Assembly (NCBI RefSeq): GCF_023276435.1
Contig: NZ_JALLPO010000053.1
Location: 1-53,624, forward strand
Length of the DNA stretch: 53,624 bases
Source: Sphaerisporangium perillae
Lineage (GTDB): Bacteria > Actinomycetota > Actinomycetes > Streptosporangiales > Streptosporangiaceae
Direction: 5' to 3'
Numbering within the stretch: the first letter of the stretch is position 1; the number at the start of each line of letters is the position of its first letter. The position numbers were made by a program, and so were the translations under genes. The notes below the pieces were generated by a model that was not told the origin of the DNA, made no database searches, and saw only the letters and a program-made list of their open reading frames with translations. Shown here in pieces: positions 1 to 53,624 of this stretch.

Positions 1-126
1 CACGCCGTCGAGCTTGTTGAGCTTGCGCTCGATGCGGTTGGCGCACGACGCGCAGGTCATGCCGCCGATCGAGAGCTCGACCGAGCCGCCGGCGCCCGGC
101 GGTTTCTGTTCGGTGACCGAAGACAT
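1..126 (-). CDS. copA: Copper-transporting P-type ATPase, N-terminal fragment (runs off the window)
   Basis: Only the first 42 codons are present. The ATG is at 126 and the gene continues past the left edge. The fragment reads MSSVTEQKPPGAGG followed by the start of a heavy-metal-associated domain with the metal-binding motif GMTCASC and the helix NRIERKLNKLDGV, the usual amino terminus of CopA-type Cu(I)-exporting ATPases of the inner membrane. It lies 29 nt downstream of a secreted protein gene and a copZ-like chaperone gene on the same strand, so the three probably form one copper-responsive transcript. The metal specificity is inferred from the CxxC domain and the neighbours; a silver or mixed specificity cannot be excluded. 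Confidence 0.85.
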   Translation of the reverse strand, partial: MSSVTEQKPPGAGGSVELSIGGMTCASCANRIERKLNKLDGV

Positions 127-155
127 GTCTCTCCTTTCCCGGCTCTCGCCCGGCA

Positions 156-1148
156 TCAGTGCCCGTGCCCGTCCGGTTCGCCGGACGGAGCGTGCACGTC
201 CGGCCCGCTCGACCGGCCGGGACCGGCCGACGGCACCGGATCGCCGGTCGGCGTCGCCCCGGTCCCGCCCCGGGCGGTGAAGGCCGCCGTGTGGACGGTC
301 CCGGCGTGCTGGAAGTCCAGGAACAGCCGGTAGTCCCCTCCGCTGGGGACCTCGGCGTAGAAGGTGATCTCGGGTCCGGCCGGTGTGCCGCCGTCCCCCG
401 GCTTCCCCGCCGGGTGCACGTGCAGGTAGGCGAGGTCGCCACTCCGCAGCGCCACCAGGTGGCCGTACGCCCCGAGATAGGGCTGCAGGTCGGTGACCGG
501 TCTGCCGTCCTTGCTCACCCTCAGGGTGAGCCTGCTCGACCTGCCCGGCTCCAGGTCACCGTCGAGGGTGACAGTGTATCCGTCGGCGGTCGTGGTGCGG
601 GCGGCCGCGGGCAGCGGCTCGGGCTCGTAGTCGCCCGCGGCGTACAGGTCCGCGCCGAGGGTCAGGCCGGCCGCCCCCTCGGGAGTGAAGTCGGCGAACA
701 TCCGGTAGGCGCCAGGGCGCGGCAGCGTCAGCGGCACCGACCACACCCCGCCCGCCTCCTGCTCCGGATGCAGGTGCCGAAACCCGCCGAGATCGCGGGG
801 CACCACGATGAAGTGCAGCTTCTTGTCGTGCTCGACCTGGTAGCGGGTCACCGGCCGGCCGTCGGGACCGGTCACGGTGAACCGGAACGGCGTGACCCGG
901 CCCGGCTCGACGCGCGTGGTCAGCGGGTTCAGGGTGTACCCGTCCTGGGACACCTGCAGCCCCCCGGGAACCGCCGCCGGCTGCCCGGCGCCCCCCGTTC
1001 CGGCCTGGCCGGCCGTCGCGGCATGCGCGGGATGCGCCGCCGCGACCGGCGTCCCGACCGCGCCCACCGCCTTTCCCGCCCCGAAGGCGCCACCGAAGAT
1101 CACGGTGAGCCCCAGGGTGTAGGCGGCGAGCTTCGCGGGGGTGTTCAT
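156..1148 (-). CDS. Secreted protein of the copper operon, function unknown
   Basis: 330 aa from the ATG at 1148, which overlaps the copZ stop by one base (TGATG), suggesting translational coupling. Residues 1-45 form an export signal (short positive start, hydrophobic core LAAYTLGLTVIFGGAFGAG, alanine-rich end). The mature part has two related beta-rich segments (about 70-190 and 190-290), each with histidine motifs: DKKLHFIVV, FRHLHPEQ, YGHLVAL, YLHVHP. The tail is rich in Pro, Gly and Asp and ends DGHGH. Histidine-rich exported proteins of this kind sit beside copA/copZ in many actinobacteria, so an extracytoplasmic copper-binding role is reasonable, but I infer it from context and composition only. 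It is not recognisably CopC or a cupredoxin. Confidence 0.75.
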   Translation of the reverse strand: MNTPAKLAAYTLGLTVIFGGAFGAGKAVGAVGTPVAAAHPAHAATAGQAGTGGAGQPAAVPGGLQVSQDGYTLNPLTTRVEPGRVTPFRFTVTGPDGRPVTRYQVEHDKKLHFIVVPRDLGGFRHLHPEQEAGGVWSVPLTLPRPGAYRMFADFTPEGAAGLTLGADLYAAGDYEPEPLPAAARTTTADGYTVTLDGDLEPGRSSRLTLRVSKDGRPVTDLQPYLGAYGHLVALRSGDLAYLHVHPAGKPGDGGTPAGPEITFYAEVPSGGDYRLFLDFQHAGTVHTAAFTARGGTGATPTGDPVPSAGPGRSSGPDVHAPSGEPDGHGH

Positions 1149-1357
1149 CACCCGCTCACCACTTCGTAGCCGGCCTCCTGGACGGCGGCGGTGAGCGCGG
1201 CGTCGTCGACGGGGCCCTCGCTCTGGACCGTTACCAGCCCCGTGGGAAGGTCCACCTCGACACCCGTGACACCCGGAACCTCGCCGACCTCTTCCTTCAC
1301 CGAGCTGACGCAGTGGCCGCAGGTCATGCCCTTGACGGTGTACGTGGTGCTGCTCAA
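1148..1357 (-). CDS. copZ: CopZ-like copper chaperone
   Basis: A 69-aa heavy-metal-associated (HMA) domain with beta-alpha-beta-beta-alpha-beta layout: TYTVKGMTCGHCVSSV, then VPGVTGVEVDLPTGLVTVQSEG, ending EAGYEVVSG. The motif GMTCGHC carries the two metal-binding cysteines. I chose the TTG at 1357 because AGGAG lies 8 nt upstream; the GTG nine bases earlier would overlap that ribosome site. The family delivers Cu(I) to CopA, whose gene lies two positions downstream. A CsoR-like palindrome lies about 55 nt upstream. Confidence 0.85.
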   Translation of the reverse strand: MSSTTYTVKGMTCGHCVSSVKEEVGEVPGVTGVEVDLPTGLVTVQSEGPVDDAALTAAVQEAGYEVVSG

Positions 1358-1657
1358 CGTGATCACTCCTGTCGTCTCGACGCGGGGTCCGGCGCCCCTC
1401 TGGCTCAACACCATACCCCTGTACCGTATTTCGGCGCACAGTCAGAGGCCCGTCCGCGAGGGCGGACGCTGGGATTTCGGGGGCTTGCCGGCTACGAGAG
1501 GACATCGAAGATCCATCGGACCGGCGAGCCTCGTATCGAACATACCGGAGCCGCCGGAAGCCGGGACCGGGAAGCCCCTGGTCGGGGCCCTGATCAGGAC
1601 CGGGAAGGCCCCGTCTCCAGAACCCCGTCTCGAAGACGCCGCCTCGAAGACGCCGCC
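1358..1657. other. Non-coding gap upstream of copZ with a 14-bp tandem repeat
   Basis: No gene is supported here. It holds the CsoR-like site and, at 1629-1656, two exact tandem copies of CTCGAAGACGCCGC just past the stop codon of the next gene. G/C-rich filler otherwise. Confidence 0.6.
1413..1429. promoter_or_regulatory. Probable CsoR-type copper operator
   Basis: The 17-bp sequence ATACCCCTGTACCGTAT is an imperfect palindrome (ATAC arms, C-rich and G-rich inner parts on the two strands) lying 55 nt upstream of the copZ start. Actinobacterial CsoR operators have this general form, with ATAC/GTAT ends around a G/C core. Assignment rests on form and on the copper genes downstream. No csoR gene is in the window. 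Confidence 0.5.
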
Positions 1658-3043
1658 TCAGATGAGGGCGGTGGTGTTCCGCATGGTGTCATGGCGGAAC
1701 ACCCCTGTGGGGTCGACCCGGGCGCGGACGCGGTCGGCGGCGGTCACCTGGTCGTCGCTCAGGTGGCCCTGCGGCTGGTCGGCGCTCTCCACGAAAGTGG
1801 GGGCGGTGCGGCCGGTGTCCCAGGGGGCGAGCGCGGCGCGTACCACCGCGCAGTGGGCGAAGATCGCCTCCTTGGTCAGCGCGCCGCCGGGAACCCCCGC
1901 GCCCGAGTAGGCGTACCGGGCGCCGAGGTGGTCCAGCGCGCCTCCGGACGGGTGCGGCACGGAGTACGCGCCGCCGAGCTGACGCAGGCCCGCGGTGATC
2001 AGCGGGGATCCGGACCCCGGACCGATCACCCGGAGCAGCTCCTCGGCGCCGTCGTCACCGATCTCGCCGAGCAGCAGATGGTCACCGGCGATCGCGACGG
2101 GGTCGGGAGGATCCATGTGCGCCTGGAGCACCCCGGCGGGCTCGGTGAGCTCCCAGGTGTCGAGCACCGGGTCCGCCACCGCCCGGAGCGGCCCGAGCAG
2201 GTCCTCGGCCTGCCGCCGGGCGAGGGGCACGTCCTGGCCGGACTCGACGAGCACGACGCCGTCCACGCACAGCACCGGGCCGGCTGCCAGCACGGGCGGG
2301 ACCTCGGGCAGCGGGGGCAGGTTCATCACCCGCGCCGACGTGGCCACCTCCCAGGGCGCGTCCTCGGTCCACCGGCGCCAGGCGCGCAGGAGCGCGGAGG
2401 CATGGACGGCCGGCCAGAACGCCGCGCCGGTGATCACTTTCGCCAGGGGGAACAGGTCGATCTCGACGGTGGTCACGACGCCGAACCCGCCGCCGCCACC
2501 GCGCAGCGCCCAGAACAGCTCCGGGTCGGAGGCGGCGTCCACCCTGCGCCGCTCCCCGTCGGCGGTGACCAGCTCGACCGCGCGGACGCTGTTGACGGCG
2601 AGCCCGACCTTGCGGCTGTAGAAGCTCATGCCGCCGCGCAGCAGGTAGCCGACAACGCCGACGTCCGGCGAGGAGCCGTGCGGCGGGGTGAGCCCGTGGG
2701 CGGCGGCCGCCTCGACGACCGCGCCCCAGCGCGTGCCCGCCGGGACCCGGGCCAGGCGGCGCGAGGCGTCGATCTCGACGGCGCCCGCCATCCGCGTCCG
2801 GATCAGCAGGGCGCCCCGCATGGGGCGGGCCGTGGCCGACGCGTGCCCTGTGGTGTGCACGCGCACCGGCATCCGTTCCGCGGCGGCGAAGCGCAGCGCG
2901 GCCCGGATCTCCTCGACGGTGCGCACGGTGACCGCGGCCCGGGGCTCCGCGGGGGCGATCAGGTTGAACACCCCGGTCGCGGCCTCGTACGCGGCCTCAC
3001 CCAGCAGCGCGATGCCCGTGTCCCGCTCGCTGACCGTGGTCAT
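1658..3043 (-). CDS. FAD-linked oxidase, BBE/PCMH family (single covalent site)
   Basis: 461 aa, start at the ATG at 3043 behind GGAGG with 10-nt spacing. The amino half is a PCMH-type FAD-binding domain: HTTGHA (His67, the usual 8-alpha-histidyl FAD attachment), then VPAGTRWGAVVEAA and SSPDVGVVGYLLRGG, then ELFWALRGGGGGFGVVTTVEI. The cysteine that gives a second flavin link in berberine-bridge-like enzymes is Ser here (SSPDVG), so one covalent bond is expected. The carboxy end has the BBE signature (GVFRHDTMRNTTALI). Such enzymes oxidise alcohols or dehydrogenate natural-product scaffolds with O2. It follows the methyltransferase at 3123-4670 with a 79-nt gap and probably shares its transcript. 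Substrate unknown. Confidence 0.85.
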   Translation of the reverse strand: MTTVSERDTGIALLGEAAYEAATGVFNLIAPAEPRAAVTVRTVEEIRAALRFAAAERMPVRVHTTGHASATARPMRGALLIRTRMAGAVEIDASRRLARVPAGTRWGAVVEAAAAHGLTPPHGSSPDVGVVGYLLRGGMSFYSRKVGLAVNSVRAVELVTADGERRRVDAASDPELFWALRGGGGGFGVVTTVEIDLFPLAKVITGAAFWPAVHASALLRAWRRWTEDAPWEVATSARVMNLPPLPEVPPVLAAGPVLCVDGVVLVESGQDVPLARRQAEDLLGPLRAVADPVLDTWELTEPAGVLQAHMDPPDPVAIAGDHLLLGEIGDDGAEELLRVIGPGSGSPLITAGLRQLGGAYSVPHPSGGALDHLGARYAYSGAGVPGGALTKEAIFAHCAVVRAALAPWDTGRTAPTFVESADQPQGHLSDDQVTAADRVRARVDPTGVFRHDTMRNTTALI

Positions 3044-3122
3044 GGGCGACCCGCCTCCAGCTCGGTCGTGAGCGCGCACCGCGGCGCGCCCGTCGGATAC
3101 GTGTGCCGTGGCGACCGTCCCG

Positions 3123-4670
3123 TCAGTTCCGCACGGCCGTGACGAAGGCGAACGTGCCCGCGCCCGAGGAGTCGGCGATCGCCATGCCGGCGTCGGCCAG
3201 CCACCTCGTCAGCTCGTCCATCTCGAAGAGCAGCATGCCCTCGGGGCGGCTGGGGAAGTAGTGCGACTCCTGGAAGTGCCGGGCGATCGGGTCCTCGTCG
3301 AACAGGAAGGTCATCATCGTGAACGTGCCGCCCGGCCGCAGGACCCGGCCCACCTCGGCGATGGCGGCCGCCGCGTCGTCGGGGAACGCCTGCAGCGCGT
3401 TCCAGCAGTTCACCGCGCCGAAGCTGGCGTCCTCGAAGGGGATGTTGAGCGCGCTGCCCCGCACCGCCGGCACCTTCGGGAGTTTGCCGCGCAGCACGGT
3501 GAGCATCGGCAGGCCCATGTCGACGGCGACCAGCCGCTCCTGGCCGACGGCCTTGGCGACGACGGTGGTCCACCGGCCGGCGCCGGCCGCGAGGTCCAGC
3601 ACGGGGCCGTCCACCGGGCGGATCTGGCGGGCGATGTAGCCGTCCTCGTCCGCCGGCGTCACCGCGCCGCCCCAGTTGGCGCCCGCGATGTTAAGGAAGG
3701 CCGGCCGCAGCACCTTCTCGTAGTACACGCCCAGGCTGGGTATCTCGGCGAGCTTGGCCAGCAGGTTGGCGGTCGCCTCGTGCGGCAGGTCGGCCGTGGA
3801 CTCGCTGATGCCATCGGACAGGTCCAGGATGCCGTGGGCGATCGGGTAGCGGACCGAGCAGGCGGGGCAGCGGACGGTCTCCCCGAATTCCAGCGAACCG
3901 GAGCAGGCCGTGCAGCGCAGGGCGTCCGCGTACTGCGCGAAGGTCTCGATGCCGAGCTCGCCGGCGGGCCCGGGAGCCGCGCCGGACGGGATTGCGGGGG
4001 GAATGGTCACCGGCATCCCGTACCGGACGGCCCAGTAGGCCAAGGCGCCCGAGTAGCCGAACAGCGTACGGGTGTCGTTCTCCCAGTTCGTGGTGATCTG
4101 CGCGGGGCTGAGGCCGCGGATGTTCTGCCGGTCGAACTCCCGCTCCTCCTCGGTGAGGTCCCACACCGACGGGGCGGGCCACACCCGGCCGACATCCGGG
4201 TCGTCCAGGTCCAGCCGGGCGAGGCCGCGCTCCAGCCGCGTCCGCTCCGCGGGGTCCAGGTCGATGGCCCCCGCGGCGGCGAGGATCCGGTCCCGGTCAC
4301 CCGGGAAGTGCGACAGCAGGTACAGCAGGGCGAGCGTCAGCGGCTGCGTCTTGTCCCCGCGGCCCAGCAGCTCGAGGTACCGGTCCAGTCCCTGCCGCAC
4401 CGCGGTGTTCAGCGGGCCGCCGGTGACGGGGTACTCGACCTCGGCGAGCAGGCCGAGGAGGACGACCAGGTGGCCCTTGCGGTCGTCGCCGACCTGGTCC
4501 AGCGCGGTCACGAGTGCGGGTGTCGCCGCCAGAGCCTGCTCGGTCGCCTGGCCGCCGTTCCACAGCGCCGCGGCCAGCCGCTGGTACTCGGCGTCCAGAC
4601 GGCCGGGCGTCGCGTCCGTGAACTCGGTCAGCAGTTCGGCGACAGCCGGTCCCGTGGTGGAAACACTCAT
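3123..4670 (-). CDS. SAM-dependent methyltransferase with zinc-ribbon segment
   Basis: 515 aa from ATG 4670. Three parts: an alpha-helical amino region (about 1-240) that I do not recognise; a Trm112-like four-cysteine segment, CTACSG then CPACSVRYPI, ending in GILDL (about 250-280); and a class I methyltransferase domain in the last 200 residues with SAM motif I LDLAAGAGRWTTVV, then DMGLPML, and RVLRPGGTFTMMTFL. The cysteine segment next to a Rossmann methyltransferase is common in actinobacterial natural-product O- or C-methyltransferases. The helical extension makes it longer than usual. It is first in a two-gene unit with the BBE oxidase and divergent from another methyltransferase; a cluster 16-bp element lies in the shared intergenic region. 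Target unknown. Confidence 0.85.
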   Translation of the reverse strand: MSVSTTGPAVAELLTEFTDATPGRLDAEYQRLAAALWNGGQATEQALAATPALVTALDQVGDDRKGHLVVLLGLLAEVEYPVTGGPLNTAVRQGLDRYLELLGRGDKTQPLTLALLYLLSHFPGDRDRILAAAGAIDLDPAERTRLERGLARLDLDDPDVGRVWPAPSVWDLTEEEREFDRQNIRGLSPAQITTNWENDTRTLFGYSGALAYWAVRYGMPVTIPPAIPSGAAPGPAGELGIETFAQYADALRCTACSGSLEFGETVRCPACSVRYPIAHGILDLSDGISESTADLPHEATANLLAKLAEIPSLGVYYEKVLRPAFLNIAGANWGGAVTPADEDGYIARQIRPVDGPVLDLAAGAGRWTTVVAKAVGQERLVAVDMGLPMLTVLRGKLPKVPAVRGSALNIPFEDASFGAVNCWNALQAFPDDAAAAIAEVGRVLRPGGTFTMMTFLFDEDPIARHFQESHYFPSRPEGMLLFEMDELTRWLADAGMAIADSSGAGTFAFVTAVRN

Positions 4671-5096
4671 GTGCGCGTCCTTTCACGAAAGGGAGAATGG
4701 GCGCCCGCACGGCTGGAATCGCCGGCGTACGCCGGCCGCGCCCAATGTGCACTGTTCCGATGCGCACCGCCGGATGGCCGCTTTCACGGCCCGGCTCGTT
4801 CCGTGCCCGTCCGGCGAGAAATCCGTCCACGAAATCTTCGCACCGGCCGCCGCCCGGAGTCTTCTCCGAGCGTGCTTACCAGCAGCCCGCGCGAGCTGCC
4901 GTGATACCGCCGGCAGGCAGCAACCGGGGAGATGCGGGAATGCGGCGGCGCGGCCACCATGAGGCTGGGGAAAGAAACGATTCCGTCGTCTTTAAATCTC
5001 GGCCGCCGGATCTCGGCGACACAGCGCCGAGCCGACGGCCGGCCCGCCGTTCTCCGTTTCCGCCACCGGCCGACCATCGTCTGGAGTGAGGGATAG
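4671..5096. other. Divergent intergenic region between two methyltransferase genes
   Basis: 426 nt without a gene. It carries one copy of the 16-bp cluster element at 4920-4935, placed 161 nt from the plus-strand start and 249 nt from the minus-strand start. The stretch 4975-5000 (AAAGAAACGATTCCGTCGTCTTTAAA region) is AT-richer than its surroundings and is the likeliest place for promoter elements; no clear -35/-10 pair is visible. Confidence 0.55.
4920..4935 (-). promoter_or_regulatory. 16-bp cluster element, copy 1
   Basis: On the minus strand it reads GCATCTCCCCGGTTGC, 13 of 16 matches to the copy at 20550. It lies between the divergent methyltransferase genes at 4670 (minus) and 5097 (plus). 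Reverse orientation relative to most copies, with the plus-strand start 161 nt away. Confidence 0.65.
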
Positions 5097-5927
5097 ATGA
5101 CCAGGGAATTGATCGACCCGGCCGATATCGGCACCCATTACGACGAGCGCTCCCCGATCGGCGACGAGCTCCGAAACGGCCAGCTGCACATGTGGTACTG
5201 GTACGACAACGAGGACGACGCCCCGTTGAAGGACGCCGTGCACCGCATCAGCCGCAAGGTGGCCGACACACTCGGCCTGCGTCCCGGTGAGCGGGTCCTG
5301 GACGCCGGATGCGGGCCGGGCGAGACGGCGGTGTTCCTCGCCAAGAACTACGGCGCCCGGGTCACCGGCATCACCGTCAGCTCCTTCGAGATCGACAAGG
5401 CGACCGAGCGCGCCCTGTCCAGCGGCGTGACCGACCGGGTGAGCTTCGAGTACGGCGACTACACCGACCTGGCCTTCCCCGACGGCTCCTTCGACGCCGT
5501 CCTGGCGCTGGAGTCGCTGCAGAACGCCCCCGACCTGGAGCAGGTGTTCAAGGAGCTGTTCAGGGTGCTGCGTCCCGGCGGCCGCATCTCCTTCTCCGAC
5601 TTCAGCCTAGAGTCGGCGGCCGAACCCGCGCGGGTGAAGAGGTTCATGAGCACGCTGAAGCTGCGGGAGCTGCCCACACTGGCCGAGTGGATCGCACGCG
5701 CGGAGCGGGCCGGTTTCGAGGTCGAGGAGTACACCCAGTGCGGCCCGAGGGTGTTCGGCAAGAAGAGCAAGTACATCAAGGCCGCGATGGACCACAGGGA
5801 CACGATCGCCGCGAAGTTCGGCGAGGAGGCCCTGGCGGAGTTCTCCCGCAGGCACCTGGGTTTCTTCGCGCCGAGGAAGGACCAGATCGGGTACGTGATC
5901 GTGTCCGCCCGCAAGCCGAACCGCTGA
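5097..5927 (+). CDS. Class I SAM-dependent methyltransferase
   Basis: 276 aa. ATG at 5097 follows GGAGTGAGGG. Motif I is VLDAGCGPGETAVFLA, followed by GARVTGITVSSFEIDKA, motif II/post II SFDAVLALESLQNAPD, and motif III FRVLRPGGRISFSDFSL. A lid region and the end FFAPRKDQIGYVIVSARKP resemble small-molecule O-/C-/N-methyltransferases of the UbiE/RebM-like group. It is monocistronic: a strong terminator hairpin follows the stop. It shares a regulatory region with a second methyltransferase, consistent with two methylation steps in the same pathway. The site of methylation cannot be told from sequence. Confidence 0.88.
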   Translation: MTRELIDPADIGTHYDERSPIGDELRNGQLHMWYWYDNEDDAPLKDAVHRISRKVADTLGLRPGERVLDAGCGPGETAVFLAKNYGARVTGITVSSFEIDKATERALSSGVTDRVSFEYGDYTDLAFPDGSFDAVLALESLQNAPDLEQVFKELFRVLRPGGRISFSDFSLESAAEPARVKRFMSTLKLRELPTLAEWIARAERAGFEVEEYTQCGPRVFGKKSKYIKAAMDHRDTIAAKFGEEALAEFSRRHLGFFAPRKDQIGYVIVSARKPNR

Positions 5928-5945
5928 CCGGCCCCCGTCCGGCCC

Positions 5946-5978
5946 CCGCACCACCGCACCCCGGGCGCGGTGGTGCGG
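5946..5978 (+). terminator. Rho-independent terminator of the methyltransferase gene
   Basis: Arms CCGCACCACCGC (5946-5957) and GCGGTGGTGCGG (5967-5978) pair perfectly around a 9-nt loop, followed by CTTTGT. It starts 18 nt past the stop codon. Confidence 0.8.
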
Positions 5979-6019
5979 CTTTGTCGTCGCCGTCGCGCGC
6001 AGAGCGGCCTTAGAGCAGA

Positions 6020-6057
6020 GCGGCCTGAGATCGGCCGTGCGGCCTGAGATCGGCCGT
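6020..6057. repeat. Two tandem 19-bp repeats
   Basis: GCGGCCTGAGATCGGCCGT occurs twice in direct contact (6020-6038, 6039-6057). Degenerate partial copies (AGAGCGGCCT) lie just upstream at 6001 and 6016. It is located between two convergent terminators. Confidence 0.8.
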
Positions 6058-6096
6058 CAAAAGAGCGGGGGCCGGCGAACCGGCCCGGGAAACGCT

Positions 6097-6138
6097 CTGC
6101 CGGCCATGTCCAGCGTCGTCGGTGGACATGGCCGGCAG
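6097..6138 (-). terminator. Terminator of the flavin monooxygenase gene
   Basis: Arms CTGCCGGCCATGTCC (6097-6111) and GGACATGGCCGGCAG (6124-6138) pair perfectly around a 12-nt loop, 22 nt downstream of the minus-strand stop at 6160. It forms a convergent terminator pair with 5946-5978. Confidence 0.75.
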
Positions 6139-6159
6139 GGATCGGGGCGCCGTCGCCGG

Positions 6160-7413
6160 TCAGGCGTGCGCGGCGTCGCCGACGCCGAAGCGGGCCTTGG
6201 CGAGCTCGCGCTTGGCGATCGTGGAGAGGAAGACGGCGAATCCGGCGTGGCTGTGGAACATGGACATGTCACGCCACACCCGCTCGATGCGCTGGCCCTG
6301 GCGGACCGCGCTGGAGCCCGCGGTGGGGAACAGGTAGTTCTCCACCGCGTGCCAGCAGAGGTCGACCACCTGGTGGCAGATCGCGGCGACCCGCATCTCC
6401 TGCTCCTTGGTGACCGCCGCCGGGCCGCGCGCGCAGGTCTCGGTCCACTGCCGGACGGCGTGCAGGACGGCCGCCTCGCCGGTGGCGATCATCCCGGCGG
6501 CCTGGCCGTACCAGAACTGGTAGTCGGGGTCCTCGGCGCGGGGCACGTTCGGCGGGAACATCGTGATGCGGGTGCGCATCAGCTCCTCGTAGGCGTCGAG
6601 GGCGCCGAGCGCCATGCCCACGGCGAGGATGGCGTCCTCGATGACCATGAAGCTGAGCTGGCCGCCGCCGTACTCCGGGTTGCCGTGCAGCGTGCGCCCG
6701 GGGGTGCCCTTGGAGACGTCGACCTGGCTGACGTGGGTGTCCAGGGTGAAGTGGCCGGGCACGAGCCCGTTCTCCATGGTGATGCTGTGCGATCCGCTGC
6801 CCTTGAGGCCGAGTTGCCCGCCCCAGTCGGAAAGGCGCCGCCACTGGCTGCGCGGGGCGACGAAGAGCATGGGCGCGGGCGGGCGCCCCTCGCCGGGGGA
6901 CACGAGGGTGTGGCCGATGAAGTGCGTCGCGTACGGCGAGCCCGAGCAGTAGTTCCAGGTGCCGTCGAGCAGCCAGTCGCCTTCGGCGGTGCGCTCGGCG
7001 GTGCCGCTCGGCGCGACCGTCGCGGGGCAGATGAAGTCGCCGCCGGCGAAGATCTCGGCCTGTGCCCGCTCGTCGAACAGCGAGGCGACGACCAGGGCGT
7101 GCGCGTGCCCCAGGCAGTACATCCAGCCGGTCGACGGGCAGCCCCGCGTGAGCGCCATCGTCACCCGCATGAAGGTGTCGATGCCGAACTCGTAGCCGCC
7201 GTAGCGCCGCGGGACGAGGATCCGGTAGAAGCCTGCCCGGAGGAACTCCTCGTGGGTGTCCTGCGCGTAGAAGGTGCGCTCCTCGGTCTCGGCCTGGCGC
7301 GCGACCAGCGTCGCCGCGATGGCCTCGGCCCTCGCGACGATCTCCGCCGGCGTGAGCGCGGGTTCGGGCGGGAGGACGACTCCGTACTCGGAAACATTCG
7401 TGGCTACTGCCAT
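6160..7413 (-). CDS. Acyl-CoA-dehydrogenase-fold flavin-dependent monooxygenase
   Basis: 417 aa, ATG at 7413 chosen because GGAGGG lies 10 nt upstream; an ATG 18 nt further up has no ribosome site. Fold segments: amino helical domain (ARAEAIAATLVARQAETEE, FYRILVPRRYGGYEFG), beta domain (TAEGDWLLDGTWNYCSGSPYATHFIGHTLV) and carboxy helical bundle. The catalytic glutamate of true acyl-CoA dehydrogenases is not evident, and W-NYCSG-S with the GCPSTGWMYCLGHAHAL segment resembles group D, two-component hydroxylases (HsaA/ActVA-ORF5-like) that use reduced FMN/FAD and O2 to hydroxylate aromatic or polyketide substrates. The flavin reductase at 36662-37201 could supply the reduced flavin. Divergent from an acyltransferase; two 16-bp elements lie between them. 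Confidence 0.82.
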   Translation of the reverse strand: MAVATNVSEYGVVLPPEPALTPAEIVARAEAIAATLVARQAETEERTFYAQDTHEEFLRAGFYRILVPRRYGGYEFGIDTFMRVTMALTRGCPSTGWMYCLGHAHALVVASLFDERAQAEIFAGGDFICPATVAPSGTAERTAEGDWLLDGTWNYCSGSPYATHFIGHTLVSPGEGRPPAPMLFVAPRSQWRRLSDWGGQLGLKGSGSHSITMENGLVPGHFTLDTHVSQVDVSKGTPGRTLHGNPEYGGGQLSFMVIEDAILAVGMALGALDAYEELMRTRITMFPPNVPRAEDPDYQFWYGQAAGMIATGEAAVLHAVRQWTETCARGPAAVTKEQEMRVAAICHQVVDLCWHAVENYLFPTAGSSAVRQGQRIERVWRDMSMFHSHAGFAVFLSTIAKRELAKARFGVGDAAHA

Positions 7414-7491
7414 TGCCGCGCAGCCCTCCATTTCGAATGGTCAGCGGAGAATCGGGCCATGTAGCCAGCGTCACGGCTGCCCGCCGAGCGG

Positions 7492-7507
7492 GCATCTCCT
7501 GGAATGC
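7492..7507 (+). promoter_or_regulatory. 16-bp cluster element, copy 2
   Basis: GCATCTCCTGGAATGC, 15 of 16 identical to the copy at 20550. It lies 78 nt upstream of the minus-strand monooxygenase start and 175 nt upstream of the plus-strand acyltransferase start. Confidence 0.75.
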
Positions 7508-7535
7508 GGAATGCCGACGCCAGGCCGCCAACACC

Positions 7536-7551
7536 GCATTTTGGAAAATGC
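7536..7551. promoter_or_regulatory. 16-bp cluster element, copy 3 (symmetrical variant)
   Basis: GCATTTTGGAAAATGC is a palindrome except for its two central bases and keeps the GCAT and ATGC ends. It is 44 nt downstream of copy 2 in the same divergent region. More divergent in the middle than the other copies, so less certain. Confidence 0.5.
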
Positions 7552-7682
7552 GCGCGCGACCGCCGGGATGCAATGGTCAAGTCCTGCCGATCGATGAACG
7601 GTGGCTCCCCGAGCACGCATATGGCACGCCGGACCGCCCCTTGATCGAGCCTGAGCCGGCCAGAACTGAGAAGGTGCGTCAA

Positions 7683-8918
7683 ATGGTGGAGTTATCGCAG
7701 ACCGTCGGTTCCCGTCCCCCAACCCTGCCGTCCCGGCTGCCGTCGCTGACCGGAATGCGGTTCATCTCCGCGGCGATGGTCTTCCTGACCCACGCGATCG
7801 GCGCGAGCCTGTTCGCCTCCGCGGCGTTCACGGGCGTGTACATCTCGGTCGTCGTCCAGGGCGGCTGGGCTGCGGTCTCCTACTTCTTCATCCTGAGCGG
7901 CTTCGTGCTGACCTACGCCGCGCGGTCCTCCGACACCGCGGCGACGTTCCTGCGGCGCCGGTTCCTGAAGATCTACCCGAACTACATCATCACGCTCGCC
8001 GCCGCGCTCGTCCTGGTGAGCTGGGTGGGCAAACAGGCCATCGACGGCGGGACGGCGCTCCTGCACGCTCTGCTGCTGCAGTCGTACGTGCCCGTCCTGG
8101 ACGTCAGGACGGCCTTCAACGCGCCGGCGTGGTCGCTGTCCTGCGAGGCGCTGTTCTACCTGCTCTTCCCGCTGATGGCCCGCTACATCGGCCGCATCAG
8201 GCCGGAGCGGCTGTGGGGGTATGCGAGCCTGACCGTGCTGGTCATCTTCGCCATGCCGTTCGTGGCCAAGCTGCTGCCGGCCCAGCCGCCGATCCCCGGC
8301 TTCGGCATGACCGAGCTGGAGATGTGGTTCGTCATGCAGTTCCCGCCGGTGCGGATGCTGGAGTTCGTCTTCGGCATGATCCTGGCCAGGATCGTCATGA
8401 CCGGCAGGCGGCTCCCCGTGGGGCTCGGCGGCGCGCTGGCGATCGGCATCGCCCTGTACGCCATCGCGCCGATGCTCCCGGTCAGCTTCGACGTCGTGGC
8501 CGTCTCGGTCATCCCGCTCGGCCTGATCATCGCCGCGGGCGCGGCCAATGACGCCGAGCGGCGGACGAGCCGGCTCGGCGGCCGCGTCATGGTGTGGCTC
8601 GGCGAGGTGTCCTACGCCTTCTACATGTGGCACTTCCTGGTCCTGATCTACGTCCCCCAGTGGTTCGGGTCCATGAAGGGCTGGAGCACTCCTGCCGGGT
8701 TCGCGATGCTGGCGGTGCTGTTCGGCATCACGCTGGTGCTGTCGTGGCTGCTGTACTCGCTGGTGGAACGCCCGATCATGCGGCGCTTCGCGTCCTCGGG
8801 CCGCGGCAGGGGCCCTGGGGTTCCGCTGCCGATGCCGCCCGCCTCCGCTTCGGACCTGCCCGAGCGGCTCCCGGCCGGCGACCCGGGCGCCCCGCCGGCC
8901 CGGTCCACCACCGCCTAG
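7683..8918 (+). CDS. Membrane acyltransferase, acyltransferase-3 family (paralogue 1)
   Basis: 411 aa, about ten membrane segments. It opens with RLPSLTGMRFISAAMVFLTHAIGA, with the conserved His of the acyltransferase-3 (OafA/YrhL-like) family in the first membrane helix, then SYFFILSGFVLTYA, RRRFLKIYPNY, and APAWSLSCEALFYLLFPL. The end FYMWHFLVLIYVP and LVERPIMRRFASS is typical. These integral membrane enzymes move acyl groups onto sugars or macrolides. ATG at 7683 follows GAAGGTG. Codon 4 is TTA, so translation may need bldA tRNA. Close paralogue of 20740-21996, and the last 50 nt before the two start codons are also alike. The acylated position and acyl donor are unknown. Confidence 0.87.
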   Translation: MVELSQTVGSRPPTLPSRLPSLTGMRFISAAMVFLTHAIGASLFASAAFTGVYISVVVQGGWAAVSYFFILSGFVLTYAARSSDTAATFLRRRFLKIYPNYIITLAAALVLVSWVGKQAIDGGTALLHALLLQSYVPVLDVRTAFNAPAWSLSCEALFYLLFPLMARYIGRIRPERLWGYASLTVLVIFAMPFVAKLLPAQPPIPGFGMTELEMWFVMQFPPVRMLEFVFGMILARIVMTGRRLPVGLGGALAIGIALYAIAPMLPVSFDVVAVSVIPLGLIIAAGAANDAERRTSRLGGRVMVWLGEVSYAFYMWHFLVLIYVPQWFGSMKGWSTPAGFAMLAVLFGITLVLSWLLYSLVERPIMRRFASSGRGRGPGVPLPMPPASASDLPERLPAGDPGAPPARSTTA

Positions 8919-8921
8919 CTG

Positions 8922-9034
8922 TATTGACCACCAGCGTTGCTGACACTTGAGCTTGATCGATAGGAAGACCTCCGGTGTGGTGGAGCTGTCTGGGCTCCAC
9001 ACCACGCACGGAGGTCTTCGTGTCCCACCGTAAC
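8922..9034 (+). mobile_element. IS481-type insertion sequence remnant (left end only)
   Basis: Downstream of the acyltransferase, TTGACCACCAGCGTTGCTGACACTTGA looks like the left inverted repeat region of an actinobacterial IS481-type element. It is followed by a long hairpin (arms 8964-8986 and 8994-9019) and, directly after it, GTG TCC CAC CGT AAC at 9020, which encodes MSHRN, the usual start of these transposases. After five codons the reading changes to unrelated Pro/Ser-rich sequence, so the transposase is gone. Family assignment rests on my recognition of the MSHRN start and the leader hairpin. Confidence 0.6.
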
Positions 9035-9131
9035 TCCGGCCCGCCCGCATCGGCCCCATCCTCGGTCTGGCCCCCCTCGCCGGCCGCGCCCACGCCTGAG
9101 CGCACGGCCGCCTGTCTCCCCCTTATATGCC

Positions 9132-9161
9132 TTGACACGTATATACAAATGGTGGCATATT
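9132..9161 (+). promoter_or_regulatory. Promoter of the ArsR/SRPBCC pair, probably leaderless
   Basis: TTGACA (9132-9137) and CATATT (9156-9161) are separated by 18 nt. Transcription would start around 9168, which is the GTG start codon itself, so the first gene is probably translated from a leaderless mRNA. The region TATATACAAATGGTGGCATA between and over the boxes is a likely place for self-repression by the ArsR protein. Confidence 0.6.
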
Positions 9162-9167
9162 CCCAGG

Positions 9168-9497
9168 GTGACGATGGAGACGGTATGGTCGGCGCTGGTC
9201 GACCCGCACAGGCGGGCGCTGCTCGACCTCCTGCGGGAAGGCCCCCGCGCGGTCGGTGAACTGGCCGGCGAGCTGGGGCTCAGCCAGCCCATGACGTCCA
9301 AGCACCTGCGGGTGCTGCGCGAGGCCGACCTCGTACGGGTCCGCACGCAGGCGCAGCGCCGCATCTACACCATCGCCCCCGACCGCATGGCCGAGCTGGA
9401 CGCGTGGCTGGCGCCCTACCGGCGGCTGTGGAACGACCGGCTCGACGCGCTCGGGCGTCACCTCGACGACGACGACGACGATCGCAAGGAGACCTGA
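9168..9497 (+). CDS. ArsR-family transcriptional repressor
   Basis: 109 aa with a winged-helix domain: VWSALVDPHRRALLDLLREGPRAVGELAGELGLSQPMTSKHLRVLREADLV, then the wing RVRTQAQRRIYTIA. No metal-binding cysteine pair is present, as in the non-metal ArsR proteins that are paired with SRPBCC (AHSA1-like) genes. The tail is an acidic run (LDDDDDDRKET). GTG at 9168 chosen from the promoter position; ATG at 9174 is the alternative. Its stop overlaps the next start by one base (TGATG), so the two are co-translated. It probably represses its own promoter. Confidence 0.85.
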   Translation: MTMETVWSALVDPHRRALLDLLREGPRAVGELAGELGLSQPMTSKHLRVLREADLVRVRTQAQRRIYTIAPDRMAELDAWLAPYRRLWNDRLDALGRHLDDDDDDRKET

Positions 9498-10024
9498 TGG
9501 ACCACGGAACCTACATCGAACACGAAGGCCGCCCGGCCCTGCGCTTCGAACGCACCTACCGGCGGCCGGTGTCGCGGCTGTGGGAGGCGATCACCGATCC
9601 CGGCGAGCTGTCGCACTGGTTCCCGTCGAAGGTGTCGATGCAGCCACGCGCCGGCGGCACCATCGAGTTCTCCGGCGACCCCAATCTGGGGGCGACGATG
9701 ACGGGCACGATCCTGGTGTACGACCCGCCCCGCCGCCTGGCCTACACCTGGGGAACCGACGAGCTGCACTTCGAGCTGCGGCCCGACGGGGACGACGGAT
9801 GCACGCTCACGTTCATCAACGTGCTGGAGGCGCGGGACACCGCGGCGCGCAGCGCGGCGGGGTGGACGGTCTGCCTCGCCGAACTCGGCAAGCACCTCTC
9901 CGGCCTGGTCGCCGAAGGCCCGCACAGTGACGGCGCCGAGTCCTGGAAGTCGCACTACGACGCCTACCTCGCCGAGGGCATGCCCTCCGGAGCCCCGATC
10001 CCGGGGATGGACTCCACGGACTGA
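9497..10024 (+). CDS. SRPBCC (CalC/Aha1-like START-fold) protein
   Basis: 175 aa. The START/Bet v1 fold is shown by RPALRFERTYRRPVSRLWEAITDPGELSHWFP, then PRAGGTIEFS, PPRRLAYTWG, LHFELRPDGDDGCTLTFIN and a long carboxy helix AGWTVCLAELGKHLSGLVAE. The family binds small hydrophobic ligands in a cavity. It is coupled to the ArsR gene, a very common actinobacterial pair with no known link to antibiotics. The calicheamicin self-sacrifice resistance protein CalC belongs to the same superfamily, so a self-protection role next to an enediyne cluster is possible, but I see no specific motif for it and the 16-bp cluster element is absent here. Confidence 0.82.
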   Translation: MDHGTYIEHEGRPALRFERTYRRPVSRLWEAITDPGELSHWFPSKVSMQPRAGGTIEFSGDPNLGATMTGTILVYDPPRRLAYTWGTDELHFELRPDGDDGCTLTFINVLEARDTAARSAAGWTVCLAELGKHLSGLVAEGPHSDGAESWKSHYDAYLAEGMPSGAPIPGMDSTD

Positions 10025-10067
10025 CCCGACGGCCGCCCGCGGCACACCGAAGTTCCCGGCGCGGAAC

Positions 10068-10515
10068 TCATCGGGTGGTGGTGCCGGCGATCTCGGCGGC
10101 GACGGCTTGGCGGTTGCCCTCGTCGAGGGTGCGCGCTCAGGACGAGCCTGCCGCATGCCCCGGGCTCGGCCAGCGCCATCGCGACCGCGACGGCCACGCC
10201 CATGCTGTGGCCGAAGAACACGGTCGGGCAGGACGGCAGCGCTGCCAGCTCCCCGAGGATCCCGGTCACCACCGCTCCCGGGTCGGACGGGGTGTTCTCG
10301 TAGCTCTCGCCGAAGCGGCGTTCCCTGCCGGGCAGGGTGACGCCCAGCACGTCGTAGGCCTCGGGCAGGCATGCCAGCAGCGGCATCAGGGCGTTCGGTC
10401 CCGCTCCGGCGTGCGGGAACACGACGATGCGGCCCTCCGGCTCCGCACGTGCCGGTCGCATCTCCGCCGTCCAGGTCCCGGACCTGGCCCGGGTCGCCTG
10501 CGCTCGTACCGTCAT
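10068..10515 (-). pseudogene. Type II thioesterase, truncated
   Basis: The ATG at 10515 follows GGGAGG and the frame is a good type II thioesterase for about 125 residues: GRIVVFPHAGAGPNALMPLL, VTLPGRERRFGE, FFGHSMGVAVAVAMA (active-site Ser), LVLSA. After about 10140 the homology stops. The original frame runs on as Arg/Pro-rich sequence to 9964, inside the SRPBCC gene, and the catalytic Asp and His half (about 110 residues) is missing. Another frame from the junction encodes TLDEGNRQAVAAEIAG and stops at 10068; it looks like the tail of a different protein, suggesting a deletion that joined two genes. Non-functional as an editing thioesterase. Confidence 0.7.
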
Positions 10516-10604
10516 CGCGCCTCCCACCACTCGCTCACGGTCATCGGCCGTCCCCGCCTTGCCGTGCCCCCGAAGCGGTGCTCCCGGCGGTCGTGCCGCT
10601 CATC

Positions 10605-11981
10605 TCATGTGACCTCGGTGCCGGCGCCGGACAGCAGGTGGGCCACCCGCCGCGGGATGTCGGCCTCCACCAGCAGCTCGCGGAGCTGGGGGCCGCACCA
10701 CCAGTCCAGGCGCAGGCGCCCGTCCTGGACGGCGGCGTTCACCGACAGCACGTACGGCCGGGTGCTGGGCAGGACGGTGAAGTCGACCTCTTCGCGGGAG
10801 GCGAGCGCCATCGGCGCGCCGGCGGGGAGCAGCCCGGCGAGGTCGCCGAAGTGGTCGTACCTGATCCGGGCGGCCGGCACGCCCGGCGCGGCGAGGCCGG
10901 AGGGCCCTTCGGCGGAGACGATCGTCCGCTCCACGGCCGTGAGCGGGCCGACCGCGCGCGGGCCGGCGTCCTGCTCGCCGCGGGTGGTGTGGTCGAGCAC
11001 GTCCACCGTGAGGAACTCCCCGCCCAGCCACTCGGTGAGCACGGCGGCGATGGCCGAAAGCACCTTCCCCGCGGCGGGCGCCGCCGTACCGGCCAGGTCG
11101 CCGCCGACGACGCGGGTGCGGGTGGGGGTCTCGGCGGCGTCCCCGGAGCAGCCGGGCAGAATGCAGTCGCCCGGGCGCGGCGTCGCCACGGCGGACGCCG
11201 AGACGCCGGGGCCGCAAGGGACACCTGAGCCCTCGGCGGCACCGGCGGACGCGGGGACGGTCGCCGGCGTGACCGATGACGCGCCGGCGCGGGCCAGGAA
11301 GGACGCCGCGGGGGTGAGCTCCACGGGCGTTCCGGCCTGCGCCTGCGTCCACGCCGAGCACAGGTCTTCCAGGATCAGCCGCCACGACGGGGTGTCGGCG
11401 ACCAACTCGTGGATGACGAGCAGCAGCCAGGCCGGGCGCGGCCCGCGGTCGATGAGAGCCAGTTGCAGCACCGGCCCGTCGGTGAGGTTCAGCCGGGCGC
11501 GCATCCGGTCGACGGCGGCCCGCAGAAGGCCGGGTTCGGCGGCCGGGTCGAACGTGGAGAGGTCCAGGCCGATGACGGGCAGCGCCGTGCCGACGCCCGC
11601 GTCCCGCTGGCGCGGCTCGCCGTCGCGGCCGGCCAGGCGCGTCCGGAGCGCGTCGTGGTGCAGCAGCAGCCGCAGCGTGACCTTCCTGACCCTGGCCAGG
11701 TCGGGCCGGCCGGGCGGTTCCAGTAGCAGGGCGCGCGCCCGCCGCTCGGGGGCGTCGGTGTGGCGGTCGAGGTAGGCGCGCTGGACCGGCGTGAGCGGGA
11801 CCGTCGGATCGCCGGTGCGCGCCGGCCTCGGGGCGGTGTCGGGCTCCTCGCCGATGTCGGTGCCGAACCTGGTCGGCCTCGGCGGCGCGAGCGCGTCCCG
11901 CAGGACGGCGCCGGCGGCGCGCGGGATCTCCTCGACGGCCACCCACTGCTCGGGGACCAGTTCCCGGTCCGGTCCGGCCAT
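10605..11981 (-). CDS. Stand-alone NRPS condensation/epimerisation-like domain, active site altered
   Basis: 458 aa. The segment LTPVQRAYLDRH, the LHHDALRTRL motif and IHELVADTPSWRLILEDL match the epimerisation-type branch of the NRPS condensation superfamily. In that branch the core motif is HHxxxDxxSW, and the second His is catalytic. Here it is HELVADTPSW, so the catalytic His is Glu. Late-domain segments (PAARIRYDHFGDLAGLL, FTVLPSTRPYVLSVNAAVQDGRLRLDWW) are intact. The start codon lies one base past the stop of a 49-aa adenylation-like piece, and the gene is followed by a truncated thioesterase. It is either a decayed NRPS remnant or a protein kept for a non-catalytic role; the open frame of 458 codons favours some retention. 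Confidence 0.7.
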   Translation of the reverse strand: MAGPDRELVPEQWVAVEEIPRAAGAVLRDALAPPRPTRFGTDIGEEPDTAPRPARTGDPTVPLTPVQRAYLDRHTDAPERRARALLLEPPGRPDLARVRKVTLRLLLHHDALRTRLAGRDGEPRQRDAGVGTALPVIGLDLSTFDPAAEPGLLRAAVDRMRARLNLTDGPVLQLALIDRGPRPAWLLLVIHELVADTPSWRLILEDLCSAWTQAQAGTPVELTPAASFLARAGASSVTPATVPASAGAAEGSGVPCGPGVSASAVATPRPGDCILPGCSGDAAETPTRTRVVGGDLAGTAAPAAGKVLSAIAAVLTEWLGGEFLTVDVLDHTTRGEQDAGPRAVGPLTAVERTIVSAEGPSGLAAPGVPAARIRYDHFGDLAGLLPAGAPMALASREEVDFTVLPSTRPYVLSVNAAVQDGRLRLDWWCGPQLRELLVEADIPRRVAHLLSGAGTEVT

Positions 11982-11982
11982 G

Positions 11983-12132
11983 TCAGCTCCCGCTCTCGCG
12001 CGCGAGCACGTCCACGGTGCCCTCCACGCCGATGTCGGTCAGTGAGACGCCCTGCGGGCACTCGACGGCCACCTGGTCGGGGAACCGCTCGATCGCACGC
12101 CCGACGAGCGATTGGATCGCTTCGAAGGCCAT
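11983..12132 (-). pseudogene. 49-aa fragment resembling the start of an NRPS adenylation domain
   Basis: A small frame with a good ribosome site (GAAGGAAG) and ATG at 12132. IQSLVGRAIERFPDQVAVECPQGVSLTD parallels the usual opening of adenylation domains (LVEERAARTPDAVAVVFEGESLTYAEL). After this the homology ends and the frame stops at 11983, next to the start of the epimerisation-like gene. A piece left after deletion of most of an NRPS is the simplest reading. A real small protein cannot be excluded because the frame is cleanly bounded. Confidence 0.45.
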
Positions 12133-12261
12133 CTGCTTCCTTCCTCCGCTCGTGGGAGAGCAGGTCGTTGATCCACTCGAGGTTCCGCCTGAGCGGCGAG
12201 GGGGCCGCCCGGCGCGCGACCCCGCCGGTCCGGCCACCGCACTGCAGGCGCAGGACCGGTG

Positions 12262-13143
12262 CTAGGCGTCGGCGACGGCGGGGACGACCTTCTTGCCGAT
12301 GATCTCCACCTGGCGGACCGGCTCGGGGCCGGAGACGATGCCGATCGCGGTGTCCACGCCGAGGCCGGCCAGCCTGCGCAGCTCCTCGGCCAGCTCGCCG
12401 GCCTTGGCGCCGTCGTCGCCGACGTCGAACGGGAAGATGACCGTCTTCTCGATCGCGTCGTAGTCGCGTCCCTCCGTCTCGCAGTGCCCCCGCAGCACCT
12501 CCAGCTTCGCCGGCAGGTCGGGGCCCGGGTACAGGTTGCAGGCGTCCGCGTACCGGGCGACCAGGCGCAGCGTCTTCTGCTCCCCGCCGCCGCCGATGAG
12601 GATCGGCGGGTGCGGGCGGGCGATGCTCTGCGGCAGGTTCAGCGGGCGCTCCAGCCGGTAGTGCGCGCCCTCGTACGGCCGCTCGTCGCCGCGCTCACCG
12701 TCCCACATGCGGTGGCAGATCTGGATCGTCTCCTCCAGCATCGCGAACCGGTCGGCGAGGGACGGGTACGGGATGCCGAGGCCGCGCGCCTCGTCCTCGT
12801 ACCAGCCGACGCCGAGGCCGAGCATCGCGCGCCCGCCGGACAGGACGTCCAGGGACGTCACCGTCTTGACCAGCATGCCCGGGTGGCGGAAGTGCACCCC
12901 GGCCACGATCGGCGCGAGCCGGCAGCGCCGGGTGTGCGCGGCGAGCAGGGTGAGTGTGGTGAAGCATTCCAGCATGGGCGCCTCGGGGCCGCCCGCGTGC
13001 GGGCCCTGCCACACGTGGTCGCCCACGCCGAGGAGCGAGAAGCCGGCGTCGTCGGCGGACTGCGCGATCTCTACCAGCGTGTCCGCCACCCGGGCCGGTC
13101 CGCCCTTCCAGGCGAAGTCCCCGATTACCAAGCCAACCTTCAC
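12262..13143 (-). CDS. LLM-class (F420-dependent type) oxidoreductase
   Basis: 293 aa with the luciferase-like TIM barrel: VGLVIGDFAWKGGPARVADTLVEIAQSADDAGFSLLGVGDHVW, then TLLAAHTRRCRLAPIVAGVHFRHPGMLVKTVTSLDVLSGGRAMLGLGVGWYEDEARGLGIP, and HPPILIGGGGEQKTLRLVARYADACN. These are features of F420-dependent members. GTG at 13143 chosen because GGAGG lies 5 nt before it; ATG at 13155 is the alternative. It is downstream of the RibD-like reductase and P450 on the same strand and could take part in a hydride transfer step of the pathway. Substrate unknown. Cofactor class is inferred from the family. Confidence 0.85.
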   Translation of the reverse strand: MKVGLVIGDFAWKGGPARVADTLVEIAQSADDAGFSLLGVGDHVWQGPHAGGPEAPMLECFTTLTLLAAHTRRCRLAPIVAGVHFRHPGMLVKTVTSLDVLSGGRAMLGLGVGWYEDEARGLGIPYPSLADRFAMLEETIQICHRMWDGERGDERPYEGAHYRLERPLNLPQSIARPHPPILIGGGGEQKTLRLVARYADACNLYPGPDLPAKLEVLRGHCETEGRDYDAIEKTVIFPFDVGDDGAKAGELAEELRRLAGLGVDTAIGIVSGPEPVRQVEIIGKKVVPAVADA

Positions 13144-13215
13144 GCCGGCCTCCATAGGTTCTGTGTCAACGGTTCTCACGGGAGTGGTGCGGGCCGGCCG
13201 ACGGCCCGGGGTGGC

Positions 13216-13761
13216 TCACGCCGGCCGGTATCGCAGGATGCAGACCCCGGTGTCGAACACCCGGGTGTCCACCAGCTTCAGGTCGATGCGGTCCTTGAAG
13301 TTCTCGAAGAGCTGTTTGCCGTCGCCGAGGACGACGGGATGGACCCACAGCCGGTACTCGTCGATCAGGCCGAGCCGCATGAGGTCGCGTGCGAACTCGG
13401 CGCTGCCGTAGATCAGCATGTCCTTGCCGGGCAGCCGTCTGAGCTCGGCGATCTCCTCGGCGACGTCGCCCGCGGCGATCCGCGTGTTGTGCCACGCGGC
13501 GCTCTTGAGGGTCCGCGAGAAGACGACCTTGTCGATGCCGTTCATCTTGTCGGCGACCTCGCCGGTCTCCGTGGGCCACGCCTGCGCGAAGAGCTCGTAG
13601 GTCCTGCGTCCCAGCAGCAGGGCGTCGACCTCGCCGAGCTGCTCCCCGACGTGGCGCTCCATCTCGTCGTCGAAGGCGTCGATGTTCCAGTCCTGCTGAC
13701 CGGTCGAGTTCTCGATGTAGCCGTCGACGCTCACGAACATCGACAGGATCACTTCGCGCAT
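13216..13761 (-). CDS. RibD C-terminal (dihydrofolate reductase-like) family protein
   Basis: 181 aa. It starts MREVILSMFVSVDGYIENSTGQ and has LLLGRRTYELFAQAWP, the NADPH-binding segment LIYGSAEFARDLMRLGLIDEYRLWVHPVVLGDGKQLF and the end RVFDTGVCILRYRP, all typical of the YyaP/RibD_C group. Members reduce small heterocycles or quinone-like substrates with NADPH, and most have no known substrate. It is 19 nt upstream of the P450 stop (same strand, following it in the transcript). Confidence 0.85.
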   Translation of the reverse strand: MREVILSMFVSVDGYIENSTGQQDWNIDAFDDEMERHVGEQLGEVDALLLGRRTYELFAQAWPTETGEVADKMNGIDKVVFSRTLKSAAWHNTRIAAGDVAEEIAELRRLPGKDMLIYGSAEFARDLMRLGLIDEYRLWVHPVVLGDGKQLFENFKDRIDLKLVDTRVFDTGVCILRYRPA

Positions 13762-13780
13762 GCGTCCTCCGCCCGGTCGG

Positions 13781-15028
13781 TCAGTGGGCCTCGGCCGGCA
13801 CCCGCGCGTGCAGGCGGACCGGCAGACTGCGGTGGCCGTTCATGATGAACGTGGGCAGCGGCTGGAGCTCCTCGGCGGGGACGGCGAGGCTGATGTCGGG
13901 GAAGCGCTCGAACAGCGTGGACAGGCCGATGCCGCCCACCAGGCGGGCGATGCCGGCGCCGAGGCAGTAGTGCGGGCCGTAGCCGAAGGAGATGTGCTCC
14001 TTGTCGGAGCGGGTGATGTCGAACTCGCAGGAGCTCTCCCCGTGCAGCTTCGGGTCGCGGCCGGCCGCGGTGTAGTTGACCAGGATGGGGTCGCCTTTGC
14101 GGATCAGCACGCCGTCCAGGTCGACATCGTCGGCGGCGAAGCGCAGCGGCAGGCTGGCCAGCGGCGCCTGCACGCGCAGCACCTCCTCCAGCACGTTGTC
14201 CCAGGCCAACCGGCCGGAGGTGACGAGCTCCAGCTGGTCGGGGTGGGTCAGCAACTGGGTGACCGCGTTGCTGAGGAAGTTGATCGTGGTCTCCGACCCG
14301 GCGCCGAGGATGGCGAAGATGGTGTCGGTGAGCTCGCCCTCGCTCAGCTTGGAGCCGTCCTCGTCGTCGCGGGCGGCGATCAGGTCGCTGGTGATGTCCT
14401 CGCCGGGATTGGCCCGCTTGGAGGCGATGAAGTCGGCCATCGCGTCGCGCCAGCCCATGAGGATGGAGTGGGCCTTCTCGGGGCTGACGGTGGTGTCCAC
14501 CATCATCTCGATGACGACCGCGGTCTTGGCCAGGGCGGTCTCGTCCATGCCGATCAGCTCGGCGACCAGCCGGGCGGGCAGCGGGTAGGCGAACCGCTCG
14601 CGCAGGTCGACCACCTCGCCCGGCTCGGTGCCGGCCAGGGCGTCGAGGATCTCGTTGGTCAGCTCCACGATGCGCGGGCGGACGGCCTCGATGCGGCGCG
14701 GAGTGAACGCCTTGCCGACCAGGCGGCGCAGCCGCTTGTGGTCGGTGCCCCAGGAGGTGGAGATGTTGTCCATCGCGACCCAGCTGATGAGCTCCCAGTC
14801 CGGCCGGATCTCGCCGTTGGTGAACGCGGGCCAGTGGGCACGGGCGCTCTTGGTGACGCGCGTGTCGGTCAGCACCCGCCGCAGGACGGCGTAGTCGGTG
14901 ATCGCCCACGCCGTGACGCCGCCGGGCAGCTCGATCAGGGCCGCCGGGCCGAGCGAACGCAGGTGCTCGGCCTCGGCGTGGATGTCCTTGCCGGTGATGT
15001 CCAGGGCGACGGGGCAGCGATTCTCCAT
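13781..15028 (-). CDS. Cytochrome P450 (bacterial class I type)
   Basis: 415 aa. Heme-binding loop FGYGPHYCLGAGIAR supplies the cysteine ligand; ExxR is EEVLR; the I-helix has LGAGSETTINF, in which Ser-Glu-Thr-Thr takes the place of the usual (A/G)Gx(D/E)T. Soluble, needing a ferredoxin/reductase from elsewhere. I chose ATG 15028 because GGAG is 6 nt before it. It is 149 nt downstream of the BBE oxidase at 15178 on the same strand, and followed by the RibD-like and LLM genes, suggesting one oxidative tailoring operon of BBE oxidase, P450, reductase and LLM enzyme. Confidence 0.92.
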   Translation of the reverse strand: MENRCPVALDITGKDIHAEAEHLRSLGPAALIELPGGVTAWAITDYAVLRRVLTDTRVTKSARAHWPAFTNGEIRPDWELISWVAMDNISTSWGTDHKRLRRLVGKAFTPRRIEAVRPRIVELTNEILDALAGTEPGEVVDLRERFAYPLPARLVAELIGMDETALAKTAVVIEMMVDTTVSPEKAHSILMGWRDAMADFIASKRANPGEDITSDLIAARDDEDGSKLSEGELTDTIFAILGAGSETTINFLSNAVTQLLTHPDQLELVTSGRLAWDNVLEEVLRVQAPLASLPLRFAADDVDLDGVLIRKGDPILVNYTAAGRDPKLHGESSCEFDITRSDKEHISFGYGPHYCLGAGIARLVGGIGLSTLFERFPDISLAVPAEELQPLPTFIMNGHRSLPVRLHARVPAEAH

Positions 15029-15177
15029 GAGTGACTCCAAGATCTTGTCGGTCGAGCTGATCAGGGTGCGCGGGCACCCACGAGCGGGACGGGCGGGCGA
15101 TCCGGCCGCCGGAGACGAACGGCCGGCCCGCCGCGTCCTTTCGGAAATCGCGAAGCCCCGGCGCGAGAAAGGGAGGG

Positions 15178-16761
15178 CTATTCGGGGAGCCTGATGGACA
15201 GCGCGTGGCGGAAGACGTTCCGCGGGTCGTAGCGCTTCTTGACCTGCTGGAGGCGGGGGTAGTTGTCCTTGTAGTACAGGGTGTGCCAGGGGACGCCGGA
15301 GGTGTTCAGCTCCGGGTCGGCCAGGTCGGCGTCGGGGTAGTTGATGTACGCGCCGTCGCTGAGCTCGTCCGGTCCCGGGACGCCGCCGCTGTGGGCGTAG
15401 ATGTCGCGGAACAGGTCCCTGATCAGGCCCACGTTCTGCTCGTCTTCGGCCTCGCTCGCCCAGGCGCCGAGGTAGGCGGCCTTGAGGATGGAGTCACGCT
15501 GCGCGGTGGCCGTGGCGTCGGGGGCGACGGTGTTGACCTGGCCGCCGTAGCCGACGAGCAGCACCTGGGCCGGGTTGTACACCTCGCCGGTGAAGTGCTT
15601 GTAGACGGCCGCGATCTGCGCGTCGCTGTAGCCCTTGCGCAGGTACGCCGCCTTGATCTTGAACCGGCGGACCCCCGGGTTGCCGGGGTCGCCGTAGCCG
15701 GGGTAGGACGCCGCGTACAGCCAGGGCTGGACCTCCTGGAACCGCATCGCCGGCTCCACGCCGACCCCGGCCGCGACCTCGTCGAGGAAGGCGGTCATCA
15801 GGGCCTCGGCGCCGGGCAGCCCGTCGTCGATGAGCGCGCCGACCATCAGCCCCGGCTGCGTCGAATTGTGCGTGCCGTGGAAGTACGGGAAGAGGTCGGC
15901 CTGCGGCGTGCCGGCGGTGCTGTTGTTCTCGCACCAGGTGCCGAAGTTGCGCAGCAGCGTGGTGAAGGCCTCCTCGGTCATCCCCTCCCACGACCAGATG
16001 GCGAGGCCGCTGCGGGTGGCGGCCGGCGCCTTGGGCAGCAGCTCGGCCGGGTTGGAGGAGACCGCGTCCGGGCTGCGCATCCAGTAGCGCGTCACCACGC
16101 CGAAGTTGCCCCCGCCGCCGCCGGTGTGCGCCCACCACAGGTCGCGGTGCGGGTCGCCGGGCTCGCGGGTGGCCACGACGGCGCGCGCCCGCCCGTCCTC
16201 GCCGACGACCACGACCTCCACGGCGTACAGGTAGTCGACGACCGCGCCGAGGCTGCGCGACAGCGGGCCGAAGCCGCCGCCGGCGAAGTGCCCGCCCACG
16301 CCCACCTCGGGGCACATGCCGGCGGGGACGGTCACGCCCCATCCCTTGAACAGCACGCGGAAGACGTGACCCAGGGTCGCGCCGGCCTCGATGGCGAAGG
16401 CTCGGCGGCCGCTGTCGTAGTAGACGGCGGTCATCTCCGAGATGTCCAGCAGGACCTTCACCTCGGCGTTGGCGACGAAGTTCTCCAGGCCGTGGCCGCC
16501 GCTGCGCACGGCGATGCGCTTCCCGGCCGCCACCGCCTCGTCGACCGCGGCCACGACGTGCTCGGTCCTGGTCACCACGCGCACGTAGTCGGGGCTGCCG
16601 ACGAACCGGTGGTTGGTGCCGCGCAGCATGCTGTCGTAGCGCGGGTCGTCACGGGTGATGGTCGACGGCCCGAACTCGGGGATGTACCGCTCATCGGCCG
16701 GGCCGGAGGGAACGGCGGCGACGGCTCCGTTGGGATGGCCGTGGCTCTGTACATCGGTCAT
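15178..16761 (-). CDS. Bicovalent FAD oxidase, berberine-bridge-enzyme type
   Basis: 527 aa, ATG 16761 behind GGAGG. Both flavin attachment sites are visible: RSGGHG (His90, 8-alpha link) and GMCPEVGVGGH (Cys150, 6-S link), so the FAD should be held by two bonds as in AknOx and related secondary-metabolite oxidases. Later come LWWAHTGGGGGNFGVVTRYW, GGQVNTV and the BBE carboxy end YYKDNYPRLQQVKKRYDPRNVFRHALSIRLP. No signal peptide. Such enzymes carry out high-potential oxidations of sugars or polycyclic substrates. First gene of a minus-strand run with P450, RibD-like and LLM genes; two 16-bp elements lie upstream in the region shared with the binding-protein-like gene. Confidence 0.9.
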   Translation of the reverse strand: MTDVQSHGHPNGAVAAVPSGPADERYIPEFGPSTITRDDPRYDSMLRGTNHRFVGSPDYVRVVTRTEHVVAAVDEAVAAGKRIAVRSGGHGLENFVANAEVKVLLDISEMTAVYYDSGRRAFAIEAGATLGHVFRVLFKGWGVTVPAGMCPEVGVGGHFAGGGFGPLSRSLGAVVDYLYAVEVVVVGEDGRARAVVATREPGDPHRDLWWAHTGGGGGNFGVVTRYWMRSPDAVSSNPAELLPKAPAATRSGLAIWSWEGMTEEAFTTLLRNFGTWCENNSTAGTPQADLFPYFHGTHNSTQPGLMVGALIDDGLPGAEALMTAFLDEVAAGVGVEPAMRFQEVQPWLYAASYPGYGDPGNPGVRRFKIKAAYLRKGYSDAQIAAVYKHFTGEVYNPAQVLLVGYGGQVNTVAPDATATAQRDSILKAAYLGAWASEAEDEQNVGLIRDLFRDIYAHSGGVPGPDELSDGAYINYPDADLADPELNTSGVPWHTLYYKDNYPRLQQVKKRYDPRNVFRHALSIRLPE

Positions 16762-16862
16762 GTTCGTTCCTCCACTGGCGGCCGGGCGGCGTCCACGCCA
16801 CCGCCGCGCCGGTCATGGTCGGCTCGGCTCCTCCCAAGCGTGCCGTCGCGGAGAATCCGGCT

Positions 16863-16878
16863 GCATCTTTGGATGTGC
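16863..16878 (+). promoter_or_regulatory. 16-bp cluster element, copy 4
   Basis: GCATCTTTGGATGTGC. 101 nt upstream of the minus-strand BBE oxidase start and 178 nt upstream of the plus-strand gene at 17057. Confidence 0.6.
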
Positions 16879-16897
16879 TCTTTCGCGGGAGAACACC

Positions 16898-16913
16898 GCA
16901 ACGGCGGAGATGC
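16898..16913 (-). promoter_or_regulatory. 16-bp cluster element, copy 5
   Basis: On the minus strand GCATCTCCGCCGTTGC, 12 of 16 matches to the copy at 20550. It is 35 nt from copy 4 and inverted relative to it, and 143 nt upstream of the plus-strand start at 17057. Confidence 0.6.
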
Positions 16914-17056
16914 GCAGAGGTGGGCGGTCTCGCAGCATGGGCATCGGGAAACCGATGTCTCCACCTCTCGCCGGCCTGGTCGCCACGCGTGAAGCGACCG
17001 GGCCGCTCAGGCTGCGCGGGCTTACCCGCCGTGATTCCCGACGAAAGGATGAGCAC

Positions 17057-18403
17057 GTGAGTGAGGCGGACCGCTCCGGAAGAATCGTCATCGACGCCCG
17101 GTTCTCCGGTTACACGTTTCCGAACTTCCTCGACCCGATCAAGCAGCGGGCCCGGGAGTTCGAGCAGGCGTACCCGCGCTACCGGATCGACGTGAGCAGC
17201 TCCTACTTCCAGGACCTGGCGCGGGACGTCGCGGACGCGACACAGCAGGGCCGCCCGCCGACCATCGCCTCGTACTACAGCGGCGCCACCCAGCTCGCCC
17301 GCGACACCCTCACCCGGGACGGGAAGCCGCTGTTCACCTCGGTCGAGAAGGCGATCGGCGGCCGCACGGAGATCCTCGGCCAGCCAGTCGTCCTCGACGA
17401 CGTCGTCGCCGCGGGCCGCCACTTCTACACCATCGACGGGTCCTTCTCGGCCATTCCGATGACCCTGTCCACGATGCACATGTACACCAACACCACGCTG
17501 CTCCGCGCCGCCGGGGTGACCGAGGTGCCGCGCACCTTCCAGGAGATCGAGGAGGCGTGCGCGGCGGTCGCCCGGCTGGAGAACGGGCCGTCCCACGCCA
17601 TCAGCTGGGCCAACGACGGCAAGTTCTTCCAGCAGGCCCTCGCCCATCAGGGCGGCCTGCTCACCGACAACGACAACGGCCGCACCGGCCGGGCCACGAC
17701 CGTCGACCTCACTTCCCCCGAGATGACGGCCTACGTCATGTGGTGGTACCGCCTGCACAGGGACGGCCACTACCTGCACACCGGAAAGCTGGAGGACTGG
17801 GCCGGCTCCTCGCGGGCCTTCGCCGACCAGCAGGTCGTCTTCCGGTTCAGCTCCTCGTTCGAGGCGCCGTACATGGTCAAGGCGGGCAGGGAGCGGGGCT
17901 TCGAGGTCGCGGTGACCCCGACGCCCTACAACGCGGACTTCCCCTTCGCCGGCAACTGGATCGGCGGCGACGGCATCTGGCTGCGCGACGGCCTGGACGA
18001 GGAGACCAGCGACGGCGCGCTCGCCTTCATGCAGTACCTCAACAACCCGCGCAACGCCGCCGAGTGGCACAAGGTGTACGGCTCGGCGCCGGTCACCAAC
18101 GCCGCCGCCGAGCTGCTGGAGCGGGAGGGCTGGTACGACGAGCACCCCTATCACCGGGTGGCCACCGACCAGCTGAACATGACGACCGGCGTCCCCGGCG
18201 CGCAGGCGGCGATGCTCGGCCACTTCGCCCAGATCCAGCACGCCATGATGTACGCCCTGGAGGACATCATGGCGCTCGGCGCCGACCCGGTCGAGCGCTT
18301 CGGCGAGGCGGCCGAGGAGGCGGAGAGGCTGCTCGGCGACTACGGCGCCCACTGCCTGGCGACCGGCCCGCGCCCCGCCCACTGCATGCTCATCGACAGC
18401 TGA
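17057..18403 (+). CDS. Solute-binding-protein fold (UgpB/family 1-like) without signal peptide
   Basis: 448 aa, GTG at 17057 behind AAAGGA with 7-nt spacing. The fold of ABC-transporter sugar/glycerol-phosphate-binding proteins is shown by IVIDARFSGYTFPNFLDPIKQRAREFEQAYPRYRIDV, FSAIPMTLSTMHMYTNTTLLRAAGVTEVPRTFQEIEEAC, NWIGGDGIWLR and ALAFMQYLNNPRNAAEWHKVYGSAPVTNAA. Families of this type are normally lipoproteins; here the reading frame starts directly at the first beta strand and there is no signal peptide, lipobox or neighbouring permease/ATPase gene. It should therefore be cytoplasmic. It is controlled from a region with two cluster elements, so a role in holding a pathway intermediate or the finished enediyne is an attractive guess, not shown. 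Confidence 0.8.
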   Translation: MSEADRSGRIVIDARFSGYTFPNFLDPIKQRAREFEQAYPRYRIDVSSSYFQDLARDVADATQQGRPPTIASYYSGATQLARDTLTRDGKPLFTSVEKAIGGRTEILGQPVVLDDVVAAGRHFYTIDGSFSAIPMTLSTMHMYTNTTLLRAAGVTEVPRTFQEIEEACAAVARLENGPSHAISWANDGKFFQQALAHQGGLLTDNDNGRTGRATTVDLTSPEMTAYVMWWYRLHRDGHYLHTGKLEDWAGSSRAFADQQVVFRFSSSFEAPYMVKAGRERGFEVAVTPTPYNADFPFAGNWIGGDGIWLRDGLDEETSDGALAFMQYLNNPRNAAEWHKVYGSAPVTNAAAELLEREGWYDEHPYHRVATDQLNMTTGVPGAQAAMLGHFAQIQHAMMYALEDIMALGADPVERFGEAAEEAERLLGDYGAHCLATGPRPAHCMLIDS

Positions 18404-18417
18404 CCCGGCTCGCGGCG

Positions 18418-18457
18418 CGAACGGCCGGCGGTCCCGCACGGGCCCGCCGGCCGTTCG
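18418..18457 (+). terminator. Terminator after the binding-protein-like gene
   Basis: Arms CGAACGGCCGGCGG (18418-18431) and CCGCCGGCCGTTCG (18444-18457) pair perfectly, starting 14 nt past the stop codon. Confidence 0.75.
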
Positions 18458-18572
18458 CCGTGCCGGGGTTCGTCAGATCGTCCCGCGGCCGGGCATGCGG
18501 AAGCCGGGCGGCCGTCGGGGTCTCCCCCGCCCGCCGCCCGGCTCGGTCGCTCCTACGGGACGGTTCCGGCGC

Positions 18573-19310
18573 TCAGGCGCGCACCCGCTCGGCACGCCGG
18601 CCGGGCAGGCCGACGTCCCGGCCCTCGGTGTGGTACAGCCACCACTGCACCAGGATCAGGTTGAAGATCCAGCCGGTCCAGCGGGCGGCCTCCAGCATGT
18701 AGGTGAACCCGACCTCGAACGGCATCCGCATCAGCACGTTGACGATCAGCACGCCCCAGATGTTGTTCATGATGATGGCGAAGCTGTACAGCATGAAGCG
18801 GCGGTGCAGGTCATACCGGCGCTTACGGGCGTACACGACCGCCGTCACGGTGAACACGATCCAGAGCGTGGTGGCCGCGCTGACGCCGATCTGCCCGACC
18901 GCCGGGGCGAACCGCACGAGGATCAGGCCGATGATCCCGCCGACCACGGCCCCGAGCACGTAGACCCTGCCGCTGGCCCGGTGGATCGCCGGGTGCCGCT
19001 TGCGCAGCCACGGCCACACCTGGAAGCAGGCGGCCACGATGGCCAGCGTGCCGGCCACCATGTGCACCACGAGCAGCGGGTAGTACGCCGGGAACCCGTC
19101 GTGCGGGGGCACCGGCGCCTTGCTCTCCGGGACGTACGGCGAGACCTGGTAGACCAGGTAGATCGCGACGATCGCCATCAGTGGGATGATCCACGGCCGG
19201 CGCCACCACGATTTGGGCGTGCGGGAAGTGACGGCCGGTGCCTGCGGGCGGCCGGCCGGAGGGTCGGCCAACCCCGTGGGGACGCCGGCCTTGTCCGTAT
19301 CCAGTGTCAC
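18573..19310 (-). CDS. DUF2306-family membrane protein
   Basis: 245 aa, GTG at 19310 with AGGAGG 9 nt upstream. After a Pro-rich cytoplasmic start there are about seven membrane segments: WIIPLMAIVAIYLVYQV, LLVVHMVAGTLAIVAACFQVW, VYVLGAVVGGIIGLILV, TLWIVFTVTAVVYA, FMLYSFAIIMNNIWGVLIVNVL and the last WIFNLILVQWWLY. Conserved histidines occur in helices and loops (VVHMVAG, RHPAIHRASGRVY, DLHRRFMLYS), the hallmark of DUF2306 and related heme/haem-like cytochrome-type membrane proteins. Function unknown. It follows the DUF2855 gene by 84 nt on the same strand and is likely co-transcribed. Confidence 0.8.
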   Translation of the reverse strand: MTLDTDKAGVPTGLADPPAGRPQAPAVTSRTPKSWWRRPWIIPLMAIVAIYLVYQVSPYVPESKAPVPPHDGFPAYYPLLVVHMVAGTLAIVAACFQVWPWLRKRHPAIHRASGRVYVLGAVVGGIIGLILVRFAPAVGQIGVSAATTLWIVFTVTAVVYARKRRYDLHRRFMLYSFAIIMNNIWGVLIVNVLMRMPFEVGFTYMLEAARWTGWIFNLILVQWWLYHTEGRDVGLPGRRAERVRA

Positions 19311-19394
19311 GGTTGATTTCCTCCTGCTGACGAGGCCCGGCATCGAGCCGCTGCGGTTCTCCCCCGATGTGGCCCCCCTGGTGCCGGATGGCCC

Positions 19395-20471
19395 TCAGGG
19401 ACGAAGGACGTAGCTCACGTCCGGGGGCTGCTTTCCGGCGAGCACGTCACCGAAGACGTCGACGATGGCCTCGGGCCCCTGCGCGTGCTCGATGGTCAGC
19501 CACGACGTCGTGCTCGCAAGGAACCGGCGCTCGGACCTGGCGTACCGGGCGTAGTAGTTCTCCGGGCCCTCCTCCTCCGCGACCTGCCACTCGACCGCGG
19601 GGGTGAAGAACACCTCCGCAGCGGGACCGCGAAGGCCGGGCGGCGGCGGCACCTGCGCCCCGGGATGGGTGAAGCCGATCAGCGTGGTGTTGACCAGCTT
19701 GTCCGCGAAACGCTCGGCGACCGCGAGCCGCCAGGTGGCCTCGCCGGTGAGGTCGACGAAGACGGCCGGCTCGGTGACCGGCGCCGACGCCAGATCCTCG
19801 TACGAGACGACCGTGTCGTACAGGCCGAGACCGCCCACGAACGCGGCGTTGCGCTCGGAGGTGATCCCGATGGCCGACAGGCCGAGGCCGCGTGCGGCCG
19901 CCTCCTCGACCAGCCCGATCGCCACCTTGCTGGAGGCACTGGTGATCAGGACCGACCGCGCGCCCAGCCCGGCCTGCCGCGCCAGCATGTCGGCGAGGTT
20001 GTAGGCCGCCGGATAGACGGGGTGGATGAGGGCGCGGCGGTCGTCCAGCGCGTCGGGCTCCTCGGCACGCTCGAAGTGCCAGTACCACGGGTGCAGGAAG
20101 TGACGCTGCGGCGTGGTGTCGGCGAACCCACGTGGCGTGACCTGCGGCGCCACGACATGGTGGGTGGACATCGGCAGGTAGCCGAAGTAGCGCGTGCCCA
20201 CGCCGATCTCCGGATGGCGCGACTCCTCCACCCTCGCATACCCCCAGACGGGCACGCGGCCGTATCCGTCGGGTCCCGGGAAAGCGTTCCAGAACGGGAT
20301 ATCGGAATCGCCGAAGCGCGCGTAGGTGGCGTTGTTGGCCGTGAGGCCGAATTTCTCCACCGCGAGCCGCACCTCGCCCGGCTGCAGGCGAGGAGAGGAC
20401 GCGCCCCGGATCTCGCTCACGGTCAGATCGTCGCGTTGGAAGACCAGATCCCATCTGTCCGGCTGAGACAT
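19395..20471 (-). CDS. DUF2855-family (MDR-like) protein
   Basis: 358 aa, ATG 20471 behind AAGGAG. The sequence resembles a medium-chain dehydrogenase that has lost the zinc sites: VEKFGLTANNATYARFGD, the cofactor-side segment SVLITSASSKVAIGLVEEAAARG and GLGLYDTVVSYEDL. The GxGxxG dinucleotide motif is replaced by SASSKVA, which is normal for DUF2855. HFLHPWYWHFERA and TLIGFTHPGAQVPPP are further conserved blocks. No activity is established for the family to my knowledge; it may bind a nucleotide or an acyl group. A 16-bp cluster element lies 78 nt upstream, and it is divergent from the second acyltransferase. Confidence 0.8.
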   Translation of the reverse strand: MSQPDRWDLVFQRDDLTVSEIRGASSPRLQPGEVRLAVEKFGLTANNATYARFGDSDIPFWNAFPGPDGYGRVPVWGYARVEESRHPEIGVGTRYFGYLPMSTHHVVAPQVTPRGFADTTPQRHFLHPWYWHFERAEEPDALDDRRALIHPVYPAAYNLADMLARQAGLGARSVLITSASSKVAIGLVEEAAARGLGLSAIGITSERNAAFVGGLGLYDTVVSYEDLASAPVTEPAVFVDLTGEATWRLAVAERFADKLVNTTLIGFTHPGAQVPPPPGLRGPAAEVFFTPAVEWQVAEEEGPENYYARYARSERRFLASTTSWLTIEHAQGPEAIVDVFGDVLAGKQPPDVSYVLRP

Positions 20472-20549
20472 CGTCAACTCCTTCGTCGTCGCGCGGGTGA
20501 GTGACGTCGACTCACACCGCCACATCGTTCTCCCGCGCCTTCGCGCGCC

Positions 20550-20565
20550 GCATCTCCTGGATTGC
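20550..20565 (+). promoter_or_regulatory. 16-bp cluster element, copy 6 (closest to consensus)
   Basis: GCATCTCCTGGATTGC. 78 nt upstream of the minus-strand DUF2855 start and 174 nt upstream of the plus-strand acyltransferase start, nearly the same geometry as copy 2. A weaker second site, GCAATACGGAATATGT, is at 20603-20618. Confidence 0.75.
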
Positions 20566-20739
20566 GCGGCATTGGAGCGCGCGGGGGGAAACAGGCAACT
20601 CCGCAATACGGAATATGTGGGCCGGACCGCGGGACGCCACGCTTGTCGTACCGGCTCGTCCATGGTGGCCGCCCGACCGCCGTACGGAGCCATCGCCTGA
20701 TCGAGTCTCAGTGAGCCCGAACATCGAAAGGCACGTCAC

Positions 20740-21996
20740 ATGGTGGATTCGTCATCCGCACAAGTCGAGGCTCGTCCCGCCGTCGTGCGATCACAGCTCC
20801 CGTCGCTGACGGGAATGCGGTTCCTGGCCGCGATATGCGTCTTCTCCTTCCACGCCCTGTGCACGACGGTGTTCGCCGAGAAGACGTGGCAGATGATGCC
20901 CGTCCCCGGCACCGTCGCCTCGTATTTCTGGGAGGGCAACTGGGCCAGCGTCAGCTTCTTCTTCCTGCTGAGCGGCTTCGTCCTGACGTGGTCCATGCGC
21001 CCCGGTGACAGCACTTCGAAGTTCTGGCGGCGCCGCATCTTCAAGATCTGGCCCAACCACCTGCTCACCTTCGTCGCGGCGGCGCTGCTGTTCGGCGGGG
21101 TGTTCAAAATGGCGTTCAACGGCTGGAACGCCCTGCTCAACGTGACCCTGCTGCACTCGTTCTTCCCGCAGCTGGAGATCTGGACGTCCTACAACTCGGT
21201 CTCCTGGTCGCTGTCCAACGAGGCGCTCTTCTACCTCCTGTTCCCGTTCCTGATCCGCTACATCGGGCGCATCCGGCCCGAGCGGCTCTGGGCCTGGGCG
21301 GGCGTCGTGGTCGCGGCCATCTTCCTGGTCCCGCTCGTCGCCACCCTGCTGCCCGGCGCCGGCGGGCCATACCAGCCGTGGACGCAGTCGGCGCACCTGG
21401 AGTTCTGGTTCACCTCGAAGTTCCCGCCCGTGCGGCTGCTGGAGTTCGTCCTCGGCATCATCGCCGCCCGGATCGTCATCACGGGCCGGAAGGTGCCGCT
21501 CGGCCTCGGCGGCTCGGTCGCGCTGGCGGTCTTCGCCTACGTCGTGGCCCCGCACCTGCCGCTCACCTACCCGCAGGCGGCGGCCACGGTGGTCCCGCTG
21601 ACCCTCATCATCGCCAACGCGGCCATCGCCGACGTCAACAACAAGCCGAGCTGGACGGGCAGCCGGGTCATGGTGTGGCTCGGCGAGGTGTCCTTCGCCT
21701 TCTACATGTGCCACCTGCTCATCCTGGTCTTCGGCAGCCAGTTGCTGACCGGCGGCAAGAGCTACGGCACTCCGGCGGCCATCGGCATCATCGCGGTGCT
21801 CTTCCTCGCCTCACTGGCGGTGGCCGCCGCGATGTTCCACCTCGTCGAGAACCCCATCATGCGCCGCTTCGCCTCCTCCCGCCGCCGCACCTCGCACTCC
21901 CCGGCCCCCGTCCCAGCCGAATCCGGGACCTCCGCCCCCGCGCTCGCCGGAGCGGCGACGACGTCCGCGGCTCCGGAGAACTCCGCTACCCACTAG
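20740..21996 (+). CDS. Membrane acyltransferase, acyltransferase-3 family (paralogue 2)
   Basis: 418 aa. It aligns with 7683-8918 along its whole length: QLPSLTGMRFLAAICVFSFHALCT, SFFFLLSGFVLTWSM, WRRRIFKIWPNH, SVSWSLSNEALFYLLFPFLIRYIGRIRPERLW, KFPPVRLLEFVLGIIAARIVITGRKVPLGLGGS, FYMCHLLILVFG and LVENPIMRRFASSRR. About ten membrane helices. The carboxy tail is Pro/Ala-rich and differs. Probably transfers an acyl group onto a hydroxyl of the product or a sugar. Unlike paralogue 1 it has no TTA codon. A terminator follows. Confidence 0.87.
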   Translation: MVDSSSAQVEARPAVVRSQLPSLTGMRFLAAICVFSFHALCTTVFAEKTWQMMPVPGTVASYFWEGNWASVSFFFLLSGFVLTWSMRPGDSTSKFWRRRIFKIWPNHLLTFVAAALLFGGVFKMAFNGWNALLNVTLLHSFFPQLEIWTSYNSVSWSLSNEALFYLLFPFLIRYIGRIRPERLWAWAGVVVAAIFLVPLVATLLPGAGGPYQPWTQSAHLEFWFTSKFPPVRLLEFVLGIIAARIVITGRKVPLGLGGSVALAVFAYVVAPHLPLTYPQAAATVVPLTLIIANAAIADVNNKPSWTGSRVMVWLGEVSFAFYMCHLLILVFGSQLLTGGKSYGTPAAIGIIAVLFLASLAVAAAMFHLVENPIMRRFASSRRRTSHSPAPVPAESGTSAPALAGAATTSAAPENSATH

Positions 21997-22009
21997 CCCT
22001 CGGCTCCCC

Positions 22010-22047
22010 AAGGCCGTCGCCGCGCGCTCGACCGCGGCGACGGCCTT
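22010..22047 (+). terminator. Terminator of acyltransferase 2
   Basis: Arms AAGGCCGTCGCCGCG (22010-22024) and CGCGGCGACGGCCTT (22033-22047) pair perfectly around an 8-nt loop, 14 nt past the stop codon. Confidence 0.85.
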
Positions 22048-22115
22048 CCGAGATTCTGGTACCCGGCCACCGCCGAACCCAGGGAACCATCCGCGGAGCG
22101 CGCGGTGCCGGCAGG

Positions 22116-22147
22116 AGAAGGCGAGCCGGGTGGCCGGCTCGCCTTCT
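22116..22147 (-). terminator. Terminator of the secreted glycosidase gene
   Basis: Arms AGAAGGCGAGCCGG (22116-22129) and CCGGCTCGCCTTCT (22134-22147) pair perfectly around GTGG, ending 2 nt from the minus-strand stop codon at 22150. Confidence 0.8.
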
Positions 22148-22149
22148 GG

Positions 22150-25008
22150 TCATGTGGGTGGGTAGAGGGCGCAGGTGGGGACGGGCTGTTCGGGCTGGGC
22201 GGGGGGTTGCCAGGTGAGGTGCAGGTTGGCGCCGCCGAAGTGCTCGAAGTACTCGATCTTGATGTCGTACTTCCTGCCGGCCTCCAGCGTGACGGGGGCG
22301 CCGGTCTGCTTGTTGTCCCAGTCGTCCACCCAGTGATCGATGATCGGTTTCCCGTCGACCCAGAGCCGGAAGCCGTTGTCGCCGATCATCGAGAACGTGT
22401 GGGCGCCGCCGGTCCTGGGTTCGATGGCGCCGGTCCAGCGCACGGTGACGTCGTCCTCCCGCCCGGTGCGGGCGGCGAGCACCGGGTTGAGGTCGGACAT
22501 GTCGATCTGCGGGTCGACCACGCTGGCCTTGAGCTCGCCGAAGTCGAAGCTCCCGGGGGCCGAGGCGAGGTGGTAGTCGCCGCGCAGTCCGTGCCGTACG
22601 GCGGGGTCGTCGATGACCCGCAGCGGCGCCCGCGTCCGGGTGAGCCGGCCCTCGCAGCGGGCCTCCGCCGCCAGCACGGCCTCGGTGCAGGGCGTCGCGT
22701 CGCCGGGGGCGGTCAGGGACCACTTGGTCTCCAGCCGGCCGGACGGCGGCAGCCGGCGCGCCGTCGCACTGGTGAGCGGCCCGGCGGTCCACCCTTCGGG
22801 CAGGACCAGCCGCACCTCGACGTCGCGGGCGAGGCGGCCGTGGTTGACCAGGGTGGTCGTCACCGTCGCCGGCTTTCCGGGCACGGCCTCGCCCGGGCTC
22901 GCCTCCAGCGCCATGGCGTCGCTCGACCGGCTCCATGATTGGAGCTCGGCGACGCCCACCGACTCGCCCCGGAACAGCAGCCGCACGCGGCTGGTCGTGA
23001 TCTCCGGGAAGGTGATCCGGTTGAGGCCGTTGCCGACCGGTTTCGCCGGCGACCGAACCTGATCGGGGACGTCCTGCCAAGCGGTGCCCGTCCAGTACTG
23101 CAGCCGGTAGTCGGTGGCGGTGCGGACGCCTCCACCGTCGTCGTAGCCGTACCATCGGACGTCCCGGACCGGCGTGGGCCCGCCGAAGTCGACGCCGTAG
23201 AAGTCCTCCTCGTTCGGCGACCGGTAGTTCGTCCACCGGGTGTTCTGCGGCACCTCGTCGAACCAGACCTTGCCGTCCAGCCCGCGCCACGCGTCGTCGT
23301 ACGGCGAGGTGTAGGAGGCGATCGGCTTGGGGAACCCCGTGCGCAGCGGGTTGGCGGCCTCGTTGACCAGCCGGTCGGCGGGTGCGGTCCGCGCCGCGCC
23401 GACCGGGACGGTCAGCGGGCCCGGCGTGCGCGAGGCGCGTGCCAGTGTGCCATCGACGTACACGCGCAGGCCCGCGCCCTGGCCGTACCGCGAGCCGTCA
23501 CGGTCCCACAGCACCGTCACGTCGTGACCGTGGTAGGGGACGTTCTCCACCGCGAAGTAGGGCCAGTCCGCCGGGACGAGCGGGCTGAGCCGCAGGGTGG
23601 CGCCGGCCTGCCCGCGCAGGCCGAGCAGGCCCGACAGCACGAGGTCGGTGTAGGTGGAATGCAGGTAGTCCTCGCTGTGGGCGTGCCCGTCGTAGATCCA
23701 GCGGTTCTCGTCCGGGTGATGCGCCTCCGCCACGTACGGCTTGCCGTCCCGGTACTGGGTGAGCGCGTAGGTGCGCAGCAGGTCGTAGTAGTCGCCGGCG
23801 TCGACGTAGGGCTGGGCGGGGTAGTCGTCGAGCAGGTTCGCCAGCCCGGTGAGGATCTGCGCTGTGGAGTACGGCCAGCTCGGCCCGTCCCAGTGGCAGC
23901 AGCCTTGGAGCGCGTCGTGCATGAACCAGGGGCTGCGCCGCTCGGCGGTGGCCGGCCCGTACGGCGCGGCGAACCCCTGCGGGTCGAGCAGCTGTTCCCA
24001 GGCCTTGGACTGGGCGGCGTCGGGCAGGCCGAACTGCCATGGGACGAACCCGACGTCCTCCCGGGTGTCCAGCTTGCGCAGGTCGGGGTTGTCCTCGGCG
24101 ATGATGTCGGAGAAGAAGGACCGGTCGGCGTCCCAGAGCTTGTCGATGGTGGTGCGCTTGACGGCCTTCGCCCGTCCCGCGAAGTCCGCGGCCGTGGCGG
24201 TGTCGCCGGTCATCGCGGCGATGCGGCTGATCGCCATGGCGTCGCCGTACTGGTAGGCGTTGATCGAGGGGCGGAAGGTCCGCACTCCGGCGAAGGCGTC
24301 GCCGCTCTGGTAGGAGGCCGGGGACAGCTCCTTGGCGTCCCACACGGGCAGCTGCCAGTACAGGCCCGTCTTCGCGTCGTACTGGCCCTTCCAGTTGTCG
24401 TACTGCCGGACCAGCGCGGGCAGCAGCCGCTTGGCGAAGGCCCAGTCGCCCGTGACGAGCGCCCTGGCGTAGACCGCGTCGGCGGCCCAGAAGCTGTACT
24501 CGTGCGCCCAGTCCGGCGCGTGCGCGTTGACGTTCTGCCCGCCCTGTCCCGGTCCGGTGAGCCAGAAGCGCAGATAGTCGTCGAGGTAGGTGCCGTCGCG
24601 GACCCAGCGGCCCTCGTAGACGTGGTGGCCGGCCGCGGCGTTGATGGCCTGGTAGGGGGCGGCGTACCCGCAGCAGTCGAGGAACTCGGTGAGGACCCAC
24701 CCGTTCCGCGGGTCGGTGTAGCGCAGGTGCTCCTTCCAGACCCGCCAGCGGTAGTAGTAGACGTCCTGGATCTGCCGGTCGGGCAGATCGACGAAGGGGA
24801 TGTTGGCCTCGAACCAGTCGGGGTCGGAGAAACCTCGCAGGTAGGAGCCCTTGTCGAGGAAGGCCGTCCCGCCACCCCGCGCCTTCGCCGGCGACGATCT
24901 TTCTCCCTCCGACGTGGCGCCCGCGGGCGGCATGAGTGCCGACGAGGTCAGGACGGCCAGAACGGCCAGAACGGCGACCACGATGGTCCGGGGCGTGGAC
25001 GGGCGCAT
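22150..25008 (-). CDS. Large secreted multi-domain glycoside hydrolase
   Basis: 952 aa. Signal peptide 1-31 (RTIVVAVLAVLAVLTSSALMPPAGATS). About 45-530: an (alpha/alpha)6 six-hairpin catalytic domain of the MGH1/trehalase-like type (VYYYRWRVWKEHLRY, WVRDGTYLDDYLRFWL, WAHEYSFWAADAVYARA, QYDAKTGLYWQLPVWD, PSWPYSTAQILTGLANLL, HSEDYLHSTYTDLVLSGLLGLR). About 570-710: a discoidin-like beta domain (DFGGPTPVRDVRWYGYDDGG, RVRLLFRGESVGVAELQSW). About 715-800: a NEW3-type domain (TVTTTLVNHGRLARDVEVRLVLPEGW). About 815-935: a PA14 domain (RTGGAHTFSMIGDNGFRLWVDGKPIIDHW). An exported carbohydrate-active enzyme; whether it belongs to the cluster (for example cleaving a sugar-masked product outside the cell) is unknown. 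No cluster element upstream. Confidence 0.85.
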   Translation of the reverse strand: MRPSTPRTIVVAVLAVLAVLTSSALMPPAGATSEGERSSPAKARGGGTAFLDKGSYLRGFSDPDWFEANIPFVDLPDRQIQDVYYYRWRVWKEHLRYTDPRNGWVLTEFLDCCGYAAPYQAINAAAGHHVYEGRWVRDGTYLDDYLRFWLTGPGQGGQNVNAHAPDWAHEYSFWAADAVYARALVTGDWAFAKRLLPALVRQYDNWKGQYDAKTGLYWQLPVWDAKELSPASYQSGDAFAGVRTFRPSINAYQYGDAMAISRIAAMTGDTATAADFAGRAKAVKRTTIDKLWDADRSFFSDIIAEDNPDLRKLDTREDVGFVPWQFGLPDAAQSKAWEQLLDPQGFAAPYGPATAERRSPWFMHDALQGCCHWDGPSWPYSTAQILTGLANLLDDYPAQPYVDAGDYYDLLRTYALTQYRDGKPYVAEAHHPDENRWIYDGHAHSEDYLHSTYTDLVLSGLLGLRGQAGATLRLSPLVPADWPYFAVENVPYHGHDVTVLWDRDGSRYGQGAGLRVYVDGTLARASRTPGPLTVPVGAARTAPADRLVNEAANPLRTGFPKPIASYTSPYDDAWRGLDGKVWFDEVPQNTRWTNYRSPNEEDFYGVDFGGPTPVRDVRWYGYDDGGGVRTATDYRLQYWTGTAWQDVPDQVRSPAKPVGNGLNRITFPEITTSRVRLLFRGESVGVAELQSWSRSSDAMALEASPGEAVPGKPATVTTTLVNHGRLARDVEVRLVLPEGWTAGPLTSATARRLPPSGRLETKWSLTAPGDATPCTEAVLAAEARCEGRLTRTRAPLRVIDDPAVRHGLRGDYHLASAPGSFDFGELKASVVDPQIDMSDLNPVLAARTGREDDVTVRWTGAIEPRTGGAHTFSMIGDNGFRLWVDGKPIIDHWVDDWDNKQTGAPVTLEAGRKYDIKIEYFEHFGGANLHLTWQPPAQPEQPVPTCALYPPT

Positions 25009-25066
25009 GGCATGCCTTTCGCGGACAACCGATCAGATTCGGCCAAGTTCAATCGTGCCTTGACAC

Positions 25067-25096
25067 TAATAAGCACGGTTTCGCCGCATCGGTCAA
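25067..25096 (-). promoter_or_regulatory. Candidate promoter of the glycosidase gene
   Basis: On the minus strand TTGACC (25091-25096) and TTATTA (25067-25072) are 18 nt apart, about 60 nt upstream of the start codon. The block is clearly AT-richer than its surroundings. AACCGATC-type inverted sequences at 25026 and 25102 flank it and may be operator half-sites. Confidence 0.4.
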
Positions 25097-25246
25097 CCAT
25101 TCGATCGGTTTCGTTCGCATTCGGTCGCGCCTGCCCCTCGCCGGTCCGCGAAGACCGCATCGCCGCGGCGACCTCTCGGGGTCGCCGCGGCGATGGGCGT
25201 TGCTCGTACGCCCGTCCCGGCGTGGCCGCCGGCACGGGTGGTGCGG

Positions 25247-25576
25247 TCAGCCGAGCAGAGGGCGGACCTCGATGCCACCGCGCCACGTGCCGGGGCTGAG
25301 CTTGGCGATCTCCACGGCATGGTCGAGGTCACGGGCCTCGATCACGGAGAAGCCGCCGAGCACCTCCTTGGCGTCGACGAAGGCGCCGTCGGTGACGCCG
25401 TCGCTGCGGACGGCCTTGGCGGTGGTGCTGGGGTGCAGGGCGTAGCCGGCGACGATGCTGCCGCCGAGCTCCTCGATCTTGTCCGCGTAGGTGCCGTGGG
25501 CCTCCAGCTCGTCGGCCGGGGCCTCCGACCAGTCGGCAGGGGTGGGGGCGTAAAGCAGAATCGCGAACTGAGCCAT
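25247..25576 (-). CDS. YCII/DGPF-domain protein
   Basis: 109 aa, ATG 25576 behind GAGGAGAG. MAQFAILLYAPTPADWSEA, then GGSIVAGYALHPSTTAKAVR, DGAFVDAKEVLGGFSVIEARDLDHAVEIAKLSPGTWRGGIEVRPL is the standard YCII-related (DGPF) layout, with the GGF-x-VIEA-DLD-A motif. Such small ferredoxin-like proteins occur next to sigma factors or regulators in actinobacteria; function is not settled. No partner sigma gene is adjacent. Probably independent of the enediyne genes. Confidence 0.85.
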   Translation of the reverse strand: MAQFAILLYAPTPADWSEAPADELEAHGTYADKIEELGGSIVAGYALHPSTTAKAVRSDGVTDGAFVDAKEVLGGFSVIEARDLDHAVEIAKLSPGTWRGGIEVRPLLG

Positions 25577-25739
25577 CAGGCTCTCCTCTCGTAGTCGTTT
25601 CATTTACAACGAACCGGCTACCGCCGCGTCGGTGATCTCTCTCCGAACGATGGTACGGTCCGAGTTCTTCGGCGTCCTGACATAGACGCATTCGGTCGGC
25701 GTTATGGGCGGGCCGGAAAGGTCCTCCCGCAACGCATCG

Positions 25740-27380
25740 CTAGGCCTCCTGGCTCGCCACCGCGACCTCGCCGCGAGCCGGCTCGGGAGTCGCCTCCGTG
25801 GTGACCACCTCGCCGCCGCTGTTCGCCTCGCCGCCGTTCGCGTCACCCTCGCCGGGGTTCGCCGGCGCCTGCCCGAAGGCGGGCAGCTGACGCAGGACGA
25901 CCGCGTTGAGGATGGCGACTCCGAGGACGGTGAGCGCGCTGATCGCCGCCACCACGTGCAGCCCGCTGGTGAACGCCTGGCGAGCCGGGGCGAGGAGCGC
26001 GCCGGCGATCTGCTCCGGCAGGCCGCCCGCCGCGGCCGCCGCGCCGGCGACGCTCTCCCGGGCGGCGTCGGCCGCCGCCGCGGGCACGCCGGCCGGAACC
26101 GCGTCCGCGACCTGGGCCCGGTACACCAGGGTGCCGATCGTGCCGACGGTGGCGATGCCCAGCGCGTAACCGAGCTCGTTGGCGATCTGCGCCAGCGACG
26201 ACGCCGACCCGGCCTTCTCCGGCGGGACCGAACCGACGACCAGGCCCATGCCGATCGTGAGCAGCGGCCCGCCGCCGAGGCACCAGATGGAGTACCCGAT
26301 GATCAGGCCGGCGACCGAGTCGGCGAAGGCGAGGACGGTCAGACCGGCGACCACGAAGAGCAGGCCGCCCGCGATGAGGTGGGCCGGCTTGAACCGGCCG
26401 CCCAGCTGCGGGCCGACGGTGACGCTGACGATGCCGAGCACCAGGCCGGGCACCAGGCAGAGGCCCGCCTGCAGCGGCGTCAGGCCCGCCACCGACTGGA
26501 AGTACTGGGTGATGAACAGCATGGTGCAACCGGTGAGGCCGCTGTAGAGCAGCATGCTGCTCAGCTCACTGTTGAACATCCGGTTGCCGAACAGGCGCAG
26601 GTCGAGCAGGGGGTCGCTCAGGGCGCGCTGGCGGCGCAGGAACGCCACCGCCATGACCAGGCCGACGGCCAGGGCGATGACGGGCACCGCCTGCCAGCCG
26701 GTCCGGGCGAGCTCCTTGATGCCGTAGATGACCGGCAGGACCGCCGCCAGGGACAGGGCCACGCTGGTGAGGTCGATCTTGCCGGCCTCGGAATTGCGGT
26801 ACTCCGGCAGCAGGATCGGGCCCACGACGAGCAGCAACACCATCGGTGGCACACCGATCAGGAAGACCGATCCCCACCAGAAGTACTCCAGCAGCACGCC
26901 GCCGATGAGCGGGCCGATGATCGCACCCACCGAGAACGACCCGGCCCAGATACCGATCGCGGTCGCCCGCTGCTTGTCGTCGTGGAACATGTTGCTGATC
27001 AGGGACAGCGTGGACGGGCCCAGCGTGGCGCCGGCGATGCCGAGCACGCCGCGGGCGAGGATCAGCGTGACGGCGCTGGTCGAGTAGGCCGCCACGATCG
27101 AGGCGACGCCGAACGCCGCCGCACCGATCAGGAGCAGCTTGCGGCGGCCGATGCGGTCGCCCAGGTTGCCCATGGTGATGAGGAAGCCGGCGACCATGAA
27201 CCCGTAGATGTCCACGATCCAGAGTTGCTGGGTGCTGTTCGGGCCGAGCTTCGCACTCAACTCGGGCAGCGCGAGGAGCACCACGAAGATGTCCAGGGCG
27301 ACGATGAGGGCGGGCAGGGCCACAACCGCCAGGCCCACCCATTCACGTCGTCCAGCCTTGAGCCGCACATCGTCGGTCAC
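25740..27380 (-). CDS. MFS drug exporter, DHA2 (14-helix, EmrB/QacA) family
   Basis: 546 aa, GTG 27380 behind AGGACAGGA. Motif A is GNLGDRIGRRKLLLIG; motif C-like RGVLGIAGATLGPSTLSLISNMF; the first helix has VALPALIVALDIFVVLLALPEL, as in DHA2 antiporters. Helices can be followed to the carboxy part with a long extracytoplasmic loop rich in Ala (about 430-480) and a Gly/Glu/Asn-rich cytoplasmic tail. It should export a toxic product by proton antiport, and in an enediyne cluster it is the obvious candidate for efflux and self-resistance. No cluster element was found in its 650-nt upstream region, so its control may differ. Confidence 0.88.
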   Translation of the reverse strand: MTDDVRLKAGRREWVGLAVVALPALIVALDIFVVLLALPELSAKLGPNSTQQLWIVDIYGFMVAGFLITMGNLGDRIGRRKLLLIGAAAFGVASIVAAYSTSAVTLILARGVLGIAGATLGPSTLSLISNMFHDDKQRATAIGIWAGSFSVGAIIGPLIGGVLLEYFWWGSVFLIGVPPMVLLLVVGPILLPEYRNSEAGKIDLTSVALSLAAVLPVIYGIKELARTGWQAVPVIALAVGLVMAVAFLRRQRALSDPLLDLRLFGNRMFNSELSSMLLYSGLTGCTMLFITQYFQSVAGLTPLQAGLCLVPGLVLGIVSVTVGPQLGGRFKPAHLIAGGLLFVVAGLTVLAFADSVAGLIIGYSIWCLGGGPLLTIGMGLVVGSVPPEKAGSASSLAQIANELGYALGIATVGTIGTLVYRAQVADAVPAGVPAAAADAARESVAGAAAAAGGLPEQIAGALLAPARQAFTSGLHVVAAISALTVLGVAILNAVVLRQLPAFGQAPANPGEGDANGGEANSGGEVVTTEATPEPARGEVAVASQEA

Positions 27381-28031
27381 ATTCCTGTCCTCTCTTGGTC
27401 GGACGCACACCAGCGGAGTGACCGCTGCTTGAGTCGGGTGGTGCGATTCACATGGATGTGCTCGATATCAGGCCGGGTCCTCCGGACTCCGGGGAGACAG
27501 GGCGTACCGGCCGTGGACTTCCAGCAGCGGCGCCCCCTTTCCCAGGCATCGGAGATCGGGCTGATCACGCCGGCGGCGCCTGTGCGATGGACGGAACCCG
27601 GACGAACGGAGCGCCCAGCGATCGCCACCAGAGGATGCGGCGGGAGACCGAGCGACAATCCCGCACACCCCGCCTCACAAGGAGAGAGAAAGCGGGGAAA
27701 TCGACGAACCGCGCTGACCCAGGAATGAAACGGTCAGAGCGCGTTGCAGAGGGACACACCGACACCAGCCGACGCGTGGTACTCCGGACCTGGCCACCGG
27801 GGTGCGCCATCAGGCGAAACCTTCCGAGTAAGGCCGAGTCAAGCCATCTTGTCATGCTGGTCGGCACGCTCCTTTCTGTCGGCGTTGGCCGGGCGGCGAC
27901 CACACGCCGATGCTCTCCACAGCATTGTCTCGCCGGCCACCCCGCGACACTTCTTTCAAAATGCTCTTTAACCGGGTCCCGGCCGGGGCGGGCATGGGTC
28001 CCGGCCGGGGCGGGCGTGGCTCCCGGCCGGC
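27381..28031. other. 651-nt gap upstream of the MFS gene
   Basis: No convincing gene on either strand: the open frames here have atypical composition and no ribosome sites. The gap contains the MFS upstream region, a few GCATCC/GATGCT-like half motifs that do not meet the full 16-bp pattern, a relatively AT-rich patch at 27945-27972, and tandem repeats at its right end. A lost gene is possible. Confidence 0.5.
27974..28030. repeat. 22-bp tandem repeat, about 2.6 copies
   Basis: The first copy (27974-27995) and the second (27996-28017) start GGGTCCCGGCCGGGGC and differ at one base near the end; a third partial copy GGCTCCCGGCCGG follows at 28018. It lies just past the stop codon of the prephenate dehydrogenase gene. 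Each unit can fold (CCCGGCCGGG), so it may end transcription. Confidence 0.75.
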
Positions 28032-28982
28032 TCAGGCCGCCGCTGCGGCCCGCTCCTCGGCCCAGCGCGACGGCCAGGCCTCGACGATGTGCTCACGGCC
28101 GAGGTTGCCGCGGATGAGCAGGTCGGCGAGCACGCCGGGCATGTCAGGGTCACGGCTGCGCAGGGCGGAGGCGGCCTCGGTCAGGTCCCGCACGACCGCT
28201 TCGAGCACCGTGGCGACCGATTCGGCGTTCTGCTGGAGGATGTCGCACCACAGGCCGGGGGCGCCGGTCGCGATGCGGGTGGTGTCCCGCAGCCCCGCGC
28301 CGACCAGCGACAGCATCGCCTCGTCGGCGCCCGCGAACCTGGCCGCGAGAGCGGCCGACACAAGGTGCGGCGCGTGCGAGACCGCGGCGACCACCCGGTC
28401 GTGGGCATCCGGGGCGAGCACCTTCGGCTCCCCGCCGCACAGCTCCACCAGCCGGGCGACCAGGCGGACGGCCTCCCCCGGCGTCCCCGGGTGCGGGCAC
28501 AGCGCCCAGGGCCGGCCGGCGAACAGCTCCGGCCGGGCGGCGGCGGGTCCCGACAGTTCCCGCCCCGCCATCGGATGGCCGGGAACGTAGGTCGTGAAGT
28601 CGCAGCCCGCGAGCTCGGCGTCGGCGAAGATACGGCCCTTGGTGCTCGCCACGTCGGTGTACACGGCGCCGAGCCCGCGGGCCTGGGCGTCGCGCAGCAC
28701 GCCGACCACGGTGGACGGCGGAGTGGCGATGACGACCACGTCGGCGGGAGGGCCGCCGGCCGCCAATGCGATGCCGGCCCCCATACGCTCCGCCTGCGCC
28801 AGCGAGCCCGCGTCCCGGTCGGCCAGCGCCACCTGGACGCCCGCCCGGCGCAGGCCGAGCGCGATCGAGGTCCCGATCACGCCGGTTCCGATGACCGTGA
28901 CACGGCGGATCGCGGGCGAGCCCGGCTCGGCGGCCGCCTGCATACGCGGCGGCGCGGCGTCCGCGGTCATCGTCATCGCCAT
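28032..28982 (-). CDS. tyrA: Prephenate dehydrogenase
   Basis: 316 aa, ATG 28982 with GGGAG 6 nt upstream. Rossmann motif VTVIGTGVIGTSIALGLRRAGVQVALADRD, ADVVVIATPPSTVVGVL, VYTDVASTKGRI, and the family signature PGHPMAGRELSGPAAA with the catalytic His. Carboxy helical domain AVSHAPHLVSAALA. It converts prephenate to 4-hydroxyphenylpyruvate with NAD(P)+, the committed step to tyrosine. Inside a natural-product cluster it would raise the supply of tyrosine or hydroxyphenylpyruvate for a building block. No ACT domain is present, so feedback inhibition by tyrosine is less likely. No aminomutase or complete NRPS that would use tyrosine is in the window. Confidence 0.9.
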   Translation of the reverse strand: MAMTMTADAAPPRMQAAAEPGSPAIRRVTVIGTGVIGTSIALGLRRAGVQVALADRDAGSLAQAERMGAGIALAAGGPPADVVVIATPPSTVVGVLRDAQARGLGAVYTDVASTKGRIFADAELAGCDFTTYVPGHPMAGRELSGPAAARPELFAGRPWALCPHPGTPGEAVRLVARLVELCGGEPKVLAPDAHDRVVAAVSHAPHLVSAALAARFAGADEAMLSLVGAGLRDTTRIATGAPGLWCDILQQNAESVATVLEAVVRDLTEAASALRSRDPDMPGVLADLLIRGNLGREHIVEAWPSRWAEERAAAAA

Positions 28983-29412
28983 GGGTGGCTCCCTTTTCCT
29001 CGCCGTTTCGCGCGGTGGAATTGTTTCCGCACCACCAACTGTGCGCTCTGCACGGCCATTCGAAGGGGAGAAACAAAGGCAGCAAGTTGTCCGCCGGTAA
29101 CCGTTTCCTGCCAATGGACCACCGGCCGGTGTCCAAGCATTCATGCCGGGCAGGAATTCACTTCCAGGACGAGACGAAAGGGCCACTGTACCGTCGCCGG
29201 CGGAAGCGCCCTGGACCACGGAATTCCGGAAAACGCGCGCGAGGGGAACCTCCGCGCGAAGGCACGCCCCGGAAGGCCACGGACACACGGAAGGGACCCC
29301 ACCGGCGGTCGCGCCGATGAGGTCCCGGGTCCGCTCCCGCGCTCCCTGGCGGCCCCACCGATGAGGTCCCCGGTCCCCGGGCCTCCGATGGCGAGCCCCG
29401 GGCTCGGCGCGC
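28983..29412. other. 430-nt intergenic region upstream of tyrA
   Basis: No gene. It includes an imperfect direct repeat GATGAGGTCCC (29318 and 29360 areas) and, around 29150, GGAATTCACTTCC, which is also found at 34072 upstream of the AraC gene. A GCA-N10-TGC match (GCACCACCAACTGTGC near 29030) is too divergent to be called a cluster element. Confidence 0.5.
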
Positions 29413-30216
29413 CTACACCCCGGCGGTCGCGAACTGGCCGGGGGTGCGGCCCGCGCCGGCGGGGCCGCGGTAGCACTGGGCGATGTCCAGCCAGTGGTCG
29501 GCCTCGGCTCCGGTGGCGGTGACCGCGAGATCGTCACGGTGGCGGCGCCGGGTCGCGAGCAGGCAGAAGTCGACGGCGGGCCCGGCGATCCGCTGCTCGG
29601 CGTCCTCGGGCCCGAACGCCCACAGCTCGCCGGACGGCGCGGTGAGCTCGAAGCGGAACTCGGTCGCCGGCGGAGTCAGGCCGCGCGCCTGGTAGCCGAA
29701 GTCCTTGGTCAGGATCGCGAACACCACCAGGTGCTTGATGCGGTCGGTGCGCTCCAGGCTCGCGCCCAGCGCGTCGGCGATGTCCTGCCCGTGCGCGAAC
29801 TGCTCCATAATGCCCGCGCAGGCGAGGATGATCGGCGGCAGCGGGTTGACCAGCCACGGCACCACCTGACCGGCCGGCACGGCCGCGAGCGCCTCGACCA
29901 CGGCCGCGCGCTCGGCCCGCCAGCGGCCGAGCAGCACCTCGGGGGTGTCGTCCGCGTAGTCCGCGAGCGCGGCGTTGACCGCGCCGTTGAAGTCTTGCTC
30001 GGCCCCGGCGGTCATGGCCTTGAAGCCCTCGGGGTCGGACGCCGCGGCGCCGGCGATGCGGAAGATGAAGGCAAGGTGGGCGATCTGGTCGGCGACCGTC
30101 CATCCCGGGGCGGCGCTGGGCAGCCGCCACTGTTCCGGGGTGAGCCCGGCGACCAGGTCATCGAGCTGGTCGCCTTCAGCGGACAGATCTGCGAGCACGA
30201 TATCCAGCTCGGACAC
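29413..30216 (-). CDS. DinB/mycothiol-isomerase-like protein, TIGR03084 family
   Basis: 267 aa, ATG 30216. The amino part is a DinB-like four-helix bundle: LDDLVAGLTPEQWRLPSAAPGWTVADQIAHLAFIFRIAG, with His at the QIAHLA position, ILACAGIMEQFAHGQDIADALG providing further metal ligands (His in FAHGQD). The carboxy part matches TIGR03084 (GPAVDFCLLATRRRHRDDLAVTATG, ADHWLDIAQCYRGPAG). Family members are actinobacterial and predicted metal-binding, some related to mycothiol-dependent maleylpyruvate isomerase. It lies 39 nt downstream of the tandem AhpD-like gene. A role in thiol handling of a reactive product is a guess. Confidence 0.82.
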   Translation of the reverse strand: MSELDIVLADLSAEGDQLDDLVAGLTPEQWRLPSAAPGWTVADQIAHLAFIFRIAGAAASDPEGFKAMTAGAEQDFNGAVNAALADYADDTPEVLLGRWRAERAAVVEALAAVPAGQVVPWLVNPLPPIILACAGIMEQFAHGQDIADALGASLERTDRIKHLVVFAILTKDFGYQARGLTPPATEFRFELTAPSGELWAFGPEDAEQRIAGPAVDFCLLATRRRHRDDLAVTATGAEADHWLDIAQCYRGPAGAGRTPGQFATAGV

Positions 30217-30255
30217 GTGTCTCTCCTCTCACTGGGAATCGGATGATGCGAGCCG

Positions 30256-31473
30256 TCAATCGGCGCCGGCGGCCTGCTGGTCCCGCACGGAATCCACCTG
30301 GTGGCCGGGTACGAGCCCGGCCGGGCGGACCTGCGAGGAACTCGCCTGATCGTCCAGAGCGGGACCTGCCCGATGGCCGGGAGCCGTGCCGCCGGACGTG
30401 GAGGGAGGCGGCGTCGTGCGCAGCCAACCGGCCACCCGGCGCGCGGCGGCCATGCTCGCCCAGGAGGTCAGCTCGACGAGCGCCCGGTCACCGGGCGTCC
30501 CGGCCCGGAACTCCGCCACGACGGGGGAGTCGACCTGGTAGGAGGCCATCGCGGTGAGCAGCGCCAGCCGTCCGGCCGGACGCTGCGCGGGCGGCAGGCC
30601 GGACAGGGCGATGGTGGCCCAGGACCGGCCGAGGCCGGGCGGGCCGCCGTTCCAGGTGGCCAGCTCGGCGGTGACCAGCTCGCGGACTTGCTCCGGTACC
30701 GAGCGGCGACCGGCCTCGTCGATGGCGGCGGCGGCCCGGGCGAAGGCGCCGGCGATGACGGGGGCGCCCTCGGCGAAGGACAGGTCCGCGGGCAGCGGCG
30801 CGGGAGGCAGCAGGGCGAGCGAGGCGCCGGGCGCGGCGGCCCTGCGAGCGGCCGGGCGCATGACCAGCCCGAACAGCCGCATCAGCACGCCGCGTGCCCG
30901 GTCCGGCACCTGCGGGGGGAGCGGCGAGTCGCCGAGGAAGACGTTCACCATGCGGTTCAGGTACTGGAAGGTCACCGCCACCGCGGCCATTTCCCTGGCC
31001 TCCTCCGCCGGTGCGGGCGGTTCCCGCCGCGCGGCCGTCTCCCGCGTCCCGCCGGCCAGGGCCCACTCGGCCACCCGGCGGATGCGAGGATCGGCGATCG
31101 CCTCGGCGTGGTCACGGGCGATCTCGGCCGCCGGGCCGCCCGGCACCAGGCCGTCCATGGTGGCCCGGTGCACGTCGACGCAGTACGGGCAGACGTTGCC
31201 GGCCGAGACGGCGGTGGCGACCGCCTCCTTGACGGGCCGTGACACGGCGCCGGCGGCGAGCAGTGACTCGCGCAGCATCGCCCAGGAGGCGGCGAGCGGC
31301 TCGGGCGCGGGCGAGTGCAGCAGGATGGGCGGCGCGAGCATGCCGAAGTCCTGCTCGGCCTGCGCGTACACCCTGGCGACCAGGCCCTGCGCCGCGGCCG
31401 GCCGCACCGGCACGACATGCCGCACCTGCCCCAGCACCCCAGGCAGCGTCAAGCGGCTGAGCACCTTACCCAT
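30256..31473 (-). CDS. Carboxymuconolactone decarboxylase/AhpD-like protein, tandem domains
   Basis: 405 aa, ATG 31473. The first AhpD-like domain has EAVATAVSAGNVCPYCVDVHRATM (CxxC plus His, the peroxidase/disulfide motif), at about residues 85-105. The second half keeps the helical pattern (VRELVTAELATWNGGPPGLG, RLALLTAMASYQVDSPVVAEF) but has no CxxC, so one active and one degenerate copy are likely. It is in the run GMC oxidoreductase, this gene, TIGR03084 protein. AhpD-fold proteins react with peroxides or act on small acids. Together with two further AhpD-like genes at 49259 and 50776, the cluster has three of them. Confidence 0.83.
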   Translation of the reverse strand: MGKVLSRLTLPGVLGQVRHVVPVRPAAAQGLVARVYAQAEQDFGMLAPPILLHSPAPEPLAASWAMLRESLLAAGAVSRPVKEAVATAVSAGNVCPYCVDVHRATMDGLVPGGPAAEIARDHAEAIADPRIRRVAEWALAGGTRETAARREPPAPAEEAREMAAVAVTFQYLNRMVNVFLGDSPLPPQVPDRARGVLMRLFGLVMRPAARRAAAPGASLALLPPAPLPADLSFAEGAPVIAGAFARAAAAIDEAGRRSVPEQVRELVTAELATWNGGPPGLGRSWATIALSGLPPAQRPAGRLALLTAMASYQVDSPVVAEFRAGTPGDRALVELTSWASMAAARRVAGWLRTTPPPSTSGGTAPGHRAGPALDDQASSSQVRPAGLVPGHQVDSVRDQQAAGAD

Positions 31474-31622
31474 CGCTTCCCCTCCCCTACCGGGTCATCC
31501 GCGAACATGCACCAGGTCCCGCGCCGCCCAAGGCGCCGATCCACTCCACATCCCGTCCCACCGCCCCGGCGCCGGCGGAAAGGCACGGCGAGGCGGGTAG
31601 AACTCCTCCCGCCCCGCATCGG

Positions 31623-33278
31623 TCACCGGCGCATGAGGTCGGGGATGAGGGGGGCGGCGGCGCGGCGGGTGGCGGTGCCGCCGTTGGGGGCCGGGGCGCC
31701 GTAGGTGACCTCGACGTCGCGTTCCCGCGCGGCCGCGACGATGCCGGGGATGGCGCGTTCGGCGAGCGCGGAGATGGTCATGGCGGGGTTGACGGTCAGC
31801 GCTCCCGGCACGGCGGAGCCGTCGGTGACGAAGATGCCGGGGTGGCCGCGCAGCTCGTGGCGGTCGTCGAGGGCCGAGGTGGCCGGGTCGTCTCCGATGC
31901 GGCAGGACGCCAGCGGGTGCACGGTGTACGCACCCACCACGTCGTTGGTCCACGCCGCGACCTCGGCCAGCCCGTCGCGTTCGAGGATGTCCTTGACCTC
32001 GGCGTCCGCCAGGGCCCAGGCGCGCAGCGTGTTGGGGGTCGGGTCGTAGCGCAGCCGGCCGATGCCGAGCATCTGCTGGGACAGCCGGTCAGCGTTGCCG
32101 CGCTCCGGAGGCGGGCCGAACACGCCCTCGTTGTCGTCCTCGATCATCTGGAAGATGATCAGCCAGGAGCGCCAGCGCTTGAGCACTTCCTTCTTGTCGA
32201 CGCCGAACCAGCTCACGCCGCTCGCGCCGGGGACCTGGGCGAGAATGGTGCCGAGCCCCGGCGGGAAGTACAGCTGCTCCAGCGAGAAGCGCTCGTACTC
32301 CGGCAGCGACCCGTCGAGGCGGTCCCAGTTGGCGACGACCGGGCCTTTGCCGATCTGGTTGGCCTCGTAGGCCAGGCCGTTGCCGCGTTCGAGGCCGAGG
32401 ACGTCGCGGACGCGGTCCTCGTTGAGGATGGCGGTGTTGAGCCGCTCGCCGTTCCCGGAGAAGTAGCGGCCGACGGCACGGGGCATCGTGCCAAGCGTGG
32501 CCTCGCTGCGCTGCAGGATGACGGGTGTCGCGCCGGCGCCGGCCGCGAGCACGATGACCTTGGCGTCGATGGTGCCGCTTCCGGTGGTGATCCGGTAGTC
32601 CTCGTCGTCGACGTGCTGGTAGTGGACGCGGTACCCGCCGTCGTCGGTCCGCGAGATGTGCTGCACCTCGTGCAGCGGCCTGATCTCCGCGCCGTGGGCC
32701 AGTGCGGCCGGCAGGTAGGTGAACAGCAGCGACTTCTTGGCGTCGAAGCGGCATCCGGCCATCATCCAGTTGCAGTTCACGCACTGGGTGGGGTCGACGG
32801 CGACCGGCACCGGGTTCGCCGTGCGGCCGGCGTGGTCGCACGCCGCCGCCCATAGGCCTCCCGCGTAGGAGACGTCGCTCCATTCCTGCTGGTAGATCGG
32901 GATCGACTCGGCGACCCGGTCGTACCACGGGTCGAGGGTGTCGCGGCTGACGGCGGCCGGCCACATGCGCCGGCCGATGCTCCCGTGGCGCTCGAAGACG
33001 AAACGCGGCGCGCGCGGCATCGCGGCGAAGTAGACGACGCTGCCGCCGCCCACGCAGTTGCCGCCGAGGATGCTCATGCCGTCGCCCACGACGAAGTCGA
33101 AGGCCCGCGTGTAGGACGACCCGAGCTTGAAGTCCTGGTCGAAGTCCTCGCCGGTCAGCCACGGCCCGCGTTCGAGCACCACGACCTTCGCGCCGCCGGC
33201 GGCGAGGTGGTAGGCCGCGATCGCGCCGCCGAAGCCGCTGCCGACCACGAGGACGTCGGTGCGTTCCGTGCTGGTCAT
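31623..33278 (-). CDS. GMC oxidoreductase (cholesterol-oxidase-like)
   Basis: 551 aa, ATG 33278 overlapping the stop of the preceding gene (ATGA). FAD-binding motif VLVVGSGFGGAIAAYHLAAGGAKVVVLERG; GMSILGGNCVGGGSVVYFA; a cysteine-rich loop CVNCNWMMAGCRF; VIVLAAGAGATPVILQRS; and the catalytic carboxy region YTVHPLASCRIGDDP with VTDGSAVPGALTVNPAMTISALAERA (His and Asn of GMC enzymes). It oxidises an alcohol or C-C bond with O2. It is translationally coupled to a gluconate-dehydrogenase-subunit-3-like partner, which suggests an obligate complex. GMC-type genes are recurrent in enediyne clusters, so a role in core maturation is plausible. Confidence 0.88.
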   Translation of the reverse strand: MTSTERTDVLVVGSGFGGAIAAYHLAAGGAKVVVLERGPWLTGEDFDQDFKLGSSYTRAFDFVVGDGMSILGGNCVGGGSVVYFAAMPRAPRFVFERHGSIGRRMWPAAVSRDTLDPWYDRVAESIPIYQQEWSDVSYAGGLWAAACDHAGRTANPVPVAVDPTQCVNCNWMMAGCRFDAKKSLLFTYLPAALAHGAEIRPLHEVQHISRTDDGGYRVHYQHVDDEDYRITTGSGTIDAKVIVLAAGAGATPVILQRSEATLGTMPRAVGRYFSGNGERLNTAILNEDRVRDVLGLERGNGLAYEANQIGKGPVVANWDRLDGSLPEYERFSLEQLYFPPGLGTILAQVPGASGVSWFGVDKKEVLKRWRSWLIIFQMIEDDNEGVFGPPPERGNADRLSQQMLGIGRLRYDPTPNTLRAWALADAEVKDILERDGLAEVAAWTNDVVGAYTVHPLASCRIGDDPATSALDDRHELRGHPGIFVTDGSAVPGALTVNPAMTISALAERAIPGIVAAARERDVEVTYGAPAPNGGTATRRAAAPLIPDLMRR

Positions 33279-33844
33279 GCGGGGCTCCCTGAAGGGGTCG
33301 TGTCCGGGTGCAGGCGAGCCAGCGGCCGGCCGTAGGAGTACTCGGAGAAGCGCCACAGGCCGTCCGGGCCGGGCTTCTCGATGCCCAGCGCGATCAGCCC
33401 CGGATGCCCCTGGGCGATCGCGTCGGCGGTGTGCATGTGGGCCGCCGAGTCGAAGGCCATGTTGCTGAACAGCGCGAGGCTCACCCACAGGGCCTTCTCG
33501 GGGTGGCCGGGGGTGGTCAGCCGCTGGACCAGGGTGGTGCGGTGCTCGAAGGGCAGCGCGACGAACGGCGGCACGGACTCGTCCAGGTCCAGGGCGTGCT
33601 CGGCGGCGTACGCCCGCGCGTGGTCGTCCAGCGCGGAGGCGAAGCCGTCCAGGCCCTCGCTGATGCCGGTCGCGTCCCACTCCAGCAGCTCGATGGCGCC
33701 TGCGGCCACGGCGCCGCCGCCGGCGGCCGCGCCCGCCACGGCCCTGTCGTCCGGTGATCGCTTCTCGCCGGGGACGATCGTGTCCGCGAACGCCTCCAGC
33801 GTCATCGTCCTGGCTTGGTTCCCGTCTGGGGCTGGCGACCGCAT
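33275..33844 (-). CDS. DUF5987-like partner of the GMC oxidoreductase
   Basis: 189 aa, ATG 33844 behind AAGGGA. MTLEAFADTIVPGEKRSPDDRAVAGAAAGGGAVAAGAIELLEWD is the start usual for this group, related in layout to gluconate 2-dehydrogenase subunit 3; later LPFEHRTTLVQRL, FSNMAFDSAAHMHTADAI and GYSYGRPLARLHPDTTPSG-type end. No catalytic motif. The stop overlaps the start of the GMC gene, and such small proteins are typically encoded directly before a GMC flavoprotein, acting as an accessory or export partner. No Tat signal is visible, so the pair is probably cytoplasmic. A 16-bp element lies 68 nt upstream. Confidence 0.75.
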   Translation of the reverse strand: MRSPAPDGNQARTMTLEAFADTIVPGEKRSPDDRAVAGAAAGGGAVAAGAIELLEWDATGISEGLDGFASALDDHARAYAAEHALDLDESVPPFVALPFEHRTTLVQRLTTPGHPEKALWVSLALFSNMAFDSAAHMHTADAIAQGHPGLIALGIEKPGPDGLWRFSEYSYGRPLARLHPDTTPSGSPA

Positions 33845-34208
33845 AGGCGTTCCCTTCGTCCGTCCAGGCCGGCTGCCGACCAGTTCATCGTTCAGCCACG
33901 GCCGCCTCCGGTGCATCTTCTGAGTTGCTTTCACATTTCCGCCGCCGCATCCGCAGAAAGCGGATATGAGCAGGCAGGGGGGCCTTAGGGGTTGTCGCAG
34001 GAGGTACGGCGGCCAATTCTGATGACATGGCCAAGTGCCGTTGATGTGTCGTCGTCGAGCGTCGTCTTTCCCGGAATTCACTTCCTGACCGGGTGGGATC
34101 CATTCACAGCAGTGGGATGTGAGCAGATGACGGAGGCTCGCGAGGACGAGTACTCCCGTGTCAATTCGGGGTCGATCACCACAACACCTCCAACGCACGG
34201 GAGGAGCA
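33845..34208. other. Divergent region between the DUF5987/GMC operon and the AraC gene
   Basis: 364 nt with no gene. It holds a cluster element at 33913, an ATCCGC-AGAAA-GCGGAT inverted repeat at 33949-33965 (34 nt further on), and GGAATTCACTTCC at 34072. AraC-type auto-regulation could use the inverted repeat. Confidence 0.5.
33913..33928 (+). promoter_or_regulatory. 16-bp cluster element, copy 7
   Basis: GCATCTTCTGAGTTGC. 68 nt upstream of the minus-strand DUF5987 start; 280 nt upstream of the AraC start. Confidence 0.65.
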
Positions 34209-34982
34209 ATGGAAAGCGCAATCGAACAAGCCGTCCTGCGCGTCGTCAGGAGCATGCACGAAAACCTGGGCGAGCAGCTGACCATCAATGACATGGCTCG
34301 CACGGCGATGTTCAGCAAGTTCCACTTCTCCCGCGTGTTCCAGCGGGTCACCGGCTTGTCGCCCGGCCGCTTCCTGTCCGCGGTGCGGATCCAGGAGGCC
34401 AAGAGGCTCCTCGCCTCCACCTCGTTGACCGTCACGGACATCAGCCACAGAGTGGGCTATTCCAGTGTCGGAACCTTCAGTTCTCGTTTCACCAGCAGCG
34501 TGGGACTTTCTCCGACGAAATACCGTCAGCTCAAGAGCGTCGCGCCGCGGGCGCCGATCGATGGATTCGACGAGCCGCCCGTCATGGGTCCGGTGACGAC
34601 GACGATCCGGGGTGACATCTTCTCCCCGCTCGAGGACCAGCCCATCTTCGCCGGCCTTTTTCCCGACCGGATCCTCGAGGGCCGTCCCGTGAGGTACACG
34701 ATCCTGCGCAAGCCGGGTCCGTACGTGCTGGAGGACGTGCCGCAAGGTGAGTGGCACCTGATGGCCCAGGCCGTCGCCCCGGGCCGCGAGGACGCGGTGG
34801 ATCATGCCCCGGGCGGCGACGAGGCCCTGTGCATCGGCCGCCACGGCCCGATCACCGTACGGCCCGGCACGCACACGAGAATCGCCGACCTTTCCCTGCA
34901 CCCGATGCGCCCCCTCGACCCCCCGGTGTTGCTCGCCCTGCGCGACCTGTTACCCGTCAACGTCCCGCAGCTCATCCACTGA
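34209..34982 (+). CDS. AraC-family transcriptional regulator with amino-terminal HTH and TTA codon
   Basis: 257 aa, ATG 34209 behind GGGAGGAG. The DNA-binding domain is at the amino end (about 5-105): LTINDMARTAMFSKFHFSRVFQRVTGLSPGRFLSAVRIQEAKRLLASTSLTVTDISHRVGYSSVGTFSSRFTSSVGLSPTKYR, with both helix-turn-helix units complete. The carboxy half (about 120-257) is a beta-rich domain of unknown ligand (VRYTILRKPGPYVLEDVPQGEWHLMAQAV). Codon 248 is TTA (34950-34952), so its translation in a sporulating actinomycete would depend on the bldA leucyl-tRNA. It is the only cluster-type regulator in the window and is itself preceded by the 16-bp element, which makes it a candidate pathway activator, though not shown to bind that element. 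Confidence 0.85.
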   Translation: MESAIEQAVLRVVRSMHENLGEQLTINDMARTAMFSKFHFSRVFQRVTGLSPGRFLSAVRIQEAKRLLASTSLTVTDISHRVGYSSVGTFSSRFTSSVGLSPTKYRQLKSVAPRAPIDGFDEPPVMGPVTTTIRGDIFSPLEDQPIFAGLFPDRILEGRPVRYTILRKPGPYVLEDVPQGEWHLMAQAVAPGREDAVDHAPGGDEALCIGRHGPITVRPGTHTRIADLSLHPMRPLDPPVLLALRDLLPVNVPQLIH

Positions 34983-35249
34983 GCGCGTTGACGACGCCAT
35001 CGTGGCGGCCTTGAGCACCTTGACATGAATTGTCGTTATTTAGTGTGACCTGATCTGAGTTGAAGCTTTGAGAAACCGCCGGCCGAACCCGAGCCGCCGC
35101 TTCGTCCGACTTCTTGTGACCCTTACCTGACGCCGTGCGGCCGTGCCACCTGTCGCCGTGCCGGCACGCGGATGGCGGGCGCCCCATCAGGTGGGCGCCC
35201 GCCATCTCCGTGTCCCCCAGGCCCCGGGCCGGCTGCCCGCCCGGCTCCT
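34983..35249. other. Convergent intergenic region with an AT-rich patch
   Basis: 267 nt between the AraC stop and the P450 stop. Around 35019-35060 there is an unusually AT-rich stretch with TTGACATGAATTGTCGTTAT that has no gene downstream on its strand; it may be debris of an insertion. A terminator hairpin follows. Confidence 0.45.
35171..35206. terminator. Bidirectional terminator between convergent genes
   Basis: Arms GATGGCGGGCGCCC (35171-35184) and GGGCGCCCGCCATC (35193-35206) pair perfectly around an 8-nt loop, between the AraC gene and the end of the core enediyne operon. Confidence 0.8.
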
Positions 35250-36665
35250 TCAGGCGGGGTGGACGGTCATCGGCAGGCCGCCGCGGACGCGCAGGGAGAG
35301 CATCGGCTCGGGGACCACGTCGTGGCCGGGGAGCTGGGTCAGCCGCAGGTCACGGGCGATCATGGCGATCACGAACGTGGCCTCCATCATCCCGAGGTGG
35401 TTGCCGACACAGAACCGGGGTCCGGCGCCGAAGGGGATGTAGGCGTACCTCGGCCGGTTCACCGGACGGTCGGGGTCGAACCGCTCCGGGTCGAACCGGT
35501 CCGGCTCGTCCCAGAAAGCGGGGTGCCGGTGCAGGGTGTAGGGGCTGATGAGGACGTCGGAGCCGGCGGGCACGTGATAGCCGCCGACCTCGTCGTCGCC
35601 CTGCGCCTCCCGGGGCAGCATCCACACCGGCGGGTAGAGCCGCATGACCTCCTCCACCACCATCGCCGTGTACCGCAGCCGGTGGAGGTCCTCGTGCACG
35701 GGCAGCCGGTCGCCGAGCACCTCGACGGCCTCGGCGTGCAGCCGGTCGCGGACCTCGGGATGCCGGTCGATGAGGTGGAAGGTCCACGCCAGGGTGCTGG
35801 CCGTGGTCTCGTGCCCGGCGAGCAGCAGGGTGACCAGCTCGTCGCGCATCCGCTGCCGGCCGACGCGGGGGTCGGCCTCCTGCCGGGTCGAGGCGATCAG
35901 ACGGGAGACGACGTCGTCACCGAGCTCGCCCGGACGGGCCAGGCGGTCGGCGACGAGATGGTCGACGATGCGCTGCAGCTCGGCGCGGGCACGGCGGAAC
36001 CGCATCTGCTTGGGCAGCGGCACCCACATCGGCACCTTGCTCAGCGTGACCAGCTCGAACATCGCCTGGTCCTGGACGGCCTCGAAGGAGTGCCCGATCG
36101 AGCTGAAGGCGCCGAGGTCGGCGTCGAGCAGGGTGCGCCCGAGCACGCCGAGGCTGAGCCAGGTCATCTCCTGCACGACGTCGACCGGCTCGCCGCCCGT
36201 GTGGGCCCGCAGCCGTTCGACGAGGTTCGCCGCCTCCGCCGCGATCACGGCGTCCATCCGGCTGATCCGCTTGTTCTGGAACACCGGCTGGATCATCCTG
36301 CGCTGCTTGCGCCACAGATCGCCCTCGCTGGTCAGCAGGCCGTCGCCGATGGCACGCCGCGCCTGCACGAGACCGACGCCCTTGTGGTAGTTGCCGTTGT
36401 TGTCGGCCAGGACGTGCTTGGCGTGGTCGGGGTGGTTGAAGAAGTAGAGGGTCTTCGGGCCGATGCGCAGCCGGGCGGCGTCGCCGTAGGTCGCGGCCAG
36501 GTTCATCAGCGCGAGCCGGTCGGTGGCGAGCTTCTTGAACAGCCCGGGCCCCGCCCAGAGCGGGGGCCCGGGGGGCACCCGCCGGGCGGACGGCGCCGCC
36601 CGGCCCGATGCCTTCCCGGAGACGCTGCCGGCCGCCTTGCCGGCCTTGGGTCCGGTGAGGGTCAC
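35250..36665 (-). CDS. Cytochrome P450 of the core operon
   Basis: 471 aa from GTG 36665, which overlaps the flavin reductase stop (GTGA). Heme loop FGAGPRFCVGNHLGMME; ExxR is EEVMR with the following YPPVWMLPREA; I-helix LLAGHETTASTLAW. The amino part VPPGPPLWAGPGLFKKLATDRLALMNLAATYGD and size resemble the CYP102/CYP4-like long-chain branch, unlike the 13781 gene. It is the last gene of the operon with unbL/V/U, pksE, thioesterase and flavin reductase. P450s of this kind are part of the conserved accessory set of enediyne clusters, so an early oxidation of the polyene or core is likely. Confidence 0.9.
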   Translation of the reverse strand: MTLTGPKAGKAAGSVSGKASGRAAPSARRVPPGPPLWAGPGLFKKLATDRLALMNLAATYGDAARLRIGPKTLYFFNHPDHAKHVLADNNGNYHKGVGLVQARRAIGDGLLTSEGDLWRKQRRMIQPVFQNKRISRMDAVIAAEAANLVERLRAHTGGEPVDVVQEMTWLSLGVLGRTLLDADLGAFSSIGHSFEAVQDQAMFELVTLSKVPMWVPLPKQMRFRRARAELQRIVDHLVADRLARPGELGDDVVSRLIASTRQEADPRVGRQRMRDELVTLLLAGHETTASTLAWTFHLIDRHPEVRDRLHAEAVEVLGDRLPVHEDLHRLRYTAMVVEEVMRLYPPVWMLPREAQGDDEVGGYHVPAGSDVLISPYTLHRHPAFWDEPDRFDPERFDPDRPVNRPRYAYIPFGAGPRFCVGNHLGMMEATFVIAMIARDLRLTQLPGHDVVPEPMLSLRVRGGLPMTVHPA

Positions 36666-37201
36666 AGCGGCACCTCGCTCCAGTCGGGGCTCATCTGACG
36701 GACCTTGCCCTTGAAGAACAGCAGGCAGTCGCGATCGGTCGGCAGGGCGAGGGTGAGGATCTTCCCGATGAAGATGGTGTGGTCGCCGCCGTCGTAGGTG
36801 CGCCACACCTCACACTCGAAGCTGGCGAGGGTCCCGGTGAGCAGCGGCGCCCCGGTCTCCTCGCCAGGGGCCCAGTCGATGTTCTCGAACTGGGCCGCGC
36901 CCAGGGGACGCCAGCGGTTGGCGAAGTGCATCGCCTCCGGCTCCTGGTGCGCGGCCAGCACGGACACCCCGAAGTAGCCCGTGGTGGTGAGGCACTGGTG
37001 CATCATCGCGCCGCGGTCGACGCAGACCAGCACCAGCGGCGGGTCGAGCGACACCGAGGTGAAGGAGTTGGCGGTCATGGCGTGCGGGATCGCGCCGCCC
37101 GTCGTCACCACGGTGACCCCGGTGGCGAACGTCCCGAACGCTCGCCGCAGCGCCTTCAGGTCCGCCACCGGGCGGGTTTGCGTGGATTGGTCGACGTTCA
37201 C
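36662..37201 (-). CDS. Flavin reductase (HpaC/SgcE6-like)
   Basis: 179 aa, ATG 37201. DLKALRRAFGTFATGVTVVTTGG, HAMTANSFTSVSLDPPLVLVCVDRGAMMHQCL, GYFGVSVLAAHQEPEAMHFA and ECEVWRTYDGGDHTIFIGKIL are the standard blocks of FMN/FAD reductases that supply two-component monooxygenases with reduced flavin using NAD(P)H. The enediyne cluster enzyme SgcE6 is of this family. Its oxygenase partner is not adjacent; the acyl-CoA-dehydrogenase-like monooxygenase at 6160-7413 is the best candidate in the window. Confidence 0.9.
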   Translation of the reverse strand: MNVDQSTQTRPVADLKALRRAFGTFATGVTVVTTGGAIPHAMTANSFTSVSLDPPLVLVCVDRGAMMHQCLTTTGYFGVSVLAAHQEPEAMHFANRWRPLGAAQFENIDWAPGEETGAPLLTGTLASFECEVWRTYDGGDHTIFIGKILTLALPTDRDCLLFFKGKVRQMSPDWSEVPL

Positions 37202-37234
37202 GCTGTCCTCCTCGCTGACTGTCGGGGGCCGCGC

Positions 37235-37663
37235 CTACGAGGCATACGGTTCGAGCGCCCGTGCCAAGGCGTCGGGCACCCTGGAGGGGACCGTACGGGT
37301 GTTGGGCCCGCGCATGCAGGCCACCCGCTGCCGGCCCCGGGCGATCAGCGTCTCGGTGCCGTCCGGGTCGAGCCGGACGTAGTCGAAGCTGAACTCGACC
37401 TGGGTCTGGGCCAGCTCCTGCAGCCGCATCCTGATGGACAGCTCGCTGAAGGCCGTGATCTCGGCGAAGAACTCGCAGTCGACCTTCAGCGTGAACAGCT
37501 TCAGGTCGTCCTGGAGGTCGGCGAGCACCTCCGGCGCCCGCTGCTTGAGGAACATCTCCCGGCAGCGTCCCTGCCAGCGCAGGTAGTTGACGTAGTAGAC
37601 GTTGCCCACGATGTTGGTCTCTTCGAAGCCGACCGTGTGCAGGTATTCGTAGTACTTGCCCAT
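37235..37663 (-). CDS. Enediyne-type hot-dog thioesterase
   Basis: 142 aa, ATG 37663, 4 nt after the PKS stop. The hot-dog fold is shown by YYEYLHTVGFEETNIVGNVYYVNYLRWQGRCREMFL, a block typical of the acyl-ACP thioesterases encoded directly after enediyne PKS genes (CalE7, SgcE10 type). The usual motif Glu-Thr-Asn-x-Val-Gly-Asn-Val-Tyr is intact, and these enzymes lack the Asp/Glu nucleophile of 4-hydroxybenzoyl-CoA thioesterases. It releases the nascent polyene/beta-keto acid from the PKS ACP, often with decarboxylation. Confidence 0.95.
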   Translation of the reverse strand: MGKYYEYLHTVGFEETNIVGNVYYVNYLRWQGRCREMFLKQRAPEVLADLQDDLKLFTLKVDCEFFAEITAFSELSIRMRLQELAQTQVEFSFDYVRLDPDGTETLIARGRQRVACMRGPNTRTVPSRVPDALARALEPYAS

Positions 37664-37667
37664 CGGG

Positions 37668-40600
37668 CTAGGACCGCCCTTCCGTGAGGACCGCGAACAC
37701 GACCGGGCCGGGGGCGTCCCGGAGGGCCGTGACGAGCGTGGAGACCCGCACGCCGTCCGAGGAGAGGACGGCCCACGCGTCCCGCCGCGCGGGGTTGAGG
37801 GTGAGGGACGCGCTCGGCTGGTGACCGGCGCTTCGCAGGGCCCGGACGGCGGCCAGCACCCGCGTCGCCGCGGTGTCGAGGCCTTCGCCCGTCTCGGTGG
37901 CGATCCGCTCGGCGAGCGGCGCGTGCGTGCCGAGCAGGTCGGCCCACTCCGCGGCGGTCCGCTCGGCGACCGGCTCGACGCCGGAGCCGACCGGGCCCGC
38001 GGCGACGACGCACAGGGTGACCCCGGCCCCGTGGGACGCCGAGACCGTACGGCCGCCGTCGATCTCCAGCCGCCCTTCGGCGTCCTGCCGGACCTCGACC
38101 GGGTGACCGGCGGCGCGCCCGGCGGCCACGGCCGTGCGGGCCTCCCGCTCGGCCGCGGTGCCGGAGCCGCCCGGGGCAAAGGGCTCGACGGCGACGGCCA
38201 CCCGGGCGCCGGTCAGGTCCTCGAGCGTGCGCTCCAGGTATGACCCGAGCAGCGGGGCGACCCACGGGCCCCTGCCGTCCTTCTTGCGCACCGCCTGCAG
38301 GCGGAGGCCTTCCCACCGCTCGACGACCTCGCCGGCGGCGGTGCGCACGGCGATGTCGTAGATGTAGGTGTCGCCCTCGTGGAACCGCTCGGTGGCGCAA
38401 TAGCGCAGCACCCCCGCGTCGGCGAGCGCCGCGCCGCCGGGGTACACCCGCTCGATCCCGACCGGCAGCAGTGTGGCGTCCGGCACGCAGACCTGGTTGC
38501 CGTGCATGAGCGCGTCGCGCATGCCCGGGTCGCCGAGCAGCAGCTCGCCGGACAGGAAGCCGGCGAACCAGTCCCTGGCGTCCACGGCGGCCACGTCGGC
38601 GTCGACGTGCCGCGCGGCGGCCCTGTGGTAGCGGCGCAGGCGGTGGAACCGCCCGCCCTGGAACAGCACGTCGCCGTACATCTCGCTCGGCGGGTCCAGC
38701 GGGACGGCCGGCAGGCCCTCGCCGATCTGGTCCGGCGGCCCGGCGGGGACGCCGTCCTCGGTGTAGCGCAGCCGCGCGCGGAAGTGCTCCACCTCGAACC
38801 CGGTCTCGGCGCTGCGGATGGCCACCTCCACCGTGTCGTCGTCGGTGACGGCCGCGGCGACGCGGATGGTGGTGCTGCCCTCCGGCGGCACGATGATCGG
38901 CCGCAGGAACTCGGCCTCCTCGATGACCGGCGCCGCGTCCCGCCCGGTGGCCGCGGCGGCCACCTGGGCCATGGCCTCCATGCCGAACACCGCCGGGAAC
39001 AGCAGGTTGCCGTCCAGGAGGTGGTCGGCGAGGTAGAGGTCGGTGCCGGCGTTCATCTCGGCCTCGGCGACGAGCTCGACGCCGTGGTAGTGGATCAGCG
39101 GCTTGTCGACGAACCGCAGCAGCGGCAGCGCCGGCAGGTCGTAGCGGACGGTGTCGATGCCCTCGGTACGCCCGCTGATCACGACAACGGTGGGCGCGTC
39201 GGGGTCGGCGACGAGCCGCCGCATGATCCCCACCCCCTGCTCGGGGGAGATCGGCGTGATGCCCTTGCGAGCGAGGCCCTCGACGACCGAGAGCCGCTCG
39301 CCCATGCCGACGTCGGACCAGACCGACCATTCCATGCAGATGGCGCGGCATCCGGGGTTGGCCTCGCCCACCTCGCAGGTGAGGCTCGCCAGCCAGTCGT
39401 TGGCGGTGGAGTAGTGCGCCTCGCCGTGCAGGCCGGCGCGGCCGATGATGCTGCCGAAGGTCACCAGCAGGCGCAGGCGACCGGGTTCGACGGCGTCGAG
39501 CACGTTGCGCAGGCCGTCGATCTTCGGAGCGAACGTGCGCCGGAACGCGGCCATGTCCAGGCCGGTCAGCCCGCTCGGCTCGTTGCGGCCGGCGCCGTGC
39601 AGCACCGCCGTGACCGGCCCGAGGGCCGCCTCCAGCTCGGCGACCCCGGCGCGCACCTGCGCGGGGTCGGTGACGTCGGCCCGCGCGTAGTGGACCGTGA
39701 CGCCGGAGCCGGCCATCCTGCGCAGGTTGTCGGCGAGCTCGGCGTCGGCGGCGGGGTCGGAGCGGCCGAGGACGGCGAGCTTCGCCCCGCTGTCGGCGGC
39801 CACCGCGAGCGCGCACTCGGCGGTGATGCCCTTGCCTCCGCCGGTCACCAGCAGCACGTCGGTCCCGTCCAGCGGCTGGACGGTACGCGCCGGCCGTACG
39901 GGCATGGCCCGCAGCGTCGGCACCCGCCGCACACCCTCGGCGTCGTAGAACGCCTCGGCGAACTTGGTGGTCGAGGCCACCTCCGCCACCACCCAGGCGA
40001 CCGCCTCGGGCGCCGCCGGGACGTGGACGATGGTGGTGCGCAGGTGCGGGGCCTCCAGCTGCAGCGTCTTGGCCAGGCCGGCGGCGCCGCGGTCGTGCTG
40101 CACCACGACGAACCGGGTGCCCGCCGCGCCGGCGATGGCCGACTTCGCGCCGAGCAGCGCCTGCTCCAGGTGCTCTTCCGCGCAGTCCGGCGGCAGGACC
40201 ACCAGGACGCCGGAACCGACCTTCCCGCGTTCGAGCGCCTCGCGCAGTGGCCCGGCGAGCGGGGAGTCCCCGGCCGCGTACAGCTGCCATTGGCCGTTCT
40301 CCTGCGGCGAGGTGCGGGCCGGCAGGGGCAGCGCGTCGAGGTCGACGGCGAACGGCCGTGCCCAGGACGCCGCTCCGGCGACCACGGACAGCGGAGCCGC
40401 CTCGGCGGACCCGGCGTTCGCGGCCAGCGCGTCGAGCGCCTCGGACAGCTCGCGCAGGCTCGCCGTGGCGAGGTTGGTCGGCGCCTGGGACGCGGGCACG
40501 CCCAGCCGCTGGGTGGCCTGGTCGATGATGTGCATCACCGTGACCGAGCTGAGGTGCAGCTCGTCCAGCGGCCTGCTGTCCGCGCCGACCATCTCCAGCG

Positions 40601-43457
40601 GCAGCTCGGCGCGCTCGGCGGCGAGGCGGCGCAGCAGGTCGATGCTGGACTCGCCCGCCTCCCCCACCGGCTGCGGCGCCTCGGCGGCGACGGGCGCCGC
40701 GGCCTGGGCGGACCGCTGGACGGTGCCGCGGATCTGCACCTGCGGCGCCTGCTCCACCGGGCTCTGGAAGAAGGTGAACTCGGCGCCGACCTCAAGCGGC
40801 CGGACGAGCCGGCCGTGGAACAGCTCGTCGTGGACGATCGGCACGCCGGCGACGTAGGCCGCGCCGGCCACCCTGAGCAGGCCGGCCAGCGACTCGTCGT
40901 CGCTGTCCAGCGCGACGGCGGGCACGTCGGTCACCGACGCGGCGAGCCCGCTGAGCACCCGGCCGGGGCCGACCTCGACGAGCAGGTCCATGTCCTTGGC
41001 CGCCGCCTCGACGGCCTGGGTGAACAGGACGGGCGCGGTGATCTGGGTCCGCAGCAGCGCGCGGACGTCGGTGTCCGGCGTCAGCGTCTCCCCGGTCACC
41101 GTGGAGACGATCGGCCGCGCGACCGGGCCGAAGTCCTCCTCGGCCAGGTAGGCGTCGAGGGCCTCGGCCGCCGGCGCCACCAGCGGCGAGTGGAACGCGT
41201 GGGACACCGCGAGCTGCGTCCACTTGAGCCCCGCGTCGGCGGCCTTGCGGCCGAACGCCTGGATCGCGTCGACGGGACCGGCGACGACCGTCTGGTCGGG
41301 CCCGTTGTACCCGGCGATGACGACGGGCAGGTCGCCGGCCAGCTCGGTCACCGTGTCCGGCGTCGCGCGGACGCCGGCCATGGTGCCCGACGCGCTGTGC
41401 TCGGTCATGGCCTTGCCCCGGAAGCCCGCCACGCGCAGCAGGGCCTCCTCGTCCAGCGCGCCGGCCCAGTGCAGCGCCGAGATCTCGCCCAGGCTGTGGC
41501 CGACCGCGACGTCCGCCTCCACACCGATCATGGACAGGGCGCGGAGCCCGGCCATCGACCCGGTGACGATGCGCGGCTGGGCGACGGCGGTCGCCACCAT
41601 GTCGCCGCTGGTGGGCAGGTCCGCCTGCACGTAGAGCTCATCGACCTCGGGGAAGCGCCGGCGCAGCGCGCCGCCGCTGGTTCCCCGGCCCGATCCCTGA
41701 CCAGGAAACAGGAAGCCGACCCGGCCCGGCCCGTCCGCGTGGCCGTAGAACGCGCGGCCGTCCGGGGCGAACAGCCGCGTCTCGCCGGCGTCCAGGGCCT
41801 CCAGCACGCCCCGCAGCCGCCGCTCGGCGTCCTCGGGCGAGGAGGCCACCACGGCGGCGCGGTACGGCAGGTCGCGCAGGTCGCGCTGCAACGTGGCGGC
41901 GAGATCGGCGAGCTGGGCGTACGACACCTTGATCACGAAGTCGGCCAGCTCGGCGATCCGCTCGCGCAGCGCCTGCGGGGACCCCGCGTCGACGAGCAGC
42001 AGCTCGGCGTCCTGGAGCGAGGAGGCCAGCGTCTTGGTGCGCGTCGAGAGCGGCGCGCGCCGGCGTGGGCCGGTCTTCTCCAGCACGACGTGGGTGTTGA
42101 TGCCGCCGAACCCCATCGCCGTGATGCCGGCGCGCACCGGTGCGCCGGCCGGCCACGGCTCGGCCTTGCGCAGCGCGCGCAGCGTGGCCGAGTCGCGGGC
42201 CAGGACGTCGTGCGGTTCGACGCAGCCGATGGCCGGCGGCAGCACCTGCTCGTGCACCGCCATCGCGGCCTTGATCAGGCCGGCGACCCCGGCGGCGGCC
42301 TTGGCGTGCCCGATCATCCCCTTGATGGAGGTGACCGCCGCGCGCGTGGCCGAGGAGTCGGCCTCGGCTCTGGCCTCCGACAGCGCCGTCAGCTCGGTGG
42401 CGTCGCCGACCGCGGTGCCGGTGCCGTGGCCTTCGAACAGCTCCACGGTCTCGATGCCGAAACCGGCCCGGTCGTAGGCGCGCTTGAGCGCGAGCTTGTA
42501 GCCGCTGACCTCCGGCCGGGTCATGCCGCCCTTGCCGTCGGAGGAGATGCCCCAGCCGGCGATGGTGGCGTACACGCGGCGGCGGGCCTTGACGGCCTCG
42601 TCCTCGCGCATCAGCACGATCATGCCGCAGCCCTCGCCCGGCCAGAAGCCGTTGGAGTGCCGGTCGTACAGCCGGAAGTCGCCCTTGGCCAGGGCGCCGG
42701 TCTTGGCGAAGCCGATGATCTCGAACGGGTCGATGGACAGGTCGACGCCGCCCGCGAGCGCGACGTCGATGTCCCCGTCCAGGAGCGCCTTGCACGCCGT
42801 CGTGACCGACAGCAGCGAGGAGGAGCACGCCCCGTCGACGGTGTAGCCGCCGCCGTTGAGGTCGAAATAGTTGCAGATGCGCCCGGCGATCGTGTTGGAC
42901 AGGCCACCCGCGAGGGTGTCCTCGTCGATCTCAGGGAATGGGCTCTTGTAGGTGGCCTCCAAGTCGGCGAGGAACGTGGCCAGCCGGTCGTCGTCCCAGC
43001 CCTGGTCCTGCAGCACCGCGGCGACCGTGCGGCGCACGTACGGCCAGCGCAGGCGCATCACGTTGGCGCGGGTGAACTCGCCGGTCAGGGTGTTGCCGAC
43101 GACCACGCCGGTGCGCTCCCGGGGCAGGCCCTCCGCCGCGGGGAAACCCGCGTCCGCCAGCGCCAGGGCCGCCATGTCGAGGGCGAGCCAGTGCGTCAGG
43201 TCGGTCGAGCGGTACGTGCTGCCGCCGATCTTGTATCCGACGCGGTCGAACTCGTAGCCCTCGATGACTCCGGCCGTGCGCGCGTAGAAGGTGTCCGGGT
43301 GCGCCGGGTCGGCGTTCCAGTAGTCCTCCAGTCGCATGCGCACGTCGGGCAGCCTGCGGAAGGCGCGGCGACCGGCGATGGCGTTCTCCCAGAGCTCTCT
43401 GGGCGACGTGGCGTCCGGATATCGGCACGCCATGCCGACGATCGCGATCCTGGTCAT
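37668..43457 (-). CDS. pksE: Enediyne iterative type I polyketide synthase
   Basis: 1929 aa. Domain order KS-AT-ACP-KR-DH-PPTase, unique to enediyne PKSs. KS about 1-460 with Cys211 in VDGACSSSLL, His344 in EGHGTGT and His384 in IGHAKA. AT about 575-870 with GQGSG and Ser655 in VGHSLGE. ACP with LHLSS, Ser970/971. KR about 1195-1400 with TGGGKGI and Tyr1349 in HYSTAND. DH with DHLLDGNLLFPAVFGMEAMAQ, His1479. The end (about 1690-1929) corresponds to the built-in PPTase but has GSGVEP (Gly1826 where Asp is expected) and TRVLAAVRALRSAG (Leu1868, Arg1872, Ser1876 where Trp, Glu and Lys are expected), so it may be inactive. Start overlaps the unbU stop (ATGA). Confidence 0.97.
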   Translation of the reverse strand: MTRIAIVGMACRYPDATSPRELWENAIAGRRAFRRLPDVRMRLEDYWNADPAHPDTFYARTAGVIEGYEFDRVGYKIGGSTYRSTDLTHWLALDMAALALADAGFPAAEGLPRERTGVVVGNTLTGEFTRANVMRLRWPYVRRTVAAVLQDQGWDDDRLATFLADLEATYKSPFPEIDEDTLAGGLSNTIAGRICNYFDLNGGGYTVDGACSSSLLSVTTACKALLDGDIDVALAGGVDLSIDPFEIIGFAKTGALAKGDFRLYDRHSNGFWPGEGCGMIVLMREDEAVKARRRVYATIAGWGISSDGKGGMTRPEVSGYKLALKRAYDRAGFGIETVELFEGHGTGTAVGDATELTALSEARAEADSSATRAAVTSIKGMIGHAKAAAGVAGLIKAAMAVHEQVLPPAIGCVEPHDVLARDSATLRALRKAEPWPAGAPVRAGITAMGFGGINTHVVLEKTGPRRRAPLSTRTKTLASSLQDAELLLVDAGSPQALRERIAELADFVIKVSYAQLADLAATLQRDLRDLPYRAAVVASSPEDAERRLRGVLEALDAGETRLFAPDGRAFYGHADGPGRVGFLFPGQGSGRGTSGGALRRRFPEVDELYVQADLPTSGDMVATAVAQPRIVTGSMAGLRALSMIGVEADVAVGHSLGEISALHWAGALDEEALLRVAGFRGKAMTEHSASGTMAGVRATPDTVTELAGDLPVVIAGYNGPDQTVVAGPVDAIQAFGRKAADAGLKWTQLAVSHAFHSPLVAPAAEALDAYLAEEDFGPVARPIVSTVTGETLTPDTDVRALLRTQITAPVLFTQAVEAAAKDMDLLVEVGPGRVLSGLAASVTDVPAVALDSDDESLAGLLRVAGAAYVAGVPIVHDELFHGRLVRPLEVGAEFTFFQSPVEQAPQVQIRGTVQRSAQAAAPVAAEAPQPVGEAGESSIDLLRRLAAERAELPLEMVGADSRPLDELHLSSVTVMHIIDQATQRLGVPASQAPTNLATASLRELSEALDALAANAGSAEAAPLSVVAGAASWARPFAVDLDALPLPARTSPQENGQWQLYAAGDSPLAGPLREALERGKVGSGVLVVLPPDCAEEHLEQALLGAKSAIAGAAGTRFVVVQHDRGAAGLAKTLQLEAPHLRTTIVHVPAAPEAVAWVVAEVASTTKFAEAFYDAEGVRRVPTLRAMPVRPARTVQPLDGTDVLLVTGGGKGITAECALAVAADSGAKLAVLGRSDPAADAELADNLRRMAGSGVTVHYARADVTDPAQVRAGVAELEAALGPVTAVLHGAGRNEPSGLTGLDMAAFRRTFAPKIDGLRNVLDAVEPGRLRLLVTFGSIIGRAGLHGEAHYSTANDWLASLTCEVGEANPGCRAICMEWSVWSDVGMGERLSVVEGLARKGITPISPEQGVGIMRRLVADPDAPTVVVISGRTEGIDTVRYDLPALPLLRFVDKPLIHYHGVELVAEAEMNAGTDLYLADHLLDGNLLFPAVFGMEAMAQVAAAATGRDAAPVIEEAEFLRPIIVPPEGSTTIRVAAAVTDDDTVEVAIRSAETGFEVEHFRARLRYTEDGVPAGPPDQIGEGLPAVPLDPPSEMYGDVLFQGGRFHRLRRYHRAAARHVDADVAAVDARDWFAGFLSGELLLGDPGMRDALMHGNQVCVPDATLLPVGIERVYPGGAALADAGVLRYCATERFHEGDTYIYDIAVRTAAGEVVERWEGLRLQAVRKKDGRGPWVAPLLGSYLERTLEDLTGARVAVAVEPFAPGGSGTAAEREARTAVAAGRAAGHPVEVRQDAEGRLEIDGGRTVSASHGAGVTLCVVAAGPVGSGVEPVAERTAAEWADLLGTHAPLAERIATETGEGLDTAATRVLAAVRALRSAGHQPSASLTLNPARRDAWAVLSSDGVRVSTLVTALRDAPGPVVFAVLTEGRS

Positions 43458-44446
43458 ACGTTCGCGACCTCTTTCCCTGAAGCCGCGGCCGGCACCTGGT
43501 CGACCGGGAACTCGGCCACCGCCTTGAGCGCCGCCTGCGCCTCACGCTGCTCGCGCGCCTTGTTGACGAAGTGCAGCGCCCAGAAGAACCCGCCGCGGAT
43601 GGCACAGACGCCGGCGGTGGCGAAGAACAGGGCGTAGGAGATGTGCACGGCGGTCAGCAGCCCGTACAACAGGGCGATGCCGCCGCCGAAGGCCACCTGG
43701 GAGGCGGGCCTGGAGGGGCTCGTTCCCGGGTCGGTGACCATGTAGTTGCTGAAGAGCACGAACGCGACGCCGGTCATCATCCCGAGCGCGGCGGGGATGG
43801 AGGTGTCGAAGAAGACGCCGCGCACGATGGCCTGGAGCGCGAAGACGCCCACCCAGCCGGCGATCAGCGGCATCCGGTTCGTGAGCTTCCCGTTGAGCAT
43901 CGTGCCGCCGATGATGATGATGCCGGGGATGATCCAGTCGAACCAGGTGTCGGTGTGCTCGGTGAAGTGGTACGGCGGGGCGATGCTGGCCCAGGGAAAG
44001 ACCAGCAGGATGACCCCGATGCCGAAGTTCGACGGGTTCATGTAGTGCCGCATCCGGCCCTTGACCGGTGCTCGCAGCACCCACTTGGCGCCGACGGCGA
44101 CGACAACGCCGAAGAGCAGGACCCAGATCTGGTCGTTGACGTAGATCAGCATGTTCATCGCGAGGCTGGTGATGTGCGCCGGGTACAGGAACTGCACCAG
44201 GCCCTTGAATCCGCCGCCCGCGTAGCGCGGCGCGCGTCCCTCCACCCGGGCGCCGATGTACTCAAGGCCGATCTCGGTGGAGTAGCCGGTGGCCAGCGCG
44301 ATGAAGGGCCAGAGCCACGGCTGCTCGAAGCCGAGGACGGTGTAGCCCAAGATGTTGAAGACCGTAATCGAGATCGCGAAGTTGCGCAGAGCCGTGATGA
44401 CCTTCGGGTCATGGCGCGGCGGCGCGCTCGGCTTCTTCTCAGACAT
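43454..44446 (-). CDS. unbU: UnbU, membrane protein of the enediyne cassette
   Basis: 330 aa; ATG 44446 preferred over the GTG 9 nt upstream because AAGGAG would be too close to the latter. About nine membrane segments: ITVFNILGYTVLGF, PFIALATGYSTEIGLEYIG, FLYPAHITSLAMNMLIYV, IWVLLFGVVVAVGAKW, FGIGVILLVFPWASIAPP, WIIPGIIIIGGTMLNGKL and later helices. MNPSNFGI and NYMVTDPGTSPS resemble RnfD/NqrB-type membrane subunits (flavin-site region), to which UnbU proteins are distantly related. It is always found next to unbV and pksE in enediyne clusters and is believed to act in core maturation; the reaction is not known. Overlaps pksE. Confidence 0.92.
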   Translation of the reverse strand: MSEKKPSAPPRHDPKVITALRNFAISITVFNILGYTVLGFEQPWLWPFIALATGYSTEIGLEYIGARVEGRAPRYAGGGFKGLVQFLYPAHITSLAMNMLIYVNDQIWVLLFGVVVAVGAKWVLRAPVKGRMRHYMNPSNFGIGVILLVFPWASIAPPYHFTEHTDTWFDWIIPGIIIIGGTMLNGKLTNRMPLIAGWVGVFALQAIVRGVFFDTSIPAALGMMTGVAFVLFSNYMVTDPGTSPSRPASQVAFGGGIALLYGLLTAVHISYALFFATAGVCAIRGGFFWALHFVNKAREQREAQAALKAVAEFPVDQVPAAASGKEVANV

Positions 44447-44451
44447 GTCGA

Positions 44452-46419
44452 TCACTTCTCCTTGGCCTGCTGGCCGAGCGTCAGCGAGTGCCGGCCCGTG
44501 GTGAGCTGTAGATCCTGGTCGTGCACCTGTCCCGTGCGGTCACGCCAGCGGATGTGCGTCTTCACCGGCCCGGTGACGTTCTGGCCGAGGCCGATGTGGA
44601 CGTCGGTGGAGCGCCGGCCGGAGTGGCCGCTGCTGCCGTCGACGCGGCCGATGAACGTGCGCCCGTCGGCGGTGGTGACCGTGACCTGGGCGCCGGTGAC
44701 CGGCGAGCCGGCCGCGGGCAGCGTCCCGGGGGACGGGGCGGCGTCGCGGGTCAGCTTCAGGTCGAGGTAGGCGCCGGTCTGCGGGCTCTGGTTCTGGTAG
44801 AAGACCGGGGCGTCCCACTGGCGGGCGACGGCGAAGTCCAGGCGGCCGTCCCCGTCGGAGTCACCGGTGGCGATGCCGCGCGTCGGCACCGGGATGGCCA
44901 GCCCGAGCTCGTGGGCCAGGTCGACGTAGCGGCCCGTCGGGCCCTTCACGAAGAAGTGCAGCGTCTGGTTGCCGCCGATGTCGTCACCGGCGCGCGCGTT
45001 CGGCCACCAGAACGGGTTCTGCAGCAGCTGGTCGTTGGCGGTGGCGAGCTCCTGGAGCTGCGGCCAGCGGTCGGTCTGCCCCTTCACGAACCCGGTCGCC
45101 TGGGCGATCTGGGATTCTCCGCTGTTGTTGAAGTCCTCGATCTTGATGTCCCAGCCCCAGCCGGACCACGCCGTGCCGGAGGTGCCGCTCACGTCCTTGA
45201 ACGGGGCCTCGCCGGCGCGCAGCTTGGCGGTCAGGTCGGCCTTGTCGCTCGCCGTGGACATGTACTGGAAGTTGCTCTCCTCGATGCCCCACGAGGTGGT
45301 GATGTTGCTGACGAACATGTCGTACAGGCCGTCGTGGTTCAGGTCGCCGAAGTCCACGCCCATGCCCTTGAAGGAGTCGTTGCCGACCGTCTTGGACTTG
45401 GGGATGATCGGCGAGCGCACGCCCTCGACCGGCGACAGCTTGATGTGCCCGGGCGTGGAGCGGTTGTAGAACATCCGGTCAGGACCGAAGTCGTTGGCCA
45501 GGTACAGCTCGGGAAGCTGGTCGCCGTCCAGGTCGTTGGCGGCGGCGCCGAGCTCCCAGCCCTTCGAGGCCACCTCCGACAGGACGTTGTCGAGCTTCTG
45601 GTAGCTGACCGACGGCGTCGCACCCGTGGCGGACCCGGTCCAGCGGAAGAAGTAGTCCTCGCCGCCGTTGTGGCCGTCGGACATCGAGTGGTTCATGTGC
45701 ACGCCGCCGCTGACCGTGGGGTCGAGGACGGGGCTGTCGGCGAAGTAGTTGCCGATGAAGATGTCGTCGTGCCCGTCGCCGTCGAAGTCGGCGACGGTGG
45801 CGGTGTTGGTGTTCCACTGCGGCCCGGTGTACTCGCCGTTCGCCGAGTTGGCGCCGGGCACCAGTTCGGTCGCCTGGTAGGCGCCGGCGTCCAGCCTGGT
45901 CGCGCCCGGCTTGGCCAGGTACACGATCGGCGTGCGGCCCCACATGTAGACCAGCAGGTCGATGCGGCCGTCCTCGTTGTAGTCACCGGGGACGCATCCC
46001 ATGGGCGCCATGTGGTCGTTCATCGGCAGCGCGCCGGGGTTCAGCGCGAACGGCGCGTACCTGGCGCCGGCGGCGCCGGGGGTCGGCGTCACCACGGCCT
46101 GGTCGATGCGCGTGTCCACGATGCACAGGTCGTTGGACAGCCCGTCACCGTCGAGGTCGTTCATCGCGATGGCCGCGCCGACCGAGGAGATCCAGGCGTC
46201 GATGTGCGTGTAGTCCTTGTTCACCTTGCGGATCGTCTGCTGGGTGTAGCCACTGGGCAGCGCGATGGACAGGGGCTTGAACGAGAACTTGCTCGCGATG
46301 GTCGCCGTCTCGGCCACGGAGTACGAGGGCAGACGGGCGATCAAGAAGACCGTCGCGACCAGCACGAGAGCGACGATTCCCGGTAGCTGCCTGCGCAGCC
46401 AGCCAAGGGTCGCAGTCAC
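44452..46419 (-). CDS. unbV: UnbV, membrane-anchored beta-propeller protein
   Basis: 655 aa, GTG 46419 overlapping the unbL stop (GTGA). One amino-terminal membrane helix (LPGIVALVLVATVFLIARL, about 13-31) anchors an extracytoplasmic domain with repeated calcium-binding FG-GAP-type loops: DLDGDGLSND, DYNEDGRIDLL, DFDGDGHDDIFIG, DLDGDQLPELYLA, DLNHDGLYDMF and DSDGDGRLDFAVA. The carboxy end is an ASPIC/UnbV domain (VTVTTADGRTFIGRVDGSSGHSGRRSTDVHIGLGQN, HIRWRDRTGQVHDQDL), the domain named after this family. It belongs to the CRTAC1-like group. Essential accessory protein of enediyne cassettes; biochemical role unknown. Confidence 0.95.
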   Translation of the reverse strand: MTATLGWLRRQLPGIVALVLVATVFLIARLPSYSVAETATIASKFSFKPLSIALPSGYTQQTIRKVNKDYTHIDAWISSVGAAIAMNDLDGDGLSNDLCIVDTRIDQAVVTPTPGAAGARYAPFALNPGALPMNDHMAPMGCVPGDYNEDGRIDLLVYMWGRTPIVYLAKPGATRLDAGAYQATELVPGANSANGEYTGPQWNTNTATVADFDGDGHDDIFIGNYFADSPVLDPTVSGGVHMNHSMSDGHNGGEDYFFRWTGSATGATPSVSYQKLDNVLSEVASKGWELGAAANDLDGDQLPELYLANDFGPDRMFYNRSTPGHIKLSPVEGVRSPIIPKSKTVGNDSFKGMGVDFGDLNHDGLYDMFVSNITTSWGIEESNFQYMSTASDKADLTAKLRAGEAPFKDVSGTSGTAWSGWGWDIKIEDFNNSGESQIAQATGFVKGQTDRWPQLQELATANDQLLQNPFWWPNARAGDDIGGNQTLHFFVKGPTGRYVDLAHELGLAIPVPTRGIATGDSDGDGRLDFAVARQWDAPVFYQNQSPQTGAYLDLKLTRDAAPSPGTLPAAGSPVTGAQVTVTTADGRTFIGRVDGSSGHSGRRSTDVHIGLGQNVTGPVKTHIRWRDRTGQVHDQDLQLTTGRHSLTLGQQAKEK

Positions 46420-47396
46420 GGGCTAACACCTCCAAGAGAGACAAATTGGTCGGCGATGCGCTGCCGCCACACCTCATAGGCCGGCACATCACCCTGGAAA
46501 GGCTGCTCGGGACGGGCTTCGTTGCTGATCCGCGCCGCCTGTTCCGGCGTCACGCCGCAGAACACCCGTGTCGCGATCTCGGTGGCGGGCACCACCAGCC
46601 CCGGCCGCACCCGCGCCTCGGCGGCGAACGCGGACCCCTGGGCGAGCTGGGGCCGGTACGGGCCCGCCAGCTCCCAGAACCGGCGCAGCTCGTCCTCCTC
46701 GGCGCCGCAGGCGTAGGTCGCGGCCAGCCCGGCGCCGGCGTACAGGTCGCCTCGCCGCGACTCGGGGAACCGGCCGATCATCGTGGCGACCAGCTCCACG
46801 TCGGTGCCTCCGACGAACCACATGGCCCGGCCGATGCCCTGGTCGATGACACGGTTGGCGTACCCCGGCGGGCCGCCGGCCGGCCACGGGAAGCGGGGGT
46901 CCTGGTACTGCCCGTGCACGTACTGTTCCGTGCGGAAGTAGGCCTGGTGGAAGCCGTATCCGTCGAGCGCGAGCCACCGCAGCAGCGGGTCGGGTGCGTG
47001 GATCTTCGACCACAGCATCCGGGGCAGCCGCGCCATGGCCCAGCCGATGCCGACGTAGATCAGGTAGATCTGCCCGTCGCCCCGCCCGGCCAGGCAGCCG
47101 GCCACCTTGGGCCCGATCGACAGCGGCGTCGCGTCGAGGATGGCGAAGGCCATGCCCGCGCCCTCGTAGGCGAACCCGCGGAACCGCCTCGGGATCTGCT
47201 CCAGGCGCTCCTCGGCCTCGGCGGGAGTACGCGCCTCCGCCGCGTAGGCGTAACCGGTGAGAAACGTTTCGCCGACCGTTTCCAGCAGATCACGGGCTTC
47301 CGGGCTTTTCACCTGGAAACCACGCGTCGCGAGTCTCGTCTCCGAGACGTCGGGTGTGATAATACGGCGTCTCAGTGACCTCAGAAGGCTGGCCAA
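46416..47396 (-). CDS. unbL: UnbL (DUF1702), copy A
   Basis: 326 aa, TTG 47396 chosen behind GGGAGAGG. DUF1702 signature blocks: RRFRGFAYEGAGMAFAILD, YVGIGWAMARLPR, LALDGYGFHQAYFRTEQYV, RVIDQGIGRAMWFVGGTD, GDLYAGAGLAATYACG, LAQGSAFAAEAR. No catalytic motif is known for the family; the genes are part of the conserved enediyne cassette. It is translationally coupled to unbV. About 40% similar by eye to the second copy upstream; the two are separated by a 208-nt gap holding an inverted repeat. Confidence 0.93.
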   Translation of the reverse strand: MASLLRSLRRRIITPDVSETRLATRGFQVKSPEARDLLETVGETFLTGYAYAAEARTPAEAEERLEQIPRRFRGFAYEGAGMAFAILDATPLSIGPKVAGCLAGRGDGQIYLIYVGIGWAMARLPRMLWSKIHAPDPLLRWLALDGYGFHQAYFRTEQYVHGQYQDPRFPWPAGGPPGYANRVIDQGIGRAMWFVGGTDVELVATMIGRFPESRRGDLYAGAGLAATYACGAEEDELRRFWELAGPYRPQLAQGSAFAAEARVRPGLVVPATEIATRVFCGVTPEQAARISNEARPEQPFQGDVPAYEVWRQRIADQFVSLGGVSP

Positions 47397-47510
47397 TTGC
47401 CTCTCCCTCCCCCGGGGGTTTCCCTGCTCCGTGGGATAATCTTTTGTAAAAATGTACTCATATGGGCCGACTTCCGGTCCACTTCAAACGTGCTCATCCG
47501 CCCGAGGTCC

Positions 47511-47562
47511 GATTCCTTTTCCGGGCATGACGAAAAGACCACCCGGCCGGAAAAAGGAAATC
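47511..47562 (-). terminator. Inverted repeat between the two unbL genes (terminator or attenuator)
   Basis: Arms GATTCCTTTTCCGG (47511-47524) and CCGGAAAAAGGAAATC (47547-47562) pair almost perfectly with single-base bulges. It lies 43 nt past the stop of the upstream unbL gene. It could end part of the transcripts before the rest of the core operon or stabilise an mRNA end. A weak promoter-like pair (TTGAAG, 17 nt, CATATG on the minus strand, 47458-47487) lies downstream of it. Confidence 0.55.
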
Positions 47563-47604
47563 CCACCGCCCGCGCGATCGTCTTTCGGCCCCGTGACGGC
47601 GCCG

Positions 47605-48600
47605 TCAGCCGGGAATGCGGTCCCCGGAGGCGGCGAAATGCGTCCGGACCGCGCGCCGCCACAGCTCGTACGCCGGGAGCGCGCCGGACCCGCCGGCCGC
47701 CACGGCGGTGGCGTCGGCGAGCGCGACCGCGCCGTCGATGGACAGGTCGGCCAGCGCCCCGGTGGCCACCTCCGTGTGCTCGGGCACGAAGCCCGAGAAG
47801 CTCCGCGCCTTGGCGGCGAACACCACGCCCTGCGCCAGTTCGGGCCGGTGCTCGCCGGCCGCCTCGCGCAGCGCGGCCAGCCCTTCGGCGGTGGAGCCGC
47901 CGGCGAAGGTGGCGGCCAGGCCCACGCCGCTCCACAGGTCGGCCTGCCGGTGCGAGGCGAAGCCGCCCACCCGCGCGGCGATGCCCGGCACGTGCCCGCC
48001 GTGGATGAACCACAGCGCCCGGCCGATGCCCTGGTCGACCGCCCGCAGGAAGTAGCCGGGAGAGCCCTCCCACGCGTAGGGCGACGGGACCCGCTGCTCG
48101 TCGACCCAGCGACGGGTGTCGAAGTAGGCGCGGTCGAACCCGTACCCGTCCACCGCCAGCCAGCTCATGGTGGGGTAGTACGCCGAGCCGGTCAGGTCGG
48201 GCATGACCTTCTTCCACAGCGGCCGGGGCAGGCGCGCCATGGCGAAACCGATGCCGATATAGGTGAGGAAGATGTGCGGCTGCCCGGGCCCGAGCAGCAG
48301 GTCGCGGGTGCGGTGGCCGCGCCCGCCCGCCATCGCGTCGAGCACGGTGAACGCCATCGTCGCGCCCTCATAGGCGAATCCGCGCAATTCCTGCTCGACC
48401 ATGCTCAGGCGGCGCTCGACCTCCCACTGGTCGCGCGCGTCGATTCCCCACTCGAATCCACAGATCACCGCCTGCGGAATCGCTTCCAGCCGCCGGGTCG
48501 CCTCCGAAGGGATGGCCGGAAAGCCGCGCACGCCGAAAGTCACATCCGTCAGCGATGGAGTCAGCATGAGCCTGCGCAGTGAACCCAACAGGGTGGACAT
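47605..48600 (-). CDS. unbL: UnbL (DUF1702), copy B, first gene of the core operon
   Basis: 331 aa, ATG 48600 behind GAGGAG with 5-nt spacing. Same signature blocks as copy A: ELRGFAYEGATMAFTVLDA, TYIGIGFAMARLPRPLWKK, LAVDGYGFDRAYFDTRRWV, RAVDQGIGRALWFIHGGHV, ADLWSGVGLAATFAGG, LAQGVVFAAKAR. Differences in the amino region and the carboxy end suggest specialised roles and not a fresh duplication. Enediyne cassettes typically carry one unbL, so this extra gene is unusual. A 16-bp cluster element lies 85 nt upstream. Confidence 0.92.
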   Translation of the reverse strand: MSTLLGSLRRLMLTPSLTDVTFGVRGFPAIPSEATRRLEAIPQAVICGFEWGIDARDQWEVERRLSMVEQELRGFAYEGATMAFTVLDAMAGGRGHRTRDLLLGPGQPHIFLTYIGIGFAMARLPRPLWKKVMPDLTGSAYYPTMSWLAVDGYGFDRAYFDTRRWVDEQRVPSPYAWEGSPGYFLRAVDQGIGRALWFIHGGHVPGIAARVGGFASHRQADLWSGVGLAATFAGGSTAEGLAALREAAGEHRPELAQGVVFAAKARSFSGFVPEHTEVATGALADLSIDGAVALADATAVAAGGSGALPAYELWRRAVRTHFAASGDRIPG

Positions 48601-48601
48601 A

Positions 48602-48812
48602 ATGCTCCTCGTCTTCGCCATCAGCCGATGACGGTTCCACACACCAGCTGGACCATTTCATGGTGATATGCCGGATAGTTACGGCACATCTCCCTGATTG
48701 CGAAGCTCAGTGATGATCGGTAATGGTCCGTCTTACCGGCGCGGACGATCAGCCCTCGACATGAATGAAGCCCCCGCGCCGGCGGGGGCTCGAGCTCGCG
48801 GGCGGGGAGCCG
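48602..48812. promoter_or_regulatory. Promoter region of the core enediyne operon
   Basis: 211 nt between unbL copy B and accE. It contains element copy 8 (48686-48701). The inverted sequences GGACCATT (48651-48658) and AATGGTCC (48722-48729) flank the element at similar distances and could be further operator halves. AT-rich for this genome, fitting a main promoter. Confidence 0.5.
48686..48701 (+). promoter_or_regulatory. 16-bp cluster element, copy 8
   Basis: ACATCTCCCTGATTGC, 13 of 16 matches to the copy at 20550. 85 nt upstream of the start of the unbL-unbL-unbV-unbU-pksE operon. Confidence 0.65.
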
Positions 48813-49025
48813 TCAGCCGGCCCAGCCGCTGACGCGCCAGGCCGCCGGGTTGGAACTGGGCGCGGACGGCTTGCGCATCGTGCGGGAGCCGTCCAGCCAG
48901 GCGGACGCGTCGGCCTCCGCCTGCGCCGCCGAGGAGGCGCGGGCGCTCAGGACGGCGATCAGCGCGGCCAGTTCCTCAGGAGTGGGATTGCCGCGTACGA
49001 CCCTCAGATACAACTCGTCCGCCAC
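48813..49025 (-). CDS. accE: Acyl-CoA carboxylase epsilon subunit
   Basis: 70 aa, GTG 49025 behind GGAGGG with 5-nt spacing; upstream GTG codons have no proper ribosome site. ELYLRVVRGNPTPEELAALIAVLSAR is the defining epsilon-subunit motif, followed by a linker with WLDGSRTMRKPSAPSSNPAAWRVSGW. The small epsilon subunit binds and activates the carboxyltransferase (beta) of actinobacterial acetyl/propionyl-CoA carboxylases. Such genes normally follow a beta-subunit gene; here it stands alone. As the PKS uses many malonyl-CoA units, an extra epsilon subunit could raise malonyl-CoA supply. A 16-bp element is 60 nt upstream. Confidence 0.88.
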   Translation of the reverse strand: MADELYLRVVRGNPTPEELAALIAVLSARASSAAQAEADASAWLDGSRTMRKPSAPSSNPAAWRVSGWAG

Positions 49026-49085
49026 GTCGCCCCTCCAGATCGGCACCACCCGTTCTCCGAGCGTCACCTCCGGGCATCGGACGGA

Positions 49086-49101
49086 GCAACTTCTCGAATG
49101 C
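49086..49101 (+). promoter_or_regulatory. 16-bp cluster element, copy 9
   Basis: GCAACTTCTCGAATGC, 13 of 16 matches to copy 2. It lies 60 nt upstream of accE (minus strand) and 157 nt upstream of the AhpD-like gene at 49259 (plus strand). A left-half-only match, GCATTTTGCTGACTCC, is at 49162. Confidence 0.6.
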
Positions 49102-49258
49102 GCACCTGCCCGCGATCACCCCAGTCAAGGGGAGAAATTGGCAGGAAACGGATTCCTGACGGCATTTTGCTGACTCCCATTCCCCTGTTCCGCGGGATGG
49201 CGCCGAGCGCAGAGTTGGTCGTGCGAGATCAGTTGACAGCCGAAAGAAGGGTTATGAA

Positions 49259-49978
49259 ATGACTAACGCAGTGGCCTTACCGGTCCGCTCGAATGTCACC
49301 GTCGACGTGTCGACCCTGCCCGACACCGCCGGCCTCTCGTGCGGGCTGGAGTGGCCGGCGCGGCCCCCACTGGTGCCGCTGGGCGGCCAGAGCCCCTCCG
49401 CGCCGCACATCGCCCTGAACTCCACCGAGCCGGGAATCCGCGGCCTGTTCCGCTACCGCCCGGATACCGCGCTCCCTTTGAACGCGCTTTCGGAGGTGCT
49501 GCTGTGCGGCCCGAGCACGCTGAGCCGGGGGGAACGCGAGCTCATCGCGGCCTACGTGTCGGCGCTGAACCAGTGCCGGTTCTGCTTCTACACCCACGCG
49601 GCGTTCGCGGCCGTGCGCTCACCCGACGGGATGTCGCTGGTGGAACAGGTCTGCGCTGACCTGTCGACGGCGCCGGTCTCCGACAAACTGCGAGCGCTGC
49701 TGGCCATCGCAGCGGCGGTGCAGCAGAGCGGCAAGGCGGTGTCCGAGCAGCACGTGAACTCCGCCCGCGCGGCCGGCGCCTCGGACATGGAGATCCACGA
49801 CACCGTGCTCATCGCGGCGGCGTTCTGCATGTACAACCGCTACGTCGACGGGCTGTCCACGTTCGCCCCGGACGATCCGGGCGTCTACGCGGCCCGGGCC
49901 AAGATGACCGGGGGCTACCTCGCGGTGTTCGCCGAGTCGCAGCGCGAGGACCACGCGCCGGAACCGGCGGCGTCCTGA
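49259..49978 (+). CDS. AhpD/carboxymuconolactone decarboxylase-family protein (paralogue 1)
   Basis: 239 aa, ATG 49259 behind GAAAGAAGGG. About 55 extra residues precede the domain. Core: SEVLLCGPSTLSRGERELIAAYVSALNQCRFCFYTHAAFAA, where CRFC plus His forms the AhpD-type redox motif, then KLRALLAIAAAVQQSGKAVSEQHVNSARAAGASDMEIHDTVLIAAAFCMYNRYVDGL. Peroxidase-related family. Codon 7 is TTA. Very similar to the gene at 50776. Peroxide or radical detoxification, or a redox step on the product, would fit, but neither is shown. Confidence 0.87.
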   Translation: MTNAVALPVRSNVTVDVSTLPDTAGLSCGLEWPARPPLVPLGGQSPSAPHIALNSTEPGIRGLFRYRPDTALPLNALSEVLLCGPSTLSRGERELIAAYVSALNQCRFCFYTHAAFAAVRSPDGMSLVEQVCADLSTAPVSDKLRALLAIAAAVQQSGKAVSEQHVNSARAAGASDMEIHDTVLIAAAFCMYNRYVDGLSTFAPDDPGVYAARAKMTGGYLAVFAESQREDHAPEPAAS

Positions 49979-50013
49979 GCCCGGCGGCCGGGGCCACGCG
50001 GAGCAGGTGGCAG

Positions 50014-50037
50014 GGCGGCCGGGGCCGCCCGGCCGCC
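50014..50037. terminator. Hairpin between convergent genes
   Basis: GGCGGCCGGG (50014-50023) and CCCGGCCGCC (50028-50037) pair around a 4-nt loop, between the AhpD-like gene and the SnoaL-like gene on opposite strands. Confidence 0.65.
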
Positions 50038-50091
50038 GCCGACTCGCTCGGCGGAGACCGGGTGACCGCGGGAGAACCGTGTCGGGTTCGC

Positions 50092-50487
50092 TCAGGCGAA
50101 GAACTCGTCGATGACGTGCGTGTCGTAGGGGAAGCTCCAGCGCTCGGTGATCTTCCCGCCCGAGACGTGGAACACGTGCACGCCGCGCTCGTCCAGGTCC
50201 TTGCCGTCCCGGTCGCCGCGGATACGGAGCAGCACCGCCACGTGGCCGTCGTCGGCGAGGAAGGTGTCCGGGTCGTACCGCAGCGAGTTCCCCGTGTGCT
50301 CGGCGAGCTTGGCGAGGTATCCGAGCACGGAGTCCTTGCCGCTGTAGGTCCCCGCCAGCGGGCCACGGCCCGGTACGTGGAAGGAGACGTCCTCGGCGAG
50401 GAGGCTGTCGCGAATGTAGTCCAGATCGCCCTTGGCGATCGCGTCGTAAATCTCACGGACGGGGTTGACATTCGGGTGTTCGGACAT
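50092..50487 (-). CDS. SnoaL-like nuclear-transport-factor-2 fold protein
   Basis: 131 aa, ATG 50487 behind GAGGAGG. NPVREIYDAIAKGDLDYIRDSLLAEDVSFHVPGRGPLAGTYSGKDSVLGYLAKLAEHTG, then DGHVAVLLRIRGDRDGKDLDERGVHVFHVSGGKITERWSFPYD is the classic SnoaL-like/NTF2 cone: WSF-type end, GxGPLAG loop. Family members include polyketide cyclases, isomerases and small-ligand binders, and many are uncharacterised. It is flanked by two AhpD-like genes on the other strand. A role in binding or rearranging an intermediate is possible. Confidence 0.85.
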   Translation of the reverse strand: MSEHPNVNPVREIYDAIAKGDLDYIRDSLLAEDVSFHVPGRGPLAGTYSGKDSVLGYLAKLAEHTGNSLRYDPDTFLADDGHVAVLLRIRGDRDGKDLDERGVHVFHVSGGKITERWSFPYDTHVIDEFFA

Positions 50488-50775
50488 GGACGGCCTCCTC
50501 ATGATGGTGCGGATCGTTTTGGGGGCGACGGTGACGCTACGCCGGGCATTGCGGTCAAACAAGAGAGTGAGGACAGACTTACCGTATAGCCATGTGGATG
50601 AAACAACGCGATTAAAGGGGGGTCAGGGAAGGAATTAGGGGTGGCCGAAAAGAGCCATTGACAGCCGGGTGGTCATATGGCGAGCATGAACGTTTGTCGG
50701 ACGTAATGAATCCCCGGGGCTGCGCGAAAGGCCTCCACTCCTTGACGGCTACTCCTTGACGGCGAGGGAGCGACC
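50488..50775. other. 288-nt region upstream of the SnoaL-like and second AhpD-like genes
   Basis: No gene and no full copy of the 16-bp element. GTCATATGGCGAGCATGAAC (50672-50691) is relatively AT-rich and is the likeliest promoter area. CTCCTTGACGGC occurs twice close together (50730-50765) just before the plus-strand start. Confidence 0.45.
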
Positions 50776-51336
50776 ATGCCCCACATCACTCTCGACACGG
50801 ACGAACCGGGTATCCGCGGCCTCTTCGGGTTCCGCCCGGAGACGGCACGCCCGCTCAACGAGCTGGTGGAGGTGCTGCTGCGCGGCGAGAGCACGCTGAC
50901 GCGAGGCGAGCGCGAGCTGATCGCGGCGTACGTCTCGGCGCTCAACCACTGCCGCTACTGCTTCTCCTCGCACGCCGCCTACGCGGCGGCGCAGCTGCCG
51001 GAAGGCATGGAGCTGGTGGAGCAGGTCCGCGCCGACCTCGACGGGGCGCCGATCCCGCCCAAGCTGAGAGCCCTGCTGGGCATCGCCGGCGCCGTCCAGC
51101 GCGGCGGCCGCGAGGTCTCCGAGCAGCACGTGAACACCGCCCGCGCGGCCGGCGCAACCGACCTGGAGATCCACGACACCGTGCTCATCGCGGCGGCGTT
51201 CTGCATGTACAACCGCTACGTCGACGGCCTCGCGACGGTGGCCCCCGACGATCCGGCCCTGTACGCCGCCCGGGCGAAGCGCATCGTCGCCGACGGTTAC
51301 CTGGCGCTGCTCGCCGAATCACAAGGTCGCTCTTGA
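50776..51336 (+). CDS. AhpD/carboxymuconolactone decarboxylase-family protein (paralogue 2)
   Basis: 186 aa, ATG 50776 behind GGGAG. PHITLDTDEPGIRGLFGFRPETARPLNELVEVLLRGESTLTRGERELIAAYVSALNHCRYCFSSHAAYAA matches paralogue 1 almost throughout; the redox motif is CRYC with His. It lacks the 55-residue amino extension. EIHDTVLIAAAFCMYNRYVDGLATVAPDDP is shared word for word except for two or three residues. The next two genes follow on the same strand at 116 and 4 nt, so a small operon with a membrane protein and a flavoprotein is likely. Confidence 0.87.
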   Translation: MPHITLDTDEPGIRGLFGFRPETARPLNELVEVLLRGESTLTRGERELIAAYVSALNHCRYCFSSHAAYAAAQLPEGMELVEQVRADLDGAPIPPKLRALLGIAGAVQRGGREVSEQHVNTARAAGATDLEIHDTVLIAAAFCMYNRYVDGLATVAPDDPALYAARAKRIVADGYLALLAESQGRS

Positions 51337-51452
51337 CGCCGGCGCCCACCGGCGCGCCGGCCGGAAGCATCCGACCCCTGCCGTGCGGAGCCCCGGCGCG
51401 CGACCCCCGCGCCGACGGCTCACAGAACCCGAACGATCGCGGAGGATCCCCC

Positions 51453-52016
51453 ATGGCCAGCCAGTCGAGCGCGTTACCGCCCAGGGCCGCGCCGTTCACG
51501 TCGCTGAACACCGACCGCCACCGGCTCGGGCTGAACGTCTTCCTGGTGATCGTGCTGGCCCACTGGGCCGAGCACGTGGCGCAGGCCGTGCAGATCTACG
51601 CGCTGGGCTGGCCGATCCCCGAGGCGCGCGGCGTCCTCGGGCTGGCGTTCCCCTGGCTGGTGACCTCCGAGTGGATGCACTACGGCTACGCGCTGCTCAT
51701 GCTGGCGGGGCTGATCGTGCTGCGGCGCGGGTTCACCGGGCGGGCCCGCACCTGGTGGAACATCTCGCTGGGCATCCAGGTGTGGCACCACCTGGAACAC
51801 CTCCTGCTGCTGCTCCAGGCGCTGACCGGGAACAACCTGCTGGGCAGGCCGGTGCCGACGAGCGTGATCCAGCTCCTGGTGCCGCGCGTGGAGCTCCACC
51901 TGTTCTACAACGCGATCGTGTTCGCGCCCATGGTGGTGGCCATGTGGCTGCACCGCCGGCCCAATCCCGCCGAACGCGCGGCGATGACCTGCCGCTGCGC
52001 GATCGCCCCGGCCTGA
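51453..52016 (+). CDS. Histidine-rich integral membrane protein, unknown function
   Basis: 187 aa, ATG 51453 behind GGAGG. About five membrane segments (25-50, 62-90, 103-124, 135-145, 150-168). Histidines sit in or at the edges of helices: AHWAEH (His37, His41), WMHYGY (His76), WHHLEH (His112, 113, 116) and ELHLFYN (His149). This spacing resembles metal- or heme-binding membrane oxidases, but I recognise no named family. The tail has CRC. Codon 8 is TTA. The next gene starts 4 nt after the stop. Context (AhpD-like gene before, flavoprotein after) suggests a membrane redox unit. Confidence 0.75.
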   Translation: MASQSSALPPRAAPFTSLNTDRHRLGLNVFLVIVLAHWAEHVAQAVQIYALGWPIPEARGVLGLAFPWLVTSEWMHYGYALLMLAGLIVLRRGFTGRARTWWNISLGIQVWHHLEHLLLLLQALTGNNLLGRPVPTSVIQLLVPRVELHLFYNAIVFAPMVVAMWLHRRPNPAERAAMTCRCAIAPA

Positions 52017-52020
52017 GCCG

Positions 52021-53624
52021 ATGACGTCCACGGAACACCGCGACCACGTCCACCGCTACCTGATCGTCGGGGCCGGGCCCGCCGGCCTGCAGCTCAGCTA
52101 CTTCCTGCAGCGCGGCGGCGCCGACTACCTGACGCTGGAACGCGGGGACGCCCCCGGCGGCTTCTTCCGCCGCTACCCGCGCCACCGCAGGCTCATCTCA
52201 CTGAACAAGGTGCACATCACCGACAAGGACCCGGAGATCGCGCTGCGCTGGGACTGGAACTCCCTGCTGAACGACTCGCCGGACCTGCTGTTCCCGCGGT
52301 ACTCGCAGGAGTACTTCCCGAGCGCGGAGGACCTGCTCCGATACCTCGCCGACTTCCAGCGCGAGCACAAGCTGAACGTCCGCTTCTCCATGCCCGTCGA
52401 CCACGTCGAGAAGGTGGACGGGGTCTTCGTGGCCCACGCCGGAGACGAGGTGTTCCGCGCCGAGTGCCTGATCATGGCCACCGGCTGGGGCGGCCCGTAC
52501 GTTCCCGACATTCCCGGCATCGAGCTGGCCGTCGGGTACGAGGACGTCTCGATCAACGGAGAGGACTACACCGGGCAGCAGGTCCTCATCATCGGCAAGG
52601 GCAACGCGGCGTTCGAGACCGCCCAGGCCATGCTCGGCCACGCCGCCGTCATCCACCTGGCCAGCCCGAGCCCCGTCAAGCTCGCCTGGACCAGCAAGCA
52701 CCCCGGCCACGTGCGCGGCCAGTACGGCGCCTTCCTCGACAGCTACTGGTTCAAGACGCTGCACGGCGTCCTGGAATGCCAGGTCGACCGGCTCTGGCGC
52801 GAAGGCGACCGGTACAAGGCCGCCATCACCTACACCCTGGCCGAGGGCGAGCAAGCCCTGCTGGAGTACGACGCGGTGGTGCGCTGCACCGGCTTCACCA
52901 TGGACACCACCCTCTTCGGCACCTCCTGCCGGCCCGAACTCGCCCCCAACGGCCGCATCCCGGCGATCCGCCCCGACTTCCAGTCGGTGAACGTCGACGG
53001 CCTCTACTTCGCCGGCACGCTGATGCAGGCCCGCGACTTCAAGCGCGCCTCCTCCGCCTTCATCGACGGCTTCCGCTACAACCTGCGCACCCTGGCCACC
53101 CTGCTCGCCGAACGGTACGAGGGGACCCCGCTCGACCGGCAGGTCCTGCCCGCCGACCCCGACCGGCTGACCGAGACCATCCTCGACCGGGTCAACCACA
53201 GCTCGGCGCTATGGACCCAGTTCGAGTACCTGTGCGACGTCTACGTGGTCGAAGAGCCCTCCGGACACCTCACCCACTCCGGGAACCCCGCCGAGGACCG
53301 GCCGGCGCGCCACATCGTCCACCACGCGGACCTGCCTGAGGACTACGCGGTCGAACGGTTCGCCGGGCACTCCTTGTACTTCACGGTCACCCTGCGGTGG
53401 GGGCGCGACCGCTACGACGACGTGTTCGCCATCCAGCGGCATCCCACCCCCGACCGGGCGCACGAGAGCGCCTTCCTCCACCCGGTCGTCCGCGCCTGGC
53501 GTCACGGCGAGCAGATCGGCGAGCGCCACCTCCTGGAAGACCTCCTGGCCCAATGGCGCGACCCCGTTCGCCACCAAGCCCCCCTCAGAGCCTTCCTCAC
53601 CCCCCATCTCCCGCCCCCGACCAC
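52021..53624 (+). CDS. FAD-dependent oxidoreductase/monooxygenase, 3' end outside the window
   Basis: 534 codons present, frame open at the right edge. FAD-binding motif YLIVGAGPAGLQLSYFLQRGG near the amino end; NAD(P)H-binding motif QVLIIGKGNAAFETAQAM at about residue 185; VVRCTGFTMDTTLFG and VDGLYFAGTLMQARDFKRASSAFIDGFRYN in the second FAD region. PRHRRLISLNKVH and PRYSQEYFPSAEDLLRYLADF resemble flavin-containing monooxygenase/FOXRED2-type proteins. The region after about 430 (VVEEPSGHLTHSGNP, YFTVTLRWGRDRYDDVFAIQRHPTP) is an extension that I do not recognise. Starts 4 nt after the membrane protein gene. Confidence 0.85.
   Translation, partial: MTSTEHRDHVHRYLIVGAGPAGLQLSYFLQRGGADYLTLERGDAPGGFFRRYPRHRRLISLNKVHITDKDPEIALRWDWNSLLNDSPDLLFPRYSQEYFPSAEDLLRYLADFQREHKLNVRFSMPVDHVEKVDGVFVAHAGDEVFRAECLIMATGWGGPYVPDIPGIELAVGYEDVSINGEDYTGQQVLIIGKGNAAFETAQAMLGHAAVIHLASPSPVKLAWTSKHPGHVRGQYGAFLDSYWFKTLHGVLECQVDRLWREGDRYKAAITYTLAEGEQALLEYDAVVRCTGFTMDTTLFGTSCRPELAPNGRIPAIRPDFQSVNVDGLYFAGTLMQARDFKRASSAFIDGFRYNLRTLATLLAERYEGTPLDRQVLPADPDRLTETILDRVNHSSALWTQFEYLCDVYVVEEPSGHLTHSGNPAEDRPARHIVHHADLPEDYAVERFAGHSLYFTVTLRWGRDRYDDVFAIQRHPTPDRAHESAFLHPVVRAWRHGEQIGERHLLEDLLAQWRDPVRHQAPLRAFLTPHLPPPT

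Follow-up and report, generated by a model that had tools for sequence, protein, structure and literature searches.

The window, a 53,624-nt stretch of Sphaerisporangium perillae DNA that constitutes one whole contig (C70), carries repeated copies of what is almost certainly a real cluster-wide promoter element of an enediyne gene cluster. Written in the direction of transcription, the element reads GCAWtnnnRRAGATGC, followed after 19-20 bp by a -10-like nACgaTg. The best reading of this arrangement is an activator-type promoter centred near -40, and the SgcR2-like AraC-family protein encoded at 34209-34982 is probably the activator that reads it. Computation established that the element exists, that it keeps a fixed distance from the -10, that it stands ahead of the first genes in runs, that it is concentrated at enediyne genes and that it co-occurs with the AraC gene.

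The first-pass annotation had listed nine copies of a 16-bp element. All nine sequences are present at their coordinates, and inspection bears out the letters named as invariant (C2, A3, T6, T14, G15 and C16 in nine copies; G1, T4 and C5 in eight). The motif had, however, been written against the direction of transcription, and the copies called plus face minus-strand genes. Two extra copies were found, at 20603 (plus) and 27949 (minus). The sites and principal genes are listed below, with the strand of each site given as its direction of transcription and with matrix scores A and B; genes outside Pfam were called by a simple codon-composition caller.

4920..4935, plus: element GCAACCGGGGAGATGC, before methyltransferase gene 5097-5927; -10-like CACCAT at 4955-4960, 19-bp spacer; A=19.9, B=8.0; similar sites before the orthologue in genomes G001 and G129
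7492..7507, minus: element GCATTCCAGGAGATGC, before acyl-CoA dehydrogenase-like gene 6160-7413; -10-like GACGCT at 7467-7472; A=20.8, B=2.5; site in 3/6 orthologues, counterparts in G129 and G177
7536..7551, plus: element GCATTTTGGAAAATGC, paired divergently with 7492 and directed towards acyltransferase gene 7755-8918; nearly palindromic; poor -10; A=17.8, B=0.3; site in 0/3 orthologues of the earlier set
16863..16878, minus: element GCACATCCAAAGATGC, before BBE-type oxidase gene 15178-16761; -10-like CACGCT at 16837-16842; A=20.9, B=0.9; similar in G129 and G177, 0/5 orthologues of the earlier set
16898..16913, plus: element GCAACGGCGGAGATGC, before solute-binding-protein (SBP) gene 17057-18403; -10-like CAGCAT at 16933-16938; A=21.6, B=4.0; also in G129 and G177
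20550..20565, minus: element GCAATCCAGGAGATGC, before DUF2855 gene 19395 to about 20477; -10-like AACGAT at 20524-20529; A=20.1, B=11.5; zero-mismatch pattern match; counterparts in G001, G129 and G177
20603..20618, plus: new copy GCAATACGGAATATGT, paired divergently with 20550 and directed towards acyltransferase gene 20815-21996; poor -10; A=14.7, B=0.1; same 16-mer at the equivalent place in G177; at the applied threshold, the G129 listing has no counterpart
27949..27964, minus: new copy GCATTTTGAAAGAAGT, 540-630 nt before MFS gene 25740-27410; -10-like GACAAT at 27924-27929; A=12.1, B=7.9; similar in L019 (the locus from G129), L020 and G177
31623..33278, minus: GMC oxidoreductase gene (E9), overlapping the end of E8
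33275..33805, minus: DUF5987 gene (E8; PF19449, 307.6 bits), the anchor for finding related clusters
33913..33928, minus: element GCAACTCAGAAGATGC, heading DUF5987(E8)-GMC(E9); -10-like AACGAT at 33887-33892; A=33.5, B=13.0
34209..34982, plus: gene for the AraC-family protein, 257 aa (PF12833/PF00165), proposed reader of the element
37668..43457, minus: enediyne polyketide synthase gene pksE, part of the run that 48686 heads; encodes ketosynthase, acyltransferase, ketoreductase and dehydratase domains
48686..48701, minus: element GCAATCAGGGAGATGT, heading the minus-strand run that holds pksE, which opens with the DUF1702 gene (start about 48588-48642) and closes with the P450 gene (end 35250); -10-like CACCAT at 48660-48665; A=17.9, B=8.2; site in 17/48 orthologues, also G129, G210 and G079
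49086..49101, minus: weak copy GCATTCGAGAAGTTGC, before accE-like ORF 48813-49067 (start codon may be further in); -10-like GACGCT at 49060-49065; A=7.3, B=0.3

The copies differed in quality. Six of the nine lay within three mismatches of the consensus, and a scan at this level found six sites against 0.50 expected from dinucleotide shuffles, with 0/100 shuffles reaching six; the copies at 7536, 16863 and 16898 were weak by this measure (6, 5 and 4 mismatches, respectively). A matrix was trained on sites upstream of E8 in other species (37 after removal of redundancy), leaving out the window's own site; these had been collected with a regular expression and include a few doubtful members, such as L036 and L064 (lowest matrix score, 5.9). 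The seven best combined scores in the window belonged to 33913, 20550, 4920, 48686, 16898, 7492 and 16863, the score of 33913 being high partly by construction, because the training set includes close orthologues of that site. The new 27949 copy, 7536 and the new 20603 copy ranked eighth, ninth and tenth. Requiring A≥14 and a total of ≥15 returned eight window matches, whereas 200 column permutations gave 0.03 on average and 1 at most. At the place equivalent to 7536, both G129 and G177 carry GCAATCTGGAAAATGC pointing to the acyltransferase gene, and 7536 was therefore assigned the plus direction. Despite its low score, 49086 is probably, if not surely, a genuine copy: its GAAGTTG core is shared before 3/4 other orthologues of accE (a name taken from the first-pass annotation) in the fetched loci (scores 11.0, 7.4 and 4.9), while the fourth has only a different, low-scoring site (4.5).

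The presence of the element followed that of the AraC gene. In the host family, the element was present in 49/53 genomes with this AraC and in 17/197 without it (p=2e-32), in the Streptomycetaceae in 16/18 versus 12/279 (p=4e-17), and among 64 DUF5987-positive genomes at least two elements were found in 45/49 with AraC versus 2/15 without (p=2e-8), p-values that are too small because the genomes are related. The AraC cut-offs (E≤1e-70 in the host family, bits ≥209 in the Streptomycetaceae) were set after the lists were known, and some of these genomes also supplied training sites. Both AraC-positive Streptomycetaceae without a pattern match have an E8 site with a 19-bp spacer. Four AraC-positive genomes of the host family lacked DUF5987: G118 (AraC of 58% identity) had no element and no enediyne gene found in the 20 kb around AraC, G273 had no convincing element, G068 had one pattern match on a different contig, and G251 had zero elements by pattern and two by matrix. 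A pattern match occurred in 8/176 genomes that have neither AraC nor DUF5987.

The AraC protein comprises a two-helix-turn-helix DNA-binding domain (about residues 1-110) and a beta-sandwich domain (about 128-235); the top structural matches to its AlphaFold model (mean pLDDT 83.5) include AdpA-DNA and MarA-DNA. Across 39 AraC proteins, the majority residue had a mean frequency of 0.94 in one recognition helix, 0.91 in the other and 0.64 in the C-terminal domain. Streptomyces griseus NBRC 13350 is among the strains with a listed homologue. The element had been said to head the DUF5987-GMC operon together with the AraC gene. The first part held, with a co-directional site within 350 nt at 57/82 E8 orthologues, but the AraC gene is not an evident target, such a site being found at 2/68 AraC orthologues.

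It is possible, if unlikely, that another cluster-encoded regulator, for example of the StrR-like (SgcR1), TetR or ArsR family, reads the element and that AraC only co-travels. An ArsR gene also lies in the window (9174-9497), the partly palindromic site (GCAW-N8-WTGC) could be read by a dimer of another family, and a regulator lost jointly with AraC would give the same co-occurrence. The cited passages of PMC2657911 also describe SgcR1, SgcR2 and SgcR3 in C-1027. Against this, AraC homologues were present in 15/15 compared clusters and were the sole regulator recognised in all, with no other regulator recognised among groups in ≥7/15 clusters, and among DUF5987-positive genomes the multi-copy element was mostly absent where AraC was absent. 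The next-commonest regulators were a TetR-like group (6/15) and a helix-turn-helix group taken by eye for StrR-like (weak Pfam HTH matches only; none in NCBIfam), and neither is in this genome's cluster stretches; for a StrR-type (SgcR1) regulon, homologues of the HTH protein occurred in 4/15 regions at E≤1e-5 and in none of contigs C53, C70 and C38.

The architecture around the sites was regular. A site upstream of E8 was found by the strict expression in 50/79 loci plus the window, and by the matrix in 56/79 loci, with the -10 conserved at a fixed offset. In a non-redundant set of 106 sites from outside the training set, selected solely on the 16-bp part with its flank, 105 lay outside called genes, and the best -10 fell at the expected offset or one less (19-20-bp spacer) in 59%, any other of 29 offsets accounting for ≤6%. 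A called gene start lay within 450 nt downstream in the direction of the site for 94/106, and 12/106 had no start in the expected direction. Operon-internal genes had no site within 350 nt (P450, 0/65; PksE, 0/39; E5, 0/40; E4, 0/41; CMD, 0/74), in contrast to E8 and to SBP (7/10). No counterpart was found in the first orthologue set for the window sites at AT3a (0/3), AT3b (0/3), BBE (0/5) and MFS (0/16).

Within the element, GCAW occupies positions 0-3 and RRAGATGC positions 8-15, with extended conservation on one side only; these would be the half boxes recognised by AraC, separated by roughly one helical turn. The site overlaps the -35 region of the predicted start points at a fixed distance and orientation to the -10, and this fixed spacing favours an activator site. 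The first-pass annotation had proposed the operator of an undescribed cluster-wide regulator: the cluster-wide part stands, while the spacing points away from a plain operator. Since regulators of the SgcR2, UcmR7 and TnmR7 kind have already been described genetically, it is the site, and not the type of regulator, that seems undescribed, and literature searches found no published description of the site.

A repressor operator overlapping the -35 region would likewise sit within the expected polymerase footprint, but it would not need 19-20-bp phasing to the -10, and the cited passages of PMC8210685 and PMC9464397 describe SgcR2-, UcmR7- and TnmR7-type proteins as positive; we regard it as very improbable. 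A dedicated ECF sigma promoter, with AAGATGC as -35 and GACGATG as -10, is more doubtful still, even though fixed spacing and orientation would fit it. ECF -35 motifs are generally shorter than the 16-bp two-box motif, the -10 in the 106-site set retains the A and T of TAnnnT, and inspection by eye of the 49 groups in ≥4/15 clusters (members partly profile-scanned) recognised no sigma factor.

The element also occurred beyond the window. Six further sites lie on other contigs of the same genome, four on C53, which carries beta-amino-acid genes, and two on C38, which carries deoxysugar genes. The first-pass annotation had named equal match density in unrelated DNA as evidence against the element; at ≤1 mismatch, 6/6 genome matches were instead on the enediyne-gene contigs C70, C53 and C38. 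At two mismatches, 3/9 were within the cluster stretches, and at three most were outside; thus, weak matches alone carry little meaning. For the own-genome pattern, the ending ACSMTG was picked after the window's -10 boxes were known, and surveys of other genomes used the stricter ACSATG.

As the first-pass annotation had anticipated for a matrix scan, matches concentrated in enediyne genes and recurred in homologous clusters of many genera. The 79 loci held 101 sites, whereas 15 permuted matrices averaged 0.33, and none of the 45 non-E8 sites was inside a gene that had been annotated through its match to a window protein. A backward pattern gave 7 matches versus 229 with the true pattern in 250 genomes, and 5 versus 51 in 297 genomes. 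Site variants occurred (GGTGC in Salinispora, GACGC in some Pseudonocardiaceae), and no clean co-variation of the recognition helices with them was seen by eye. Chance resemblance or a dispersed repeat, to which the three of nine copies with 4-6 mismatches and the outlying three-mismatch matches might point, is contradicted by the permuted-matrix, backward-pattern and cross-genome controls and has a negligible probability.

Under the favored AraC reading, the two helix-turn-helix units of the protein would read the GCAW and RRAGATGC boxes of the asymmetric 16-bp site, one box per helix. The protein would sit at about -48 to -33, replacing a -35 box, and recruit RNA polymerase, with a sigma factor that we infer along with the start points, to the weak -10 (nACgaTg) 19-20 bp downstream. 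This would amount to class II-type activation of a cluster-wide regulon, and by sharing AraC promoters the enediyne core, amino-acid arm, deoxysugar and tailoring genes would be switched together. We lean towards a broader reading, in which one AraC-type activator and a portable promoter code of ~43 bp form a conserved master switch running the arms of nine-membered enediyne pathways in several actinobacterial orders, including genes on other contigs; the code by itself would then mark pathway genes. Enediynes are payloads of antitumour antibodies, and the direct targets of their clusters' several regulators are hardly known. A promoter code common to clusters of many genera offers a testable link between SgcR2/TnmR7-like regulators and their target genes, predicts flanking and unlinked pathway members such as the C53 and C38 genes, and provides sites, with point controls, on which binding and transcription can be tested.

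Like SgcR2, UcmR7 and TnmR7, the present protein is AraC-family and cluster-encoded. The cited passages of PMC8210685 and PMC9464397 report SgcR2 and TnmR7 as positive regulators and UcmR7 homologues as conserved among several enediyne clusters, but give no binding site. In 4/15 clusters, the AraC gene lies just downstream, on the same strand, of the HTH gene taken for StrR-like, which is the sgcR1-sgcR2 order given in the cited part of PMC2657911. No sequence labelled SgcR2 was among the 120 matches listed in each of two listings. The class II activators MarA, SoxS, Rob and RamA use boxes that differ from the present element, and the window AraC protein differs from them by an additional beta-sandwich of about 110 residues at its C terminus. 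AdpA, the global AraC-family regulator of Streptomyces, acts genome-wide through a loose site, whereas the present element is concentrated in one cluster. SARP and StrR proteins are likewise pathway-specific activators of several promoters per cluster; their sites, heptamer direct repeats 8 bp before the -10 for SARPs and long GTTCGA-type palindromes for StrR, differ from the element described here.

The first-pass annotation had reported nine copies of a 16-bp element in the window, and each was present where it had been placed. The consensus proposed for them, GCATCTYCTGGATTGC, held for six of the nine copies at three or fewer mismatches (0.5 in shuffled sequences), while the other three required 4 to 6 mismatches. 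Since three copies were doubtful by consensus alone, testing was shifted to other species.

The copy at 33913 adjoins a DUF5987 gene (E8, 33275..33805, minus strand). A search with the E8 protein in contigs from one genome per species found 79 related loci, from Sphaerisporangium, Streptosporangium, Nonomuraea, Actinomadura, Streptomyces, Amycolatopsis, Saccharothrix, Salinispora, Catellatospora, Actinoplanes and others. Besides the window, 50 of the 79 loci have the motif GCA-N5-RRAGRTGY upstream of E8, mostly 113-160 nt from the start and, as searched, in a single orientation throughout. Site-based alignment of 37 non-redundant sequences revealed a second conserved block, nAC[GC]ATG, at a fixed offset, starting 20-21 nt past the site. 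In it, A and T match those of a TAnnnT -10, and a -10 at this place would put the 16-bp site at about -48 to -33. Clade-specific site variants were observed in the Salinispora loci L050, L056, L061 and L062 and in L064, L078 and L085, with GGTGC in Salinispora and GACGC in some Pseudonocardiaceae.

A matrix built from the 37 E8-upstream sequences was then applied to the window and other stretches. Its top seven matches in the window were seven of the nine reported sites; site 7536 ranked ninth, and previously unreported sites were found at 27949 (rank 8) and 20603 (rank 10). In three intergenic regions, paired copies (7492/7536, 16863/16898 and 20550/20603) point towards the divergent genes on both sides.

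Scanning the 79 loci yielded 101 sites, of which 56 preceded E8 and 45 did not, as compared with a mean of 0.33 for 15 column-permuted matrices. The 45 non-E8 sites all fell outside genes annotated through a match to window proteins. A set of 106 non-redundant non-training sites, drawn from every fetched stretch, was selected blind to the -10, and 105 of them were not inside a called gene. For 59% of the 106 sites, the highest-scoring -10 stood at the expected offset or 1 nt short of it, with no more than 6% at each other offset (29 tested). A called gene start lay downstream and co-directional for 94 of the 106, in the opposite direction only for 7, and was absent for 5. The sites stand at the heads of gene runs.

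Orthologues with a co-directional site within 350 nt upstream (gene rows beyond those named here have small numbers)
E8 (DUF5987): 57 of 82
SBP (solute-binding protein): 7 of 10
E2: 17 of 48
ACAD (acyl-CoA dehydrogenase-like): 3 of 6
MDMPI: 6 of 59
E3: 3 of 44
mem187: 3 of 21
AraC (34209-34982, plus strand, in the window): 2 of 68
No such site: P450, 0 of 65; PksE (enediyne polyketide synthase), 0 of 39; E5, 0 of 40; E4, 0 of 41; CMD, 0 of 74; MFS (transporter), 0 of 16

In the 9.3-Mb genome, the combined site and -10 pattern with at most one mismatch had six matches: three on contig C70, which the window spans in full, two on contig C53 and one on contig C38. Three of nine two-mismatch matches also fell in the stretches of these contigs. 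The start of C53 (G000:C53:1-1106, L118) holds a partial HAD-type (P-type ATPase-like) gene, and in genome G129 homologues of the C53 genes are followed without a break by the gene order seen at the left end of the window (1-1414). Because the G129 gene order joins both contigs and the gene at the C53 start is partial, C53, reversed, was placed before C70. C53 carries aromatic amino acid lyase-type (aminomutase-like), NRPS-type and HpaB-type hydroxylase genes, a set resembling that of beta-tyrosine pathways. C38 carries NDP-sugar genes (nucleotidyl transferase, UDP-glucose dehydrogenase, 2,3-dehydratase, aminotransferase and methyltransferases), with a divergent element pair between the UDP-glucose dehydrogenase and NDP-hexose 2,3-dehydratase genes (G000:C38:32374-32471; L119 12375-12472). 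Thus, sugar genes of a separate contig seem to be regulon members. In G210 and G079, homologues of these sugar genes share one stretch with the enediyne core, and elements are present there too.

When regulators were compared by reciprocal-best-hit groups, AraC homologues were found in 15 of 15 clusters. The next regulators recognised were a TetR-like group (6/15) and an HTH group, StrR-like by eye (4/15), neither of which occurs in the cluster stretches of the window genome. Residues 128-235 of the AraC protein form a C-terminal beta-sandwich with weak structural matches only, transthyretin-like domains among them. Across 49 genomes (the window genome and 48 of those that supplied the 79 loci), an AraC homologue was detected at E<=1e-50 in 45 and at 1e-35 to 1e-44 in the remaining four; in the window genome, the second-best match was HTH-only, at 66 bits. 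AraC lay inside the fetched stretch in 50 of the 79 loci, at <44% identity in three of the 50.

Of the 250 genomes surveyed in the family, 66 contained the element (no more than one mismatch), with 229 matches versus 7 for the backward pattern, and 53 contained AraC (E<=1e-70). The element occurred in 49 of the 53 genomes with AraC versus 17 of the 197 without. DUF5987 was found in 64 of the 250, and at least two elements were present in 45 of 49 of these with AraC versus 2 of 15 without. In 297 Streptomycetaceae genomes the element was found in 16 of 18 with AraC versus 12 of 279 without; in the two AraC-positive genomes lacking a pattern match, the matrix found an E8 site with a 19-bp spacer. 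A DUF1702 search served to mark enediyne-type genomes, and the counts were made without it. Since the surveyed sets partly overlap the training genomes (G129, G177 and G230 are those of L019, L029 and L021) and genomes are not independent, the co-occurrence p-values are indicative only.

G156 (L209-L210) has two main-type AraC copies, the second (68%) on another contig among beta-amino-acid-arm homologues with its own elements. G118 (L208) has an AraC homologue at 58%, but the 20 kb fetched there held no recognised enediyne gene, and no element was found. Seven DUF5987-positive stretches without the main AraC (L217-L223) carry a second AraC type, at 34-38% identity, beside DUF1702 genes, with a lone element nearby in four (L219, L220, L222 and L223). 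In G417 (L250-L251), an enediyne-type cassette that has no DUF5987 match is flanked by a pair of distant AraC homologues, separated by about 24 kb, and no element was found; similar AraC pairs were seen in several Streptomycetaceae.

Collectively, we conclude that the element is a real, cluster-wide, activator-type promoter element, and that the AraC protein of the window is most likely its reader. No description of the element was found among open papers; the site, its regulon and their spread appear new within the searchable literature. SgcR2, TnmR7 and UcmR7 are described as AraC-family positive regulators (PMC2657911, PMC9464397, PMC8210685), and the passages covered here give no binding site for them. 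In G010, G029, G539 and G578, an HTH gene, StrR-like by eye, immediately precedes AraC and shares its strand, matching the reported sgcR1-sgcR2 order (PMC2657911). The element is of a kind already known, AraC-type activation of a biosynthetic cluster.
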